Of a stretch of 64,000 nt of DNA, positions 1-64,000 are shown piece after piece (positions within the stretch are counted from its first letter, which is position 1; each line of letters opens with the position of its first letter). Origin of the DNA: Bifidobacterium ramosum (lineage in GTDB: Bacteria > Actinomycetota > Actinomycetes > Actinomycetales > Bifidobacteriaceae); the NCBI RefSeq assembly GCF_009299505.1, contig NZ_WBSM01000002.1, forward strand, positions 1 through 64,000, read 5' to 3'. A program made the position numbers and the translations under genes. Under the pieces are notes generated by a model. It searched no databases. It worked only from the letters and a program-made list of their open reading frames with translations, and was not told the DNA's origin.

Positions 1-3
1 CTG

Positions 4-43
4 CGACGGTTGGTATTTTCTGACGACGGTTGGTATTTTCTGA
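4..43. repeat. 20-bp direct repeat, two copies
   Basis: The unit CGACGGTTGGTATTTTCTGA occurs twice back to back, directly before the first hairpin element. The window edge may cut a longer array. Its TTTTCTG core resembles the right arm of the repeat at 18435-18573, but that similarity is short and may be chance. Confidence 0.7.
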
Positions 44-185
44 CGGACATACAGCCGATTGGGGGACGGAATCGGCTGTATGTCCGTGGGGGAGTGTGGG
101 TGTGGGGTCGGGATGGCTGTGGCGGTGTGCGACTCGGTCGACGGACATACGGTCGATTACGGGCTGCAATCGGCTGTATGTCCGT
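43..185. repeat. Hairpin-family doublet 1 (units 43-87 and 141-185)
   Basis: Two 45-bp units start 98 bp apart. Unit 1 has perfect 18-nt arms ACGGACATACAGCCGATT / AATCGGCTGTATGTCCGT around a 9-nt loop. Unit 2 has a degenerate left arm (ACGGACATACGGTCGATT) and an intact right arm. There is no T-tract, so a simple intrinsic terminator is unlikely. The same family recurs 16 more times as full copies. Confidence 0.9.
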
Positions 186-973
186 TGAGGGGGAGGGGAT
201 TGATGGGATGGGACGATGTGGGGTGTCCGTCAGAGGGGGAGGGGTGTGGCGGTCGGGAACGTCTTGGGATGTCCGATGAGGGGGAGGAATGTAACGGGAT
301 GGAGCGATTGGGCGGAGGGGTATGGTTGCGTTGCCATGAGGGGGTGTGACACGCCGATGGGGGAAAGTGTTGGGAGGGGTTGTTATGGCGCGATGCCTGA
401 TATTTCGGGGGTTTATGGGGACAACGGGACCACCGGCGCGATATTGACACCGTTGTCGTTTTTGTTTTTGAATACGTTCGCAGTAATATCGAAGGCAGTA
501 GGTGATGAGACAACATGAATAGCGGATTTTCGCAAGCCATCTCGGCGGTAACCGTCATGACAAGGTTTGCAAAAATCAAATGCCAAAAGCATGCGAACGT
601 ATGCTGTCGCGTCATCTCGACGGTACACAACGACGTAACGACATGCCCCCATGTCGAGGGGTATGCACTGACGCCGGAACAACACGGCACGGGTCGCCGA
701 AGCGGACGACACCGGACTCGAGGGAGCCAGCATGAGCCAGGCATCGCGCATCAACGCCGCATCGGCGGGATCGCCGGCGAACCACGGCCCGACGGCGCCC
801 GCCGCGACACCGCCCGCCGGACCGCCGCACCCGTGTCCCGGCGCATCCGCACCATTCCGCCCGCACTCCGGCCGACCGGCGGCACCGCTGCCGGCCTAGG
901 GCCTCCCCGGCACCCGCCGGCCATCAGACGTGATCCACCCAACGCAATCCTCCACCAAGGAAAGGAAGAAGAA
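186..973. other. Non-coding pilin upstream region
   Basis: I see no convincing gene here. The open frame continuing upstream of the pilin from 515 is Arg/Pro/His-rich, unlike a secreted protein, and the signal peptide only begins at 974. About 186-430 is G-rich. About 435-640 is relatively AT-rich and includes a TTGACA at 444-449 that could be a -35 element, though the best -10 candidate (GAATAC, 470-475) is 20 bp away. A purine-rich ribosome-binding stretch (AAGGAAAGGAAG) lies at about 957-968. Confidence 0.5.
189..212 (+). other. Predicted G-quadruplex motif
   Basis: Four G-runs (5, 4, 3 and 3 G) are separated by 1, 6 and 2 bases, which fits the G3+N1-7 rule. The following 200 bases remain strongly G-rich on the + strand. 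They repeat TGTCCG followed by GAGGGGGAGG-like DNA at about 224-244 and 269-288, looking like decayed right arms of the hairpin family. The motif lies about 760 bp before the pilin start. Function is unknown. Confidence 0.5.
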
Positions 974-3088
974 ATGAAGAAGTTGCTCCACCAGGCGATC
1001 GCCGGGGCCGCCGCCCTAGGCATCGCCGTCAGCGGCCTCGCCCTAGGCGTCGGCAGCGCGTACGCCGACGGTGACAATGCCGGCACCACGGCGACCGGAC
1101 AGATCGCGACTGCGAAGCCGAACGAGAACGGCACGATCACCATCACGGGTGATGCGCATACGTTCGCTGGCTACAAGTTGGCGAGTCTGAAGTCGCTGAC
1201 GTATGAGGCCAAGACTAACGATAGTGACTCGACGACTTATGAAATGAAGGGCTTCGAGGTCGAGACCAATTCCGCGTATACTTCGGATATCGTTGCGGCT
1301 CTTGACGAAGTTAAAGATTCGAAAGGCAATACGCTCAAGTCCGAGTATGAAGCTGATACTGCATACTCGGGCAACCCGATCGGTTGGCTGGCCAACAAGA
1401 AGTACGACACGACCAAGGAGACCAAGGCTCCGTGGGGCGGCTCCACGACCGGCACGGATTCCGAACTGCGCCAGTTCGCGACGAAGCTTGCGGCAAAGCT
1501 GAAGGATAAGACTTCGACCGATGGCACTCTGAACAGCTCTGCGGACGGTACCGAAAACAATGTCGCGCAGGGTCTGTGGCTGCTTCGCGACACCACGGCT
1601 TTGACGGACAAGCAGGAGACCGCCTCCATCCCGATCATCGTGTCGACCACGTACTCGGTGACGATTGGCGAAGACGATGCTGCGACTACCGCCGAGTTCA
1701 AGGAAGGCATCGGCACCATCGAGCTGAAGAATACCAAGCCGGAAGTCGGCAAGCAGGTCGTCAAGGGCGATGCGCAGAAGGGCTATGAGTCCGAGAAGGT
1801 CCCGGATTACAACATCGGCGATACGGTTCCGTATGAGCTGTCCGCCACCCTTCCGGACTCCTACACCGGCTACGACAAGGATCCGAACTACGGAGACTCT
1901 GCGAAGGCTAATCCTAAGAAGTCCCGCACCTTCAAGATCATCGACACCGCGTCCGCCGCGCTGACTGTGGACTGCACTCCGAAGACTGGCGATAACCTGT
2001 ACTCCAACTGCGTCGAGTCCGTCAAGGTGCTCCCGAAGACCGACACCGGTTACGATTCCACGAAGGCTGTGAAGCTGAACGCCGGCTCCGATTACGATGT
2101 CGAAACTGCTGCGGTCGAATACGGTACCGATGCCAACAAGATCGGTGAAAAGAACACTGAAGATCAGTCGAAGAACACCGCCACCAAGGTGACGGTCGAT
2201 CTCGGCAAGTACGTCAACATGGTTGCCGGCTCCACCTCCGCTTCCGCCAAGTCCGAGAAAGACACGACGCCGAACGGCATCCTCGAAGGCGGCAAGGTCG
2301 TGGTGATCTTCAAGGCCACGCTGAACAAGAGCGCCCTGCTTTCCGACCCTGGTCGCACTCAGGGCAACCCGAACAAGGTCGCGCTCGAGTACTCCAACAG
2401 CCCGGAGGACATGGAAAGCAAGCACACGACCCCGGGCGACGAGGTCAACGTGTACACCTACCGCTTCAAGATCAAGAAGACCGACAAGGGCGGCGCCTTT
2501 TATAAGGCCCTTCTTGGTGCCGAGTTCACGGTCAAGGGTCCGAATGGCTACTTGGTGTCCAAGGACGCAACGACTGGTGCTTGGAAGTTCTCCGACAACG
2601 AAAGCGACGCTGAGAAGTTCAAGCCGACCGAGGAGAGCGGTGAAGCCATCATCAAGGGGCTTGACGGCCTTGATTCCGGCGCCTACACCGTGAAGGAAGT
2701 CACGGTGCCGAACGGCTACTCTTCGCTGTCCAAGCCGGAGTTCAGCTTCACCATCAAGCCGGTGAAGGAAGCCAACAGCACGGACGATCCGGCTGTTGAT
2801 ACGAACACCAAGAACCCGTGGGGACAGAAGACTTGGGGCGATTTCGTCATTGGCGATGTGACCTTCTCTGGCCTGACTGGTACCGATAAGGTTTCCGGCA
2901 CTGGTGCGAGCTTCGTGACCGCGGCTGCCAAGTCCGGTAACGAGTTCCAGTACACCGTCTACAACGCGAAGAACATCACGGAGCTGCCGAAGACCGGTGG
3001 CGCTGGCTTGGCCCTGATCGTGGCCGTCGGCGCGCTGTTCATCGGTGCGGCCGGCATCTTCGCGGCCCGCGCCCGCCGCAACGCCTGA
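974..3088 (+). CDS. LPKTG-anchored pilin backbone (fimbrial subunit)
   Basis: Predicted major pilin of a sortase-assembled pilus, 704 aa. It has a signal peptide (MKKLLHQ, hydrophobic core, cleavage near AYA-DG at residue 30), then Ig-like pilin domains. A D1/D2-type segment with YNIGDTVPYELSATLPDSY lies near residues 275-300. A C-terminal Cna-B-like domain has FKIKKTD near residue 498 and the E-box YTVKEVTVPNGY, whose Glu575 would form the isopeptide bond. It ends with LPKTG (671-675), a hydrophobic helix and an Arg-rich tail, the standard sorting signal. The ATG at 974 is chosen for its strong purine-rich ribosome site and because it begins the signal peptide. The class C sortase that should polymerise it lies 3.7 kb downstream behind three unrelated genes. 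The pilin-motif lysine is not certain; K in KNTKPEVGKQ is a candidate. Confidence 0.92.
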   Translation: MKKLLHQAIAGAAALGIAVSGLALGVGSAYADGDNAGTTATGQIATAKPNENGTITITGDAHTFAGYKLASLKSLTYEAKTNDSDSTTYEMKGFEVETNSAYTSDIVAALDEVKDSKGNTLKSEYEADTAYSGNPIGWLANKKYDTTKETKAPWGGSTTGTDSELRQFATKLAAKLKDKTSTDGTLNSSADGTENNVAQGLWLLRDTTALTDKQETASIPIIVSTTYSVTIGEDDAATTAEFKEGIGTIELKNTKPEVGKQVVKGDAQKGYESEKVPDYNIGDTVPYELSATLPDSYTGYDKDPNYGDSAKANPKKSRTFKIIDTASAALTVDCTPKTGDNLYSNCVESVKVLPKTDTGYDSTKAVKLNAGSDYDVETAAVEYGTDANKIGEKNTEDQSKNTATKVTVDLGKYVNMVAGSTSASAKSEKDTTPNGILEGGKVVVIFKATLNKSALLSDPGRTQGNPNKVALEYSNSPEDMESKHTTPGDEVNVYTYRFKIKKTDKGGAFYKALLGAEFTVKGPNGYLVSKDATTGAWKFSDNESDAEKFKPTEESGEAIIKGLDGLDSGAYTVKEVTVPNGYSSLSKPEFSFTIKPVKEANSTDDPAVDTNTKNPWGQKTWGDFVIGDVTFSGLTGTDKVSGTGASFVTAAAKSGNEFQYTVYNAKNITELPKTGGAGLALIVAVGALFIGAAGIFAARARRNA

Positions 3089-3096
3089 CGCGCACC

Positions 3097-3119
3097 CCGC
3101 TCCCCGCACCGGGGAGCGG
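3097..3119 (+). terminator. Hairpin after the pilin gene
   Basis: A 9-bp GC stem (CCGCTCCCC / GGGGAGCGG, 5-nt loop) begins 9 nt after the stop codon. A second GC-rich inverted repeat follows at about 3129-3163. Neither has a T-run, so termination may be weak or factor-assisted. It fits an end to the pilin transcript before the inserted genes. Confidence 0.5.
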
Positions 3120-3349
3120 CCACGACGCCGGGGCGTGACGCACCACGCCCGCCCCGGCGCCCCCTCAACACTTGGTGGCGCGAGCCGGATCGCACAGCCT
3201 CTCTCATCACAGTCGCCGACCCGCACCACCAACCCCCGCCTCCTCGCCGCGCGTGTTCCTCCTATTCTCCCCGCGCGGCCGGAGGCTTCTCCATATCCAA
3301 AACCATTCCGCAATCCCCGGCCTGGCCAAGCAGTAAGAGAGACCTAGTC

Positions 3350-4024
3350 ATGACACCAGAGTTGATCTGCAATATTCTCACCACATTGGCGACCATAGGC
3401 GCCGTCATCGTCGCACTCATCCAGTTGCAGAAAACCCTTCGCCAAGAAACCGCCAACCGTCTCGAAGACCGATACAACGAGCTGCGCAACGAAGCGTTCC
3501 TCGTAGACGCATGGGTCGCCGTCACCACTGATCCCACCCACAACAACGCCAGAGTGTGGCATGTGGTACTGGACAACGAGACCACAGGCGTCATACGAGA
3601 CGTACAGGTACACGTCCAGTGGCCCGGTCTGTCCACGACCAACCTCGACGAGCACGGACTGGGCGTCATGCCGCTGGCCAGAAAGCCTTGGCTCACCATT
3701 CCCGCCGGCTCATGGCGTATCAACTACGAGAAGCGATCCGACAACATCATCTGGAGCATGCCGGTCCGTATCCACGACCCGTATGCGGAAATGAACCCCT
3801 CCTTCTTCGACCCCGCGGACAACAAGCAAGGGCAGATTCACGACCGCGTCATCCTCCAGTTCACTGACGCATACGACAACCAGTGGTGCCGCGTCTACAA
3901 GACGCACAGCACTCCCGACGATCTCACGCCGGGACTGTACCTGATCGATACCGCGAACAAACAACTAGAGCGATTCAAGTCGTCCCCGAAACGCGACCCG
4001 AAGCAGCAGCAGGCCGGCGCATGA
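3350..4024 (+). CDS. Hypothetical single-pass membrane protein
   Basis: 224 aa, no family recognised. Residues 8-27 form one hydrophobic segment (LTTLATIGAVIVALIQLQ), followed by a charged helical stretch (ETANRLEDRYNELRNEAF, about 33-50) that could be a coiled coil, then a beta-rich soluble domain with many Trp and Asp residues (VWHVVLDNETTGVIRDVQVHVQW). The C-terminus is basic and Gln-rich. It lies 65 nt before the AAA ATPase on the same strand, so it could be a membrane-anchored third component of that module, or an independent gene. It is not a pilus-type protein: it has no sorting signal. Confidence 0.7.
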   Translation: MTPELICNILTTLATIGAVIVALIQLQKTLRQETANRLEDRYNELRNEAFLVDAWVAVTTDPTHNNARVWHVVLDNETTGVIRDVQVHVQWPGLSTTNLDEHGLGVMPLARKPWLTIPAGSWRINYEKRSDNIIWSMPVRIHDPYAEMNPSFFDPADNKQGQIHDRVILQFTDAYDNQWCRVYKTHSTPDDLTPGLYLIDTANKQLERFKSSPKRDPKQQQAGA

Positions 4025-4089
4025 TCGAGAGCGCATTCCCGATCGTTCGGTAAGATCGAAGGCAGCCGCATGGAAGAAAGGTCATCGCT

Positions 4090-5466
4090 ATGAAGCTGAC
4101 GCTGGATCGTTTCGCAGGCATCGGACACGCCGAGATCCGACTCGACGGACTCACCGTCATCGCCGGGCAGAACAACACCGGCAAAAGCACCGTCGGCAAA
4201 TCGCTGTACTCCCTGTTCAACGCGCTGAACAACATCCAATCGCGACTGCTCCAGCAGCGGCGCGAGGAGATCGAAGAACAGTCCATGTCCGCACTGCGCG
4301 CATACCTGGGCGCCGTCCGTTCGAAGCGCGGCCGCTACCCGAACGTCTACGAGATCAACGCATACATCGACTACGTCATCGCACAGTACCGCAACGGTAC
4401 GTACAGCAAACATGATCCGCGGCGGGAACAATACCGCAACCGCATCACCGAAGAACTGCTGCGCGTCGCCGATCAGGAAATCGGCCAGAACGCCGACCAG
4501 GACGCCGTTGCCGACGTTCCCGAAGCACTCAGCGAATTCGTGGACCAACTGTTCTCCGACATCGACGAAATCCTCAACTATCCGGAAGACGAACTCGTCA
4601 AAACGGTGCTCTCCGACTACTTCGGCGACATGTTCCACAATCAGGTGACGCCGCTGAGCGGAGACGGCCAACGCACCTCGGTGAATCTCGACATCAAGAA
4701 CAAGCACATTGACATCACGTTCTCGAACAACGAATGCAGCACCGCCGTACGCGACATCGACATCGAACACGACGCGATCTACATCGCGAACCCGTTCATC
4801 ATCGACACGCTCAGCAAGCAGTTCTACGTAGGGCAGCTGGACATCGTGGAGCAGAATCTACGCAACAAGCTCCTCAACCAGTCCGGCCGGCCGGCCAACA
4901 CCGAAGACGGTCTGGGGGCGAACATGATTCGACGCACCATCGCCCGGGACAAGCTCGCCGACATCGAACAGCTCATCGACGGCGTGATCCCAGGCAGCAT
5001 CCAGAACCGCGCCGACGGCTACTACCTCAATTCGCCCAAAGCCGGAGGAGCCGTCAAATTCGAGAACATGTCCACGGGCCTCAAATCGTTCGCGGTGCTC
5101 AAAATGCTCATCGAACACGGCAAATTCGGCGAGCGTGACGTGCTGATCCTCGACGAGCCCGAAATCCACCTCCACCCCGAATGGCAGATGAAATACGCCG
5201 AGGTCATCGTGCTGCTGCAGAAGGCGTTCGACCTCACCGTGGTCGTGACGACGCACAGCCCGTATTTTCTGGACGCGTTCAACCTGTACTCCCGCAAATA
5301 CGGGACCAGTAGCGCGGCAAGCTACTACGTCTCGCAGCGTGATGAGTCCAACGTCATCGCCTTCGAAGACGTCACCGACGGCATCGACGCGATCTACCGC
5401 ATGATGGCGGGGCCGATCGACGTGCTCAACGACCTGCGCGACGAACTCGAGGAGCGGGGCGCATGA
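4090..5466 (+). CDS. AAA (ABC/SMC-like, OLD-type) ATPase
   Basis: 458 aa. N-terminal Walker A GQNNTGKST (residues 26-34) follows MKLTLDRFAGIG, the usual start of AAA_15/AAA_21 proteins. A long, charged, probably helical insertion covers about residues 50-230. A signature-like segment NMSTGLKS lies at 326-333. Walker B VLILDEPEIHLHP lies at 351-363 and an H-loop TTHSPYF at about 386-392. This is the ATPase type found in phage-defence and DNA-repair modules (OLD/Gabija, PARIS AriA, Septu PtuA), but no TOPRIM or HNH domain is fused to it. The stop codon overlaps the next start (ATGA at 5463-5466), so the two proteins are probably translationally coupled and act together. Assignment to any named system is not possible from sequence alone. 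Confidence 0.88.
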   Translation: MKLTLDRFAGIGHAEIRLDGLTVIAGQNNTGKSTVGKSLYSLFNALNNIQSRLLQQRREEIEEQSMSALRAYLGAVRSKRGRYPNVYEINAYIDYVIAQYRNGTYSKHDPRREQYRNRITEELLRVADQEIGQNADQDAVADVPEALSEFVDQLFSDIDEILNYPEDELVKTVLSDYFGDMFHNQVTPLSGDGQRTSVNLDIKNKHIDITFSNNECSTAVRDIDIEHDAIYIANPFIIDTLSKQFYVGQLDIVEQNLRNKLLNQSGRPANTEDGLGANMIRRTIARDKLADIEQLIDGVIPGSIQNRADGYYLNSPKAGGAVKFENMSTGLKSFAVLKMLIEHGKFGERDVLILDEPEIHLHPEWQMKYAEVIVLLQKAFDLTVVVTTHSPYFLDAFNLYSRKYGTSSAASYYVSQRDESNVIAFEDVTDGIDAIYRMMAGPIDVLNDLRDELEERGA

Positions 5467-6278
5467 GCGATCAATTCAGCGGCTCGGCGAGCGGGGCAGT
5501 GAGTGGCGTGGCGAGCGGGGCAATGCGCGATGCGACCAACACCGAGCCACAGTTCATCGATGCCGCCACGTTCGCATCGCGGGTTCTCTCCGTGACCGTC
5601 CCCAAAAAACACGACGACATCCAAGACGGCCTGCACAGCACGCTGGCGCAAACGTCATACGACACGCATCACCAAGTCGGCATGGTCGTCAGCGACCACG
5701 ACGCGGTGAACTTCGACAAGATCGCCGAAATCACCTGCCGTGCCGCATCGTACAACGCCCACGTCAAACAGCCGCGCGTACCCCGCTCGCCGGACGCGCT
5801 GATCGTGGACGACCAGCGCCGGGAATGGTACTTCATCGAGTTCAAAAACGGTCGGGTCACGGAGATGGAAGTCAGTCAGAAAATGTACGACGCCATCCTG
5901 CTGAGTCTCGACGTGCACATCGTGCCCGACCGTTCGTTTTTCAACAAGTTCGCGACGTTCATCCTGGTCTACAATCCCGAACGACTGAACGACCGGCAGA
6001 TCGCGCGATACAACGCGCATTTCGGCGGGGAGTATAAGCCCAGGCCCTGCGATCAGACGGGACGTATCCAAACGCAGGCGTACTTCAAGGATCTAGCGGA
6101 GGAAGACTTCGACCCTTTTGGCATCGCCAAGCTGAAGGGATACCTGTTCCGTGATGTCGTCGTTCAAACGCAGCGGAGATTTGCGAGAACCCATGCCGCA
6201 GAATGGGGAACTCGCATGCCGAAGCGGCGACCTGCTGAGTCGGTGGCAGCGGATGCCTCGGGTGCGCAGACTTCCTGA
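5463..6278 (+). CDS. PD-(D/E)XK nuclease-like partner of the ATPase
   Basis: 271 aa, no named family recognised. Residues 110-128 read PDALIVDD, seven residues, then IEFK. That is a literal PD...E-x-K pattern (D111, E126, K128) with hydrophobic strands on both sides, the hallmark of PD-(D/E)XK nucleases. It is followed by a helix that could carry the downstream conserved residues (SQKMYDAILLSL). The C-terminal part (KLKGYLFRD, near 223-231, then a basic tail) may bind DNA. The start overlaps the ATPase stop. A second ATG at 5523 is possible because residues 5-20 come from a duplicated GGCGAGCGGGGCA stretch with low complexity. The gene is followed within 90 bp by the six-hairpin array. A nuclease effector gated by the ATPase is the simplest reading, but it is an inference. 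Confidence 0.75.
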   Translation: MSDQFSGSASGAVSGVASGAMRDATNTEPQFIDAATFASRVLSVTVPKKHDDIQDGLHSTLAQTSYDTHHQVGMVVSDHDAVNFDKIAEITCRAASYNAHVKQPRVPRSPDALIVDDQRREWYFIEFKNGRVTEMEVSQKMYDAILLSLDVHIVPDRSFFNKFATFILVYNPERLNDRQIARYNAHFGGEYKPRPCDQTGRIQTQAYFKDLAEEDFDPFGIAKLKGYLFRDVVVQTQRRFARTHAAEWGTRMPKRRPAESVAADASGAQTS

Positions 6279-6360
6279 CGGTGGCGAAGCAGCCCGAGCT
6301 TTGTTGGACGTATTGCGCGCGTTAGGCCCGGGCATTTGGTGTGCGGATCCAGGCTGTGTG

Positions 6361-6688
6361 GTCACGCGATGGTATTTCGGGCGATTGTGCCATCGCGTGA
6401 GTCGGGTTGTCGGTGCTGCCGGTCACGCGATGGAAAATTCGGCTGGAATTCCATCGCGTGACCGAAATGGGGTGGATCGGGAGGTCACGCGATGGCAGAA
6501 TGCGACGGTTTTCCATCGCGTGACTGGGCGGCTGGTCACGGGATGGAAATATGGACTGAAATTCCATCTCGTGACCGAAAAAGGGGTTGATTGGAGGTCA
6601 CGCGATGGTAAAACGTAACGATCTTCCATCGCGTGACTGGGCGGCTAGTCACGGGATGGAAAAATCCCCCGAAATGCCATCGCGTGAC
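6361..6688. repeat. Array of six 41-bp hairpins (GTCACGCGATGG family)
   Basis: Six units of exactly 41 bp start at 6361, 6422, 6484, 6535, 6597 and 6648. Each has 12-nt arms GTCACGCGATGG / CCATCGCGTGAC and a 17-nt loop that varies. Linkers alternate between about 20-21 nt (CGAAAxxGGGGTxGATxGGAG type) and 10 nt (TGGGCGGCTG/A), so most of the array is a 113-bp tandem repeat of two hairpins (6422 to 6535, 6484 to 6597, 6535 to 6648). Units 4 and 6 carry the arm variant CGGGATGG; in unit 4 the opposite arm is CCATCTCG, giving a G-T pair. No open frame fits. It fills the gap between the nuclease-like gene and the sortase gene. Confidence 0.92.
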
Positions 6689-6756
6689 CCGGACGTGACG
6701 GTCGACGATCGGGTGCGTTGATAATGAATCGGGGCCAGCAGTATGGAGGTGGATCA

Positions 6757-7806
6757 GTGAGCGATATGCAGCAGCCGGGTAGTGTGGACAACCCAGGGGA
6801 ATCCACGGATACGGACGCGCCGCGCTCGCCGGAGAATGCCGTGTCCGCGACGACTGTCGCGCCCGAACGCCCCGCCAACCCGCACGCCAACCGCGTCAAG
6901 GCCCGCATCTTCAGCATCCTGTCGGTCGTATCGCTCGTCATCGGTTTCGGCATCATCGCGTCGCCGTTCATCATGCGCGCCATCAGCGAAACCCAGCAGC
7001 ACGAAACCGTTCAGCAGACGCAGAACGAGGTCGCCGGCTGGCCGTATCCGCAGGCCGAAAACCAGCTCAAGGCCGCCCGTGCGTACAACGCGAAACTCGC
7101 GCAATCCGGCCAGACCACCATCGGCGAGGTCCGCGACCCGTTCGCCAGCACGCCCGGCCAGACCGAGGCGTCCGGCGCCGACGACTCCGCCGCCGCGCGC
7201 GATACCGAATACCAGAGCCTGCTCGACACCGGCCAGGGCGTCATGGGATCCATCCGCATACCGAAGATCGACGTGAACCTGCCGATCTACCACGGCACCA
7301 GCGACGATGCGCTCGCGGTCGGCGCCGGTCACCTGTACGGCACGAGCCTGCCGGTCGGTGGCAAGTCCACACATGCGGTGATCACCGGTCACCGCGGCCT
7401 GCCGAACTCGCTGCTGTTCACGCGACTCGACGAAATGAAGGTCGGCGACTCGTTCTACATCGATGTCATGGGCGAGGAGCTTGGCTACAAGGTCGACCGC
7501 ATCAGTGTGATCACGCCCGACGACTCCAGCAAGCTGCGCATCAAAGCCGGCGAGGACCGCGTCACGCTCATGACGTGCACGCCGTACGGCGTCAACACGC
7601 ACCGGCTGCTCGTGTCGGCCGTGCGCGCGTCGATTCCGAACGAGGTGCCCGAGCCGGACGACATCCACGCCGTGAACACGACCGTGGTGGCGCTGGTGTC
7701 GCTTGCGGTGCTGTTCGTGCTGCTGCTCACGCTGGCGCTGCTGGTGTGCCGGCGACGGTGGAGTGGCGTGATGCGTCATTCGACGCGTCGCCGCGTGCGG
7801 CGGTGA
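6757..7806 (+). CDS. srtC: Class C (pilin-specific) sortase
   Basis: Transpeptidase that joins pilin subunits through their LPxTG signals, acting at the outer face of the membrane; 349 aa from the GTG at 6757. That start is chosen because GGAGGT sits at 6745-6750, six bases upstream; an ATG at 6724 is in frame without a comparable site. There is one TM segment near residues 50-75 and a second near 308-335, the class C arrangement. The DPF lid motif is at 127-129. Catalytic residues are His212 (ITGHRGLP), Cys274 (TLMTCTPYG) and Arg283 (NTHRLL). The natural partner pilin ends at 3088; the intervening 3.7 kb looks like a later insertion. The sortase reading frame is intact. Confidence 0.93.
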   Translation: MSDMQQPGSVDNPGESTDTDAPRSPENAVSATTVAPERPANPHANRVKARIFSILSVVSLVIGFGIIASPFIMRAISETQQHETVQQTQNEVAGWPYPQAENQLKAARAYNAKLAQSGQTTIGEVRDPFASTPGQTEASGADDSAAARDTEYQSLLDTGQGVMGSIRIPKIDVNLPIYHGTSDDALAVGAGHLYGTSLPVGGKSTHAVITGHRGLPNSLLFTRLDEMKVGDSFYIDVMGEELGYKVDRISVITPDDSSKLRIKAGEDRVTLMTCTPYGVNTHRLLVSAVRASIPNEVPEPDDIHAVNTTVVALVSLAVLFVLLLTLALLVCRRRWSGVMRHSTRRRVRR

Positions 7807-8153
7807 TCGCCGGGGATGGGCGCTGTGCATGCTGTGCGTGATGCGTGCGCGATGCGTGCGCGAGACGGTGAGTGACGTACGCGGTGCGCCTGCACTGCGC
7901 GTGTCTGGCTGTGGCGGCTGCCGCGAGATCGGGCGGAAAAGTAGGGGAGCCGGAGGTACGCCCTTGTCCGTCCGTCTCCGTGTCTCATTTTAGCGGTTTG
8001 CGGACGGACACGCCGCGACGTTTCGCGAGTCGTTGACTGGTTTTCGTGTGATATCGCGCACGTCGTGCGGTGTGATGGCGTGCATGGCGTGCGATACGTC
8101 GTCGGGGGTAAGCTGGGTTGCGAGAGTAGACGGGCACCGAAGAAGGCGGGACG
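7807..8153. other. Intergenic region after the sortase
   Basis: No gene is supported. One 10-bp inverted repeat is visible (TGTCCGTCCG at 7965-7974, CGGACGGACA at 8001-8010, 26-nt loop) with a short T-rich stretch inside the loop. It is a weak candidate for a transcription end. The remainder is GC-rich with short GCGTG/GCGTGC reiterations at about 7830-7865. Confidence 0.4.
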
Positions 8154-9683
8154 ATGATGCGGTACGATGTCGGCCGGCATGCGCAAGACGCGCGCGATAC
8201 GTACGATTCCAACGATGTGCACGGGATGCGTGATGCCAACGATGTACGTGATGCGTACGTTGTAGACGACACCTACGATCCAACGAAGGAAAACGCGTTC
8301 GGACAACATGATCCCGTCCGCCGTCGATACGGCCGTCACGGTCGCGTGAGCGACGCGCATATAGCCGCGGTATCGCAGCATGTCGCGCAATGGCTCGCGC
8401 CCGCGATCGTCCTGCTGATCGCACTGCTCGTCATCGGTGGTTGGGCGATCGCGTATCAGCTGCGCTCGCAGTACGCAACCGGCACGAATGGCACGAACGC
8501 CGCCAACCAGTCGTCCGCCGCACTCGACAAACCCGGCGCCGTACCCCAGCCGGTCGTCGAACATCACGGCAACGCCCCCGACTGCCCCGACACCGACTGC
8601 ATCTCCATCCTCGTCAACGGCGACCTGCTGTTCCACGAAGGACTGTGGAGCCAGTACGCCGTCAACCCGACCGCCACCGACGGCACCGCGTTCGACTTCA
8701 CCGGCCTGTTCGAGCCGATGCGCAAGTACATCGATGCATCCGACATCGCGATCTGCGAGTTCGAAACGCCCATCGCCCAGCGCGGCGGCCCATACTCCGC
8801 CTATCCGATCTTCAACATCCCGCCCGAAGTCGCCGACGCGGCCGCGCACGTCGGCTACCGCGCCTGCACGCACGCCACCAACCACTCGTGGGATCAGGGC
8901 GCGGACGGCATCGCCCGCCTGTGGGACACGCTCGCGGCCGACGGCATCGCGCAGACCGGCTCGTACAAGACCGAAGCAGATTCGACCAAGCCGCTCGTCA
9001 TCGACTCACCGACCGGCGGCGGCAAACTCGGCCTCGTCACCGGCACCGTCTCGCTCAACGGCATGACCGCCGACCATGACTGGCAGGTCGACCGGCTGCG
9101 CGAGGCCGGCGACCCGAACCATCAGGCCGACATCGACAAGGCCGTCGCCAAAGCGAAGGCCGCGCGCGAACAGGGCGCGGACGTGGTCGCCATCGCCATG
9201 CACTCCGTGCAGGAATACCTCGACTACGCCGACTCGTGGCAGATCGACGAGGCGCACGCGCTCGCCGACACCGGCGAGTTCGACCTGATCTACGGTGCCG
9301 GATGCCACTGTGCACAGCCGATCGAGCACTACAACGGCACATGGATCATCTACGGCCTCGGCAACGCCGTCACCGAATCGGCCAACACGCCCGAAACGAT
9401 CGTCAACAACCAGGGCGTCACCGCGCGCATCCAGTTCGCCGGGCGGCGCGGGCAGGCCGGCACGTGGCGCGTCAACCGCATCGACTGGACGCCCAGCGCC
9501 AACGAGACGCGCGGCAAGTACCAGTGGTGCTCGCTCGCGTCCGACCACCCCGACGGCACCTGCTGGAACGAAGCGCAGGACGCGGCCGTGCGGCAGCGCA
9601 TCAGCGACGTGATCTACTCGATGGGCGCCGACCGAAACGTCGTACGCGAGTGGGACATCACCGCCGAGCGGGACGGGAAGTAG
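8154..9683 (+). CDS. CapA-family (PgsA-like) membrane-anchored metallophosphatase-fold protein
   Basis: 509 aa. A polar N-terminus with DAN/DV-rich reiterations (1-78) is followed by one TM helix (about 80-101), a linker and an extracellular CapA domain. Family motifs visible are NGDLLFHEG (155-163), CEFETP, ATNHSWDQG, GYGAGCHCAQP-like (IYGAGCHCAQP) and YGLGNAV, which in this calcineurin-like fold supply metal ligands. Named relatives act in poly-gamma-glutamate or capsule synthesis, but no other pgs/cap genes are nearby, so the substrate is unknown. Two adjacent ATGs (8154 and 8157) could both serve as start. Confidence 0.85.
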   Translation: MMRYDVGRHAQDARDTYDSNDVHGMRDANDVRDAYVVDDTYDPTKENAFGQHDPVRRRYGRHGRVSDAHIAAVSQHVAQWLAPAIVLLIALLVIGGWAIAYQLRSQYATGTNGTNAANQSSAALDKPGAVPQPVVEHHGNAPDCPDTDCISILVNGDLLFHEGLWSQYAVNPTATDGTAFDFTGLFEPMRKYIDASDIAICEFETPIAQRGGPYSAYPIFNIPPEVADAAAHVGYRACTHATNHSWDQGADGIARLWDTLAADGIAQTGSYKTEADSTKPLVIDSPTGGGKLGLVTGTVSLNGMTADHDWQVDRLREAGDPNHQADIDKAVAKAKAAREQGADVVAIAMHSVQEYLDYADSWQIDEAHALADTGEFDLIYGAGCHCAQPIEHYNGTWIIYGLGNAVTESANTPETIVNNQGVTARIQFAGRRGQAGTWRVNRIDWTPSANETRGKYQWCSLASDHPDGTCWNEAQDAAVRQRISDVIYSMGADRNVVREWDITAERDGK

Positions 9684-9731
9684 GGTGCGGCGCGCGCGGC
9701 GTGCAGTCCGGCGGCAAGTAGACTGAACGGT

Positions 9732-10379
9732 ATGCCCACCATGCAGACCATCCTCAACCCCGCCGACGCGCCCGCGCACGACGCGTTCGTCGAGAAGAAA
9801 TCCGAGTTCATCGGCGACGCGTGCCACATCGACTCGCTTGACGAGGCGCTCGCGTTCGTCGAGACGATCCGCGAGCAGCATCCCAAGGCGCGGCATGTCG
9901 CGTACGCCGCGGTGTGCGGCGGGTCCGACGGGCGGCTGACGGAGCGGATGAGCGACGACGGCGAACCGTCCGGCACGGCGGGCAAGCCGATCCTCGACGT
10001 GCTGCGGCAGGGCGGGCTGACGGATTGCGCGGTGGCCGTGACGCGGTATTTCGGCGGGATTCTGCTGGGATCGGGCGGGCTGATCCGGGCGTATTCGACC
10101 GGCGCGTCGATCGCGGTGAAAGCGGCGCGGATGGCGCGGATCGTGCCGTGCGTGCGGTATGCGGTGCGGCTGGAGTATCCGCAGCTCGCGCAGTTCCAGC
10201 GGTTGCTGACGGATTGTGACGGATTGGCGGATGACGAGACGTATACGGACCGCGTGACGTTGCGTGCGGCGGTGCCGGCGGATCGCGCGGGTGATTTCGA
10301 GGCGCGCGTGCGGGAGACGTTCAACGCGACCGTTGCGCCGGAGATGCTCGACACGGTGAACCGCCCCGTGGCGCTGTAG
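9732..10379 (+). CDS. yigZ: YigZ/IMPACT family protein
   Basis: 215 aa, the normal length for bacterial YigZ. The UPF0029 core is clear: KSEFIGDACHI near residues 23-33, ARHVAYAAVCGG, DDGEPSGTAGKPIL and RYFGGILLGSGGLIRAY. The shorter C-terminal domain (about 137-215) is the ferredoxin-like DUF1949 region. Relatives are linked to translation control or protein turnover in eukaryotes; the bacterial role is unsettled. It lies 48 nt after the CapA gene on the same strand but is probably an independent function. Confidence 0.9.
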   Translation: MPTMQTILNPADAPAHDAFVEKKSEFIGDACHIDSLDEALAFVETIREQHPKARHVAYAAVCGGSDGRLTERMSDDGEPSGTAGKPILDVLRQGGLTDCAVAVTRYFGGILLGSGGLIRAYSTGASIAVKAARMARIVPCVRYAVRLEYPQLAQFQRLLTDCDGLADDETYTDRVTLRAAVPADRAGDFEARVRETFNATVAPEMLDTVNRPVAL

Positions 10380-10412
10380 CGTGTGGCCCTGTTGGTGTTC
10401 CTTGGGGATGTG

Positions 10413-10580
10413 ATGCTTCTTCCCCTCAACGGACATACAGCCGATTTGCAAGGTGAAAACAGCTGTATGTCCGTTGAGGGGAAGAAGCATAAGGCGCCAG
10501 GAAACGTTCCCGAGTGCGGGAAGTCCAACCCCTGACGGACATACAGCCGTTTTCACCCCGCAAATCGGCTGTATGTCCGT
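10413..10580. repeat. Hairpin-family doublet 2 (units 10429-10474 and 10535-10580)
   Basis: Starts are 106 bp apart and the loops are inverted relative to each other (the complement of the first, TTTTCACCTTGCAAAT, resembles the second, TTTTCACCCCGCAAAT). The first unit is extended outward: 29 nt from 10413 pair perfectly with 10462-10490, well beyond the family core. The DNA between units (about 10492-10530) resembles the spacer of doublet 3. Confidence 0.93.
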
Positions 10581-10674
10581 CAAGGTTATGAGGGTTATGA
10601 GGGTTATGGGGGTTGTGGGGCTGTGAGGTGTGTGTGATGTGGGTGTTCTTTGACTGGTGTGTTCCCCTCCCCCT

Positions 10675-10830
10675 CCTCAACGGACATACAGCCGATTCGG
10701 GAGTGAAAATCGGCTGTATGTCCGTTGAGGTTGAAACGTGTGGCGTCAAGAACGCCCCGAGTGCCGGAGGCCTAACTCCTAACGGACATGCAGCCGTTTT
10801 CACCCTCGAATCGGCTGTATGTCCGTTAGG
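10675..10830. repeat. Hairpin-family doublet 3 (units 10680-10725 and 10782-10827)
   Basis: Starts are 102 bp apart with inverted loops. Stems extend into the flanks with unit-specific pairs: CCTCAA/TTGAGG for the first and CCTA/TAGG for the second. The spacer shares GGCG-CA--AACG--CCCGAGTGC-GGA-G-C-AAC-CC with doublet 2, so the two doublets are copies of one larger element. Confidence 0.93.
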
Positions 10831-10847
10831 GGGCGTATGGCGTGGAG

Positions 10848-10869
10848 AATTGGCTGTATGTCCGTTGAG
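10848..10869. repeat. Orphan right arm of the hairpin family
   Basis: AATTGGCTGTATGTCCGTTG appears with no left arm upstream. It lies 26 bp before the next start codon. It looks like a decayed or half-deleted unit. Confidence 0.75.
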
Positions 10870-10895
10870 CGGGGTGAGCGTATAAGCTGGTGGGC

Positions 10896-11630
10896 ATGAG
10901 CGAAGCGAACGAACCCACCACGAACGAAGCCGAACCGTCGCAGTCCAGTCAATCCGAACAGTCCGAACAGTCCGAACAGTCCGGTCAGTCCGGTCAGTCC
11001 GGTCAGTCCAACCAGTCCGCACAGTCCGGCCAATCCGCGCCGCAGGAATTCGAAACGTTGACGAGCACGTACGAACGCCTGCGTCATTCGACCGACACCG
11101 CCGAACTGTCGGAGTTCGCCCGTCGCCCGCTGCCGGACAAATCGGACCAGGCCGCGTTCTCGCGCGCCACCGCACTGCTCGAGGCAGTGGCCGGCAATCC
11201 GCACACGCCGGTCGACGATCGCATCTTCCTCGCCGAAACCATGCCGTTCCCGAACGTGCTCGTCAAACTGTCCGTCGACGCCGACGAACGCGTGCGCAAG
11301 GCCGTGGCCGCCAACGGCGACGACAAGAACTGGCTGGTCGGCCGTCTCACCAAGGATCCGGTGCCGGAGGTGCGCGATACGGCGCTGCGCAACAAGCGCA
11401 CGTCGTGGAAGATGCGGCTCGAAGGCGCGCAGAATCCGGACGTAGATGCGGAGATCCTCGATTTTCTCAGTCGGTTCGGTGTGGAGAGCGAGCCGGATGC
11501 GCCGGCGATCCTCACGTCGATGGTGCGTCGCGCGGTCGCGTTGAATCCGAACACCGGCGCCGAGACGTTGGCGCGGCTGGCGCAGGATCCCGATCCGGTG
11601 GTGGTCAAGGCGGTGCGCAGTCGTTCGTAA
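10896..11630 (+). CDS. LRV-repeat (variant leucine-rich/HEAT-like) protein with QS-rich N-terminus
   Basis: 244 aa from the ATG at 10896. Residues about 15-48 are a run of S-E-Q, S-G-Q and S-x-Q triplets encoded by a 9-nt tandem repeat (CAGTCCGGT type, about 10940-11037), a likely length-variable linker. The rest is alpha-helical with repeats of the form L--LA-D----VR-AVA-N (for example VKLSVDADERVRKAVAANGDD, broken here as motif spacing, and LAQDPDPVVVKAVRSRS), typical of LRV/HEAT-like scaffold domains. No catalytic site is visible. It is probably cytoplasmic and probably binds another protein; the function is unknown. Confidence 0.75.
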   Translation: MSEANEPTTNEAEPSQSSQSEQSEQSEQSGQSGQSGQSNQSAQSGQSAPQEFETLTSTYERLRHSTDTAELSEFARRPLPDKSDQAAFSRATALLEAVAGNPHTPVDDRIFLAETMPFPNVLVKLSVDADERVRKAVAANGDDKNWLVGRLTKDPVPEVRDTALRNKRTSWKMRLEGAQNPDVDAEILDFLSRFGVESEPDAPAILTSMVRRAVALNPNTGAETLARLAQDPDPVVVKAVRSRS

Positions 11631-11702
11631 CTGACGTTTGCGGCCGACGGTTACCAACTGACGTTCGCAACGGCCGTTCCTAACCGTCAGCCGATGGACG
11701 GC

Positions 11703-11767
11703 CGTACGTTGCAATCGTACGTCGCAATCGTACGTTGCAATCGTATGCCGTGACCGTATGCCGCAGT
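11703..11767. repeat. 13-bp tandem repeat, five copies
   Basis: CGTACGTTGCAAT, CGTACGTCGCAAT, CGTACGTTGCAAT, then two diverged copies (CGTATGCCGTGAC, CGTATGCCGCAGT). It lies in the 320-bp gap between the LRV gene and malQ, which holds no gene that I can see. Confidence 0.85.
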
Positions 11768-11864
11768 CGGATGACCGACCCCACCGTGTCCACTGTGTCC
11801 ACCAATCGTGTCCAGATGGCGGAATCTCGCGCGGATAGCGTCCGTGGCTGCCGATGTCCCGTGA

Positions 11865-11878
11865 TGTTAAGGCTAACA
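11865..11878. promoter_or_regulatory. Possible operator upstream of malQ
   Basis: TGTTAAGGCTAACA is an interrupted palindrome (TGTTA-AGGC-TAACA) 72 bp before the malQ start. LacI-type sugar regulators bind sites of this general size. No regulator gene is adjacent, so this is only a candidate. Confidence 0.35.
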
Positions 11879-11950
11879 ATGGGATTTGAACCGTGATATT
11901 CGGCGTTTTGCCTAGCGCGCCCGCCCAGGTGGGGGAATACACTAAGTGGT

Positions 11951-14116
11951 ATGACAGAGAGAACCGAAACTGCCGATCGCCTCGCGCGTCCGCTGATTCG
12001 TCTGGCGAAGCTCGTGGGCGTCGCCACCAGCTACGTCGGCATGTCGCATGACTACCACGAAATCGCCGACGACGTCCTCGTCGCCGTCCTCGCCGCACTG
12101 GGCATCGATGCCTCCAACGACGAGGCCATCGCCGCGTCCATCCGCCGCATCCTCACCGAGCGTCACGGCCGACTGGTCGCCCCCACGGTGCTGCACACCG
12201 TCGGCAAGGAGGACAGCGTTCTCGTCAACACGCCCATCCTCGCCATTCCCGAGGCTAGCATCACGCTGGAAAACGGCGAAGACTATCCGCATCGGCTGGA
12301 AATGGGCCCCGGCGACGGATCGCAGGCGTACGTCATCAACGACAAGTTCATCGCGACCGCGTCGATCCACCTGCCCGCCGACCTGCCCGCCGGCTACCAC
12401 ACGCTGCACGTCAAGGTCGGCAACCGCACGCAGGACGCCACGCTCATCAGCGCACCGCAGAAAGTGCCGCTCCTGAACGAAATGGAACACGGTCACCTGT
12501 GGGGCTGGATGGCGCAGCTGTACTCCATCCGCTCCTCTGCGTCGTGGGGCGTGGGCGACTACGAGGACCTCAAGCAGATGCTCGTCGGCGCCAAGCAGAA
12601 GACCGGCGCCGACTTCATCCTCGTCAACCCGCTGCACGCGGCCGAACCGGTGTCGCCGCTCACGCCGTCGCCGTATCTGCCGGTGTCGCGCCGCTTCGTC
12701 AACTTCACGTACATTCGCCCCGAATCCATCGAGGAATACGGTCGGCTGGACGACAACGCCGCCGCGCAGGTGCGCGACCTGCACGCGCAGGTCGAACCGC
12801 TCAACGGCGACGCGCAGCTCATCGACCGCGACGCGATGTGGCGCGCCAAGATGGGCGCGCTGTGGCTCATCTTCAAGACCGGCCGCAGCGAGGAGCGCCA
12901 GGCCGCGTTCGACGCGTACAAGCAGGCGCAGGGCGGCGAGCTCGAAGCGTACGCCACGTGGTGCCTGTGCTACGACAAGTGGGGCGCGCCGAGCGCCGAC
13001 CCCGACAACTGGGAGCGCAAGTTCACCAAGGATTCGGCCGAGATCGCGAACCTGCGCAACCAGTACCCGGACACGCTCGACTTCTACCGCTGGCTCGAAT
13101 GGATCGCGGTGGAGCAGATCGAAGGCGCGCAGCAGGCGGCCCGCAAGGCCGGCATGCGCATCGGCGTGATGTCCGACATGGCCGTGGGCGTGCATCCGCT
13201 CGGCGCCGACGTGTGGTGGAACCCGGAGCGGTTCGCCAAGGGCGCGACCGTGGGCGCGCCGCCGGACATGTTCAACCAGCAGGGGCAGGACTGGAGCCAG
13301 CCGCCGCTGAGCCCGATCGATCTGGAGAACACCGGCTACCGCACGTACCGTGACATGGTGCACGGCATGTTCCAGCAGGCCGGCGCGGTGCGTATCGACC
13401 ATATCCTCGGACTGTTCCGTCTGTGGTGGATCCCGGACGGCAAGCCCGCGACGGACGGCACGTACGTGCACTACGATTCGGACATCATGCTCGGCATCCT
13501 CGCGCTTGAGGCGTCGCGTGCCGACGGCGTGGTGGTCGGCGAGGACCTCGGCGTGGTGCCGGAGTACGTCGCCGCGTCGCTGTCCGCACACGGCATCCTC
13601 GGCTGCGCGGTCGAGTGGTTCGAACAGTTCGACGGCAAGTTCCGCGCGCCGGCCGACTGGCGTCCGTACGCGCTGGCGTCGGTCAACACGCACGATCTGC
13701 CGCCGGTGGCGGGATACCTGGAGTACGAGCACGTCAAGTTGCGTGAGCAGCTGGGTCTGCTGACCGGTCCGAAGGAGGACTTCGAGCGGTCGGCGCAGGC
13801 CGAGCATCAGGCGATGATGACGATGCTGGTGGACGCCGGTTATCTGGACGAGTCGCTGCTGGCCGACGAGCAGACGAACGAGTGGCAGATCATCGAGGCC
13901 ATGTACCGCGCGCTGCAGGGATCGCCGTGCAAGCTGCTCGCCGCGTCGATCACCGACGCGGTCGGCGAGAAGCGCGCGCAGAACCAGCCAGGCACGAACA
14001 ACGAGTATCCGAACTGGCGCATCCCGCTGGCCGACGGCGATGGCAACGTCGTGTCGCTTGACGACCTGTACGACAACGCCAAGCTGCAGCAGCTCGCCGC
14101 CATCATGCGCGGCTGA
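11951..14116 (+). CDS. malQ: 4-alpha-glucanotransferase (amylomaltase, GH77)
   Basis: Cytoplasmic enzyme that transfers glucan segments between maltodextrins, 721 aa, the long actinobacterial form with an N-terminal extension of about 150 residues before the GH77 barrel. Catalytic residues are visible: nucleophile Asp483 (VRIDHILGLFRLWW), acid/base Glu531 (VVGEDLGVVP) and transition-state Asp582 (VNTHDLPPVAGY). It sits 1.7 kb from glgX on the opposite strand, consistent with shared maltodextrin/glycogen use. There is no clear ribosome site close to the ATG; the leader may be short. Confidence 0.95.
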   Translation: MTERTETADRLARPLIRLAKLVGVATSYVGMSHDYHEIADDVLVAVLAALGIDASNDEAIAASIRRILTERHGRLVAPTVLHTVGKEDSVLVNTPILAIPEASITLENGEDYPHRLEMGPGDGSQAYVINDKFIATASIHLPADLPAGYHTLHVKVGNRTQDATLISAPQKVPLLNEMEHGHLWGWMAQLYSIRSSASWGVGDYEDLKQMLVGAKQKTGADFILVNPLHAAEPVSPLTPSPYLPVSRRFVNFTYIRPESIEEYGRLDDNAAAQVRDLHAQVEPLNGDAQLIDRDAMWRAKMGALWLIFKTGRSEERQAAFDAYKQAQGGELEAYATWCLCYDKWGAPSADPDNWERKFTKDSAEIANLRNQYPDTLDFYRWLEWIAVEQIEGAQQAARKAGMRIGVMSDMAVGVHPLGADVWWNPERFAKGATVGAPPDMFNQQGQDWSQPPLSPIDLENTGYRTYRDMVHGMFQQAGAVRIDHILGLFRLWWIPDGKPATDGTYVHYDSDIMLGILALEASRADGVVVGEDLGVVPEYVAASLSAHGILGCAVEWFEQFDGKFRAPADWRPYALASVNTHDLPPVAGYLEYEHVKLREQLGLLTGPKEDFERSAQAEHQAMMTMLVDAGYLDESLLADEQTNEWQIIEAMYRALQGSPCKLLAASITDAVGEKRAQNQPGTNNEYPNWRIPLADGDGNVVSLDDLYDNAKLQQLAAIMRG

Positions 14117-14131
14117 CCTCGCGCTTGCTCA

Positions 14132-14283
14132 ACGGACATACAGCCGTTTTCAACGATGGAATCGGCTGTATGTCTGTTTTTGTATGTGGTGTATGTGTGG
14201 AGAGGCGTTCCTCGGGCCTTAACACCACCCAACCTCAACGGACATACAGCCGATTCCATCGTTGAAAACGGCTGTATGTCCGT
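14132..14283. repeat. Hairpin-family doublet 4 (units 14132-14177 and 14238-14283)
   Basis: Starts are 106 bp apart. The loops are exact reverse complements (TTTTCAACGATGGAAT and ATTCCATCGTTGAAAA), so the two units are inverted copies. It begins 16 bp after the malQ stop. The rest of the malQ-rplM gap (to 14524) should hold the rplM promoter; TACACT at 14344-14349 is a possible -10. Confidence 0.94.
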
Positions 14284-14524
14284 TGGGGGAGGAGGGCGCA
14301 ACACGCCCGGAATCAGTGTCGTGCGCAATGTCAAGGCTGGCGATACACTAGTAGATTGTTGTGTTTCCCTAAGGGGTCCTTCAAAGCGCTTTCCCACTCG
14401 CCATCGAGGACTTTCAGGGAGCCCACGGATAATGAGGTCGAAGCCTCTCGTCCCGCGCGCCCCAACCAAGTGCGCGGTCGAGCAGCCGAAACCCGGAACA
14501 CAATAGATAAGAAAAGGTACACCA

Positions 14525-14974
14525 GTGAAAACTTTCACTCCGAAGCCAGCTGATCTGACTCACGACTGGTACATCATCGACGCGACCGACGTCGTCCTCG
14601 GCCGTCTGGCTACTCAGGCCGCCACGCTGCTGCGCGGCAAGAACAAGCCGACCTACGCGCCGCACGCCGATTCCGGTAACCACGTCATCATCATCAACGC
14701 CGACAAGATCGCTCTGACCGGCAACAAGATGGGCAAGGAACTCTACTCGCACTCCGGTCGCCCGGGCGGTCTGCGTCGCGACACCTACGCCCAGCTGCTC
14801 GCCAACAAGCCGGAGCGCATCATCTTGGCTGCCATCAAGGGCATGCTGCCGAAGAACCGTCTGTCCAAGGTGCAGCTGGACCGTCTCCACATCTTCCGTG
14901 GCGCCGAGCACCCGCACACCCCGCAGAAGCCGCAGGTCTTCGAGATCGCTCAGGTCTCGCAGCAGGCTAAGTGA
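14525..14974 (+). CDS. rplM: 50S ribosomal protein L13
   Basis: 149 aa, normal length, GTG start. Family motifs: [44 protein letters not shown] and [10 protein letters not shown]. An early-assembly protein of the large subunit. Cotranscribed with rpsI (20-nt gap), the conserved L13-S9 pair. Confidence 0.98.
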
Positions 14975-14994
14975 ACCGAAGGGAGATAAGAATC

Positions 14995-15486
14995 ATGGCT
15001 GAAAACACCAACGACTCCGCGGTTCAGGCAACCGAAGAGGAGCTCACCTCGTACACCACCGAGACCAACGCTGGCGCTGGCACCGGCACCTCCGCGATCG
15101 CCCCGGGCTACGGCACCGGCCGTCGCAAGGAAGCCGTCGCCCGCGTGCGTCTGATCCCGGGCACCGGCAAGTGGACCATCAACGGCCGCACCCTGGAGGA
15201 GTACTTCCCGTCCAAGCTGCAGCAGCGTGAGGTCAACTCCCCGATCGTCCTGCTCAAGCTCGAAGGCAAGTTCGACGTCGTCGTCCTCGTTGACGGCGGT
15301 GGCACCACCGGCCAGGCCGGCGCCATCCGTCTCGGCGTGGCCCGCGCGCTGAACGCCATCGATCGTGACGCCAACCGCGCCACCCTGAAGAAGGCCGGCA
15401 TGCTGACCCGCGACGCCCGCGTCGTCGAGCGCAAGAAGGCCGGTCTGCACAAGGCTCGTCGCGCTCCGCAGTTCTCGAAGCGTTAA
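14995..15486 (+). CDS. rpsI: 30S ribosomal protein S9
   Basis: 163 aa from the ATG at 14995, chosen because AAGGGAG precedes it and because the upstream in-frame ATG at 14971 overlaps the L13 stop. An actinobacterial acidic N-terminal extension of about 35 residues precedes the conserved domain ([19 protein letters not shown]). The C-terminus ends with [11 protein letters not shown], whose terminal Arg contacts P-site tRNA in the family. Confidence 0.98.
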
Positions 15487-15510
15487 GCCTTGGCGGTTTC
15501 GCCGCTTATG

Positions 15511-15546
15511 GGAGGCCCCTCGCGCCGTCTGGTGCGAGGGGCCTCC
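15511..15546 (+). terminator. Strong hairpin terminator of rplM-rpsI
   Basis: A perfect 13-bp stem (GGAGGCCCCTCGC / GCGAGGGGCCTCC) with a 10-nt loop, followed by TCGTTTGTTGG. It lies 24 nt after the rpsI stop. Confidence 0.85.
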
Positions 15547-15598
15547 TCGTTTGTTGGCCGTTATATACTGCTCACGAGGTGCCATATGCCCTTAGTCC

Positions 15599-15752
15599 TA
15601 ACGGACATCCAGCCGTTTTCAACGATGGAATCGGCTGTATGTCCGTTAGAGAAATACGCATTGCTCCCTTATGCACGTAGTGACGATCAGATCGTCCTAC
15701 CCCTCAACGGACATCCAGCCGATTCCAACGTTGAAAACGGCTGGATGTCCGT
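15599..15752. repeat. Hairpin-family doublet 5 (units 15601-15646 and 15707-15752)
   Basis: Starts are 106 bp apart with inverted loops nearly identical to doublet 4. Unit 2 has paired changes: ATCCAG on the left and CTGGAT on the right replace ATACAG/CTGTAT, so the stem is preserved. Unit 1 has ATCCAG opposite CTGTAT, a single unpaired change. It lies between convergent rpsI and glgX. Confidence 0.94.
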
Positions 15753-15779
15753 CAAGGGTGTGGGTCACTCGCCAAGCCG

Positions 15780-18401
15780 TCACTGCATACGCTTGAACAC
15801 GCTGATGCTCAGCGCCGGAATCGTCCACATATCATGCGCCAGGCTCGCGGCCTCCGCGGCCGACGTCTCGCCGTCGTCGCCGTCCACCGCCCGCTCGATG
15901 TCGAGAATCCCGTTGCCCTGCGCACTGCGCCCGCGCACCGCCGCGCCGGGCCGCCCGTCATCGTGATCCGCGCCGACCAACGTCGTATGCGGATCGGCCG
16001 TCACATTCGTCGTGCGCACCGACCTCGGCCGATCCAGCTTCTCCTCCGCGGCCAACTGCGCCTGCACCATGTCGACCAACTCGTTGATCGGATCGTCCTC
16101 GCTCACCGCGTTCGTCCAGTTGTCGTCGCTGAAATCATGCGGATCCAGCCGCTCGGTGAACATCCCATGCCCCGGCCGCACGCCGCACGCCACGCCGGAA
16201 CTCCACTCGCACTGCCATCCGCAGTCGGACGGCAACCGGAAGTGCCGGTCCTGATCCACGCCGTTGATCACGATGAGAATATCCGTCTCGTCCACCGACA
16301 GCAACCGCATCGCAAACGTACGCACGCCGGTGTCCATCCAGTCGCGTTCCATCGGCGTCGTCCCGTCCGACAGGTACCACTGCACGCGACTCGATGGCTT
16401 GAACAGGCCGAGCTGCGACAGTCGCGTGAAGAACTCCTCGTGATGATACAGTCCAAGCGACTTGCGGATCGAAATCAGCCGCGACACCATCTCCAGCCGC
16501 CGCATCTCCGGCGTCTTCTTGGTCTGGTACAGCCAGTCCCAGTCGAGCCACGTGATGTCGTTGTCCTGCGCGTACGCGTTGTTGTTGCCGTGCTGCGTGT
16601 TGCGGAACTCGTCGCCGGCGAGCATCATCGGCGTGCCGAGCGACAGCATGAGCGTGCCGAGCATGTTCATGGCCGCACGTTCGCGGTTGCGCGTGATCGC
16701 CGGGTCGCCGGTCGGGCCCTCCACGCCGAAGTTCACGGAATGGTTCGTGTTCGACCCGTCCATGTTGTTCTCGCCGTTGGCCTCGTTGTGCTTGCTCACG
16801 TACCGCGTCAGGTCGGTGAGCGTGAACCCGTCGTGGCAGGCCACGTAGTTGACCGACGCGACGCAGCCGCGCCCCGGATCGGTGGCGAACAGATCGGCCG
16901 ATCCGCACAGTCGCGTCGCCATCTCCTGCATGCCGATGCCGCCCGTCGCGCCCGGTTGCGTGTCGGTGAGCCAGAACCTGCGCGTCGTGTCGCGGAACCG
17001 GTCGTTCCACTCGCTGAACGGCATGCCGAACCCGCCCGTGCGCCAGCCTTGCGGGCCGAGATCCCACGGTTCCATGATGAGTTTGAGATTGCCGAGCAGC
17101 AGGTCCGACCGCAGCGCGTACAGGAACGGGTGATGCTTGGTGAACTCGCCGTCGAGTCGCGCCAGTGAAGCCGCGAGGTCGAAGCGGAAGCCGTCGATGC
17201 CGATGCGCTTGGCCCAGTACCGCAGCGAGTCCACGGCGAACGTCACGACGTGCGTGTTGGTGAAGTCGAGCGTGTTGCCGCAGCCGGTCGTGTCCTCGAG
17301 ATGACCGATGTTGTTGCGCTGCCGCCGATAGTACGACAGCGGGTCGAAGCCGCGCCAGCAGGTCGTCGGCCCCTCCACGCCGCCTTCGCACGTGTGGTTG
17401 TACACGACGTCCATGATGACCTCGAACCCGGCTTCGTGCAGCGCGTTCACCATGTCGATGACTTCCTGGCGCACGGCGCGCGCGCCCTGTTTGCGCGCGG
17501 CGGCGGTGGCGTACGACGGTTCGGGGGAGAAGTAGCTGAGCGTCGAGTATCCCCAGTAGTTGTGCCGGTCGCGCTCCTGCAGGAACAGTTCGTCCTGTTT
17601 GGCCTGGATCGGCAGCAGTTCGATCGACGTGACGCCGAGTCCCTGCAGATACGCGAGCGTGACCGGATGCGCGAGGCCGGCGTATGTGCCGCGCAGTTCC
17701 TCCGGCAGCCACGGCGCGTTCTTGGTGAAGCCCTTGACGTGCAGCTCGTACAGCACCGTCTTGCTCCACGGCACGTGCGGATGGACCGGATCGCCGTCGT
17801 GCTTGGTGACGTCGCGGTCGTCGATGGCGACGGACACCGGCATCTTGCCGATCGCGTCGACGGTGCTCATCGCGCCGAACGCGGAGCCGCGCACCTTATG
17901 ATCCTCGCCGATCTCGCACTGGTACGAGAACGCGGCCGGATCGAGCTGCATGGCGCCGTCGATGCCCTTGCCGTACGGGTCGAGCAGCAGCTTGTACGGG
18001 TTGAATCGCAGGCCGTGATCCGGGTCCCACGCGCCGTCCACGCGGTACGCGTAGCGCATGCCGTCCCACGCCTTCGGCAGGTGCACGTACCACAGGCCGT
18101 AGTTCGGTCCCTCCATGCGGAACAGCGTCTCGCGCACGTACAGCGATTCGATGATGCGCGTGCACACCGCGTGCTCGTGGATCTGCTGGAGGAACGACGA
18201 CGGCGAGTCCTCGAAGATGCGGATTGCATCGTTGAAGAAGGCGGTCGGCTGGTCGACCGGCTCGTACACGCACAGCCATACCTGATCGGCGGTTTCGGAG
18301 CGGACCACGGCATCCGCACCACCGTCCTCGGTGAAGTACAGTCCCGGCCTCGTTGCGTAGCGGTGCGGTATCGCATACCGCTGGGGTATCGCGTTCTTCA
18401 T
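15780..18401 (-). CDS. glgX: Glycogen debranching enzyme (GH13, GlgX type)
   Basis: Hydrolyses alpha-1,6 branches of glycogen or limit dextrins, 873 aa, somewhat longer than the usual 700-750 aa. An N-terminal CBM48-like region includes GLWYVHLPKAWDGMRYAYRVDG. The barrel has YELHVKGFT, VVYNHTCEGG, nucleophile Asp408 (GFRFDLA), acid/base Glu444 (IMEPWD) and Asp524 (ACHDGFTLTDL). The C-terminal approximately 100 residues are acidic and less conserved. The N-terminus has two short similar segments (IPQRYA, IPHRYA). Convergent with rpsI; its start faces the repeat block at 18435-18573. Confidence 0.93.
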   Translation of the reverse strand: MKNAIPQRYAIPHRYATRPGLYFTEDGGADAVVRSETADQVWLCVYEPVDQPTAFFNDAIRIFEDSPSSFLQQIHEHAVCTRIIESLYVRETLFRMEGPNYGLWYVHLPKAWDGMRYAYRVDGAWDPDHGLRFNPYKLLLDPYGKGIDGAMQLDPAAFSYQCEIGEDHKVRGSAFGAMSTVDAIGKMPVSVAIDDRDVTKHDGDPVHPHVPWSKTVLYELHVKGFTKNAPWLPEELRGTYAGLAHPVTLAYLQGLGVTSIELLPIQAKQDELFLQERDRHNYWGYSTLSYFSPEPSYATAAARKQGARAVRQEVIDMVNALHEAGFEVIMDVVYNHTCEGGVEGPTTCWRGFDPLSYYRRQRNNIGHLEDTTGCGNTLDFTNTHVVTFAVDSLRYWAKRIGIDGFRFDLAASLARLDGEFTKHHPFLYALRSDLLLGNLKLIMEPWDLGPQGWRTGGFGMPFSEWNDRFRDTTRRFWLTDTQPGATGGIGMQEMATRLCGSADLFATDPGRGCVASVNYVACHDGFTLTDLTRYVSKHNEANGENNMDGSNTNHSVNFGVEGPTGDPAITRNRERAAMNMLGTLMLSLGTPMMLAGDEFRNTQHGNNNAYAQDNDITWLDWDWLYQTKKTPEMRRLEMVSRLISIRKSLGLYHHEEFFTRLSQLGLFKPSSRVQWYLSDGTTPMERDWMDTGVRTFAMRLLSVDETDILIVINGVDQDRHFRLPSDCGWQCEWSSGVACGVRPGHGMFTERLDPHDFSDDNWTNAVSEDDPINELVDMVQAQLAAEEKLDRPRSVRTTNVTADPHTTLVGADHDDGRPGAAVRGRSAQGNGILDIERAVDGDDGETSAAEAASLAHDMWTIPALSISVFKRMQ

Positions 18402-18434
18402 ACAGCCATTGTAGCTGTGTCGTTTTAGGCGGGT

Positions 18435-18573
18435 GCGTGGCGGTTTTCGCTCGGGCGCGTGGCGGTTTTCGCTCGCTGAGGAGCGTGTTCCGCGGGCGTT
18501 TTCTGCCAGTCCGGTTGCTGCGTGGCGGTTTTCGCTCGCTAGGAGGGGCGTTAGCGAGTGTTTTCTGCCACGC
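18435..18573. repeat. 63-bp-period hairpin repeat (GCGTGGCGGTTTTCGCTCG family)
   Basis: Left arms lie at 18435-18453, 18457-18475 and 18520-18538; the last two are 63 bp apart. Right arms of the type GCGAGTGTTTTCTGCCACGC lie at about 18493-18509 (degenerate) and 18554-18573. Within a unit the outer TGGC/GCCA and inner CTCGC/GCGAG pair, with a symmetric T-rich mismatch (GGTTTTCG / TGTTTTCT) between them. No T-tract follows. It fills most of the gap between glgX and the ROK regulator gene. Confidence 0.8.
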
Positions 18574-18630
18574 GGGGAGGGCTTACGGCGCTATGGCGGA
18601 TGCCGGTGCTGTGCGGGGAGGGGCGCGGCG

Positions 18631-19758
18631 TCACGCGGCGATGCCGGCGATGTCGGCCAGGTAATCGGCGACGAACCGCAGCGCCGCGCCGACGATGTAC
18701 TGCCGGTCGTCGCGCAGGCTCTTGCGTAGGACGAATCCCGCCATGCCGGGCGGCGTGCGTTCCGCGACGCGCCGGTGCAGGTCGGCGATGTCGTCGTCAT
18801 CGAGATAGGTCGCCGCCTCGCCGCCGACGATTACGTCGCCGGCCACGATGGTCCGCGCGTTCGCGATCGCCTGCGCCACGTAGTCCAGCCACGTGTTCAT
18901 GCGCTCGCGGTGATGCGTCTCGCCCTGTTCGAGCACGCTGAAGAAGCCGGGGATGCTTTCGTAGTCCTCGGGCAGCGTCTGTGGCGAGCAGTACGCGCTC
19001 ATGCAGCCGCGTCGGCCGCACGTGCATTCGCGGCCGTCTGGCACGAGCGTCATGTGTTCGATCGCGCCGTTGCGGTGCGTGATGGCGGTGTCGCCTCGTC
19101 GTGCTGGTTGATGCAGTCGGCCATCGATGATGAGCGATCCGCTGGGTTGGCGATCGAGGTAGAGGCAGATCGCGTCGCCGAGCGTCGGGTCGAACCATGC
19201 TTCGGAGGTGGCCGATGCGTCCGCGGGGTGGATGGTGCCGCACGGGTGCCGCACGATCTGTTCGAGTGGTATGGCCGCCGGGGTGCGCAGACATAGGCCG
19301 ATGCCGAGGATGATGTCGTCGGATGCGGATGCGGTGGTGCCGCGGCGGTGCGGTGCGGCGGTGCTGTCGGCGAATTCGTTGACGATGATGCCGACGCGCT
19401 GCCAGTATGCGGCGTCGTTGCGATAAGGGAGCGTGCGGCTGAGTTCGGTGACGGTGTCGCCGTACAGGTCGATCGCCCGCACCGTGACGGTAGTGGTCGT
19501 GGTCGCGAGTCCGATCGCGAGCCGGTGACGTGGGTTGAAGGCGTAGGATCTCGCCTTGCGGCCGCCGGTGGACCGCTGCAGCGCGTCGGGGGTGACGATG
19601 CCGCGTGCGGCCAACTCCCGCAGGTGCTGCGTGATCGTGGGGGCGCTCAGACCGAGTTCCTGCGCCAGTTCCTGTTTGGTGGCCGTGCGGTGTTCGTAGA
19701 GATGACGGATGATGGCGGTTCGGGCGCGTGCGTTGGGTGCGGGGTGAGGCGACGTCAT
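18631..19758 (-). CDS. ROK-family transcriptional regulator
   Basis: 375 aa from the ATG at 19758 (GAAAGG upstream); an in-frame start at 19809 is less likely. An N-terminal winged helix-turn-helix (about 12-65: TKQELAQELGLSAPTITQHLRELAARG) precedes a ROK sugar-kinase fold with the zinc motif CTCGRRGCM. Such proteins repress or activate sugar genes in response to a sugar or sugar phosphate. Palindromes upstream of the gene suggest autoregulation. It is divergent from adhE with a shared 415-bp AT-rich regulatory region, so adhE could also be a target, though glgX and malQ lie nearby. Confidence 0.9.
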   Translation of the reverse strand: MTSPHPAPNARARTAIIRHLYEHRTATKQELAQELGLSAPTITQHLRELAARGIVTPDALQRSTGGRKARSYAFNPRHRLAIGLATTTTTVTVRAIDLYGDTVTELSRTLPYRNDAAYWQRVGIIVNEFADSTAAPHRRGTTASASDDIILGIGLCLRTPAAIPLEQIVRHPCGTIHPADASATSEAWFDPTLGDAICLYLDRQPSGSLIIDGRLHQPARRGDTAITHRNGAIEHMTLVPDGRECTCGRRGCMSAYCSPQTLPEDYESIPGFFSVLEQGETHHRERMNTWLDYVAQAIANARTIVAGDVIVGGEAATYLDDDDIADLHRRVAERTPPGMAGFVLRKSLRDDRQYIVGAALRFVADYLADIAGIAA

Positions 19759-19809
19759 TGGCGGCCTTTCGCGGGATGTGGATGCGGTTGCGATGGTGGA
19801 TACCAGCAT

Positions 19810-19879
19810 ACTTTATAAAAGTCATTTTGTATAACTTGGTTTGACAATATGACTTCTGTAAAGGCACTTTAATAAAGTG
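19810..19879. promoter_or_regulatory. Two related operator-like palindromes between the ROK gene and adhE
   Basis: CACTTTAATAAAGTG (19865-19879) is a perfect 7+1+7 palindrome. ACTTTATAAAAGT (19810-19822) is a near copy. They are 55 bp apart in unusually AT-rich DNA just upstream of the ROK gene. They are the obvious candidate binding sites of that regulator. Confidence 0.6.
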
Positions 19880-20062
19880 GTATCGCCGACATGTGCGTTC
19901 GCTTGTGATGTCGACGGAAAAAGCGAACAAAACACGGCGGAAATCCTGATTTTGGTACTAACTTGTCATAAATCAACCTTATAACGAACAAAAACAAGAC
20001 AGAAACGCACATGAAACGCCGCGGTTGGTGTGCGTGTGCGATACGAACAGTCGTTCGGTAGA

Positions 20063-20080
20063 TTGTGACGCAGGCCACAA
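20063..20080. promoter_or_regulatory. Rex-like operator upstream of adhE
   Basis: TTGTGACGCAGGCCACAA matches the Rex pattern TTGTGAnnnnnnTCACAA with one mismatch. It lies 94 bp before the adhE start. Rex is a redox sensor that releases DNA at high NADH and commonly controls adhE. No rex gene is in the window. Confidence 0.65.
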
Positions 20081-20173
20081 AAACGGCGGTTCGATACGAA
20101 CGCCGCGCGGCCGGTGCGACCGGTCGCCGCCGTGGCGGAACGTAAGTTGCTCCGAGCAAGTCAAGGAGGATTC

Positions 20174-22906
20174 ATGGCAGAAGCACAGCAGGCCGAGGCC
20201 CCCACCAAGCCGACCCCTGAAGAGAAGAAGGCGGCCGCCGAGGCCGAGGTCGACGCGCTCGTCAAGAAGGGCCTCAAGGCCCTCACCGAGTTCGAGAAGC
20301 TCGACCAGAAACAGGTTGACCGCATCGTCGCCAAGGCGTCCATCGCCGCGTTGAACAAGCACCTCGTGCTCGCGAAGATGGCCGTCGACGAGACCGGCCG
20401 TGGTCTTGTGGAAGACAAGGCCACCAAGAACATCTTCGCGTGCGAGCACGTCACCAACTACCTGGCCGGACAGAAGACCGTCGGCATCATCCGCGAGGAC
20501 GACGTCATGGGCATCGACGAGATCGCCGAGCCGGTCGGCGTCGTCGCCGGCGTCACCCCGGTCACCAACCCGACCTCCACCACCATCTTCAAGTCGCTCA
20601 TCGCGCTCAAGACCCGCTGTCCGATCATCTTCGGCTTCCACCCGTTCGCGCAGCAGTGCTCCGCCGAAGCCGCTCGCATCGTGCGCGACGCGGCCATCGA
20701 GGCCGGCGCCCCGGCCGACTGCATCCAGTGGATCGAGCACCCGTCCATCGAAGCCACCGGCGCGCTCATGAAGCACGACGGCGTCGCCACCATCCTCGCC
20801 ACCGGCGGCCCGGGCATGGTCAAGGCCGCATACTCCTCCGGCAAGCCGGCCCTCGGCGTCGGCGCCGGCAACGCCCCGGCCTACGTCGATGCGGACGTCG
20901 ACATCGTGCGCGCCGCGAACGACCTGATCCTGTCCAAGCACTTCGACTACGGCATGATCTGCGCCACCGAGCAGGCCATCATCGCCCACAAGGACATCTA
21001 CGATCCGCTGGTCAAGGAACTCAAGCGTCGCAAGGCGTACTTCGTCAACGACGAGGAGAAGGCCAAGCTCGAGCAGTACATGTTCGGCTGCACCGCGTTC
21101 TCCGGCGGCACCCCGAAGCTCAACTCCGTCGTGCCGGGCAAGTCCCCGCAGTACATCGCCAAGGCCGCCGGCTTCGAGATCCCCGCCGACGCGACCATCA
21201 TCGCCGCCGAATGCTCCGAGGTCTCCGACAACGAGCCGCTCACCCACGAGAAGCTCGCCCCGGTGCACGCCGTGCTCAAGGCCGATAACAAGGAGCAGGC
21301 GTTCGAGATGTGCGAGGCCATGCTCAAGCTCGGCGCCGGCCACACCGCCGCCATCCATACCAACAACGAGGCGCTCGTGCGCGAATACGGCCTGCGCATG
21401 CACGCCTGCCGCATCATCTGGAACTCCCCGAGCTCGCTCGGCGGCGTCGGCGACATCTACAACGCCATCGCCCCGTCGCTCACCCTCGGCTGCGGCTCCT
21501 ACGGCGGCAACTCGGTGTCCGGCAACGTGCAGGCGGTCAACCTGCTCAACATCAAGCGCATCGCTCGGAGGAACAACAACATGCAGTGGTTCAAGATCCC
21601 GGCCAAGACCTACTTCGAGCCGAACGCCATCAAGTACCTGCGCGACATGTACGGCATCGAGAAGGCCGTCATCGTGTGCGACAAGGTCATGGAGCAGCTC
21701 GGCATCGTCGATAAGGTCATCGACCAGCTGCGCGCCCGTTCCAACCGCGTCACCTTCCGCATCATCGACTACGTCGAGCCGGAGCCGAGCGTCGAGACTG
21801 TCGAACGCGGCGCCGAGATGATGCGCGAGGAGTTCGAGCCGGACACGATCATCGCGGTCGGCGGCGGCTCCCCGATGGACGCGGCCAAGATCATGTGGCT
21901 GCTGTACGAGCACCCGGAAATCTCCTTCTCCGACGTGCGTGAGAAGTTCTTCGATATCCGCAAGCGTGCCTTCAAGATCCCGCCGCTGGGCAAGAAGGCC
22001 AAGCTCGTGTGCATCCCGACCTCGTCCGGTACCGGTTCCGAAGTCACGCCGTTCGCCGTGATCACCGACCACAAGACCGGCTACAAGTACCCGATCACCG
22101 ACTACGCGCTCACCCCGTCCGTCGCGATCGTCGACCCGGTGCTCGCCCGCACCCAGCCGCGCAAGCTCGCGTCCGACGCCGGCTTCGACGCGCTGACCCA
22201 CTCGTTCGAGGCATACGTGTCCGTGTACGCGAACGACTTCACCGACGGCATGGCGCTGCACGCGGCCAAGCTCATCTGGGACAACCTGGCCGAGTCCGTC
22301 AACGGCGAGCCGGGTTTGGAGAAGACCAAGGCGCAGGAGAAGATGCACAACGCCGCTACCATGGCCGGCATGGCGTTCGGCTCCGCGTTCCTCGGCATGT
22401 GCCACGGCATGGCGCACACCATCGGCGCGCTGTGCCACGTCGCCCACGGCCGCACCAACTCCATCCTGCTGCCGTACGTGATCCGCTACAACGGCCAGGT
22501 GCCGGAGGAGCCGACCTCGTGGCCGAAGTACAACAAGTACATCGCCGACGAGCGCTACCGCGACATCGCCATCAACCTCGGCATCGACCCGGGCAAGACC
22601 CCGGCCGAAGCCGTCGAGAACCTGGCCCGCGCGGTGGAGGACTACCGCGACAACAAGCTCGGCATGAACAAGAGCTTCCAGGATTGCGGTGTGGACGAGG
22701 ACTACTTCTGGAGCGTGCTCGACCAGATCGGCATGCGCGCCTACGAGGACCAGTGCGCCCCCGCGAACCCGCGCATCCCGCAGATCGAGGACATGAAGGA
22801 CATCGCCATCGCCGCGTACTATGGCGTGCCGCAGGCCGAAGGCCACCGCATCCGCGTCGAGCGCGAGGGCGTGGCCGCCACGGAGGAGGCCTCCGAGCGC
22901 GCCTGA
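20174..22906 (+). CDS. adhE: Bifunctional acetaldehyde/alcohol dehydrogenase
   Basis: Reduces acetyl-CoA to acetaldehyde and then ethanol, recycling two NADH in the bifid shunt; 910 aa, normal length. The N-terminal half is a CoA-acylating aldehyde dehydrogenase with catalytic Cys263 (GMICATEQAI). The C-terminal half is an iron-dependent alcohol dehydrogenase (VGGGSPMDAAK, FDALTHSFEAYVS, GMCHGMAHTIG and HVAHGRTN supply NAD and iron ligands). The ATG at 20174 has an excellent site (AAGGAGG). Codon choice is strongly biased, as expected for a highly expressed gene. It is followed by its own terminator. Confidence 0.98.
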   Translation: MAEAQQAEAPTKPTPEEKKAAAEAEVDALVKKGLKALTEFEKLDQKQVDRIVAKASIAALNKHLVLAKMAVDETGRGLVEDKATKNIFACEHVTNYLAGQKTVGIIREDDVMGIDEIAEPVGVVAGVTPVTNPTSTTIFKSLIALKTRCPIIFGFHPFAQQCSAEAARIVRDAAIEAGAPADCIQWIEHPSIEATGALMKHDGVATILATGGPGMVKAAYSSGKPALGVGAGNAPAYVDADVDIVRAANDLILSKHFDYGMICATEQAIIAHKDIYDPLVKELKRRKAYFVNDEEKAKLEQYMFGCTAFSGGTPKLNSVVPGKSPQYIAKAAGFEIPADATIIAAECSEVSDNEPLTHEKLAPVHAVLKADNKEQAFEMCEAMLKLGAGHTAAIHTNNEALVREYGLRMHACRIIWNSPSSLGGVGDIYNAIAPSLTLGCGSYGGNSVSGNVQAVNLLNIKRIARRNNNMQWFKIPAKTYFEPNAIKYLRDMYGIEKAVIVCDKVMEQLGIVDKVIDQLRARSNRVTFRIIDYVEPEPSVETVERGAEMMREEFEPDTIIAVGGGSPMDAAKIMWLLYEHPEISFSDVREKFFDIRKRAFKIPPLGKKAKLVCIPTSSGTGSEVTPFAVITDHKTGYKYPITDYALTPSVAIVDPVLARTQPRKLASDAGFDALTHSFEAYVSVYANDFTDGMALHAAKLIWDNLAESVNGEPGLEKTKAQEKMHNAATMAGMAFGSAFLGMCHGMAHTIGALCHVAHGRTNSILLPYVIRYNGQVPEEPTSWPKYNKYIADERYRDIAINLGIDPGKTPAEAVENLARAVEDYRDNKLGMNKSFQDCGVDEDYFWSVLDQIGMRAYEDQCAPANPRIPQIEDMKDIAIAAYYGVPQAEGHRIRVEREGVAATEEASERA

Positions 22907-22950
22907 GCCGCGGCAGCTGGCTGAGAACGCGAGCTGAGTGAGCTGGTCGA

Positions 22951-22985
22951 GGGGAGTCCATCCGCAAGGGTGGGCTCCCCTTTTG
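22951..22985 (+). terminator. Intrinsic terminator of adhE
   Basis: A 13-bp stem with two G-U pairs (GGGGAGTCCATCC / GGGTGGGCTCCCC), GCAA loop, then TTTTG. It starts 45 nt after the stop. Confidence 0.85.
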
Positions 22986-23001
22986 CGACCTCCACCCCCT
23001 A

Positions 23002-23078
23002 CGGACACGGCGTTATCCGGCGTAGGGCCAGACTTCGAAACTCACGCGTACCCCGCCCCTTGCGGACACGGCGATATC
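23002..23078. repeat. Direct repeat CGGACACGGCGxTATC, two copies
   Basis: Copies at 23002-23017 and 23063-23078 start 61 bp apart, each preceded by a CCCCT-like stretch. No arms matching the main hairpin family are present beyond CGGACA. Possibly a strongly decayed doublet. Confidence 0.45.
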
Positions 23079-23101
23079 ACGTCATGCCTCCCTTCCCTCT
23101 T

Positions 23102-23150
23102 CTACGGACATACAGCCGATTTTGCGTCCTGAGCGGCTGTATGTCCGTAG
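23102..23150. repeat. Hairpin-family unit (core 23104-23148)
   Basis: 45-bp unit, stem extended by CT/AG at the ends. Its loop (ATTTTGCGTCCTGAG) resembles the complement of the loop of the unit at 23676, so those two are inverted copies 572 bp apart. Confidence 0.9.
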
Positions 23151-23259
23151 CGATGAATTACAACGGCGCGTGGAACTGCCGTAAGCGTCTACGCTCTCTC
23201 CCCTTAACGGGCTCGGCAGTCCCACAGTTCCAGCTTCACCCTCTGTCCCTATCCTCCTA

Positions 23260-23304
23260 ACGGACATACAGCCGATCCGGCCCATGGATTTGGCTGTATG
23301 TCCG
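23260..23304. repeat. Hairpin-family unit
   Basis: 45-bp unit with loop ATCCGGCCCATGGATTT. The right arm reads TTGGCTG and lacks the final T of the consensus. It has no partner at about 100 bp. The following 200 bp (23305-23513) hold no gene that I can see and lead into the CRISPR remnant. Confidence 0.85.
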
Positions 23305-23513
23305 CAATAGTCGGGATGCCCGGAGGCATCTCCGGTCGTAATCGTGGTCTGACTTCGGTTTTTCGGATATCTTGGGGCGTCGTGGGTGGCGTGTCGTTTT
23401 GCGGGGGGAGTGGTTTGCATCTCGACGGATCGTTCGTTGGGTGATTCCGGCTGCTTCGATACGGTGTATGGACCATCTTGTGATAGTTGGCGTTCGTGAT
23501 CATACATGAATGA

Positions 23514-23664
23514 GTGCTCCCCGCACCCGCGGGGATGATCCCGCGGAATCGGCGGTCGACTGCGCGTTCGACACATGCTCCCCGCACCCGCGGGGATGAT
23601 CCCTGCATCTGAATGCCGCGTCGTAGCGCGTCCGTGTGTTCCCTGTTGCCATCCCTGCAACCCT
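23514..23664 (+). CRISPR. Type I-E CRISPR remnant: two repeats plus one degenerate repeat
   Basis: Repeats of 29 nt at 23514-23542 and 23575-23603 share TGCTCCCCGCACCCGCGGGG and the ending ATGATCCC, the I-E repeat type. They are separated by a 32-nt spacer, exactly the I-E geometry. Exactly 32 nt after the second repeat, 23636-23664 begins GTGTTCCCTG, matching 8 of the first 10 repeat bases and then diverging, as a decayed terminal repeat would. The array therefore has two spacers. No cas gene is in the window. Confidence 0.85.
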
Positions 23665-23675
23665 CACCCTCTCCT

Positions 23676-23827
23676 ACGGACATACAGCCGACCAAGACGC
23701 AAAATCGGCTGTATGTCCGTTGAAAAGGTAAGCCGAAACATCACGTGGGTCCGCCATAAGCGCGCGTGGCCACCTCCTTCAACGGACAACCAGCCGAAAT
23801 CACCCCTGAAATCGGCTGGTTGTCCGT
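23676..23827. repeat. Hairpin-family doublet 6 (units 23676-23720 and 23782-23827)
   Basis: Starts are 106 bp apart. Unit 2 carries paired substitutions in the stem: ACAACCAG on the left with CTGGTTGT on the right. The loops are not clearly inverted here. It begins 12 bp after the CRISPR remnant and ends 60 bp before the 3' end of the convergent decarboxylase gene. Confidence 0.93.
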
Positions 23828-23888
23828 TAAAGAGAAAAGGAGGGCCGGCGTTGAGAGCGGCGAGACATCTGTGGGAAGACTGTCCGCC

Positions 23889-24662
23889 TCAGCGCTTGGT
23901 GTCGCCTTCGGCACTGGTGATCGCCTCGGCGATCGGATCGTGGCTGAAATCATGCTCGCGGTAGCTGGGATCGTCCACCGGCAGATGCTGCACCAGCGTA
24001 TCGAACACCTGACTGTAGATCTTTCCGTGATCGAGCACCGCGTCCAGCACGTGCCCGCCAAACGTATGATCGTCGGACAGGAAATGCTCGTGGAACCCGG
24101 CAACCGCCGCGCCGTGGAACATGACTGGCGAAAAATAGCCGAGCATCGTGCCCTTCACATCGTGCCGCAGGAACATCGCCTGCCGGTCGGCCACCTCAAC
24201 CAGCGTCGGGTACGGGGCCTGCTGTTTGATCACCGCGCGCGTCTTGATAAAGCTGAACGTGCCGCGCACGATCACCGAGAAGAACGTGTTCGCGCGGCCG
24301 TTCGCCTCGACGATGCGCCGGTTGAGCTCCTTGAGTCCGATGTCGCTGCGTTCGCACTGATATTGGAACGCGGCGTGGTGCACGTTCGCGAACGGCATGG
24401 TGAAATCATCTGGCACGCGTTCGGCCACACCGCTGCTGCCGACCTTGTACGCCACGCCGTCGAGGATGATGAGCTCGCCGTCGAGTCCTTCGCCGGTGCC
24501 GATGCCGGTGTCGCCGTGCGTGAGCAGGTCGCCGATGGTCGTGGTGCCTTCGAGCAGGCCGGGCACGAGCAGGGCGAGCGTGCCGTGCTGGTACAGCTGG
24601 TTGGCGTGGTGCGCCGTGATGGGTCTGATCTGGGAGCCGCGTGATGATGTCACGGGATTCAC
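23889..24662 (-). CDS. budA: Alpha-acetolactate decarboxylase
   Basis: Converts acetolactate to acetoin, 257 aa, normal length, GTG start. Family hallmarks: GTTTIGDLLTHGDTGIGT, LDGELIILDG and the zinc ligands His191, His193 and His204 (GFHEHFLSDDHTFGGH). It is convergent with adhE across the repeat/CRISPR region. No acetolactate synthase gene is adjacent; the substrate may come from branched-chain amino acid synthesis. Confidence 0.95.
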   Translation of the reverse strand: MNPVTSSRGSQIRPITAHHANQLYQHGTLALLVPGLLEGTTTIGDLLTHGDTGIGTGEGLDGELIILDGVAYKVGSSGVAERVPDDFTMPFANVHHAAFQYQCERSDIGLKELNRRIVEANGRANTFFSVIVRGTFSFIKTRAVIKQQAPYPTLVEVADRQAMFLRHDVKGTMLGYFSPVMFHGAAVAGFHEHFLSDDHTFGGHVLDAVLDHGKIYSQVFDTLVQHLPVDDPSYREHDFSHDPIAEAITSAEGDTKR

Positions 24663-24737
24663 GATACGGCGTATGGTTTCGGCGGATTCGCGTCCGTCTC
24701 AAGTGGTGTCCGTGACTCGCGTCACATTGTTTCCCGC

Positions 24738-24783
24738 AACGTACATACAGTCGATCCGGGTACCTAAATCGGCTGTATGTCCG
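24738..24783. repeat. Hairpin-family unit, ACGTAC variant
   Basis: Left arm ACGTACATACAGTCGAT against right arm CGGCTGTATGTCCGT: here the G-to-T change in ACGTAC is not compensated on the right. Same loop orientation as the unit at 24867. Confidence 0.9.
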
Positions 24784-24861
24784 TTAGAAGGGGAGTGACG
24801 CGACGATAACGATGGTTTTATATGCGGATATACGGACCTATATATAGTCGCGATCTATCTT

Positions 24862-25010
24862 CTCCAACGTACATACAGTCGATCCGGGCAGGTAAATCGG
24901 CTGTATGTACGTTGGAGGGGGAGCGGCGTTGAGAGGAGTATCTAGCCGTATGGCTTATTCCCTGACGTACATACAGCCGATTTTGGTACCCGGATCGGCT
25001 GTATGTACGT
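24862..25010. repeat. Hairpin-family doublet 7 (units 24867-24912 and 24965-25010), ACGTAC variant
   Basis: Starts are 98 bp apart with inverted loops. Both units have ACGTAC on the left and GTACGT on the right, a paired change from ACGGAC/GTCCGT that keeps the stem. The first stem extends outward by CTCCA/TGGAG. It lies between the 5' end of budA and the 3' end of the next gene. Confidence 0.94.
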
Positions 25011-25088
25011 TGAAGATGGATGCGTGCGGATCATTTGTCATTGTGCCCGTCAGAACGGTGCGGCAGAACGGTCCGTCAGGGCGGCGCG

Positions 25089-25934
25089 TCAGAATGTCGT
25101 GATGACGGCGACGAACGTCAGCAGGCTTGAGACCAGCTCGACCATGCCGACGACGACCGGCCTGAGCCGGCGCCGCCGCGCGATCAGCGGCAACGCGATC
25201 GCACGTGCCATCAGCCAGGCGGCGTCGATCGCCAGCGCCACGAACAGTAGGCCGAATCCCAGCGCGCCCCACAGGCCGAACGTCACCGCCGCCAGCACCG
25301 CATGCCATCCCCACGACGCCAGCAGATACGTGCGGTTGCCGCGTTCGCGGATCATCGTCTTCACGAACAGCACCGACCCGAACTGAACGAGCAGGAACAC
25401 GACGGTCGCCGGCAGCCCGCCGTTGGCCAACGCCGGGAGCGCGGCGCCATTGGCCAGCGTGCCGAACGAGGCGACGACCATCGCCATCGCGCAGGCGGCG
25501 ACGATCGCGACCGCGTTGCCCCACAGCGTGCGCTCGCGCCGCAGCCACGCCGCCGCGAACGACAGCGCGGCCAGCACCAGATACAGCGGCGCCCACCACA
25601 GCACGCCAGGATGGACGATCACGAACGGCAGCCCGACCATCACCAGCAGCACCGTATAGATAACGGTCGGCGGCAGGTACCGGCGCGCGAACCGCGACCG
25701 GATCCACCGTGCGGCCGTGAACTGCACGCAATAGCACAGCATCCATGCCGCGAACAGCCAGACCGTGGCCGCGTTCGGCCCGCCGACGACCATGCCGGCC
25801 AGCGCGGGCAGCAGCGCCATCGCCCATGCGCCGGGCTGGTCGGGGATCCAGTCGTGTGCGGTCGTGCGTCGTGCGGTCGTAGCGCGGTCGGCGGGGCGTG
25901 GTTCGTGCGGCTGCGGCGTCGTGGTCGTGTTCAT
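25089..25934 (-). CDS. YwiC-like polytopic membrane protein
   Basis: 281 aa with about eight or nine hydrophobic helices after a polar N-terminus of 30 residues. The opening DWIPDQPGAWAMALLPALAGMV, the VWLFAAWMLCYCVQFTAARW segment and the arginine-rich loop after TM2-3 match the YwiC-like family, whose function is not known. It uses an ATG start. The upstream gap holds the DnaA-box cluster. Confidence 0.75.
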   Translation of the reverse strand: MNTTTTPQPHEPRPADRATTARRTTAHDWIPDQPGAWAMALLPALAGMVVGGPNAATVWLFAAWMLCYCVQFTAARWIRSRFARRYLPPTVIYTVLLVMVGLPFVIVHPGVLWWAPLYLVLAALSFAAAWLRRERTLWGNAVAIVAACAMAMVVASFGTLANGAALPALANGGLPATVVFLLVQFGSVLFVKTMIRERGNRTYLLASWGWHAVLAAVTFGLWGALGFGLLFVALAIDAAWLMARAIALPLIARRRRLRPVVVGMVELVSSLLTFVAVITTF

Positions 25935-26081
25935 GGTTCATACGGTAGGGGAGTGCGCGGCGACGCGCCAGCGTGCGGGGCGATGGACGGTGGCCGGCCG
26001 GCGACACTCGGCGGTGTGGTGCCAGGTCGGCTGCGACCGGCCGTTTGCGCCCGTCGCGTCGTGTCCGGCGGGGCATCCGAT

Positions 26082-26157
26082 TGTGGACAACCGCACGGTA
26101 GTTGTCCACAATCGGTTGTCCACAAAAAATGTGGATAGACACGCCGAGTGTGGATAA
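26082..26157. promoter_or_regulatory. Cluster of five DnaA-box-like sites
   Basis: TTGTCCACA-type boxes at 26082-26090 (minus), 26102-26110 (plus) and 26116-26124 (plus); CTATCCACA at 26130-26138 (minus); TTATCCACA at 26149-26157 (minus). All lie within 76 bp between divergent genes. TTGTCCACA and TTATCCACA are recognised actinobacterial/general DnaA boxes. No replication gene is nearby. Confidence 0.75.
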
Positions 26158-26225
26158 CCCGTACCGTTCGACCACATACCCCGAAATCATGCAGGTATCC
26201 GTGCCGTAGCCGATACGGTACACGT

Positions 26226-26909
26226 ATGAGCGCGAATACGACACTGACCGAATGGTGTATTGGCAACGAACGGCGGCGGCTGTACGTGTGGGGTCGAACG
26301 GAGTCCGAACGTCGGTCCCTGCGCCGCCGCGCGCAGTCCGGCGAACTGGCGCGCGTCGGCCACGGCTGTTACGTGCGCGGCGAGATGTGGGATCGGCTGA
26401 GCGCGGCGGAACGGTACCGGTGGCTGGTGCGGACGTTGTCGGTACGGCATCCCGATTGGATGTTCGGCGGCATCACCGCCGCCGTGATGTACGGAATCAC
26501 CGATTCGGCACGGCACCTCGGCGCGTTGCATCTCGCCGTGAATCAGGAACGGTGTGGGAAGGATCGCGGCGATGTTCGGTACTGTCTGCTGCCGGATGAT
26601 GAGTGCGGACGTTCGGCGACGGTGGGCGGGGTGCGGGTGACGCCGCTCGGGCGCACGGTGTTCGATTGTCTGCGACGATTGGATTTCCCCGACGGGATCG
26701 TCATGGTCGAATCGGTGCTGCGGCAGGGGATCATGACGCGCGACGAGATGCGGTCGCACTGTCTGACGCTGCCGGGACGCCATCGTCTGCGGGCCCTGCT
26801 CGCGGTGGAGCAGGCGCCCGGCGACACCCGCGACGACGATGAGGCGTACGGCTACGGCGTCATGGTCGAACGCGGCCTCGTCACGCCGCGACACGCCCGA
26901 ACTCCTTAA
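26226..26909 (+). CDS. AbiEi-like antitoxin-domain protein (orphan)
   Basis: 227 aa. The N-terminus (about 1-60, RRAQSGELARVGHGCYVRGE) resembles the winged-helix domain of AbiEi-type antitoxins. The middle (SAAERYRWLVRTLSVRHPDWMFGGITAA) and GVRVTPLGRTVFDCLRRLDF segments match the family's second domain. The C-terminus is Asp-rich and stops shortly after. Relatives in actinobacteria often carry a DUF559 nuclease domain after this point; here it is absent, so the gene may be truncated. No AbiEii-like toxin gene is adjacent. Confidence 0.65.
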   Translation: MSANTTLTEWCIGNERRRLYVWGRTESERRSLRRRAQSGELARVGHGCYVRGEMWDRLSAAERYRWLVRTLSVRHPDWMFGGITAAVMYGITDSARHLGALHLAVNQERCGKDRGDVRYCLLPDDECGRSATVGGVRVTPLGRTVFDCLRRLDFPDGIVMVESVLRQGIMTRDEMRSHCLTLPGRHRLRALLAVEQAPGDTRDDDEAYGYGVMVERGLVTPRHARTP

Positions 26910-26924
26910 GGGTAGGCCTAGTGC

Positions 26925-26941
26925 TTTAATAAACAAGTTGC
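26925..26941 (+). promoter_or_regulatory. Probable S10-operon promoter (-10 and start region)
   Basis: TTTAAT at 26925-26930 followed by AAACAAGTTGC. The 15-nt stretch TAATAAACAAGTTGC (26927-26941) is identical to the -10/start region of tRNA-Ser (46953-46967). A clear -35 is not visible. It would give a leader of about 205 nt before rpsJ, long enough for an L4-type autoregulatory structure. Confidence 0.5.
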
Positions 26942-27144
26942 CTGATTTGGGCTCGCATATTGGAATCAAAAAAGCGAGCGCGGAGCGGGGGTCCACGAGA
27001 GTGGACGAACGCATGCCGCGCACTGATGTGGTTTGGCCACAGGATGCACCTCGTGAGGGGTGTCTTCTGCTGCGGCCAGGTCCGCCGGTGCCCTTGAAGC
27101 AGGCTGGTAAACAGTACACGAATCGCTAGAAAGGGCGGACGGCA

Positions 27145-27453
27145 ATGGCGGGACAGAAAATCCGCATCAGGCTTAAGTCCTATGACCACGAGGTCATCGA
27201 CCAATCGGCGAAGAAGATCGTCGAAACGGTGACGAACGCGGGCGCAACTGTGGTTGGCCCGGTTCCGCTCCCGACCGAGAAGAACGTCTTTGTTGTTATT
27301 CGTTCTCCTCACAAGTACAAGGATTCTCGCGAGCACTTCGAGATGCGCACGCACAAGCGCCTCATCGACATCGTGGACCCGACCCCGAAGGCCGTGGACT
27401 CCCTGATGCACATTGATCTGCCCGCAGATGTCAACATCGAGATCAAGCTGTAA
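27145..27453 (+). CDS. rpsJ: 30S ribosomal protein S10
   Basis: 102 aa, normal length; motifs [17 protein letters not shown] and [13 protein letters not shown]. First gene of the S10 operon, which runs without an obvious internal terminator to rpsQ. S10 also serves as NusE in antitermination. AAAGG lies 9 nt before the ATG. Confidence 0.98.
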
Positions 27454-27470
27454 GGGAGGAGGGAACCACT

Positions 27471-28118
27471 ATGACTTCGCAGAGAGGTAGCCACAAGGCT
27501 CTGCTGGGCAAGAAGCTCGGCATGACTCAGATCTGGGACGAGAACGGTTTCTTCGTCCCCGTCACCCTCGTTGATGTGTCCACCAACGTGGTGACCGCCG
27601 TCAAGTCCGACGAGACCGACGGCTACAAGGCCGTGCAGATCGGCTATGGCCAGATCGACCCGACCAAGGTGACCAAGCCGCTCGCCGGCCACTTCGCCAA
27701 GGCCGGCGTCACCCCGCGTCGCCACCTCGTCGAGGTGCGCACCGAGGACGCCGCCGAGTACGAGCCGGGCCAGGAGCTGTCCATCGACTTCTTCCCGGAG
27801 GGATCCGAAGTCGACGTGACCGGCACCACCAAGGGCAAGGGCTTCGCCGGCACCATCAAGCGCTGGGGCTTCAAGTCCTACCGTCGTTCTCACGGTTCTC
27901 ACAAGAACGAGCGTCGTCCGGGTTCTGTTGGCGCATGCGCCACCCCGAGCCGCATTCTCAAGGGCAAGCGCATGGCCGGCCGCATGGGTCACGTGACCGC
28001 GACCGCTCAGGGCTTGACCGTCATGTCCGCGGATGCCGAGAACAGCATTCTCGCCATCAAGGGCGCGATTCCGGGCCCGAAGGGCGGCATCGTTCTCGTC
28101 CGCACGGCAGTGAAGTAA
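27471..28118 (+). CDS. rplC: 50S ribosomal protein L3
   Basis: 215 aa. [15 protein letters not shown] at the N-terminus and the extended loop [32 protein letters not shown] and GKRMAGRMG that reaches the peptidyl transferase centre. Strong site GGGAGGAGGG upstream. 17-nt gap from rpsJ. Confidence 0.98.
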
Positions 28119-28135
28119 GGGGAGTTTGATCAATC

Positions 28136-28801
28136 ATGGCAAACGTTACTCTGAACGTGTCTGACGCCAAGGGCGCTACCACCGGCACCGTCGAGGTTCC
28201 GGCCGACATCTTCGGCCACACCGCCGAAGAGGTCCAGGACCGCATCCCGCTGATCCACCAGGTCGTCGTGGCCCAGCTGGCCGCTGCCCGCCAGGGCACG
28301 CACGCCACCAAGACCCGCGGCATGGTCTCCGGCGGCGGCAAGAAGCCGTGGAAGCAGAAGGGCACCGGTCGTGCTCGTCAGGGCTCCATCCGCGCCCCGC
28401 AGTGGTACCACGGCGGCACCGTGTTCGGTCCGCAGCCGCGCGACTACTCGCAGCGCACCCCCAAGAAGATGAAGGCCGCGGCCCTGCGCTACGTCCTGTC
28501 CGATCGCGCCAACGCCGGTCGCGTCGCCGTTGTGGACTTCGGCATCACCGATACCCCGTCCACCAAGGCCGCCGTCGCCGCGCTGTCCCCGATCACCGAG
28601 AACAAGTTCACCACGGTGGTGTTCTCCCGCGAAAACATCAACGAGTGGCTGTCGGTCCGCAACATTCCGACCGTCCACCCGATTTTCGCCGATCAGCTCA
28701 ACACGTACGATGTGGTCACGGCTCAGTACGTCGTCTTCACCAAGGAGGGCCTCGACGCCTTCCTCGCTGGTAAGACCGAGCCGGCCGTCAAGGAGGCCTG
28801 A
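28136..28801 (+). CDS. rplD: 50S ribosomal protein L4
   Basis: 221 aa. Conserved central region [20 protein letters not shown] and [14 protein letters not shown] lines the exit tunnel. In well-studied bacteria L4 also represses its own operon through the S10 leader. 17-nt gap from rplC. Confidence 0.98.
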
Positions 28802-28806
28802 TCAGT

Positions 28807-29103
28807 ATGGTCGCTATTCACAAGCCCGCACACGACGTCATCCTGAAGCCTGTCGTCTCCGAGAAGAGCTACGCCTTGTCCGATCGTGGCCAGTACACCT
28901 TCGTGGTGGCCCCGAACGCGAACAAGGTGCAGATCAAGCAGGCTATCGAAGAGATCTTCAAGGTGAAGGTGACGAGCGTCAACACCCTCAACCGCGCTGG
29001 CAAGAAGCAGCGCACCCGCTTCGGTTTCGGCCAGCGCGTCTCCCAGAAGCGCGCGATCGTGACCGTCGCCGAGGGCCAGACGATCGACATCTTCGGCAAC
29101 TGA
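28807..29103 (+). CDS. rplW: 50S ribosomal protein L23
   Basis: 98 aa; [32 protein letters not shown] and [16 protein letters not shown]. It forms the tunnel-exit platform bound by SRP and trigger factor. 5-nt gap from rplD. Confidence 0.98.
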
Positions 29104-29139
29104 AGGCTAGCCGAGAAAAGTTAAAGGAAGAACTATATT

Positions 29140-29970
29140 ATGGCTATCCGCGTTTATAAGCCGACGACTGCAGGCCGTCGCAACGCTTCCGTCTCGGACT
29201 TCTCCGAGCTCACGCGTTCCACGCCTGAGAAGTCGCTGGTTCGCAAGCTCACCAAGACCGGCGGCCGCAACTCCTACGGCCGTATGACCTCCCGCCATCG
29301 CGGCGGCGGCCACAAGCGCCAGTACCGTCTCATCGACTTCCGTCGCTGGGACAAGGACGGCGTGCCGGCCAAGGTCGCTCACATCGAGTACGACCCGAAC
29401 CGTTCCGCCCGCATCGCGCTGCTGCACTACGCAGACGGCGAGAAGCGCTACATCATCGCCCCGGAAGGCATCAAGCAGGGTGATGTGATCGAGACCGGCG
29501 CCCAGGCCGACATCAAGCCGGGCAACAACCTGCCGCTCAAGAACATCCCGACCGGTACCGTGGTGCACGCCATCGAGCTCAAGCCGCTCGGCGGCGCGAA
29601 GATCGCGCGTTCCGCCGGTGCCGCCGTCCAGCTCGTCGCCAAGGATGGCGCCTACGCCCAGCTGCGTATGCCGTCCGGCGAAATCCGCAACGTGGACGCC
29701 CGCTGCCGTGCCACCGTCGGTGAGGTCGGCAACTCCGACCACGCCAACATCCAGCTCGGCAAGGCCGGTCGCGCCCGTTGGATCGGCAAGCGTCCGTGGA
29801 CCCGTGGTGAATCCATGAACCCGGTCGACCACCCGCACGGCGGTCGTACCCGCGGTGGCAAGCCGCCGGTTTCTCCGTGGGGCAAGGGCGAAGTTCGTAC
29901 TCGCCGTCCGAAGAAGGCTTCGAACAAGATGATTGTTCGTCGTCGTCCGAATGGTAAGAACCGCAAGTAA
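29140..29970 (+). CDS. rplB: 50S ribosomal protein L2
   Basis: 276 aa, normal length. [15 protein letters not shown] at the start, [18 protein letters not shown], and [14 protein letters not shown] holding the conserved His near the peptidyl transferase centre. 36-nt gap from rplW with AAAGGAAG upstream. Confidence 0.98.
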
Positions 29971-29985
29971 GGGAGTGTCGAGTAG

Positions 29986-30264
29986 ATGACTCGTAGCATC
30001 AAGAAGGGCCCCTTCGTCGACGCCCACCTGCAGAAGAAAGTCGACGAGCAGAACGAGAAGGGCACCAAGAACGTCATCAAGACGTGGTCCCGCCGTTCGA
30101 TGATCACCCCTGATTTCATCGGACACACGTTCGCTGTTCATGACGGCCGCAAGCACGTCCCGGTGTTCGTCACCGAGGCCATGGTCGGCCACAAGCTCGG
30201 TGAGTTCGCCCCGACCAAGACCTTCAAGGGTCATGTGAAGGACGACAAGAAGGCCCGCCGCTAA
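29986..30264 (+). CDS. rpsS: 30S ribosomal protein S19
   Basis: 92 aa; [19 protein letters not shown] and [27 protein letters not shown] motif (broken up here: [17 protein letters not shown]). Contacts S13 and the A-site finger. 15-nt gap from rplB. Confidence 0.98.
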
Positions 30265-30281
30265 AGGATAAGGAATAGAAC

Positions 30282-30641
30282 ATGGAAGCTAAAGCAATCG
30301 CTCGTCACGTCCGCGTGACGCCGCGCAAGGCTCGCCGCATGGTCGACCTCATCCGCGGCAAGCAGGCGACCGAAGCCGTCACCATTCTCAAGTTCGCCCC
30401 GCAGGACGCGTCCCTCCCGGTTCGCAAGGTCCTGGAGAGCGCCATCGCGAACGCTCGCGTGAAGGCCGACAAGGCCGGCGAGCCGTTCCGCGAGAACGAC
30501 CTGATCGTCAAGGAGACCTATGTGGATGAGGGCGTGACGCTCAAGCGTTTCCGCGCTCGTGCCCAGGGCCGTGCCGCTCGTATCAACAAGCGCACCGCGC
30601 ACATCACGGTCGTCGTCGCGTCTAAGGAAGGAGCCCGCTAA
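30282..30641 (+). CDS. rplV: 50S ribosomal protein L22
   Basis: 119 aa; [20 protein letters not shown] at the N-terminus and the tunnel hairpin region [18 protein letters not shown]. 2-nt gap to rpsC, so translation is probably coupled. Confidence 0.98.
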
Positions 30642-30643
30642 AG

Positions 30644-31453
30644 ATGGGTCAGAAGATCAATCCCTTTGGCTACCGCCTGGGCATCACTGAAAACCACCGC
30701 TCCAAGTGGTTCTCCGACTCCAACAAGCCCGGCGAGCGCTACAGCGACTTCGTCCTCGAGGACGACAAGATCCGCAAGGAAATGAACAAGGACCTCGAGC
30801 GTGCGGGCGTGTCCCGCATCGTCATCGAGCGTACCCGCGACCGCGTGCGTGTGGACATCCACACCGCCCGTCCGGGCATCGTGATCGGCCGCCGTGGCGC
30901 CGAAGCCGAGAAGGTTCGCGCCAAGCTCGAGAAGCTCACCGGCAAGCAGGTCCAGCTCAACATCTTCGAGGTCAAGAACGCCGCTCTGGACGCCCAGCTC
31001 GTCGCGCAGGGCATCGCCGAACAGCTGACCAACCGCGTGACCTTCCGTCGCGCGATGCGCAAGGCTCAGCAGGACGCGATGCGCGCCGGCGCCAAGGGTA
31101 TCCGCATCAAGCTCTCCGGCCGCCTCGGCGGTGCGGAAATGAGCCGTTCCGAGTTCTACCGCGAGGGTCGCGTTCCGCTGCAGACCCTGCGCGCCCTGAT
31201 CGATTACGGCTTCTTCGAGGCCAAGACCACCTACGGCCGCATCGGCGTCAAGGTGTGGATCTACAAGGGCGACATGACCGAGCGTGAGTTCGAAGAGCAG
31301 CAGCAGGCGCAGCAGAACAGCCGCCCGGGCCGCCGTGGTGGCGATCGCCGCCCGCGCCGTGGCAACCGTAACGCCGCCGCCCAGCAGCAGGCCGAGGCCC
31401 CGAAGGCCGAGACCGCCGCCGAGGCTCCTGCCGCAACGGAAACGAAGGAGTGA
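30644..31453 (+). CDS. rpsC: 30S ribosomal protein S3
   Basis: 269 aa, longer than the about 235 aa of E. coli because of an Arg/Gln/Ala/Glu-rich C-terminal tail (from about residue 215), common in actinobacteria. It has the KH domain with [19 protein letters not shown] and the mRNA-entry residues in [20 protein letters not shown]. Confidence 0.98.
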
Positions 31454-31457
31454 ACTG

Positions 31458-31877
31458 ATGCTTATCCCGAAGAGGACTAAGTACCGCAAGCAGCATCGTC
31501 CGGTCCGCTCTGGCATGTCCAAGGGCGGCAACGAGATCGCGTTCGGCGATTTCGGTATTCAGGCGCTCGCGCCGGCCTACGTGACCAACCGTCAGATCGA
31601 GGCCGCCCGTATCGCCATGACCCGTTACATCAAGCGTGGCGGCCGTGTGTGGATCACGATCTTCCCGGATCGCCCGCTGACCAAGAAGCCGCTGGGCACC
31701 CGAATGGGTTCCGGTAAGGGCACGCCGGAGTTCTGGATCGCCAACGTGCGTCCGGGCCGTGTGATGTTCGAGATCGGTGGCGTTTCGGAAGACGTCGCTC
31801 GCGAGGCTCTGCGCCGCGCTATCGACAAGCTCCCGATGAAGTGCCGCATCATTGCGCGCGAAGGTGGTGATATCTGA
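31458..31877 (+). CDS. rplP: 50S ribosomal protein L16
   Basis: 139 aa from the ATG at 31458; the frame stays open upstream inside rpsC, but the family N-terminus [14 protein letters not shown] fixes the start. Motifs [19 protein letters not shown] and [20 protein letters not shown]. Stop TGA shares a base with the rpmC start. Confidence 0.98.
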
Positions 31878-32134
31878 TGGCAATCGGTACCGCTGAATAT
31901 GCAATCAAGAATCTGAACGAGAAGACCAACGAGGAGATCGAAGGTTTCCTCAAGAAGTCCAAGGAAGAGCTGTTCAACCTGCGCTTCCAGCACGCGACTG
32001 GTCAGCTCGAGAACACTGCCCGCCTCAAGGCGGTCAAGCACGACATCGCCAGGATGTACACCGTCCTGCGCGAGCGTGAGCTCGGCATCAGCCAGGCGCC
32101 CGAGGCATCCGACACGAAAGCTGAGGAGAAGTAA
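31877..32134 (+). CDS. rpmC: 50S ribosomal protein L29
   Basis: 85 aa: core helices [20 protein letters not shown] and [19 protein letters not shown], with an acidic extension at the end ([13 protein letters not shown]). Overlaps rplP and rpsQ by one base each (TGATG and TAATG), implying coupled translation. Confidence 0.97.
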
Positions 32135-32394
32135 TGGCTGAAGAGCGTAACTTCCGCAAGGTTCGTCGCGGTTACGTCGTGTCCGAAGCAATGGACAAGA
32201 CGATCACCGTCGAGCTCGAGCAGCGTTCGACCCACCCGCTGTACGGCAAGGTCGTTCGTTCCACCAAGAAGGTCAAGGCCCATGATGAACACAACGACGC
32301 GCACGTTGGCGACCTCGTGAGTATTATGGAGACTCGGCCCCTGAGCAAGACCAAGCGTTGGCGTCTCGATTCCATCATCGAGCGCGCTAAGTAA
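32134..32394 (+). CDS. rpsQ: 30S ribosomal protein S17
   Basis: 86 aa; [39 protein letters not shown] and [13 protein letters not shown]. Last gene of the S10 operon before the hairpin at 32419-32452. Confidence 0.98.
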
Positions 32395-32418
32395 CAAGTT
32401 CGGCAAGGCTCCGCGAGT

Positions 32419-32452
32419 CACCCCGCCCATGCTCGTACAGGTGGGCGGGGTG
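32419..32452 (+). terminator. Hairpin at the S10/spc operon junction
   Basis: A perfect 11-bp stem (CACCCCGCCCA / TGGGCGGGGTG) with a 12-nt loop in the 91-bp gap between rpsQ and rplN. No T-run follows, so it may attenuate, process or stabilise the transcript instead of ending it. Confidence 0.6.
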
Positions 32453-32485
32453 CTTGGGGAGAACCAGCTCGGCTAAGGAGAATCA

Positions 32486-32854
32486 ATGATTCAGCAGGAA
32501 ACGCGGCTTCATGTCGCCGACAACACGGGTGCGAAGGAACTCCTCTGCATCCGCGTGCTCGGCGGATCGAAGCGACGCTATGCCGATCTGGGCGACGTGA
32601 TCGTCGCCTCCGTCAAGGACGCGATCCCTGGCGGCTCGGTCAAGAAGGGCGACGTGGTCAAGGCCGTCGTCGTCCGCACCGTCAAGGAGCACCGTCGTGT
32701 GGACGGCTCCTACATCAAGTTCGACGAGAACGCCGCCGTCATTCTCGGCTCCGGCCGTGAACCGAAGGGCACTCGTATCTTCGGACCGATCGCTCGTGAG
32801 CTGCGCGACAAGCGCTTCATGCGTATCGTGTCCCTCGCTCCGGAGGTGATCTGA
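32486..32854 (+). CDS. rplN: 50S ribosomal protein L14
   Basis: 122 aa; [19 protein letters not shown] and [20 protein letters not shown], then [24 protein letters not shown]. First gene of the spc operon; AAGGAG lies 8 nt before the ATG. Confidence 0.98.
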
Positions 32855-32855
32855 C

Positions 32856-33191
32856 ATGGTAGCCAAGATCAAGAGCGGCGACCTGGTCAAGGTCATCCGC
32901 GGCAAGGATAAGGGCAAGGAAGGCAAGGTCACCCGCGTGCTGGCCGACGATCGCCTGATCGTCGAGGGCGTGCAGATCGTCAAGAAGCACGTCCGCGCCA
33001 CGCAGCAGGGCCAGCAGGCCGGCATCGTCTCCGTCGAGGCTCCGATCCATCGCTCCAACGTGATGCTGATCGACCCGGAGACCAAGCAGCCGACCCGCGT
33101 TGGCGTTGTGGTGAAGGAAGAGGCCCGTGACGGCAAGGTGAAGACCGTGCGCGTCCGCGTGGCCAAGAAGTCCGGAAAGGAGCTGGCATGA
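32856..33191 (+). CDS. rplX: 50S ribosomal protein L24
   Basis: 111 aa; KOW motif [20 protein letters not shown] and [15 protein letters not shown]. One base separates it from rplN and its stop overlaps the rplE start (ATGA). Confidence 0.98.
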
Positions 33192-33760
33192 CCGATGCTA
33201 CCGTCGAAGCGCCGGCAACCCCGCGCCTGAAGCAGAAGTACAACGAGGTCATCGTCCCTGAGCTGGAGAAGGAGTTCAACTACTCCAACCCCATGCAGGT
33301 CGCCCGTGTGCAGAAGGTCGTCGTCTCCATGGGCGTCGGCGCCGCTGCCCGCGACTCCAAGCTCATCGAAGGTGCCGTCAAGGACCTGACCCTGATCACC
33401 GGCCAGAAGCCGAAGATCACCAAGGCCAAGAAGTCCGTCGCGCAGTTCCACCTGCGTGAGGGCCAGGCCATCGGCGCATACGTCACCCTGCGCGGCGACC
33501 GTATGTGGGAGTTCCTGGATCGTCTGCTGACCCTCGCGCTGCCCCGTATCCGCGATTTCCGCGGCATCAACGGCAAGCAGTTCGACGGCCAGGGCAACTA
33601 CAACTTTGGTCTCACCGAGCAGTCCATGTTCCACGAGATCGATCCGGATTCGATCGATCACCAGCGCGGCATGGACATCACCGTGGTGACCTCCACCAAG
33701 GACGACAAGGAAGCTTCCGTGCTCCTCAAGCACCTCGGCTTCCCCTTCAAGGAGAACTGA
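33188..33760 (+). CDS. rplE: 50S ribosomal protein L5
   Basis: 190 aa; [59 protein letters not shown] and [10 protein letters not shown]. Binds 5S rRNA. Translation is coupled to rplX by a 4-nt overlap. Confidence 0.98.
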
Positions 33761-33761
33761 T

Positions 33762-33947
33762 ATGGCAAAAACCGCTCTGAAGAACAAGGCGGCCGGCAAG
33801 CCGAAGTTCAAGGTTCGCGCCTACACGCGCTGCCAGGTTTGTGGTCGTCCCCACTCCGTCTACCGCAAGTTCGGCCTGTGCCGCATCTGCCTTCGCGAGA
33901 AGGCTCACCGCGGCGAGCTGCCCGGCGTTACGAAGTCCAGTTGGTAA
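33762..33947 (+). CDS. rpsN: 30S ribosomal protein S14, zinc-binding type
   Basis: 61 aa, the short class Z form. Zinc ligands are CQVC and CRIC in [20 protein letters not shown] followed by RICLRE. One base after rplE. The 90-nt gap to rpsH carries no visible gene. Confidence 0.98.
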
Positions 33948-34037
33948 ACATCGACGCTGAAGGTCCGCGGCCCGATCGCCTGATTCGTCAGGCGTGAGGG
34001 CGGCGGAAACCATAGCGAGAAAGGGCAACAAGCCCAA

Positions 34038-34436
34038 ATGACAATGACAGATCCGATCGCAGACATGCTTACGCGTCTGCGTAATGCGAGCGCGGCTAAG
34101 CACGAGACCGTGGATATGCCGTACTCCAAGTTCAAGGCGAACATCGCCGAGATCCTGAAGCGCGAAGGCTACATCAAGGACTTCAGCGCCAAGGAAGCCA
34201 AGGTCGGCCAGACTCTTGAGGTCACCCTCAAGTACGGCCCGAACGGCGAGCGTTCCATCCAGGGCATCAAGCGCATCTCCAAGCCGGGTCTCCGCCGTTA
34301 CGCGAAGTCCGACGCGCTGCCGATGCCGCTCGGTGGTCTCGGTATCGCCATCATCTCGACCAGCTCGGGACTGATGACCCAGAAGGAATGCCTCGACCGG
34401 GGCATCGGCGGCGAGATCGTCGCCTACGTGTGGTGA
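34038..34436 (+). CDS. rpsH: 30S ribosomal protein S8
   Basis: 132 aa; [20 protein letters not shown] at the start and [20 protein letters not shown] near the end. A second ATG two codons in (34044) could also serve. S8 represses the spc operon in E. coli. Confidence 0.98.
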
Positions 34437-34453
34437 GAAAGGAGAGCTGACAC

Positions 34454-34993
34454 ATGGCATCGCATATTGGTAAGCTCCCCGTCGCCATCCCGGCCGGCGT
34501 GGAAGTCACTATCGACGGTCAGAACTTCTCCGCCAAGGGCGCGAAGGGTTCCGACTCCTACGTCATTCCCGAAGGCATCACCGCTGTGGTCGAGGGCAAC
34601 GAGATCGTCCTCACTCCGGCCGATGACCTGCGTCCGACCCGTGCCAAGCACGGTCTGGCCCGCGCCATCGTCGCCAGCATGGTCAAGGGCGTGCACGAAG
34701 GCTACGCCAAGACCCTGCAGATCGTTGGCACCGGTTACCGCGCCACCCTCAAGGGCAAGAGCATCGAGTTCGCTCTCGGTTACTCGCACACCATCACCGT
34801 CGACCCGGCCGAAGGCATCGAGTTCGAAGTGCCGAACGCCAACACGGTGATCGTCAAGGGCACCGACAAGCAGGCCGTTGGCCAGGCTGCGGCCAACATC
34901 CGCAAGCTGCGTGCTCCGGAACCCTACAAGGGCAAGGGCATCAAGTACGCTGACGAGCACATCCTGCGCAAGGCTGGAAAGGCTGGTAAGTGA
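34454..34993 (+). CDS. rplF: 50S ribosomal protein L6
   Basis: 179 aa; [37 protein letters not shown] and [31 protein letters not shown] lies upstream. Confidence 0.98.
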
Positions 34994-34994
34994 T

Positions 34995-35366
34995 ATGAGC
35001 GTTAAGATTCTCGGTAAGGGCAAGAAGGTTTCGCTCAAGCGCCGTCACGCCCGTCTGCGCAAGCGCATCTCCGGCACCCCGGAGCGTCCGCGTCTCGTCG
35101 TCACCCGTTCCAACCGCCACATGGTCGCCCAGATCGTCGACGACACCAAGGGCTTCACCCTGGTGAGCGCCTCGACGCTGACCGCCGAATTCGCCGGTTT
35201 CGAGGGCACCAAGGTCGAGGCCGCCAAGAAGGTCGGCGAGCTGCTGGCCGAGAAGGCCAAGGCCGCCGGCATCGAGGCTGTCGTGTTCGACCGCGGCGGC
35301 AACAAGTACACCGGTCGCGTCGCAGCTGTCGCTGAAGGCGCCCGCGAGGGAGGTCTGGCACTGTGA
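34995..35366 (+). CDS. rplR: 50S ribosomal protein L18
   Basis: 123 aa from the ATG at 34995, one base after the rplF stop. [19 protein letters not shown] and [20 protein letters not shown] are the 5S rRNA-binding family motifs. The stop overlaps the rpsE GTG. Confidence 0.98.
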
Positions 35367-36088
35367 GCGACGAAACCCAGAAGGAAACCCAAGTGGCTGA
35401 AGAAACTCAGAACACTGAGGCGGCTGAGACCAACGCGAACGAGGACCGCAAGTCCCGTCGCGGCCAGCGCGGCGAAGGCCGTCGTGGCGAGCGTCGCAAC
35501 CGTCGCGAAGAGAAGCAGGGCGATGAGCTGCTCGACCGCGTGGTGACCATCAACCGTGTGTCCAAGACCCACAAGGGCGGCCGTACGTTCAGCTTCGCCG
35601 CGCTCGTGGTCGTCGGTGACGGCAACGGCACCGTCGGCGTTGGCTACGGCAAGTCCCGCGAGGTTCCGGCCGCTATCGCCAAGGGCCAGCTCGACGCCAA
35701 GAAGCACATGTTCACCGTCCCGCGCGTCCGCGGCACCGTCACCCACCCGGTGATCGGCCACGACGCCGCCGGCACTGTGCTGCTGCGCCCGGCTGCCCCG
35801 GGTACCGGCGTTATCGCCGGTGGTCCGGTCCGCGCCGTCATGGAGTGCGCCGGCATCACCGATATCCTGACCAAGTCGATGGGCTCCGCCACCGCCGTGA
35901 ACATGGTTCGCGCCACCGTGGCTGCCCTCAAGCAGCTCGAGGATCCGGAAGAGATCGCGGCCCGCCGTGGTCTGGCCCTCAACGAGGTCGCCCCGGACGC
36001 CCTGCTGCGCGCTCGCGCCGCCGGCATCGCCGAGGCCCGCAAGGCCCGTGAAGAGGCCGCCGCCGCCCAGCAGAAGGATGGTGAGTGA
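35363..36088 (+). CDS. rpsE: 30S ribosomal protein S5
   Basis: 241 aa, GTG start overlapping the rplR stop. An acidic then Arg-rich N-terminal extension of about 55 residues precedes the core ([55 protein letters not shown]). Such extensions are usual in actinobacteria. Confidence 0.98.
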
Positions 36089-36091
36089 TAG

Positions 36092-36274
36092 ATGGCTAAC
36101 CTGAAGATCACCCTGCACCATGGTTTGGTGAACCGTACGCCCAAGCAGCGCGCCACCGTGCAGACTCTCGGTCTGCGCAAGATCGGCCAGAGCGTTGTCC
36201 TCGAGGACAACAAGTCCACTCGTGGCCAGATCCTGGCGGTGCGCCATCTGGTCACCGTTGAGGAGGTTGACTGA
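36092..36274 (+). CDS. rpmD: 50S ribosomal protein L30
   Basis: 60 aa, the normal bacterial length; [20 protein letters not shown] and [20 protein letters not shown]. Three bases after rpsE. Confidence 0.98.
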
Positions 36275-36276
36275 TT

Positions 36277-36738
36277 ATGGCCAATGAAGAAGAGACCACC
36301 ATCCTGCAGATGCACGATCTGAAGCCCGCTCCGGGCGCCAAGAAGGATCGCATCCGCGTCGGCCGTGGTGAAGGCTCCAAGGGTAAGACCTCGGGCCGTG
36401 GCGACAAGGGCACCAAGAAGCGTTACCAGGTTCGTCCGGGCTTCGAAGGTGGCCAGCTGCCGCTGTACATGCGCCTGCCGAAGCTTCGCGGCTTCAAGAG
36501 CCCCTTCAAGAAGGAGTTCCAGGTCGTGAACGTGGCCGCTCTTGCCGAGCTGTTCCCGGCCGGTGGCGAAGTCACCGTCGCTGATCTGGTCGCCAAGGGC
36601 GCCGTGCGCGCCAACCAGCCCGTCAAGGTGCTGGGCGATGGTGAGATCACCGTCGCGCTCACCGTCAAGGGCGTGAAGGCTTCTGCCTCGGCCAAGGCCA
36701 AGATCGAAGCCGCCGGCGGTTCCGTCTCCGAGGAGTAG
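36277..36738 (+). CDS. rplO: 50S ribosomal protein L15
   Basis: 153 aa; [34 protein letters not shown] and [20 protein letters not shown]. Two bases after rpmD; last ribosomal gene before the terminator at 36776. Confidence 0.98.
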
Positions 36739-36775
36739 TTCTTCTCGCGCGGACCAGCCGCAGTGCGATATGAAT

Positions 36776-36817
36776 GATGACCCTCGACCGCGCAAGCGGC
36801 GGGGGTCATCGTCGTTT
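36776..36817 (+). terminator. Intrinsic terminator after rplO
   Basis: Stem GATGACCC / GGGTCATC (36776-36783, 36803-36810) with an inner CCGC-GCAA-GCGG helix, followed by GTCGTTTTAC. It separates secY from the spc operon, so secY should have its own promoter in 36818-36950; TAGACT at about 36888 is a possible -10. Confidence 0.8.
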
Positions 36818-36953
36818 TACGAATCGTTTATGGATATTTATGGACATGAGAACCGCTGCGTCGGGGCAGTGGTAGACGCTGTACGCTAGACTCGACGACT
36901 AGAGTCTGTCTGCAACCGGTGCGCATGGGGCGCACATATGGAAAGGAACCCAG

Positions 36954-38291
36954 GTGAGGACGTTAATCCAGGCCTTCCGTACCAAAGAGCTGAGAAACAA
37001 GATCCTGTTCGTGTTCGGCATGATCATCATCTACCGCATCGGATCGTTCATCCCGACGCCGGGCGTCGACTACAAGGTCGTGCAGGAGTGCGTCGGCACG
37101 ATGAAGACCGCATCCGAGAACTTCATCGGCCTGGTCAACCTGTTCTCCGGCGGCGCGATGCTGCAGCTGTCGATCTTCGCGCTGGGCGTCATGCCGTACA
37201 TCACCGCGTCCATCGTCGTGCAGCTGCTGCGCGTCGTCATCCCGCGCTTCGAGGCCCTGCACAAGGAGGGCCAGTCCGGCGAGGCGAAGCTGACGCAGTA
37301 CACCCGTTACCTGACCATCGGCCTCGCGGTGCTGCAGTCCACCACCATCCTCGTCACCGCCCGCTCCGGCGCGCTGTTCAACTACTCCTGCTCGCAGGTC
37401 ATCCCGGACGGCTCCGCGTGGAACCTCATCGTCATGGTGCTCATCATGACCGGCGGCACCGGCCTCATCATGTGGATGGCCGAGCTCATCACCGACAAGG
37501 GCATCGGCCAGGGCATGTCCATCCTCATCTTCATGTCCATCTGCTCCGGCTTCCTGCCGCAGCTGTGGGAGATCGGCTGGGGCACCAACGGCACCGACGG
37601 CAACTGGCCGAAGTTCGCGATCGTCGCCGGCGTGCTGCTCGTCATCCTGATCTTCGTCGACTTCGTCGAACTGTGCCAGCGCCGCATCCCGGTCCAGTAC
37701 ACGCGCCGCATGATCGGCCGCAAGATGTACGGCGGATCGTCCACCTACCTGCCGCTCAAGATCAACATGTCCGGCGTCATCCCGCCGATCTTCGCGTCCT
37801 CGATCCTCGCGATCCCGACCCTGATCGCGCAGTTCGGCAGCACCGACCAGAGCTGGGTCAAGTGGATCAACTCCAACCTGGCCAACACCACGTCCGTGTG
37901 GTACATCGCGCTGTACGCCGTGATGATCGTGTTCTTCTGCTTCTTCTACACCGAGATCACGTTCAACCCGGACGAAACCGCCGACAACATGAAGCAGTAC
38001 GGCGGTTTCATCCCGGGCATCCGCGCCGGCAGCGCCACCAGCCGCTACCTGAGCTACGTGATGAACCGCCTCAACACCGTCGGCGCGGTCTACCTGCTGT
38101 TCGTCGCGCTCATCCCGACCGTGCTCATCATGGCGCTCAACCTCAACACGCAGCTGCCGTTCGGCGGCACGACCATCCTGATCATCGCGGGCGTCGGCCT
38201 CGACACCCTGCGCCAGGCCAAGGCCCAGACCGAGCAGTTCCAGTACACTGGCTTCCTGCTCGAGGACGTGGACCACAAGGAAGGCAAGTAA
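36954..38291 (+). CDS. secY: Protein translocase subunit SecY
   Basis: Channel subunit of the Sec translocon, 445 aa with about ten TM helices. GTG start with GGAAAGGAA upstream. Motifs FVFGMIIIYRIGSFIPTPGVD, the plug region with LFSGGAMLQLSIFALGVMPY and PFGGTTILIIAGVGLDTLRQ. The order secY-adk-infA follows the common arrangement. Confidence 0.98.
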   Translation: MRTLIQAFRTKELRNKILFVFGMIIIYRIGSFIPTPGVDYKVVQECVGTMKTASENFIGLVNLFSGGAMLQLSIFALGVMPYITASIVVQLLRVVIPRFEALHKEGQSGEAKLTQYTRYLTIGLAVLQSTTILVTARSGALFNYSCSQVIPDGSAWNLIVMVLIMTGGTGLIMWMAELITDKGIGQGMSILIFMSICSGFLPQLWEIGWGTNGTDGNWPKFAIVAGVLLVILIFVDFVELCQRRIPVQYTRRMIGRKMYGGSSTYLPLKINMSGVIPPIFASSILAIPTLIAQFGSTDQSWVKWINSNLANTTSVWYIALYAVMIVFFCFFYTEITFNPDETADNMKQYGGFIPGIRAGSATSRYLSYVMNRLNTVGAVYLLFVALIPTVLIMALNLNTQLPFGGTTILIIAGVGLDTLRQAKAQTEQFQYTGFLLEDVDHKEGK

Positions 38292-38305
38292 GCAACCATC
38301 TGTCC

Positions 38306-38330
38306 GTGGCTCCCCGACCCGGGGAGCCAC
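38306..38330 (+). terminator. Hairpin between secY and adk
   Basis: A perfect 10-bp stem (GTGGCTCCCC / GGGGAGCCAC), 5-nt loop, no T-run. It lies 26 nt before the adk start, so partial attenuation or mRNA processing fits better than full termination. Confidence 0.55.
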
Positions 38331-38355
38331 CGCTATGTCAAGGAAGGAAAGACCA

Positions 38356-38919
38356 ATGCGTCTACTCATCATGGGCCCGCAGGGCGTGGGCAAGGGCACT
38401 CAGGCCGCGCTGCTCGCCGAGCACTTCGGCATCCCGGCGATCTCGACCGGCGACATCTTCCGCTACAACATCAAGAACAAGACCGAACTCGGCCTTGAGG
38501 CGCTCAAGTACACCGACAAGGGCGAGCTGGTCCCGGACGAGCTGACCAACAAGATCGTCAAGGACCGTCTGGCCATGGACGACGCCAAGAACGGCTGGAT
38601 CCTCGACGGCTACCCGCGCAACGCCTCCCAGGTCGAGGCGCTCGACGCCATGCTCGCCGAGCTCGGCACCCCGCTCGACAAGGTCGTGGCGCTCGACGCC
38701 GACCACGACGTGCTCATGGAGCGCATCGCCAAGCGCGCCCAGGAGCAGGGCCGTTCCGACGACACCCCGGAGGCCATCGCCAAGCGCCTCGCCACCTACG
38801 CCAAGGAGACCGCGCCACTGCTCGATATCTACAAGCAGCGCGGCCAGCTCGTCGCCATCGACGGCGTCGGCGAGATCGACGCGATCCAGGCGAATATCGT
38901 CAAGGCGCTCGAAGGCTGA
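38356..38919 (+). CDS. adk: Adenylate kinase
   Basis: Interconverts ATP + AMP and 2 ADP; 187 aa from the ATG at 38356 (AAGGAAAG upstream; an in-frame ATG at 38335 lies in the hairpin region and would add seven residues not seen in the family). P-loop GPQGVGKGT, ISTGDIFRYN and DGYPRNASQ. This is the short form with no zinc LID domain. Confidence 0.97.
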   Translation: MRLLIMGPQGVGKGTQAALLAEHFGIPAISTGDIFRYNIKNKTELGLEALKYTDKGELVPDELTNKIVKDRLAMDDAKNGWILDGYPRNASQVEALDAMLAELGTPLDKVVALDADHDVLMERIAKRAQEQGRSDDTPEAIAKRLATYAKETAPLLDIYKQRGQLVAIDGVGEIDAIQANIVKALEG

Positions 38920-38946
38920 GTAGATTTTCATCGAGGCGTGATGCCA

Positions 38947-38976
38947 AATGGGCAGCTTTGCGGCTGCCCATTTTTT
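38947..38976 (+). terminator. Intrinsic terminator after adk
   Basis: Stem AATGGGCAGC / GCTGCCCATT with a 6-nt loop and six T. It ends the secY-adk unit. The 200 bp to infA include two small inverted repeats (39026-39044 and 39056-39082) and a possible -10 TATATT at 39113-39118. Confidence 0.92.
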
Positions 38977-39183
38977 GTACCCGGTTGATGTGGCGGGGTG
39001 TGGGATACGGATGGCTCCGTCGTCGGACAGTCCACTGGACTGTCTTCCTCCTCGCGTCGCCGCATGCCGAGCGTGCGGCGACACGCCGTGTGTCGCAATC
39101 CCCGTTTTCGTGTATATTTGATCGTTGGTGTGTCTTCGGACATACTGAACGGTAATTGTCCCAAAGAACGGATCACGAGGCTC

Positions 39184-39402
39184 ATGGCAAAAGACGGTGT
39201 GATTGAAGTCGAAGGTCAGGTAGTGGAAGCGCTGCCGAACGCGATGTTCCGCGTCGAACTCGAGAACAAGCACATCGTGCTCGCCACGATCTCCGGCAAG
39301 ATGCGCAAGAACTACATTCGTATCCTGCCGCAGGATCGCGTGGTGCTTGAAATGAGCCCGTACGATCTGAACCGCGGACGGATTACGTACCGCTACAAGT
39401 AA
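39184..39402 (+). CDS. infA: Translation initiation factor IF-1
   Basis: 72 aa, normal length, single S1-type OB fold: [30 protein letters not shown] and [18 protein letters not shown]. Followed after 21 nt by rpmJ. Confidence 0.98.
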
Positions 39403-39423
39403 AGGTACAAGTAAAGGAAAACC

Positions 39424-39537
39424 ATGAAGGTCAGCCCTAGTGTGAAGAGGATCTGCGAAAACTGCCGCGTGATCCGTCGTCACGGCCGCGTCATGGTGAT
39501 CTGCACGAACCCGCGCCACAAGCAGCGTCAGGGCTGA
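39424..39537 (+). CDS. rpmJ: 50S ribosomal protein L36
   Basis: 37 aa: [20 protein letters not shown] with zinc ligands Cys11, Cys14, Cys27 and His32 (the last in NPRHKQRQG). AAAGGAAAACC lies upstream. This gene is easily missed because of its length. Confidence 0.97.
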
Positions 39538-39683
39538 GAGCAGATCCAGCGGCACCAAACAATCAGGCGCTGAGTCACAGGCGAGTCTCTCCCGAGAGGC
39601 ACGCTTGAACCCCGGGTACGCAGGCCCGGGCCGGGCAACCGGACGACTCGGTGCACGACCTGCGGAACACAGAAGGAATCGCA

Positions 39684-40061
39684 ATGGCACGTCTTGCCGG
39701 AGTCGACATCCCCAATGAGAAGCGCATTGAAATCGCCCTCACCTACATTTTCGGTGTGGGTCGCACTCGTGCGAAGGAAACGCTTGCCGCGACCGGTATC
39801 AACCCGGACACCCGCGTCAAGGATCTGACGGATGAGCAGCTGATCACGCTGCGTGACTATCTCGAGGGTAACTACAAGATCGAGGGCGATCTGCGTCGTG
39901 AAATCGACGCGGACATCCGTCGTAAGATCCAGATCAACTGCTACCAGGGCATGCGTCATCGCAAGGGTCTGCCCGTGCGCGGCCAGCGCACCAAGACCAA
40001 CGCCCGCACCCGCAAGGGCCCGAAGCGCACGGTCGCCGGAAAGAAGAAGGCCACCAAGTAG
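39684..40061 (+). CDS. rpsM: 30S ribosomal protein S13
   Basis: 125 aa from the ATG at 39684; [34 protein letters not shown] and [20 protein letters not shown]. First gene of a compact alpha operon. Confidence 0.98.
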
Positions 40062-40142
40062 TAGGTGGTTCGTCCGGGCCACGGGATGCATCATTCCATC
40101 GTCCGGACAGACAAACAAGTTCGTACTAGGAAACGAGGATCA

Positions 40143-40544
40143 ATGGCAGCTGCAAAGCAAGCCGCTCGTAAGCCTGTCCGCCGCCGCGACCGCAAGTCGA
40201 TCCCGGTGGGTCAGGCTCACATCAAGTCCACTTTCAACAACACGATCATCTCGATCACCGATCCGTCCGGCGCTGTCGTGTCCTGGGCGTCCGGTGGCGA
40301 TGTCGGCTTCAAGGGCTCCCGCAAGTCCACGCCGTACGCCGCTGGCATGGCTGCCGAGTCCGCCGCCCGCAAGGCGATGGAGCACGGTCTGAAGAAGGTC
40401 GACGTGTTCGTCAAGGGCCCGGGTTCCGGTCGTGAAACCGCCATCCGCTCCCTGCAGTCCGCCGGTCTTGAAGTCGGTTCCATCACCGACGTCACCCCGC
40501 AGGCGCACAACGGCGTTCGTCCGCCGAAGCGTCGTCGCGTCTGA
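40143..40544 (+). CDS. rpsK: 30S ribosomal protein S11
   Basis: 133 aa from the ATG at 40143; [37 protein letters not shown] and KRRRV at the end. It is followed directly by rpoA: rpsD (S4), which sits here in many bacteria, is absent. Confidence 0.98.
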
Positions 40545-40634
40545 GCCGTCTGAGCACTAGACATAGCAATTCATCCAAAGCCGCTTGCCTGGCCGGTGAG
40601 TGCACCACCGACCAGAAGCTGAAAGGATAACACA

Positions 40635-41630
40635 GTGCTTATCGCACAGCGTCCGACACTGACCGAGGAAGTCCTCAACCCGCAGCGCTCCCGCTTCACC
40701 ATCGAGCCTCTTGAGCCTGGTTTCGGCTATACGCTGGGCAACTCCCTGCGCCGTACCCTCCTGAGCTCGATTCCGGGCGCGGCTGTGACTTCGGTGCGCA
40801 TCTCCGGTGCCCTGCACGAGTTCACCACTCTGCCGGGCGTGAAAGAGGACGTTACCGAGATCCTGCTCAACATCAAGGGCATCGTGCTCACCAGCGAGTA
40901 CGACGAGCCGGTCGTCATGTACCTGCGCAAGAGCGGCGAAGGCGAGGCCACCGCGGGCGACATCACCCCGCCGGCCGGTGTCACCATCGCCAACCCGGAC
41001 ATGCACATCGCGACGTTGGCCGAAGACGGCGAGCTCGAGATCGAGTTCACCGTCGAGCGTGGTCGCGGCTATGTCCCGGCGCAGATGAACAAGCAGGACA
41101 ACGACGAGATCGGCCGTATCCCGGTCGACTCGATCTACTCCCCGGTGCTCAAGGTGAGCTACAAGGTCGAGGCCACCCGTGTGGAACAGCGCACGGACTT
41201 CGACAAGCTCATCCTGGACGTGGAAACCAAGCCCGCCATTTCGCCGCGCGATGCGGTCGCTTCCGCCGGTTCGACCCTGGTGGAGCTCTTCGGCCTGTGC
41301 CGCGAGCTCAACACCCAGGCCGAAGGCGTCGAGGTCGGTCCGGCTCCCGTGGCCGAGGAGACCAACCCCGAAATGGCCGTGCCGATCGAGGATCTCAACC
41401 TCACCCAGCGCAGCTACAACTGCCTGAAGCGCGAGGGCATCCACACCATCGGCGAGCTGGTGAACCACACCGAGCAGGACCTGCTCGACATCCGCAATTT
41501 CGGCATGAAGTCGATCGACGAGGTCAAGGACAAGCTGCAGACCCTGGGTCTGTCGCTCAAGGCCTCCCCGCTGGGCTTCGATACCACCAACCTCGAAGGC
41601 GGCACCTTCTACTCGCCGGAAGACGAGTGA
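40635..41630 (+). CDS. rpoA: DNA-directed RNA polymerase subunit alpha
   Basis: 331 aa, GTG start with GAAAGGAT upstream. The N-terminal assembly domain includes [20 protein letters not shown] and [14 protein letters not shown]. The C-terminal domain (about 245-315, [20 protein letters not shown] and [20 protein letters not shown]) binds UP elements and activators. Confidence 0.98.
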
Positions 41631-41717
41631 TCCGTCGCTTTTGACCAACCGCACCGCCATGCCCGGACGTTCGGGCACATGCCCACCTGAGCGTGGCGGC
41701 GCATTCAAGGAGTAAAC

Positions 41718-42221
41718 ATGCTTACACCCAAGAAGGGCCCGCGTCTGGCCTCCAGCCCGGCCCACGAGCGCCTGATGCTCGCGAACATGGCCACCAGCCT
41801 GTTCCAGAACGGCCGCATCGTCACCACGCTGCCGAAGGCCAAGCGCCTCCGCCCGCTGGCCGAGCGCCTGATCACCTTCGCCAAGCGCGGTGATCTGCAC
41901 TCCCGCCGTCGCGTGATGCGCGTCATCCGCAACAAGTCCGTCGTGCACAAGCTCTTCACCGAGATCGCCGAGCAGATGGAGCAGCGCGAGGGCGGCTACA
42001 CCCGCATCGTGAAGATCGCCCCGCGTAAGGGCGACGCCGCTCCGGCCGCGATCATCGAGCTCGTCACCGAGCCGGTCGCCAAGAAGGCCGTCGTGAAGGA
42101 AGCCGAAGCCGCGACCAAGGTTGCCGAGGAGACCGCTCCGGTCACCGAGGCCACTGAGGCTCCGGCCGAGACCGCTGCCCCGGCCGAGACCGAGGCTGCT
42201 CCGGCCGAAAACGCCGAGTGA
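41718..42221 (+). CDS. rplQ: 50S ribosomal protein L17
   Basis: 167 aa: core [20 protein letters not shown] and [20 protein letters not shown] (about 1-118), then an Ala/Glu/Pro/Thr tail of about 45 residues, as in other actinobacteria. Ends the alpha operon. Confidence 0.98.
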
Positions 42222-42234
42222 GCATAGACCACTG

Positions 42235-42266
42235 AAAGGGGTCGGGACTGAGTCCCGGCCCTTTTT
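42235..42266 (+). terminator. Intrinsic terminator after rplQ
   Basis: A stem of about 14 bp with G-U pairs (AAAGGGGTCGGGAC / GTCCCGGCCCTTTT), TGA loop and six T. Confidence 0.93.
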
Positions 42267-42296
42267 TGTATTGCGGCGTTTCGACACGCTGACAGA

Positions 42297-42378
42297 GTGA
42301 TCACGACACGCTTGATGCGTTTCCGACATCGGCGCAATCGCGCGGTTCCCGATTCCGCATCAAGCGTGTCGTGATCAC
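42297..42378. repeat. 23-bp perfect inverted repeat
   Basis: Arms at 42297-42319 and 42356-42378 pair over 23 bases without mismatch; the outer part is GTGATCACGACACGC. The 36-nt loop contains a small CCGACATCGG palindrome. No T-run follows. It lies between the rplQ terminator and truA, 29 bp before the truA ATG. Sequence unlike the other hairpin families here. Confidence 0.92.
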
Positions 42379-42407
42379 CTCACCGGCGTGTCGTACTATG
42401 AATACCC

Positions 42408-43331
42408 ATGAGACTCAGAATCGACCTGGCATATGACGGCGGCGGCTTCTACGGCTGGGCGAAGCAGCCCACCCTGCGCACCGTGCAAGGGGAGATCGAG
42501 GATGCGCTGCACAAGATCCTGCGCGTGCCGACCGATCCCACATCGTCCGAAGCACAGGCCGAACCACTGCGACTGGTTGTCGCCGGCCGCACCGACACCG
42601 GCGTCCACGCCAGCCATCAGGTCTGCCACGTCGACGTCACCCCGGACACCCTCGCCCGCGCGGTCGGCCACATGGACGTGCCGCCGACCGTCGCACTGAC
42701 TCGCCGTCTGCAGCGCATCCTGCCGCCCGACATCACGATCCGCACGATTACCCCGGCTCCGGACGGCTTCGACGCGCGGTTCTCCGCACTCGAACGTACG
42801 TATGTGTACCGCATCGCCGACCGATCGTCCGAAGTCGACCCGCGCATGCGCGGTTTCGTCCTGCACATCGACGACGATCTCGACATCGCCGCGATGAACG
42901 CGGCCGCCGCGATGACGATCGGACTGCATGACTTCGGCTCGTTCGCGACGCCGAATCCGGGAGGCACGACGATCCGCGACGTCAAGATCGCGTACTGGCG
43001 ACGGATTCCGGTCCGTCCGCTGATTGACGACGTCGACGCGATGGGGGAGCGCTACCGTACGCCGGCGGCCGAGTCGGGACTGCTGTGCTTCACGATCGTG
43101 GCCGACGCGTTCGCCCGCAACATGGTGCGATCGCTGGTCAACGGATGCGTGCAGGTCGGCGTCGGCAAACGGTCGCTTGACTGGTTCGCCAGCAAAATGG
43201 CGACGCCGTTGCGCGAAGGCTCCACCGGACCGATCGCCCCGCAGGGCCTGACGCTCGAGCACATCCAGTATCCGCCCAACGACCAACTTGCCGCCCGCGC
43301 CGAAGCCATCCGCGCCAAACGCACGCTGTAG
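42408..43331 (+). CDS. truA: tRNA pseudouridine synthase A
   Basis: Makes pseudouridine at tRNA positions 38-40; 307 aa. Catalytic Asp63 in AGRTDTGVHASHQ, the N-terminal IDLAYDGGGFYGWAKQ and the C-terminal ARNMVRSLVNGCVQVG. Two insertions make it longer than the E. coli enzyme. It follows the alpha operon, the usual actinobacterial order. Confidence 0.97.
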   Translation: MRLRIDLAYDGGGFYGWAKQPTLRTVQGEIEDALHKILRVPTDPTSSEAQAEPLRLVVAGRTDTGVHASHQVCHVDVTPDTLARAVGHMDVPPTVALTRRLQRILPPDITIRTITPAPDGFDARFSALERTYVYRIADRSSEVDPRMRGFVLHIDDDLDIAAMNAAAAMTIGLHDFGSFATPNPGGTTIRDVKIAYWRRIPVRPLIDDVDAMGERYRTPAAESGLLCFTIVADAFARNMVRSLVNGCVQVGVGKRSLDWFASKMATPLREGSTGPIAPQGLTLEHIQYPPNDQLAARAEAIRAKRTL

Positions 43332-43526
43332 CACGCCCGTAACACAGCCGCCCACAGCCGGTAACCGCGCGCGACTAGCGTAACCCGTATTCATGGCGAC
43401 GGCCACGGACGGCGCAAGCGTGCGTCCGCAACGGCCGGCGCCGCCCACGCAACCGCATGTGTCACCGATCGGGCGTGGGCAGCGGTAACCGGCGACAGCC
43501 GGACGGGACGAAGGCGAGGAGCGAAC

Positions 43527-45719
43527 ATGGCTGCATCGGCGATCAATCTGGCGGGCGAACTGGTCAACCGTCGCGAGGCGATCAACCGTGAGCTGAGCCG
43601 CAACGGCGTGCGGTTCGGCGTGTACAAAAACGGCGAGTACCACGACCGTCTCTTCCCGTACGATCCGATTCCGCGCGTCATCGAATCCGACGAGTTCGAC
43701 CGGCTCGAGGCCGGCCTCAAGCAGCGCGTCAACGCACTCAACGCGTACCTCAAGGATATCTATTCCGAGAAGAAGATCATCCACGACGGCGTCATCCCCG
43801 AGGAATACGTGTACACGTCGGCCGGCTACTTCCCGCAGGTCAACGGCGTGACCCCGCCCGGTGGCATCTTCGCGCACATCGCCGGCGAGGACCTCGTGCA
43901 GGGCGAGGACGGCCGCTGGTGGGTGCTCGAAGACAACCTGCGCATCCCATCCGGCGCGAGCTACCCGCTGTTCGCGCGCGACATCGAACGCCGCACGAAC
44001 CCGAAGCTGTTCCGCGAGGTGCACGTGCGCGACAACCGCGACTACCCGCGTCTGTTGCGCAAGGCGATGGACTTCGTCTCGACCGAGGGCATCGCCGTGG
44101 TGCTCACCCCCGGCCGCTACAATTCCGCGTTCTTCGAGCACGCGTACCTCGCCGAGAAGACCGGCGCGGCGCTCGCGTTCCCCGAGGACCTCGAAGTGGT
44201 CGACAACAAGCTGTTCTTCCTCGACTACGCCGGCAACCGGCATCGCGTGGGCGCGGTGTACCGGCGCCTGTCGGACGAATACCTGGACCCGTTCGCGTTC
44301 AACCCGGATTCGGTGATCGGCGTGCCCGGGCTGCTCTCCGCATACCGTTCCGGCAACGTCGCGATCATCAACGCGCCCGGCAACGGAGCGGCCGACGACA
44401 AGGCGATCTACTATTTCGTGCCGCAGATGATCACGTACTACCTCGGCGAGAAGCCGATCCTGCACAACGCGCCGACGTACATGCCGATGTTCGAGGCCGA
44501 TCGCAAGACCGTACTCGACCGGCTCGGCGAGCTGGTGATCAAGGACGTGGCCGAGGCCGGCGGATACGGCGTCGTGTTCGGGTCGTCGCTCGACCACGCC
44601 GCGCGCGAGGAGCTGGCTGAGCGCATCAAGGCCGAGCCGCGCCGGTTCATCGCGCAGGAGGTCATCCAGTTCCGTGACATCGACGTGATCGACCCCGAAA
44701 CCGGCGAGGCGAGTCCGCGTAAGGCCGACCTGCGCGCGTTCGTCGTGACCGGCCAGAACACGCACGTGTGGTATTCCGGCCTGACCCGCTACTCGTCGGT
44801 GCCCGGCCAGATGATCGTCAATTCGTCGCAGGGCGGCGGCTTCAAGGACACGTGGGTGCTCGCGCCCGAGCATGGCAGCGAATCGCACGAGCGCGCGCAG
44901 CAGCGCGACGAATCGATCGCGTCGGTGAATCTCATCCCGCACTCGCGCAAGCATACGTTGTCACTGGTCACCGCGTCGAAGGCCGACAACCTGTACTGGC
45001 TCGGCCGTTACACCGAGCGCGCGTTCACCACGCTTATCCAGTTCTTCCCGTTCTACGACCGCGTGATGGACACCGACGTGGACGCGTTCCGCCCGTTCGC
45101 CCGCGCGCTCGACCTGCCCGAGGACTTCGAGGACTTCGACGGTTTCATCCATTCGTTCCTGTACGACGGCACGAATCCTGATTCGGTGCGCAGCGCGATC
45201 GTCGCCGCGTTCAACAACGCCGTCGTGCTGCGGCCGGAACTCACGTCGCGACTGCTGCAGTACGTCGAACTCGCGGTCACGAACATCACCGACGCGGCCG
45301 AACGGTCGGCCAGTGCGAGCGACATCTACGCGCAGCGCGACATCGCCGACGACATGCTCGCGTTCTGGGGCGGCATCGAGAACTCGACCGTCGACGTGAC
45401 GCTGAAGGCGTTCGTGTTCATCGGCAAGTACGTCGAACGCATCGACCTGTACACACGCTTCCGTCTGCCCGAGGACGAACTCGACGCGCCGCTCGCCAAA
45501 CTCGAGACGTACTCGCGCGCGCTCGACGGCAAGCCGCTGCCGCAATGCTTCGTGTCCGGCATCAGCTGGCTGCTCGGCCAGCTGCCGGACCGCGGCTATC
45601 CGGAGCTCACCAAGCGGCTGCGGGGATTCCTCGACGACTTCAACAGCCGCGCGATTTCCGGTGAGGCCAAGGACGCCGGCACGCTCAACTCGATGAACAT
45701 GGACGCCAAGCGGCCGTGA
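43527..45719 (+). CDS. Circularly permuted ATP-grasp protein fused to an Alpha-E domain
   Basis: 730 aa. Residues about 20-450 match the CP_ATPgrasp family (FPYDPIPRVIESDEFDRLEAG-like start, VLEDNLRIPSGASYP, VPQMITYYLGEKPIL, KDVAEAGGYGVVFG, RFIAQEVIQFRDIDV). Residues about 480-715 are an Alpha-E domain starting at SKADNLYWLGRYTERAFTTL. In many bacteria these are two genes; here they are one protein. The family is predicted to form amide bonds in a peptide or cofactor product, still unknown. It is followed by a transglutaminase, the usual third partner, so the pair should act together. Confidence 0.9.
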   Translation: MAASAINLAGELVNRREAINRELSRNGVRFGVYKNGEYHDRLFPYDPIPRVIESDEFDRLEAGLKQRVNALNAYLKDIYSEKKIIHDGVIPEEYVYTSAGYFPQVNGVTPPGGIFAHIAGEDLVQGEDGRWWVLEDNLRIPSGASYPLFARDIERRTNPKLFREVHVRDNRDYPRLLRKAMDFVSTEGIAVVLTPGRYNSAFFEHAYLAEKTGAALAFPEDLEVVDNKLFFLDYAGNRHRVGAVYRRLSDEYLDPFAFNPDSVIGVPGLLSAYRSGNVAIINAPGNGAADDKAIYYFVPQMITYYLGEKPILHNAPTYMPMFEADRKTVLDRLGELVIKDVAEAGGYGVVFGSSLDHAAREELAERIKAEPRRFIAQEVIQFRDIDVIDPETGEASPRKADLRAFVVTGQNTHVWYSGLTRYSSVPGQMIVNSSQGGGFKDTWVLAPEHGSESHERAQQRDESIASVNLIPHSRKHTLSLVTASKADNLYWLGRYTERAFTTLIQFFPFYDRVMDTDVDAFRPFARALDLPEDFEDFDGFIHSFLYDGTNPDSVRSAIVAAFNNAVVLRPELTSRLLQYVELAVTNITDAAERSASASDIYAQRDIADDMLAFWGGIENSTVDVTLKAFVFIGKYVERIDLYTRFRLPEDELDAPLAKLETYSRALDGKPLPQCFVSGISWLLGQLPDRGYPELTKRLRGFLDDFNSRAISGEAKDAGTLNSMNMDAKRP

Positions 45720-45802
45720 GCGGTCGTACGTGAGTGTGGTGGACTTGCAGAACGACGTGACATGGCTGGACATACGCGTGTCCGGCCACACTTGCGGGCG
45801 TG

Positions 45803-45834
45803 CGGAACGGCCGGACCCGACCGCGGCCGTTCCG
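45803..45834 (+). terminator. Hairpin between the ATP-grasp and transglutaminase genes
   Basis: An 11-bp stem (CGGAACGGCCG / CGGCCGTTCCG) with a 10-nt loop. TAGACT at 45846-45851 follows and could be the -10 of the transglutaminase gene, which would make the two genes separate transcripts. Confidence 0.5.
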
Positions 45835-45913
45835 TCGCCCTCTGCTAGACTGGAGTGGCCTTATACGTCGGTAGGTCCGTCCATAAGTCCGTCCACTTGA
45901 GGAGTCGTGTTTC

Positions 45914-46714
45914 ATGAAAAAACTGGTGTTCGACTACGAGATGAAGCTGTCGTTCAGCTCGCCGGTCACCGATCACCGATTCCAGTTGCGTTGTGTGCCG
46001 GCCACCGGTCCGCGGCAGCAGGTCGTGGACGTCGAGGTCGACATCGAACCGCACGTCGACCTCGAAACAACCATCGACTCGTTCGACTCCGTGGTCATGA
46101 CCGGGTTCATCCCCGAGCCGCACACCATGTTCAACTATACGGTCAAGGGCATTGCGTTCGTCGACAACGAGCACATCAAATCCGAGATCTACAAGCCGCT
46201 GTACCGGTTCAACTCCGCGCTGACGATCCCCGGCCCGTGCATCGAGCGCATGATCGAGATGTGCAAGATTCGTCTGTCCGCACTGCCGATCGACGCCACG
46301 CCGATCGATCAGGCGCGCGAGGTGATGGACGAGGTGTTCCACGCGTTCGTGTACACGCCCGCGTCCACGACGATCCGTACGACGGCCGAGGAGGCGCTCG
46401 CCCAGCGCAAGGGCGTGTGCCAGGACTACGCGCACGTGATGCTGTCGGTGTGCCGTCATGTCGGGCTGACCGCGCGGTACATCGCCGGACTGCTCGGCGG
46501 CGAGGGCGCGACGCACGCGTGGGTCGAGATCTACCATGACGGGCGGTGGATCGGCCTCGACCCGACGCACAACCGCATGGTCGACGACAACTACATCACG
46601 ATCGCGCACGGGCGCGACTACCGCGACTGCATGCTCGACATCGGCATCTTCTCGGGCGTGAACGTGCGGCAGCACCAGTGGGTCAACGCGTCCGTGCACG
46701 AGCAGCGGCTGTAG
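45914..46714 (+). CDS. Transglutaminase-like cysteine peptidase/ligase
   Basis: 266 aa. An N-terminal beta domain (about 1-90) is followed by a transglutaminase core with Cys169 (GVCQDYAHVML), His201 (ATHAWVEIY) and Asp216 (IGLDPTHNRMV), the full papain-like triad. Cytoplasmic: no signal peptide. Family members next to CP_ATPgrasp/Alpha-E genes are thought to cleave or exchange the amide product. GAGGAG lies upstream of the ATG at 45914. Confidence 0.93.
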   Translation: MKKLVFDYEMKLSFSSPVTDHRFQLRCVPATGPRQQVVDVEVDIEPHVDLETTIDSFDSVVMTGFIPEPHTMFNYTVKGIAFVDNEHIKSEIYKPLYRFNSALTIPGPCIERMIEMCKIRLSALPIDATPIDQAREVMDEVFHAFVYTPASTTIRTTAEEALAQRKGVCQDYAHVMLSVCRHVGLTARYIAGLLGGEGATHAWVEIYHDGRWIGLDPTHNRMVDDNYITIAHGRDYRDCMLDIGIFSGVNVRQHQWVNASVHEQRL

Positions 46715-46801
46715 GGGTTGCGGGCGTTGTGGCTTTAGCCGGGGTGCTGCGGGCGGTACGCGGAGATTGCGGGACGTCTTCTGTGCCCCATCCCTTTCAT
46801 A

Positions 46802-46847
46802 ACGGACATACAGCCGATTGCGGGCGGGAAATCGGCTGTATGTCCGT
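46802..46847. repeat. Hairpin-family unit (isolated)
   Basis: 46-bp unit with perfect arms and loop ATTGCGGGCGGGAAAT; stem extended by A/T on each side. It is the only copy in the right half of the window and has no partner. It lies between the transglutaminase gene and tRNA-Ser. Confidence 0.93.
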
Positions 46848-46928
46848 TGAAGGGAAGGGGCGGCTGTGGCTGGCAATGCGTCATCCCCTGACAGGAAATG
46901 CACGACGCGCCGTGCCGCACGGCATGAT

Positions 46929-46967
46929 TTGCGCAATCCACGATTTGCCATATAATAAACAAGTTGC
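46929..46967 (+). promoter_or_regulatory. tRNA-Ser promoter
   Basis: -35 TTGCGC (46929-46934), 16-bp spacer, -10 TATAAT (46951-46956), then AAACAAGTTGC. The segment 46953-46967 is identical over 15 nt to the presumed start region of the S10 operon. The start would be about 20 nt before the mature tRNA. Confidence 0.8.
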
Positions 46968-46984
46968 GTTTTTACGCAGCGCAT

Positions 46985-47069
46985 GGATAAGTGTCCGAGC
47001 GGTCTAAGGAGCACGCCTCGAAAGCGTGTGAGGTTAACCCCTCCGCGAGTTCGAATCTCGCCTTATCCG
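46985..47069 (+). tRNA. tRNA-Ser (anticodon CGA)
   Basis: 85-nt class II tRNA. Acceptor stem GGATAAG / CTTATCC with discriminator G; anticodon loop CTCGAAA between CACGC and GCGTG gives anticodon CGA (reads UCG); a long variable arm follows; T arm GCGAGTTCGAATCTCGC. CCA is not encoded. Confidence 0.97.
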
Positions 47070-47075
47070 CCCCTA

Positions 47076-47110
47076 GGGTTTCAGGCTTCGGCCTGAAACC
47101 CTTTTGTTTT
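47076..47110 (+). terminator. Intrinsic terminator after tRNA-Ser
   Basis: A perfect 11-bp stem GGGTTTCAGGC / GCCTGAAACCC with a TTCG tetraloop and TTTTGTTTT. Confidence 0.96.
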
Positions 47111-47211
47111 CTGCGGCGCCATTACTTCCATGAGCGATAAGCGACGTTCTACAATGGAACTGTTTGGAGACACGTTGAGGATGTTTCCCCGAAATAGTGC
47201 AGAGGGTCATT

Positions 47212-48933
47212 ATGCAAATGCAATCCATACGCAGTTTTTTGGCGGGATCGGTAGCCGCCGCGCTTATGACGACCGGCGGCATGTTCGTGCACGTCGGCGA
47301 TGCTTTCGCCCAGGATATCGATGAGCCGGCATCGGCCGGGCAAGTGATGTCGCAGAAGGGCACACTTGCCGATACGGATGCCGTTTCGCGACCGAACTCG
47401 GCTATGCTGCGCGCCGAAACAGACGATTCGGACACTGCGAATGGTTCTGAGGATGACAGGGTTTCGTCCTTGGGCGTGACTCTCGGCTCTGGTATTCCCG
47501 TTGTGGTCAATGAAACGCTCAATCAAAGCGATGTATATAAGAAGGCGCTGGCGCAGATCATCAAGTGGCGCAAGGACGCATTGGCTGATAAGGCCATCAA
47601 GTTCTGGTATGAGGGCGCCTATATTCCGTTGCCGGACTACCTGAACCAGATCGGCATGAGCGAGGAGGAGTATCTTTCTCCGAAGTGGTCCACTGCGTTG
47701 GAGCGCATTGCGGTGCAACGCGCCGTGGAATCCGCGGATGTCTCGCTCGGACATACCCGTCCTAACGACGAGAGCTGCTTCACTGCCACATATAACGGGG
47801 ATAGTGCGTCCAGCGAGATCCTGGCATGGGGCTCAAAGGATGTGGCGGAAGCCATCAATCTCTGGGCTTCCGAGAAAAAGGCCTATATCGCGCAGGTTGA
47901 AGGTAAGGATCACGGTGTGACCGGTCATTATATTACGCTGATCTCGCCCGCGTATGACCGGTATGGTTTCGGTCAGGCGACCGGTGTCGAATATCGGTAT
48001 ACGTATGCCGGTGAAGCCGCTTCGTCCGACACGTTGCAGGACTCCTCCGACGAGCCCACGAACCTGACCGGGAAGAAGGACGTTGAGGTGGCGTTGTCGC
48101 AGGATCGCTTCCAGCAGAACACGCTGAGCATGCCGGCTTCTCTGATTGTGGGCAACACGTTCCAGGCGTCACTGCAGTTGAAGTATCTTTCCGGCCGTTA
48201 TCATTTTGCAGGCACATGGTCGTCGTCGGATCCCTCCGTCATCAGCATCGATAACAGCGGCAAGGGCGTTGCCAAGAAGGAAGGCTCTGTCACCATCACC
48301 GCCTCTACCTACAATAATGAGCTCTCTCAGACGGTGGGTGTACGTGCGTTTGCCGATGTGACCAGCAAGACCCCGCACACCGAGGATATTAGCTGGCTCG
48401 CTTCCACGGGCATTTCCACCGGCTGGACGCGCAAGGACGGTACCCGAGAGTTCCGTGGCGGACAGAGTGTGACGCGTCAGGACATGGCGGCATTCCTGTA
48501 CCGTCTGGCAGGATCACCGGACTTCGATGCGTCGAAGGCGAAGAACCCATTCAAGGATGTGACAAAGAAGACGCCGCATTACCGGGAGATTCTGTGGCTT
48601 GCCTCCACCGGTATTTCCACAGGTTGGAAGGAACGGAATGGTTCGTATACGTTCCGCGGCATGGATACGGTGAAGCGTCAGGATATGGCCGCGTTCCTGC
48701 ATCGCCTCGCCGATTATGCACAGGCAATGCCGACGCTGGGCAGCACCATATCGTTCCGTGATGTGACGTCGAAGACCGCTCATGCCGACGACATCGACTG
48801 GCTGGCCCGTACCGGCGTGACCGAAGGATGGACCGAGAAGGACGGCTCCCGTACGTTCCGCGGCATGACAAGCGTGAAGCGTCAGGATATGGCTGCGTTC
48901 CTGCACCGCATGAGCGTTAACGTGCTTGCGTAG
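47212..48933 (+). CDS. Secreted CAP-like/Big domain protein with C-terminal SLH-type wall-binding repeats
   Basis: 573 aa from the ATG at 47212 (AGAGGG five bases upstream). Signal peptide (SFLAGSVAAALMTTGGMFV, cleavage near AFA-QD at 34). A helical region and CAP/SCP-like domain lie at about 95-265 (VQRAVESADVSLGHTRPNDE, SSEILAWGSKDVAEAINLWA, TGHYITLISPAYDRYGFGQ). A bacterial Ig-like Big_2 domain lies at about 285-375 (WSSSDPSVISIDNSGKGVAK). Three C-terminal repeats of the form F-DVT-KT-H--DI-WLA-TGI-TGW---FRG---V-RQDMAAFLHRL follow. It probably binds the wall non-covalently. First gene of the surface region after tRNA-Ser. Confidence 0.85.
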   Translation: MQMQSIRSFLAGSVAAALMTTGGMFVHVGDAFAQDIDEPASAGQVMSQKGTLADTDAVSRPNSAMLRAETDDSDTANGSEDDRVSSLGVTLGSGIPVVVNETLNQSDVYKKALAQIIKWRKDALADKAIKFWYEGAYIPLPDYLNQIGMSEEEYLSPKWSTALERIAVQRAVESADVSLGHTRPNDESCFTATYNGDSASSEILAWGSKDVAEAINLWASEKKAYIAQVEGKDHGVTGHYITLISPAYDRYGFGQATGVEYRYTYAGEAASSDTLQDSSDEPTNLTGKKDVEVALSQDRFQQNTLSMPASLIVGNTFQASLQLKYLSGRYHFAGTWSSSDPSVISIDNSGKGVAKKEGSVTITASTYNNELSQTVGVRAFADVTSKTPHTEDISWLASTGISTGWTRKDGTREFRGGQSVTRQDMAAFLYRLAGSPDFDASKAKNPFKDVTKKTPHYREILWLASTGISTGWKERNGSYTFRGMDTVKRQDMAAFLHRLADYAQAMPTLGSTISFRDVTSKTAHADDIDWLARTGVTEGWTEKDGSRTFRGMTSVKRQDMAAFLHRMSVNVLA

Positions 48934-48949
48934 TTACCGATCGCAAAAG

Positions 48950-48993
48950 AGATATAGGAGGGACTGCGTTGAGGCGCAGCCCCTCCTATATCT
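48950..48993. terminator. Bidirectional terminator hairpin
   Basis: A 13-bp stem AGATATAGGAGGG / CCCTCCTATATCT, one mismatch, then five more pairs (CTGCG/CGCAG) around a 6-nt loop. It sits between convergent genes ending at 48933 and 49012 and can serve both. Confidence 0.8.
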
Positions 48994-49011
48994 GCATCAT
49001 CATCTGCATCA

Positions 49012-50751
49012 TCACGCATTGCTGCGGGAACCACTGTTCTGGCGGGGGTACCGTGTGCTGTTTCCGACGCTCATATACCGACCGATCCGTTCCATCCCAT
49101 AAGCCGCGACGGGGATCAGCAAAAGGGCGAAGGACAGCACGTAGATACTTTTCGCTTCCCAGAACAGAAAACAGCCGAATCCTCCGAGGAAAATCAGACA
49201 CATCATCGTCATAACGGCAAAATGGCCGTCGTGGATACGTTGATCTCTTTGGCCGGAGGTATTGATGCGACGTCGCCAATGAAGTGCCGATCCCATGCCG
49301 ATGGCACTGAACATGTAGACCAACGTCTGGTACACGTTCTCAAAGCCGATAAGTAGTCCATTGGTCGTCCCGTAGAATGCGTGGCTGGCAATCGCACCAT
49401 TGGCACGACGTTCCATCAGCGACGAATAATACAACGTCTGATATGTGGGCTCGGACCATTCGGAGATAAGCTTGAGCGCGAAAAAACGTGCGGCGCCAAG
49501 GGGATGGCTCCAAAAATAGGCCAGCGAGTCATTGATCGCGGAAAGCGCCGCGGCTTTCTGCAATGCGGCATCTCCATGGACCGATTTGTAGGTTTGGATT
49601 GCTTCGGCGCTCCACCATCCGGGCATTGACGTCTTTGCGTTATGGGACAGTCCTATGGCGATCCATGCCAGCTGCGGCAGGCCGGTGCCGAATCGTTGCT
49701 GCACGATGCGCTCGATAAGGATGACGGGGAGTCCGGAGAACGCATTGGCTGCGAGGAACAGCCCGATGTGAATCGGAATCAGCCAGAGCAGTCTGTTTGC
49801 GAACGCCCGCACGGACAGCATCATGACGAATGCTATGAGCAATATGATCATGGTGCCTTTGACCGTGATGGCGATAGCGCCGACGGCAAAGCAGATAAGC
49901 GTCCAAAGCAGAGCCTTACCGTACGTGTGCTGCTCTCCGGCGCGTATGGCCGCAAGCAACGATATGGTCGCGAAGAACAAGCCGGCGGTATTGGTATAGA
50001 CGAATGCAGGAGACATCAGGAGCGGAAGAGAGGTCATCAGCAGTAGTGCTTCTATCCGTTGCCCGAAAGCCGATAACCCAAGTCGAATGCCAATTCGCTG
50101 TAAGGCCCAGCCGGTGCCGGCGATCAGAACGACATTGATGATCTGCACCGCGATGATGTTGCCGATGCCGAATATCGCGAAAATGGCGACGAACCATAAT
50201 AGGGCGCCGGTCTGGAACGGATACCAGGAGAAATAGTCATAGGCGGGCGGCGTCCCTTTGACACCGGGGGCAAATTCCGCGTATTGTCGCGAGACGATGG
50301 CGCTGGCAGCTTTGATGAGGCTGGTCGAGTCCGGGTAAATATAGATGTTACCCGTGGCATTGAGCGCGATGACCCAGAGGAGAGAGCCCATCAGAACATA
50401 GACGGCGATGAACGCCGGCAGGTTCATGGATGGCAACAGTCTTATCCATGCATTGGAAACTGCCAGCAGTATGAACAGCATGATGATCGCGGATAGCAAG
50501 AATGTCAGGGATGGCAATCCGTGATGAACCTGCATCGCTTCACCGGTGACGAGAAGCGTCGTACTATTCGGCACCGGATAAAACGTGCCTGTGGTGAACA
50601 CTGATAATAGAGCGAGAGTTGCGGCTACGGCGCAGGCGAGGGCGATGAATATCCGGCTTGCCCAAATGGCGATTGTCGGGGCGGGGATGTGATTTTCCCA
50701 CGCCGTTACAACGGATCGTATTGTGGAGTGTCGTTGTGATTGTGCAGTCAC
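49012..50751 (-). CDS. Polytopic membrane protein, probable GT-C-type glycosyltransferase
   Basis: 579 aa, GTG start, about twelve hydrophobic segments. The pattern of an early acidic/Tyr extracytoplasmic loop (NIYIYPDSTSLIKAASAIVS, then YFSWYPFQTGALLWFVAIFA) and a long C-terminal loop resembles polyprenyl-phosphate-sugar-using mannosyl- or arabinosyltransferase-like proteins, but no named family is certain. It lies convergent with the CAP/SLH-type gene and divergent from the CHAP gene, which share a 154-bp AT-rich promoter region. Confidence 0.7.
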   Translation of the reverse strand: MTAQSQRHSTIRSVVTAWENHIPAPTIAIWASRIFIALACAVAATLALLSVFTTGTFYPVPNSTTLLVTGEAMQVHHGLPSLTFLLSAIIMLFILLAVSNAWIRLLPSMNLPAFIAVYVLMGSLLWVIALNATGNIYIYPDSTSLIKAASAIVSRQYAEFAPGVKGTPPAYDYFSWYPFQTGALLWFVAIFAIFGIGNIIAVQIINVVLIAGTGWALQRIGIRLGLSAFGQRIEALLLMTSLPLLMSPAFVYTNTAGLFFATISLLAAIRAGEQHTYGKALLWTLICFAVGAIAITVKGTMIILLIAFVMMLSVRAFANRLLWLIPIHIGLFLAANAFSGLPVILIERIVQQRFGTGLPQLAWIAIGLSHNAKTSMPGWWSAEAIQTYKSVHGDAALQKAAALSAINDSLAYFWSHPLGAARFFALKLISEWSEPTYQTLYYSSLMERRANGAIASHAFYGTTNGLLIGFENVYQTLVYMFSAIGMGSALHWRRRINTSGQRDQRIHDGHFAVMTMMCLIFLGGFGCFLFWEAKSIYVLSFALLLIPVAAYGMERIGRYMSVGNSTRYPRQNSGSRSNA

Positions 50752-50905
50752 CGTATTCGCCTGTCTGTTCTGTTATGCGGCCGGTTTTCTGTATGCGATG
50801 ATACCAAGTTTCAGAATTTCGCGTGCTCGGGGGGATGCTGGGATGGGGTGGGAATACGATTCCATATCGTATTTTTTGAGAGCGGATCGAGAAACCGAGG
50901 GTAGT

Positions 50906-52531
50906 ATGTCTGCGCATGATGACGGATTTCGCAGAAACGGTGTCCGTGCCGTTGTGGCTGCTGCGATCGTGATGCTGAGTTTGGCACAGACGTTCGTCTA
51001 TAATGCCACGGCATTGGCTGACGATGGTGGCACGGAGTCATATCAGCAGCAGCGCCCGGAGCAGGTGATGGACGATGACGCCGCGATACGTCCGAACGAC
51101 ACCGAGAACACGAACGATAACGATGCCGCGAATGCTGAAGTCGATAATCAGACAGACGCCGGTGCGGACGATAATGCGAGTACTGAGGATGGCGATGCCT
51201 CCGGCACGTCTGCTGAGGGGGCGAATACGGCCACGACGGATCCCTCGACGAATGGGAGCGTGAATCTTCAGCAGAACCAGAATGCGCAGGGTGCCGAGGA
51301 TTCTCGCGATAATGATGCTTCTGCCGAACGTGCCGATGCCGGGGATGCTTCCGGGAGCGGTACTGATGATGCGACTTCTTCCGGTTCTCGTTCCGCCGCG
51401 GAGCAATGGTATGGCTGGAAAACAGTCAACGGTGTTCTGCGATGGTACGATCACGGTGCGTCGGGACCCGACGATTTTGCCCGTTCCAAGGAGGTATACG
51501 ATCGTACCGATGGGGCATGGTATCGGCTTGACGATAGCGGCAGCAAGATCGTCAATCGGGATTACCCCGATACGAAGCATCATCGTTGGCTTCGATACGA
51601 TGCCAACGGTCGTATGGTCAAAGGAATCGACTATAGATACGGCCATTGGTACAGCTTTGATCTGGTCACCGGCGCAATGCTGAAGGGGATGCACCTCATC
51701 GCCGATGGCAAAGGCCGACGATGGGTATACTACGATGTGGTCACCGGACAGATGGCATTCGGCGAACGTCGTCTCAACTACGATAAGGCACACACTGGAT
51801 GGTACTATTTCAATCCCCAAACCGGCGGCGTCACTTATGGTTGGGTGCATCTGCCGGGCAAATGGGTGTACTACGGCAAGCCGGATGGCAAGATGCGCAA
51901 GGGGGCACAGCGCATCAACGGCGCCTCGTATTACTTCAATCTGACGACCGGTGCGATCACGTATGGTTGGAAGACGGTCGGAGGCAAGCGTGTCTTCTAC
52001 GATCGTGCCACAGGCAAGATGGTGCATGGTTCCAAGATGATCGATGGCAGACCGTACTACTTTGACCAGCGTGACGGACACCGATATTCTCGCCGGGAGC
52101 TGATCAACCGACTGCTCGGAGTCGTGCGCAGCACCTACGGCAAGAACATTGACGCTCCTGGCGTATTGGCGGCAAACGGGGGACTGCTATGCCCCTATGG
52201 CCCGTGCATGGCATGGGTCTGGTGGTGTTTCAACAAGGCAGGCATGAGCATATTCCTGTCTGGTGGTGCGACATCCGGCTGGCCTCATCATAACTTCGAC
52301 TGGTACCGCAGCCGCGGCCGCGTGAACATGACGCCCAAGGTCGGTGACCTCGCCTTCTATAAGTGGTCGGATCAGCCATGGGCGAAGAATTTGTCTGCAG
52401 CGCACGTCGGAATCGTGGTTGCGGTAAAGGGCAAACGCGTGACGATTGCCGATGCTGCATTCACCAGTATCGCTGAGCGTCCCTCATACACCGTGGCCTT
52501 GCAGGGGTATGCGGAGCCGTATTGGGATTAA
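50906..52531 (+). CDS. Secreted CHAP-domain hydrolase with cell-wall-binding repeats
   Basis: 541 aa from the ATG at 50906. Signal peptide (AAAIVMLSLAQTFVYNATALA, about 17-37), then an acidic Asp/Asn/Thr-rich linker (about 38-165). Glucan/choline-binding-like repeats with the W/YYF---TG-M--G pattern cover about 168-395 (WYSFDLVTGAMLKGMHLI, WYYFNPQTGGVTYGWVHL, YYFNLTTGAITYGW, VFYDRATGKMVHGS). A C-terminal CHAP-like domain follows (about 410-541) with Cys in CPYGPCMAWVWWCF and His in SAAHVGIVVAVKG. It probably cleaves peptidoglycan at the cell surface. The surrounding polysaccharide genes may supply the ligand of its repeats. Confidence 0.85.
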   Translation: MSAHDDGFRRNGVRAVVAAAIVMLSLAQTFVYNATALADDGGTESYQQQRPEQVMDDDAAIRPNDTENTNDNDAANAEVDNQTDAGADDNASTEDGDASGTSAEGANTATTDPSTNGSVNLQQNQNAQGAEDSRDNDASAERADAGDASGSGTDDATSSGSRSAAEQWYGWKTVNGVLRWYDHGASGPDDFARSKEVYDRTDGAWYRLDDSGSKIVNRDYPDTKHHRWLRYDANGRMVKGIDYRYGHWYSFDLVTGAMLKGMHLIADGKGRRWVYYDVVTGQMAFGERRLNYDKAHTGWYYFNPQTGGVTYGWVHLPGKWVYYGKPDGKMRKGAQRINGASYYFNLTTGAITYGWKTVGGKRVFYDRATGKMVHGSKMIDGRPYYFDQRDGHRYSRRELINRLLGVVRSTYGKNIDAPGVLAANGGLLCPYGPCMAWVWWCFNKAGMSIFLSGGATSGWPHHNFDWYRSRGRVNMTPKVGDLAFYKWSDQPWAKNLSAAHVGIVVAVKGKRVTIADAAFTSIAERPSYTVALQGYAEPYWD

Positions 52532-52581
52532 ACCATCCTGTCCGAGGGCGGGGCTGGTATTGATCCAGCCCCATGGTTTCG

Positions 52582-53664
52582 TCACGCCCTTGTGACTGCC
52601 AGATAGGGGAAAAAGAGCATATTGATGCGGGGAATGCGATACAGCACCCACGTCAATACGAGATCGATGACAATCCGCGCGCCGAACACCGGTAACCACA
52701 GCATATGGTCATCGACGATCACTGTCGATAGACGGTTCAGCAACCATATCCACGGTGCCGTGTCATCCTCCAGCAAATGCACGCATAGGAGGGCGAGACT
52801 GTTCTTTCCGATCGCGGCAAGTGCGACAGCCAGCCTATCCGCCCGGCGATCAATGAGCATGGATATGCCGAGGACACAACAGGTTCCTGCGACCGCGCCG
52901 AATACCGACAATGCGGAACGCCATCCGCCGCCATACTGATTCATGGCCATACTGAATCCAAAGAATTGCCATATCGCAACGAGCCATATGACTGCGGCGA
53001 CGATCCACGGCCATGCTTTGCTGCAAAGCCAATCAACGGCGTGATAGCGTCGGCACAATGTGCCGAAATACACGAATGCGGACGCCGTCATGCCTGATTG
53101 CACGCTCCATGGAAGCCATACGAAGCGAGATGAAAAGTACCCCACGACGAATACCACGATGATGAGCACAGGCGCGAACGAAGTCCGAGCCACCGTATGC
53201 ACGATGAGATGAGCCCAGAACAGCCCGAGCAGAAACCACAGTGCGCCGATGCGGAATGGCACCGGCCAGAGATAATTGGGAGCGGCATCTCCGGCACCGT
53301 AGAAGGCGGCCCGCAGCCATCCGAGGAATGTCCAGGCAGCTCCGTGGCGCAGCACCAACGCAAGCATCGAATTGACGACGACGATGCAGCCGGCGGTGAT
53401 CGCATAGGTGGCCAGTAGCTCCCGGCTTTCCCTTCCCCAACGGAATGGACGTTCCGGGTGCATGAAATACCCAGAAACCATGAAGAACAGAGGCATGTGG
53501 AAGGTGAAGCAGAGATGGTAGAGCGTTTGCGCAACGACGTGTTGCGGAGCGTAGACGTTCGTGATGAGGATGCTGTGCCCGAGGATGACACAGACGATGG
53601 CCATGCCTTTAGCTATATCGAAGTACCTGATGCGAGCGGCCGTCACGCTATCTTCTCTTTCCAT
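52582..53664 (-). CDS. Acyltransferase 3 family membrane protein
   Basis: 360 aa from the ATG at 53664; the frame is open to 53829, but that extension overlaps the divergent gene and the family N-terminus begins right after this start (RIRYFDIAKGMAIVCVILGH, with the catalytic His of the family). About ten TM helices. Members O-acetylate extracellular polysaccharides or peptidoglycan. It is divergent from the polysaccharide operon with 130 bp between starts, so acylation of that polymer is likely but not shown. Confidence 0.85.
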   Translation of the reverse strand: MEREDSVTAARIRYFDIAKGMAIVCVILGHSILITNVYAPQHVVAQTLYHLCFTFHMPLFFMVSGYFMHPERPFRWGRESRELLATYAITAGCIVVVNSMLALVLRHGAAWTFLGWLRAAFYGAGDAAPNYLWPVPFRIGALWFLLGLFWAHLIVHTVARTSFAPVLIIVVFVVGYFSSRFVWLPWSVQSGMTASAFVYFGTLCRRYHAVDWLCSKAWPWIVAAVIWLVAIWQFFGFSMAMNQYGGGWRSALSVFGAVAGTCCVLGISMLIDRRADRLAVALAAIGKNSLALLCVHLLEDDTAPWIWLLNRLSTVIVDDHMLWLPVFGARIVIDLVLTWVLYRIPRINMLFFPYLAVTRA

Positions 53665-53794
53665 CGTGCTCGTTCCCAGTGCGGCCGTGAGGCCAACGGA
53701 TATCATATCATCCGCAAAGCCATCCGGATGGAGAGCGGGGGCGGATCGGGCGTCGCCTTCTGGGACGCGGATCCATGCACTACACTGGAAAACC

Positions 53795-54796
53795 ATGATT
53801 GAGGATGAACAGATTGGGTCGAAGGTCAACTGGGTTGAGGTCCGCCGGGAACCGCCTGAACTGTGTATTGTCGTACCGTGCTATAACGAGGAGCAGGTTC
53901 TCCGCCAGACCGCCGCCGTTCTCAGTGGGAAAGTCCGGTCCTTGGTCGACACCGGAGAGATCAAGCCATCCAGCGCCGTGTTGCTGGTCGATGACGGTTC
54001 TGCGGACGGTACCTGGTCGATCATCGAGCAGCTGCATGATGAAGACACCGGTCTGTTCCATGGGGTGAAGTTTTCGCATAATCAGGGACATCAGAACGCC
54101 GTGTATGCGGGATTGATGGCGGCATATGACCGGGGCTGCGATGCCGCTGTCTCCCTGGATGCAGATCTGCAGGATGATCCTGACGCGATCGATGAGATGG
54201 TTCGTGACTATCGTGACGGCAATGAGATCGTGTTCGGCGTGCGCAACAACCGAGATACGGATTCCATGTTCAAACGGTCGACCGCGGAGGCGTTCTATAC
54301 GTTGATGTCATGGATGGGTGCGGATATCATTCCGGACCATGCCGATTACCGACTGATGAGTCGGACTGCGATCGAGGCGCTTTCGCGGTATACGGAGACG
54401 AATCTCTTCCTTCGCGGCATCGTGCCGTCGCTGGGCTTCTCCACGTCCGAAGTGTTCTATAAGCGTGGCACGAGAGCTGCTGGAGAATCCAAGTATCCGG
54501 TATCCAAGATGCTGTCGTTTGCCATGGAGGGGATTACGTCGTTCTCCGTCAAGCCGCTGCGCATCATCACTATGATTGGCATGTTATCCATTGTCGTGGG
54601 CATCGTGATGTTGGTGTACACTGTGGTTTCCGTATGTTCCGGCAATGCTGTGACCGGATGGGGGTCGCTGATGGTCTCCATGTGGCTGCTCGGCGGCCTG
54701 ATATTGGTGTCGTTGGGCGTTGTCGGCGAGTACATCGGGCGGATCTATCTCGAAACAAAACGTCGTCCTCGGTACATCATCGAACGCATGGTGTAA
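53795..54796 (+). CDS. Family 2 glycosyltransferase, polyprenyl-phosphate type
   Basis: 333 aa from the ATG at 53795. GT2 fold with CIVVPCYNEEQVLRQ, LLVDDGSADGTW and the metal-binding SLDADLQDDPDAIDEM; HADYRLMSRTAIEAL and NLFLRGIVPSLGF follow. Two TM helices near the C-terminus (about 252-275 and 287-313) identify the GtrB/DPM-like group that loads a sugar onto undecaprenyl phosphate on the inner face. First gene of a + strand operon; 100 bp precede the next gene. Confidence 0.9.
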   Translation: MIEDEQIGSKVNWVEVRREPPELCIVVPCYNEEQVLRQTAAVLSGKVRSLVDTGEIKPSSAVLLVDDGSADGTWSIIEQLHDEDTGLFHGVKFSHNQGHQNAVYAGLMAAYDRGCDAAVSLDADLQDDPDAIDEMVRDYRDGNEIVFGVRNNRDTDSMFKRSTAEAFYTLMSWMGADIIPDHADYRLMSRTAIEALSRYTETNLFLRGIVPSLGFSTSEVFYKRGTRAAGESKYPVSKMLSFAMEGITSFSVKPLRIITMIGMLSIVVGIVMLVYTVVSVCSGNAVTGWGSLMVSMWLLGGLILVSLGVVGEYIGRIYLETKRRPRYIIERMV

Positions 54797-54896
54797 CTGG
54801 CGCACCGTGATTCCCCGTACTGGCATGCAGTCGCGGGATTGTCCCCGAATGGGCTAGCATGATTTTCTGTATTCATAACGTTGAAAGTAGGATGAT

Positions 54897-56141
54897 ATGA
54901 AGATTGCGGTTGCTGGCACAGGTTATGTCGGCCTGTCCATCGCCATGTTGCTGTCGCAGCACAACGAGGTGCATGCGTTGGATATCGTGCCCGCGAAGGT
55001 GGAGATGCTGAACGCCGGCAGGAGCCCGATCGTGGACAAGGAGATCACGGCGTTTCTTGACGGGAACAAGGACGGCAGCCGCCCGCTGGACTTCCACGCG
55101 ACCCTGGATCCGGCCCAAGCCTACGGCGGCGCCGACTATGCGGTGGTCGCGACCCCGACGAACTACGATTCGGAGAAGAACTACTTCGACACCTCGAGCG
55201 TGGAGGCGGCGATCGAGGCGATCCGCGAGGTGAATCCGACCGCGTGGATCGTGATCAAGTCCACGATTCCGGTGGGCTACACGATGCAGGTGCGTGAACG
55301 GTTCAACGATCACCGGATCCTGTTCTCCCCGGAGTTCCTGCGCGAGGGGCACGCTCTGTACGACAACCTGCACCCGTCGCGCATCGTGGCGGGCGCCCCG
55401 CAGGACGACCCGGAGGCCGTGGCGGCGGCGAGGACGTTCGTCCAGCTGCTCGCGCACGGCGCCGACCCTGCGGAACTGACCCGCACGAATGCCGATGGTA
55501 CGACCGGCATCCCCGAGATCGTGGTCGGGCCGACCGAGGCGGAGGCGATCAAGCTGTTCTCGAACACGTATTTGGCGTTGCGCGTGGCCTATTTCAACGA
55601 GCTGGACACGTATGCGGAAAGCCGTGGCCTGGACACCGGTGAGATCATCAGGGGCGTGTGCTTGGACCCGCGCATCCGCGACGACTACAATAACCCGAGC
55701 TTCGGGTACGGCGGGTACTGCCTGCCGAAGGACACGAAGCAGCTGCTGGCGAACTATCGCGACGTGCCGCAGAACCTGATCGGCGCGATCGTGGAATCGA
55801 ACCGCACGCGCAAGGATTTCATCGCCTCGGAGATCGAAGCTCGTGTCAAGGACATTGACAGGCCGGTGGTCGGCATCTACCGACTGACCATGAAGTCCGG
55901 TTCCGATAACTTCCGCCAGTCCGCGATTCAGGGCGTGATGAAGCGGCTCAAGGCCAACGGCATCACCGTGCTGGTGTATGAGCCGACGCTGGACAAGTCT
56001 GATTTCTACGGCAGTGAGGTCACTCATGATCTTGCGTCGTTCAAGGAGCGTGCGGACGTGATCGTCGCGAATCGTTGGAACGTAGAACTGAAGGACGTCG
56101 CGGACAAGGTGTTCACCCGCGACCTCTTCCGCCGAGACTAG
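54897..56141 (+). CDS. ugd: UDP-glucose 6-dehydrogenase
   Basis: Oxidises UDP-glucose to UDP-glucuronate with two NAD; 414 aa. Rossmann motif [11 protein letters not shown] (4-14), [18 protein letters not shown] and catalytic Cys275 in [14 protein letters not shown]. Codon use is more biased and GC-richer than in the neighbours on both sides. It implies glucuronate, or a sugar derived from it, in the polymer. Confidence 0.96.
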
Positions 56142-56154
56142 TTGCCGTCCCAGG

Positions 56155-58002
56155 ATGAAGCGGAACGGCATGGCAGGGATTGCCGGCATTACGCTGCGTC
56201 CGCCGACGCCAGTACAGACGGTGTTGTGCGCGGCGGGCGCATTGACGATTGCGGTGGCTGATCGCGCCGCCGTATACGGGCGCATCGGACCGATGAATGG
56301 TGAGCTGTGGTTACGAGCCTGCAAGCTATTCGTTCTGCTCATGATGCTGTGTCTGTTGGGAGAGATGCTCATCACCCGGCAGACAGTGCTCTCTGTAGGT
56401 GCATTGGACGGGATCGCAAGACGAGAACCGCGCGATCGGAAGATCGTGCCTGCCGGTGTCGCCGCCGTCGTTCGATGGTGGCGACATAGTCCCGCCGTCC
56501 TTCATGTCGCCACGCTCACGATACTGATGACGCTATGTTGGCTGCCGTATATGCTCTGGCTGTTCCCGGGCATGATCTGGTATGACACCGGCGACCAGAT
56601 CGCGCAGTTCTACGGTCACGCGGCAATGGGGCAGCCGGCCGGCGTCGTGTCTTCGCATCATCCGGTATTCGACACCATGGTGTTTGGATGGGCGGCCAAG
56701 GTAGGCGAATTATGGTTCGGTGGCTATCAGTCCGGATTGACGGTGCTGATACTCGCACAGGCCGTGCTGATGTGCGTCGTGCTCTCGTCCGCAGTGGTGT
56801 ATGTACGCCGTGCCGGTGCACCGACGGGCACTGCAATTGCGGTATTCCTGTTTTTTGCCCTGTTTCCGGGCCTGCCGATGTTCTTCATGTCGTTGGTCAA
56901 GGACAGCGTGCATGCGGTGGTCTTCATGCCGTGGCTGCTGATGTATATCGAGGCATGCCGCAGTAGGTTGAGCGTTCTGCGGTCGGTGCCGTTTGCGGCC
57001 GGATTCATCGTGTTCGGGGTCCTGTCATCGCTGACGACTGCCACGGGCTTCTACATCACCGCATTATCCATGTTGGGGCTGCTGCTGGTTGGCCTGTGCT
57101 CCCGGCGTGGGGGCATGGCCGGATTGCGGTGTTTTGCCGGCGGAGCCGCCGTCATAGTGATCGTTATCGTGCAGCTGCTGTTTCCCATGGCTGCGCGAAC
57201 CGTGCTGAACGTACACAAAGAGGATCCGAACCAGATCCTGGTCGTTCCCATGCAGATGACTGCACGATATGTCGTGGATCATGCGGATGATGTCACCGCC
57301 GAGGAGCGCGGCGTAATCGATGCCTTGAACAATGTGCCGGTTGAACGCATGCCGGAGGTGTACAACCCGTTCATCGCGGATAATGTGCTGCATCTGTCGC
57401 TCAAGGACCCCTCGTATATTCGCCAATACATTCAGGTGTGGTTCGCTCAGGGCGCGCGTCACCCGCAAAGCTATGTCAATGGGTTCGTCGCTTTGGAATC
57501 GGGGTGGTTCTCCTTGTGGAGAACGTCCAGCTACGACATGGCCCCCACCTCCCTGCAACGTTTGGACGAGCTGGCGCCAGGCGCCATTCCGAATCAAATA
57601 CTGATGCTTGGCGAGAACGCCATCAGCCCGTCGTTCGCCGAGGTGATGAAGTACCGGGCGAATCTCGATGGGCAACGTGTCGTGAACCGTCTGTGGCATG
57701 TGGTTTCCACCATCCCTGTGCTGCGTCTGCTGACCTATACGGCGGTCTGGTCGTTCGTGCTTCCGCTCTTCCTGTTGTTCTGTGCGTTGCGATCGCGACG
57801 TAGCGGGAACTTCGGTCCGATGCTGATGGCCGCGGCGCCGCTGATCTGGTCGTTGCTGTCGTTGCTGCCGAACGCGATATCCATTCCGCTGAAGCCGACG
57901 GCGTCGCGGTACATCCTGTGGGCGCTGTATGTTGTGCCCGTGTACGTTGCGCTGCTCCGCGCCGACTCCATCGCCGGTAGCGGACTGCGTGACGCGCGGT
58001 GA
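56155..58002 (+). CDS. Polytopic membrane protein, DUF6020-like, probable GT-C glycosyltransferase
   Basis: 615 aa with about twelve TM helices. The region MLWLFPGMIWYDTGDQIAQF followed by HHPVFDTMVFGWAAKVGELW is typical of large actinobacterial/firmicute membrane proteins annotated DUF6020, thought to transfer sugars from a polyprenyl carrier outside the cell. It begins 13 bp after ugd, so it is cotranscribed. Confidence 0.75.
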   Translation: MKRNGMAGIAGITLRPPTPVQTVLCAAGALTIAVADRAAVYGRIGPMNGELWLRACKLFVLLMMLCLLGEMLITRQTVLSVGALDGIARREPRDRKIVPAGVAAVVRWWRHSPAVLHVATLTILMTLCWLPYMLWLFPGMIWYDTGDQIAQFYGHAAMGQPAGVVSSHHPVFDTMVFGWAAKVGELWFGGYQSGLTVLILAQAVLMCVVLSSAVVYVRRAGAPTGTAIAVFLFFALFPGLPMFFMSLVKDSVHAVVFMPWLLMYIEACRSRLSVLRSVPFAAGFIVFGVLSSLTTATGFYITALSMLGLLLVGLCSRRGGMAGLRCFAGGAAVIVIVIVQLLFPMAARTVLNVHKEDPNQILVVPMQMTARYVVDHADDVTAEERGVIDALNNVPVERMPEVYNPFIADNVLHLSLKDPSYIRQYIQVWFAQGARHPQSYVNGFVALESGWFSLWRTSSYDMAPTSLQRLDELAPGAIPNQILMLGENAISPSFAEVMKYRANLDGQRVVNRLWHVVSTIPVLRLLTYTAVWSFVLPLFLLFCALRSRRSGNFGPMLMAAAPLIWSLLSLLPNAISIPLKPTASRYILWALYVVPVYVALLRADSIAGSGLRDAR

Positions 58003-58030
58003 CGTTCCGCCACATCAATGAGAGGTGCCC

Positions 58031-59473
58031 ATGCGTAAAGGTCTGATTCTGAACATCATCAGCAACCTGGTGTTCTTCGTGAGCGGATACCTCATCCACT
58101 ACTATCTCGGCGGCCATACGTCGGCCGCCGCGTACGGCGTGGTCGGCACGATCATCACCGTGCTGGACTTCGAGTACATGTTCACCAGCAACGGCGCACG
58201 CCAGTCGCTGTCGCGCAACATCTCGTCCGGCAGATACAACGTGGGCGACGTGATCGTCAAGACGCTGGCGGTGCAGGCGTGCATCGTCGCGCTGTTCTTC
58301 GTGGTCAACTTCTTCGGCGCGCCGCTGTTCGGCACGGTGTTCAACGACGCGTCGCTTGACTTCTACTTCAAGCTCGCCGCGTTCCTGCCGATCTCCAACG
58401 GCCTGTACGTGATGATGCTCGGCATCAACGACGGCCTGCAGCGTTTCCAGTACAGTGCGTTCCTGTCCACGTTCTATCCGATCGTCAAGCTGGGTGTGAT
58501 TCCGCTCATCATGTTCGTCTTTCCGCATGATCCGGTCATGGGCGTAGAGGTCGGCTATTTTTCGGCCATGGTGATCACGATCGTGCTCGGTCTGGCATTG
58601 TTGGCGCCGGTGTGGCCCAAGCTCAGGGCAACCGGCACCGAGCGCATCGCGATCGATGAGGTCGCGCACGGCGTATTGTCGTTCTCGTTCTTCTTCATCA
58701 TGGCGTCGCTGGTGCTCAGCGCCGACACGCTGGTGGTCAAATCCGTGGTCAGTCCTGCATCGATGGCCGGCTACTACACGGGTGCCATGAACTTCGGCAA
58801 GACCACGTATTACCTGCTGCAGGCGTTCGCGGTCATCATCCTGCCGGTGGTGTCCGGGCTGATCGCCAAGGGCGATACCGAGCAGGCCGGGCGTAAGGCT
58901 CAGTCGCTGGTGCTGGTCGCCTTCGGATTCATCTTCCCGATGGCCGTGGTGATCTCCGCCACGAGCCGCGACCTGCTGACCACGTTCTACAAGCCGGAGT
59001 TCACGGTCGCGGCCCCTGCGCTGTCGTGCCTGGCCTTCTCGAGCTTCTTCATGGGTATGACCGTGGTGTTCAACATGGTGCTCAATGCGGAAAAGGACAC
59101 GCATTTCTCGGACGTGCTGTCGATCGTTTCGTTGGTGCTGGTCATCCCGATCTTCGTGGTGAGCGCGCGGTTCGGCGGCATCACCGCGATCGCGGCCGCC
59201 AGCATGATCTGCACGTTCATCACGATGACGTTGTCGTACCTTGAGGTGCGGCGACGCATGATGGATGTGATGACGGCGAAGACCTGGATGGTGATCGGCG
59301 TCAATGCGGCGGTCTGGGCGGCGTTGTTCCTCGTCGGGCGCGTGGTGTCCATCCGGAACTTCTTCCTGCTTGCCTTGATTTACGCGGTGGTGTACTTCGC
59401 ATACATCGGGGCGTTGTTCGTGCTCAGAATCGTTGATATCGAACAGCTTAAGGCCATGAAGGGCGACAAATAG
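58031..59473 (+). CDS. Polysaccharide flippase (Wzx/MATE-like)
   Basis: 480 aa from the ATG at 58031 (AGAGG five bases upstream; a GTG two codons earlier is less likely). About twelve to fourteen TM helices; starts MRKGLILNIISNLVFFVSGY, with NDGLQRFQYSAFLSTFYPIV and YTGAMNFGKTTYYLLQAFAV, all typical of oligosaccharide flippases of the MOP superfamily. It should export the lipid-linked repeat unit or glycan. Confidence 0.9.
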   Translation: MRKGLILNIISNLVFFVSGYLIHYYLGGHTSAAAYGVVGTIITVLDFEYMFTSNGARQSLSRNISSGRYNVGDVIVKTLAVQACIVALFFVVNFFGAPLFGTVFNDASLDFYFKLAAFLPISNGLYVMMLGINDGLQRFQYSAFLSTFYPIVKLGVIPLIMFVFPHDPVMGVEVGYFSAMVITIVLGLALLAPVWPKLRATGTERIAIDEVAHGVLSFSFFFIMASLVLSADTLVVKSVVSPASMAGYYTGAMNFGKTTYYLLQAFAVIILPVVSGLIAKGDTEQAGRKAQSLVLVAFGFIFPMAVVISATSRDLLTTFYKPEFTVAAPALSCLAFSSFFMGMTVVFNMVLNAEKDTHFSDVLSIVSLVLVIPIFVVSARFGGITAIAAASMICTFITMTLSYLEVRRRMMDVMTAKTWMVIGVNAAVWAALFLVGRVVSIRNFFLLALIYAVVYFAYIGALFVLRIVDIEQLKAMKGDK

Positions 59474-59569
59474 GACAGGCGCGGGCGTTCCATACAGTCG
59501 GCTGTCAGGACTGCCTTTATATAATCAAAACCATCAATCATACTGACGAACGATAGAAAGAGCTCGATC

Positions 59570-60577
59570 ATGCGGCTATTCATCCAGATCCCGTGCCTCA
59601 ATGAGGAGAAGACACTCCCGATGGTCATGGAGAAGATGCCGAAGTCCATTCCGGGCATCGACGAGATCGAGGTCATGATCATCGATGACGGATGCACCGA
59701 TCGCACCGTCGAAGTGGCGAAGAGCCTCGGCATCAAGCATGTGGTCAAGCACACCGGCACGATGGGCTTGGCCCGTGCGTTCCGCGACGGTGTCGACTAC
59801 GCACTCAAGCACGGCGCCGACATCGTCGTCAACACGGACGGCGACAACCAGTATCCGTCCGACAAGATCGGCGATCTTGTGCGCCCGATCCTCGACGGCA
59901 AAGCCGACATCGTCGTGGGCGACCGCCAGACCTCCACGATCAAGGAGTTCAGCTGGTTCAAGAAGCGCATGCAGAGCTTCGGCTCGTGGGTGGTGAACAA
60001 GGCCGCCGGCACGCACATCCCGGATGCGGCGAGCGGCTTCCGCGCGTACTCCAAGAAGGCGCTGCTGCAGCTCAATATCGTCACCGAATTCAGCTACTGC
60101 ATGGAGACGATCATTCAGGCAGGCAACAAGCGCATCGCCATCACCTCCGTGCCGATCACCACGAACAAGAAGACACGCAATTCGCGCCTGTTCCACAACA
60201 TCTTCGAACACATGGGCAAATCGGCGGGCGCGATCATCCGCAGCTTCCTCATGTTCCGCGCGCATTCGGTGTTCAAGTGGTCGTCGGTCGTCTCCGCGGT
60301 GCTTGCGCTGTGTGTGTTCGTGCGGTATCTTGTGTTCTTTTTCTCCGGGGCGGGACGCGGCCATATGCAGTCCCTGCTGGTTGGCGCGATGCTGTTCACC
60401 TGGATGGTGCTTTCGCTCGCTCTGCTCATCATCTCCGAGCTGCTGCGCATCCACCGCCGTCTGATCGAGGACCAGCTCGAACGCACCAAGGAGATCGAAT
60501 ACAGTCCCGCAGCGCGCAAACTGTGGGCGGACGACGAGGAGAATGAGCTGCGCGACGGTCACGTCACACGGCACTGA
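59570..60577 (+). CDS. Family 2 glycosyltransferase, DPM/GtrB-like
   Basis: 335 aa. GT2 motifs IQIPCLNEEKTLPMVMEKMP, IIDDGCTDRTVEVA and VNTDGDNQYPSDKIGDLVRP; a C-terminal domain with two TM helices (about 242-262 and 273-295). It is the second lipid-carrier-type transferase in the operon, so at least two carrier-linked sugars are implied. AGAAAGAGC lies before the ATG. Confidence 0.9.
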   Translation: MRLFIQIPCLNEEKTLPMVMEKMPKSIPGIDEIEVMIIDDGCTDRTVEVAKSLGIKHVVKHTGTMGLARAFRDGVDYALKHGADIVVNTDGDNQYPSDKIGDLVRPILDGKADIVVGDRQTSTIKEFSWFKKRMQSFGSWVVNKAAGTHIPDAASGFRAYSKKALLQLNIVTEFSYCMETIIQAGNKRIAITSVPITTNKKTRNSRLFHNIFEHMGKSAGAIIRSFLMFRAHSVFKWSSVVSAVLALCVFVRYLVFFFSGAGRGHMQSLLVGAMLFTWMVLSLALLIISELLRIHRRLIEDQLERTKEIEYSPAARKLWADDEENELRDGHVTRH

Positions 60578-60631
60578 ATCGCTGGCGGTTTTGCGGCCGA
60601 CCATGTGGCTGCCGTATCTTTTTCGTAAACG

Positions 60632-62890
60632 ATGAAGTTGGAGCATATGACACAGCATCATGGATGTGCAACGAACGGTATGACGCGTCTGCGCAGGATC
60701 GTGCCTTTCGCCATTGCCGTGGCGGCAATCGTGATAATGGAGGTATTCGTCTTCAATCTGCCGTTTTGGCAGACCCGGAATCTGACCCCGGAGACGGCCG
60801 TCGAGGAGGAGCTGGGTAGCGGTCTGACCGTGCAGAATGACGGTACCTTGCTGGTGACCGATCCCAATGAAGCCTGGCGCGTGGTATCCAGCAGCGAGCC
60901 GATCAGGTACCTGTATGTGAATCCGTCCGACAGTGAACAGTGGATCCTACAGTATGGTGATGATATCCCGGAAGACGAACGGCAGCCGCTTTCCGTGGTG
61001 TGGCAATATTCCACCAAGAAGGCGACCGACGGTGATTGGTATGCGGCTTCGGCGCTTCAGGGATATTCTCCGGCAGCACCGTCTTCACGGTACTCCCGGG
61101 TAGACAATGGGGCGGTCAAAGTCAGGATACGTTATGTCACCTTCGTGAACGCACGCATTCCTCACACCACAATCACTGCCAATCCGAATATTCCGATGCG
61201 GTTCAGCAAACTGCGGTTGGGCATCGAGATACTGGTCGCACTGATCATCCTCGCATTCCGTCCCGGTTCGTCGCTGTACCGGAGAAAGATGGAACTGCGC
61301 AGAGTAGTCTGTTGGGCGCCGATCGCTGTGCTGACCGTCATCGAGGCGGCGTTCGCGCTCGGTCTGGTGTTCGTGACCTCGGCGCCGGAGCGCGTGAACC
61401 CCGAGTATTGGTCCGGCATCGGATCATTCTGGGCCATCGACCAGTACCAGCGTCTTGCCGACGCGCTCGTGCACGGACGCGTAAATCTTGATTATGCCGT
61501 GAATCCCGCACTCGCGGCGATGTCCAATCCGTACGATGCCGGAGGACGGTTCCAGCTGGCGTTCGCCAATCCTGATGTTCCAGTGTATTTCGACGTGGCC
61601 TTCAAGGACGGCCAGTACTACAGCTATTTCGGTGTGGTGCCGGTGCTGTTGCTGTACGTTCCCTACCTGCTGGTGACCGGCCACGCGTTGCTGACCAGTC
61701 GCGCGATTATGGTGTTCGTTGTCCTGACCACGGTGTCCAGCACTATTCTGGCGGTGCAGCTCGCACGCCTTGTCACGCGTCGGGGGAGTGCGGTTTCACT
61801 CGGCGCGGTGATGCTCGGATCCGTGTGCATGTTCCTCGGAAACGTCATTGCCATTGTCGTACCATATGGCTTGTTCTACCCAATTCCGCAGGTATGCGCC
61901 GTGATGTTCGGCATGCTGGGATTGTCCTGTTGGATCGAAGCGAAGATACGTGGCCTAAGCAAGGTGTGGATCGCGTTTGGATCGCTGTGCATGGCGTTGA
62001 CCATCGGCTGCAGGCCTCAGGTGGTGCTTGCATCCCTGCTGGCGTTGCCGCTGTTCTGGAATGACATCGTGACGTTGTGGCAGGAGGGTTGGCGGAGCCT
62101 GCGTGCGTTCGGACGCGAGGCCGCCGTATGGCTGTGCGCTGCCGTGCCGTATGCGCTCGTCATCGCCGGACAATTTGCGTATAACGCGGCCCGGTTCGGC
62201 AAAATCACCGATTTCGGATCGAACTATAACCTGACCGGCTATGACATGACGCACAATGAGGTCGGCATCAGCCGGTATATATCCTTCTTCTTCTATTATT
62301 TCTTCCAGCCGCCGAACCTGTCGGGCCGGTTCCCGTTCGTCAACGAGGTGCTGTGGCCGACCGTCACCTTCCGCTCGTATCACTACAATGTGGGCAGTTA
62401 TTTCCTGGCGATCGCGCCGTTCGCCCTGATCGTGTTCACGGTGTTCGCATGGCGCGCCGCCATGCGGCGGATCCAGGTGATGGGACTGTACGTCGCATCG
62501 GGTATTGCCGTGTTCATGATGTTCATTGTCAATTCGCGAGCGAACGGCGTTGACTTCCGATATACGATCGATTTCGGATGGCTTATCGTCGTTGCGATGC
62601 TGCTCATCGTATACGTTGCCGATGCAACTACCCGAGATGTCGGTGATGATGCGGCTGACGAACTGTCGAATGTCGGTTCCTCTGGTGGGGCATCGGGTAT
62701 CGTTGCATCGTCCTTGCGCAGGATCCTGCACACGAATGTGTTCGGTTTCCTGACGCTCGGTATCGTGCTGTCGCTGCTGATGACGGTGTTCAAGCAGTGC
62801 ATGGCCAGTGCGACGAACCTTGTCCCGACCATGAACATGGATGTGGACCGTTGGTGGGACATGGCTTCGTGGTTCATCTTCCTGCAATAG
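60632..62890 (+). CDS. Large polytopic membrane protein, probable glycan-polymer enzyme
   Basis: 752 aa. One TM at about 27-47, an extracytoplasmic beta-rich domain (about 50-185), then about eleven TM helices. YVNPEYWSGIGSFWAI-like and FDVAFKDGQYYSYFGVVPVL resemble GT-C enzymes that act outside the membrane. No named family is certain. 55 bp after the GT2 gene. The C-terminal region has a Ser/Gly-rich cytoplasmic loop (SNVGSSGGASGIVASSLRR). Confidence 0.7.
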   Translation: MKLEHMTQHHGCATNGMTRLRRIVPFAIAVAAIVIMEVFVFNLPFWQTRNLTPETAVEEELGSGLTVQNDGTLLVTDPNEAWRVVSSSEPIRYLYVNPSDSEQWILQYGDDIPEDERQPLSVVWQYSTKKATDGDWYAASALQGYSPAAPSSRYSRVDNGAVKVRIRYVTFVNARIPHTTITANPNIPMRFSKLRLGIEILVALIILAFRPGSSLYRRKMELRRVVCWAPIAVLTVIEAAFALGLVFVTSAPERVNPEYWSGIGSFWAIDQYQRLADALVHGRVNLDYAVNPALAAMSNPYDAGGRFQLAFANPDVPVYFDVAFKDGQYYSYFGVVPVLLLYVPYLLVTGHALLTSRAIMVFVVLTTVSSTILAVQLARLVTRRGSAVSLGAVMLGSVCMFLGNVIAIVVPYGLFYPIPQVCAVMFGMLGLSCWIEAKIRGLSKVWIAFGSLCMALTIGCRPQVVLASLLALPLFWNDIVTLWQEGWRSLRAFGREAAVWLCAAVPYALVIAGQFAYNAARFGKITDFGSNYNLTGYDMTHNEVGISRYISFFFYYFFQPPNLSGRFPFVNEVLWPTVTFRSYHYNVGSYFLAIAPFALIVFTVFAWRAAMRRIQVMGLYVASGIAVFMMFIVNSRANGVDFRYTIDFGWLIVVAMLLIVYVADATTRDVGDDAADELSNVGSSGGASGIVASSLRRILHTNVFGFLTLGIVLSLLMTVFKQCMASATNLVPTMNMDVDRWWDMASWFIFLQ

Positions 62891-62976
62891 ATGCCGCGCA
62901 TCGGTCTGCTGAAGATCGATGCGGGCTACTATGATGTTTTCTCGGTCATACTGCACGCTCGTCTGTAAGGTAACGC

Positions 62977-64000
62977 ATGTCTCAGATCAAATTCGCCAAT
63001 ATCCTGCTGGAGAGGAACCCGCGCTCGCTGAGCTATCCTTCCCTGTACTGCAAGGCCGACGGCCCGGTCATCGAGGATGAGACAGCCGCGGATGGCTCTT
63101 GGCTGCTCTACGCCAAAGGCGAGTACGACTTCTCCACCTACTTCAACTCACTGTCGGTGCAGAAGCTGCGCAAGTACACAAACGCGTCCCGGTTTTTCCT
63201 GCACCTCGAGCTGAAGGGCGCCGTAGCCCACGTTCTGCAGACCAAGGGCGGCGTGTTTTCCGCGCATCCGGAGCCGGTCGAGGCCGTAACGGCGGACTTT
63301 CCGGCGTCTGACGACTGGCAGAGTGTCGATCTCGAACTGGAAGTGGACGACGACGCCGTGCTGGTCGGATTCACCATCGTCACCGAAGGTCGAGTCGCCA
63401 TTCGGAATAGCTACTATTCACTGGAATACGACGGTGAGCTGCGTCCCATCGAGCTGGTGCTGGCAACCACCACGTTCAAGAAGGAAAGCTTCATTGAGCG
63501 CAACATCGGTCTGGTCAAGGATCAGATCCTCGGCTCCGGCGAAGACATCGCTGATCACTTCCACATGTACGTCATCGACAACGGCCGTACCCTCGACGCC
63601 GACACGCTGAGTGACGAGCACGTCACCGTGCGCCCGAACCAGAACGTCGGTGGTGCCGGTGGCTTCACCCGCGGCATGATCGAAGCCATGGAGCAGCCGG
63701 TGCCGGCCACGAACATCCTGCTTATGGATGACGACGTGGCCGTCTCTCCGGAAAGCATCAAGCGCACCTACAATCTGTTGCGGCTGCTCAAGCCCGAATA
63801 CCATGACGCGATGATCTCCGGCGCGATGCTCAATTACGAAATCGGCGAGGACCAGTGGGAAGACACTGGCTGGATGACTCCGGAAGGCACGTTCTCCCCA
63901 GCCAAACCTGGTCTGCGCCTTACCAAGTACGAGGACGTCATCTTCAACGAGACGTTCAAACTGCCGAAGGTCATCCGCGAAAGCCACCAGCGTTACGCCG
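62977..64000 (+). CDS. GlfT2-like galactofuranosyltransferase, 3' end outside the window
   Basis: 341 codons are visible and the frame is open at the window end. The N-terminal beta domain (about 1-150) is followed by a GT2 domain: LVLATTTFKKESFIERNIGL, HFHMYVIDNGRTL, NQNVGGAGGFTRGMIEAM and the metal-binding LLMDDDVAVSPESIKRTYNL. This order matches GlfT2, the polymerase that extends galactan from UDP-galactofuranose. The presence of UDP-galactopyranose mutase nearby (outside the window) would support it. Start ATG at 62977. Confidence 0.88.
   Translation, partial: MSQIKFANILLERNPRSLSYPSLYCKADGPVIEDETAADGSWLLYAKGEYDFSTYFNSLSVQKLRKYTNASRFFLHLELKGAVAHVLQTKGGVFSAHPEPVEAVTADFPASDDWQSVDLELEVDDDAVLVGFTIVTEGRVAIRNSYYSLEYDGELRPIELVLATTTFKKESFIERNIGLVKDQILGSGEDIADHFHMYVIDNGRTLDADTLSDEHVTVRPNQNVGGAGGFTRGMIEAMEQPVPATNILLMDDDVAVSPESIKRTYNLLRLLKPEYHDAMISGAMLNYEIGEDQWEDTGWMTPEGTFSPAKPGLRLTKYEDVIFNETFKLPKVIRESHQRYA

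Follow-up and report, generated by a model that had tools for sequence, protein, structure and literature searches.

Bifidobacterium ramosum carries, between its genes and on their 3' side, hundreds of copies of a short palindromic element with a rigid architecture, arms that are specific to the species, preferred spacings between neighbouring copies and more paired arm changes than chance predicts. We read it, with about an even chance of being right, as a REP/REPIN-like dispersed intergenic repeat that does without RAYT, whose half-sites would be read by a putative protein and whose paired changes would stem largely from fold-back copying. The element was described in an earlier note on a 64-kb stretch of B. 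ramosum DNA (the window), made from the sequence alone.

Hairpin copies in the window

Scanning the window with the arm sequence (at most 3 mismatches) gave 36 matches, against 0.09 expected from 100 shuffles. All 18 hairpins of the earlier note were recovered, and its placement of them between genes holds, with none of the 18 inside a gene predicted by the simple gene caller written for this analysis. Seventeen lie in groups of 2-4, and 5 of the 11 within-group distances measure 102-106 bp. The hairpins, given here without strand, begin with two 45-bp copies at 43..87 and, 98 bp after it, 141..185. The following group opens with 10429..10474 and 10535..10580, 106 bp apart, with nearly reverse-complementary loops and outer flanks that match at length; it continues with 10680..10725 and, 102 bp on, the 45-bp copy 10782..10826, which has a one-sided arm change. 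The arm scan added a partnerless half-arm on the minus strand (10848..10865), missing from the earlier note. Copy 14132..14177 starts 15 bp after a malQ-like gene, and its loop is the exact reverse complement of that of 14238..14283, which follows 106 bp later upstream of rplM-rpsI. After rpsI come 15601..15646, with a one-sided arm change, and 106 bp further 15707..15752, with a paired one. Another set consists of 23104..23148 (45 bp), 23260..23305 (one-sided arm changes), 23676..23720 (45 bp) and, 106 bp after the last, 23782..23827, which bears two paired arm changes and whose left arm lies beyond the mismatch limit of the arm scan. Copies 24739..24784 (two one-sided arm changes), 24867..24912 (one paired and one one-sided) and 24965..25010 (one paired) are followed by a solitary hairpin at 46802..46847.

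A fixed frame around a variable centre

The constant part of the element is a 15-nt arm, ACGGACATACAGCCG, together with its reverse complement, and between them lies a variable centre. The earlier note had given the loop as 9-16 nt; this is better stated as a gap of 15 or 16 nt between the 15-nt arms in all 18 window copies, or 9-10 nt if the arms are counted as 18 nt, within a rigid total length of 45-46 bp. The three bases adjoining each arm are mostly ATT and AAT, and the rest of the element varies.

Detailed counts were made on 147 copies from 864 kb of the 3.03-Mb genome (the window plus 40 stretches, 6 of which were picked where copies were already known). The arm gap is 16 nt in 118 of these copies, 15 in 28 and 18 in one, and both arms are perfect in 64. 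Orphan arms number 7 in the 864 kb, none of them at element-length distance. In the closest relative compared (G075, with an S9 protein 99% identical), the gap is 16 nt in 56 of 56 copies. Invariant inverted ends around a fixed-length centre of free sequence, the layout of REPIN-type repeats, thus occur in B. ramosum and G075 alike. The element is symmetric, its foot lacking head and tail.

Copy number and placement

Across the B. ramosum genome we counted 516 copies (each arm with at most 3 mismatches, gap exactly 16 nt), against no site for the reversed arm pattern under the same criteria; perfect 18-nt arms occur at 127 sites. In the sample, 146 of 147 copies fall outside genes predicted by the same simple caller, so that the element is, like REP/REPIN repeats, a high-copy extragenic palindrome. 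Gaps of at least 60 bp are occupied at 22/75 between convergent genes, 33/274 between tandem genes and 5/78 between divergent genes, and in tandem gaps the median distances are 63 bp from the stop codon of the preceding gene and 189 bp to the start codon of the following one. Clusters of at least two copies make up 49 of 68. The neighbouring genes are ordinary (malQ-like, rplM and rpsI are examples from the window), and none of the 80 flanking or nearby proteins scanned, which cover part of the genome, is a transposase or recombinase.

Copies are unevenly distributed on the largest contig (C1; L033-L047 and L130-L145), with 57 in the first 280 kb and 12 in the 340 kb that follow. As to a possible link with replication, the GC skew of this contig was too noisy to give its orientation, and dnaA lies on a different one. 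Elsewhere (L041, 11506-14986) two adjoining genes with 532-aa ORFs each have a similar pair of hairpins behind them, and the second gene matches the GNAT acetyltransferase family; here a gene duplication took the hairpin repeats along.

Paired changes and stem extensions

The paired arm changes named by the earlier note at 15707, 23782, 24867 and 24965 are all present. The note had listed paired changes only; arm positions in the window are changed on both sides in 5 cases (in 4 copies) and on one side in 11. Among the 147 sampled copies, 34 arm positions are identically changed on both sides, where independence predicts 4.6. These claims are based on the 147-copy count and not on alignment A1, which combines 54 evenly taken copies with 9 added for their variable arms, so that its counts lean to covariation. 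Pairing also continues somewhat beyond the arms: uninterrupted pairing outside them averages 2.54 bp against 1.31 bp when permuted, outer positions 1-3 pair above chance (p ≤ 0.001) and positions from 7 outward do not. Perfect stem extensions of 9-14 bp occur in 7 of 147 B. ramosum copies and 3 of 56 in G075.

In G075, uninterrupted pairing outside the arms is 2.39 bp against 2.04 bp permuted (p 0.006). At its commonest variable arm position (A or T) the two arms agree in 31/56 copies, against 27.4 expected (p 0.24), and are uncorrelated; a second, rarer position is correlated (50/56 against 45.8 expected, p 0.004); paired arm changes overall number 17, with 13.1 expected.

From the paired changes the earlier note had argued for selection or templated copying of the stem, an argument that it staked on paired changes exceeding single ones. 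The excess over independence stands, but one-sided changes outnumber paired ones, 98 vs 34, in the 147 copies, and the commonest variable position of G075 is uncorrelated between arms. Selection on the stem is thus weakened as an argument, and the paired changes do not support it. Templated copying fits better because a few copies have long perfect extensions and the average copy has none beyond position 6. Template switching is described as able to generate and mend stems in a single step (PMC8794818). Its fold-back form leaves the occasional long, perfectly paired extension. The above-chance pairing at outer positions 1-3 and the correlated arm position in G075 could still reflect selection for pairing.

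Complementary loops and spacing of neighbouring copies

Neighbouring copies in B. ramosum show a spacing peak at 102-108 bp, which holds 27 of 79 neighbours. At this spacing 10 of 27 neighbours have loops in which at least 8 of 10 positions are reverse-complementary, compared with 0 of 52 at other spacings and a background of 0.7% among 9,959 distant pairs. The complementarity belongs to the hairpins: in 13 units spaced by 102-108 bp with at least 6 complementary positions, it reaches 0.85 in the loops against 0.35 expected, while the 20 bp of linker beside the hairpins (0.27-0.32 against 0.30-0.37 expected) and the outer flanks are not raised and the linker centre rises slightly (0.42 against 0.32). 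At the linker centre, a small palindrome resembling GGAACGTTCC occurs in 6 of 15 complementary units, 1 of 12 other units at 102-108 bp and 0 of 52 others. Units with the same loops can have unrelated linkers of equal length, as at 14132/14238 and 15601/15707. The complementary loops follow if the 46-bp element was copied in inverted orientation, with loop-loop contact as the rival account. The loops are also non-random in sequence, following a degenerate oriented consensus near ATTYGGGTGGGGAAAT in B. ramosum and one near GTTCGGGGGGCGGAAC in G075 (the reverse complement of the printed form), each well above five shuffled controls.

Spacing in G075 follows a different set of values, with 73-74 bp in 18 of 40 neighbours, 84-85 bp in 7, 94-97 bp in 4, 105 bp in 2 and 63 bp in 1, and other relatives use 63-64 bp. 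The peaks at 63, 73.5, 84 and 105 bp come close to integral multiples of the 10.5-bp helical turn, a pattern to be expected of a protein that contacts half-sites from one side of the DNA. A Rayleigh test at 10.5 bp on the G075 spacings gave R 0.72 (p 9e-10, n=40), and 0.55 (p 0.002, n=21) without the main peak; after near-identical linkers were dropped at a calibrated threshold, p was 6e-9 (n=35) and 0.005 without the main peak (n=17). We nonetheless regard helical phasing of neighbouring copies as suggestive only, because the signal vanished (p 0.24) once similar linkers were collapsed more harshly, to 11 spacings, periods from 10 to 11.4 bp fit about equally well, and the B. ramosum spacings outside the main peak show no 10.5-bp phasing (R 0.06, p 0.82, n=51; p 0.87, n=41).

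The element across the genus

The earlier note had proposed a covariance-model scan of the genus, which we ran on 112 Bifidobacterium genomes. The exact B. ramosum arms occur in three of them, namely B. ramosum itself, B. biavatii (3 copies) and B. olomucense (1 copy). A covariance model of the B. ramosum copies matches 16 genomes, in which the arms differ and the 46-bp frame is the same, and a genus model (R2) built from 43 copies of several species, ungapped over its 46 columns, matches 28. The rows of this model (alignment A2) were hand-picked, 12 of the 28 matched genomes contributed rows, and some matches lie near the threshold. Order-wide, the first covariance model matched 2 of 149 genomes from 64 genera, both Bifidobacterium, and two patterns had no match in viral contigs.

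The form CCGGGCWTACGGCCG is present in 152 copies in G075 but in 1 in B. ramosum, 17 in G035 and 0 in 8 further genomes. Species thus tend to have amplified an arm sequence of their own, and all of these sequences fit about nCGRRCWTACRGYCn. In the hand-picked 43-row alignment, both arms have changed together between species at 11 of 14 pairs. One B. ramosum copy (G000:C4:84432-84477) has arms GCGGGCATACGGCCG that resemble the relatives' form.

The distance between half-sites is well kept. Measured between 14-mer starts, inward half-sites lie 32 bp apart in all pairs of G074 (2), G067 (7), G035 (8) and G075 (58), and 32 or 31 bp apart in 144 of 146 B. ramosum pairs in the same scan for the genus half-site; between 15-mer starts the distance is 31 bp in all 56 copies found in 400 kb of G075. 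Sampled units of G048, G016 and G067 consist of four alternating half-sites 31, 32 and 31 bp apart. At one G067 locus (L101, contig C2) an exact 63-bp tandem repeat of the hairpin unit places eight alternating half-sites in a row.

Sites turn out to be lineage-specific where loci could be compared: the rplM-rpsI hairpin pairs are absent at 24 of 24 orthologous loci. The corresponding gaps before rplM and after rpsI in three relatives aligned too poorly for insertion ends to be read off, and two of these three sequences did not match over much of their length. As to a possible in-situ replacement of arms between B. ramosum and G075, four of 16 G075 groups have both flanks in the sampled B. ramosum DNA, and two of these four gaps contain copies there, with one loop similar.

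The B. biavatii group lies inside a 5.7-kb block that is 95.8% identical to B. ramosum (L017, 1-5629; L051, 14289-20000). Judged from these alignments, the block looks transferred, because it sits between stretches of 88% and 82% identity. Differences within it affect 13 of 60 loop positions, 36 of 330 linker positions and 92 of 4,898 remaining positions, in an alignment that is partly wrong at one end. The hairpin groups diverge far more than the genes, as if copies had been swapped between groups.

Discussion

In the reading that we prefer, the functional unit would be an inverted pair of half-sites of about 15 bp, 31 bp apart from start to start (45-46 bp in total), and a putative trans-acting DNA-binding protein would read the half-site (about nCGRRCWTACRGYCn) in duplex DNA. 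The arms would be the part that is copied and kept, with the centre and the flanks left to drift, and a shifting specificity of the putative reader may have given each species its own arms. Spread would be helped by a putative enzyme other than a Y1 (RAYT-type) transposase, a mover that we infer because the B. ramosum genome holds no transposase of that type. Paired changes, long stem extensions and complementary loops of neighbours may largely result from fold-back (template-switch) copying between inverted copies, and selection for the folded stem would not be the main source of the paired changes. Against this reading stand the lack of a transposase or recombinase among the 80 proteins scanned in part of the genome, the unphased B. 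ramosum spacings outside the main peak, the disappearance of the G075 signal under the harsher linker collapse, the pairing of outer positions 1-3, the correlated arm position of G075 and the choice of some sampled stretches for their known copies.

The element could instead be a classical REPIN family whose RAYT (Y1) transposase is now gone, falls into a gap of the assembly or has diverged beyond the reach of the Pfam model, which we consider unlikely. Fixed arms, a fixed-length variable centre and compensatory changes are as reported for REPINs (PMC3116915), and the high extragenic copy number, the doublets and clusters and the lineage-specific sites (the rplM-rpsI pairs missing at all 24 orthologous loci) agree with it as well. 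But the Y1 transposase (RAYT/TnpA_REP, PF01797) is absent from the 99.67%-complete B. ramosum draft of 25 contigs and from 27 of the 28 R2-positive genomes; seven of the 112 Bifidobacterium genomes have it (G016, G019, G033, G045, G060, G061 and G069), with G016 as the sole carrier among the R2-positive ones. Within 8 nt of the B. ramosum copies, GTAG occurs in 0/147 on either side and CGTC in 1/147 on the left and 0 on the right (in G075, GTAG in 1/56 and CGTC in 5/56 on the left, none on the right). A symmetric element with no head-and-tail foot and with no target-site duplication of at least 3 bp in any of the 147 copies further argues against this family. The same flanks bear on the suggestion that the element is a MITE of a DDE-type insertion sequence with the arms as its terminal repeats. 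Inverted termini and high copy number would suit such an origin, as would flanks that agree over 2 bp in 50 of 147 copies, where permutation predicts 37.4 (maximum 47 in 300 permutations); yet these matches are mostly palindromic TA, which is indistinguishable from stem extension, none of the 147 copies has flanks that agree over at least 3 bp, and 46 bp is very short. With no parent transposon sharing the terminal repeats among the 80 flanking or nearby proteins scanned in part of the genome, and with no orphan arm at element-length distance among the 7 in 864 kb, we hold the MITE origin to be highly unlikely.

Enrichment behind genes and between convergent genes would also be expected of a 3' hairpin acting in RNA, ending transcription or protecting mRNA ends and selected for a stable stem; stem pairing in 94.7% of the cells of alignment A1, and pairing above chance for about 3 bp past the arms, point the same way. 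The earlier note was right that no T-tract follows the copies, however: of 147 copies, 5 have at least four T in a row in the next 12 nt of the plus strand and 1 has such a run on the minus strand, unlike intrinsic terminators. G-U mispairs are expected to be favoured in an RNA stem under selection, and the sense-strand mispairs in tandem gaps are G-U in 18 cases, A-C in 15 and other in 17. Loop orientation in these gaps is equally even (G-rich 34, C-rich 35, equal 7), so the tandem-gap copies show no RNA-strand bias in either respect. This balance and the missing T-tract favour a role that would be strand-blind and exerted on duplex DNA. Conservation of the arm sequence, moreover, would be superfluous in a terminator, one-sided changes exceed paired ones and five divergent gaps are occupied too, and we judge the RNA-level hairpin quite unlikely. 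Very unlikely, in our estimate, are kissing hairpins, in which copies about 105 bp apart would form an RNA or DNA structure through complementary loops. The 10 of 27 neighbours at 102-108 bp with at least 8 of 10 complementary loop bases (0/52 elsewhere, 0.7% background), and a complementarity limited to the hairpins of the 13 units (0.85 vs 0.35, adjoining linkers not raised), are what such contacts would leave, but an inverted copying event explains the loops equally. As a general design we rejected kissing loops: 17 of the 27 neighbours at 102-108 bp have no complementarity, and in the relatives' 63-bp units the two outer loops have a short inverted motif resembling AACGA in common but fall short of full complementarity.

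Returning to a half-site that a protein would read, we tentatively extend it to a genus-wide system of DNA addressing, doubtful as this extension is: hundreds of 46-bp sites would be bound by a putative cooperative reader that diverges by species, with half-sites three helical turns apart and sites grouped at whole turns. If it were true, the whole site set of a genome would turn over together, and the element would combine the roles of a site that structures the chromosome and of a selfish repeat independent of RAYT. The literature consulted ties REP/REPIN repeats to RAYT transposases, and a family of this layout, with hundreds of copies and arms that change from species to species but no RAYT gene in 27 of 28 carriers, would mean that some other enzyme is able to spread repeats of this kind or that they are maintained by a binding protein. 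With many sequenced species in one genus, the joint change of hundreds of sites and their reader can be followed. The element also calls for caution, in that a DNA repeat can show paired stem changes with no functional RNA behind them.

Comparison with known repeat families

The earlier note knew of no named family with this sequence. That part stands, in that no Rfam covariance model reaches its gathering score in the window and we found no prior description in Bifidobacterium in the open literature searched; the layout, in contrast, is known, being that of REP/REPIN repeats. As described in PMC3116915, REPINs have two invariant inverted ends of 16 bp and a spacer that is critical in length and pairing capacity, and compensatory changes are common among them. 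Our element shares the near-invariant inverted ends of about 16 bp, the centre constrained in length and pairing, the compensatory changes and the hundreds of extragenic copies in doublets and clusters. It differs in measuring 46 bp in total, where the REPINs of Pseudomonas fluorescens and others in that account have at least 71 bp between their ends, and in being symmetric, without a RAYT gene and without the GTAG/CGTC foot, with arms proper to each species in a common 46-bp frame. The element works like a REPIN, yet stands outside REP/REPIN membership because its genome has no Y1 transposase and its copies have no GTAG/CGTC foot.

The GTAG/CGTC-tagged palindromic families of PMC3733652 are likewise restricted to a species or genus, form dimers and show complementary stem changes, whereas the Bifidobacterium element is untagged, with stems of 15-18 bp and loops of 10-16 nt; the main text of that paper mentions neither Actinobacteria nor Bifidobacterium. 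The repetitive hairpin elements of mitochondria (PMC2800124) are also dispersed, short and intergenic, but they are organellar and are likened here by their description. The BIMEs of enterobacteria (PMC2817692) resemble the element as regularly spaced intergenic palindromes of alternating orientation, a regularity seen here in the 49 of 68 clusters with at least two copies and in the peak at 102-108 bp, and that source names IHF and gyrase as the proteins that bind them in E. coli. Their sequence is unrelated, and the units of the Bifidobacterium relatives are built instead of alternating half-sites 31, 42, 53 or 63 bp apart.
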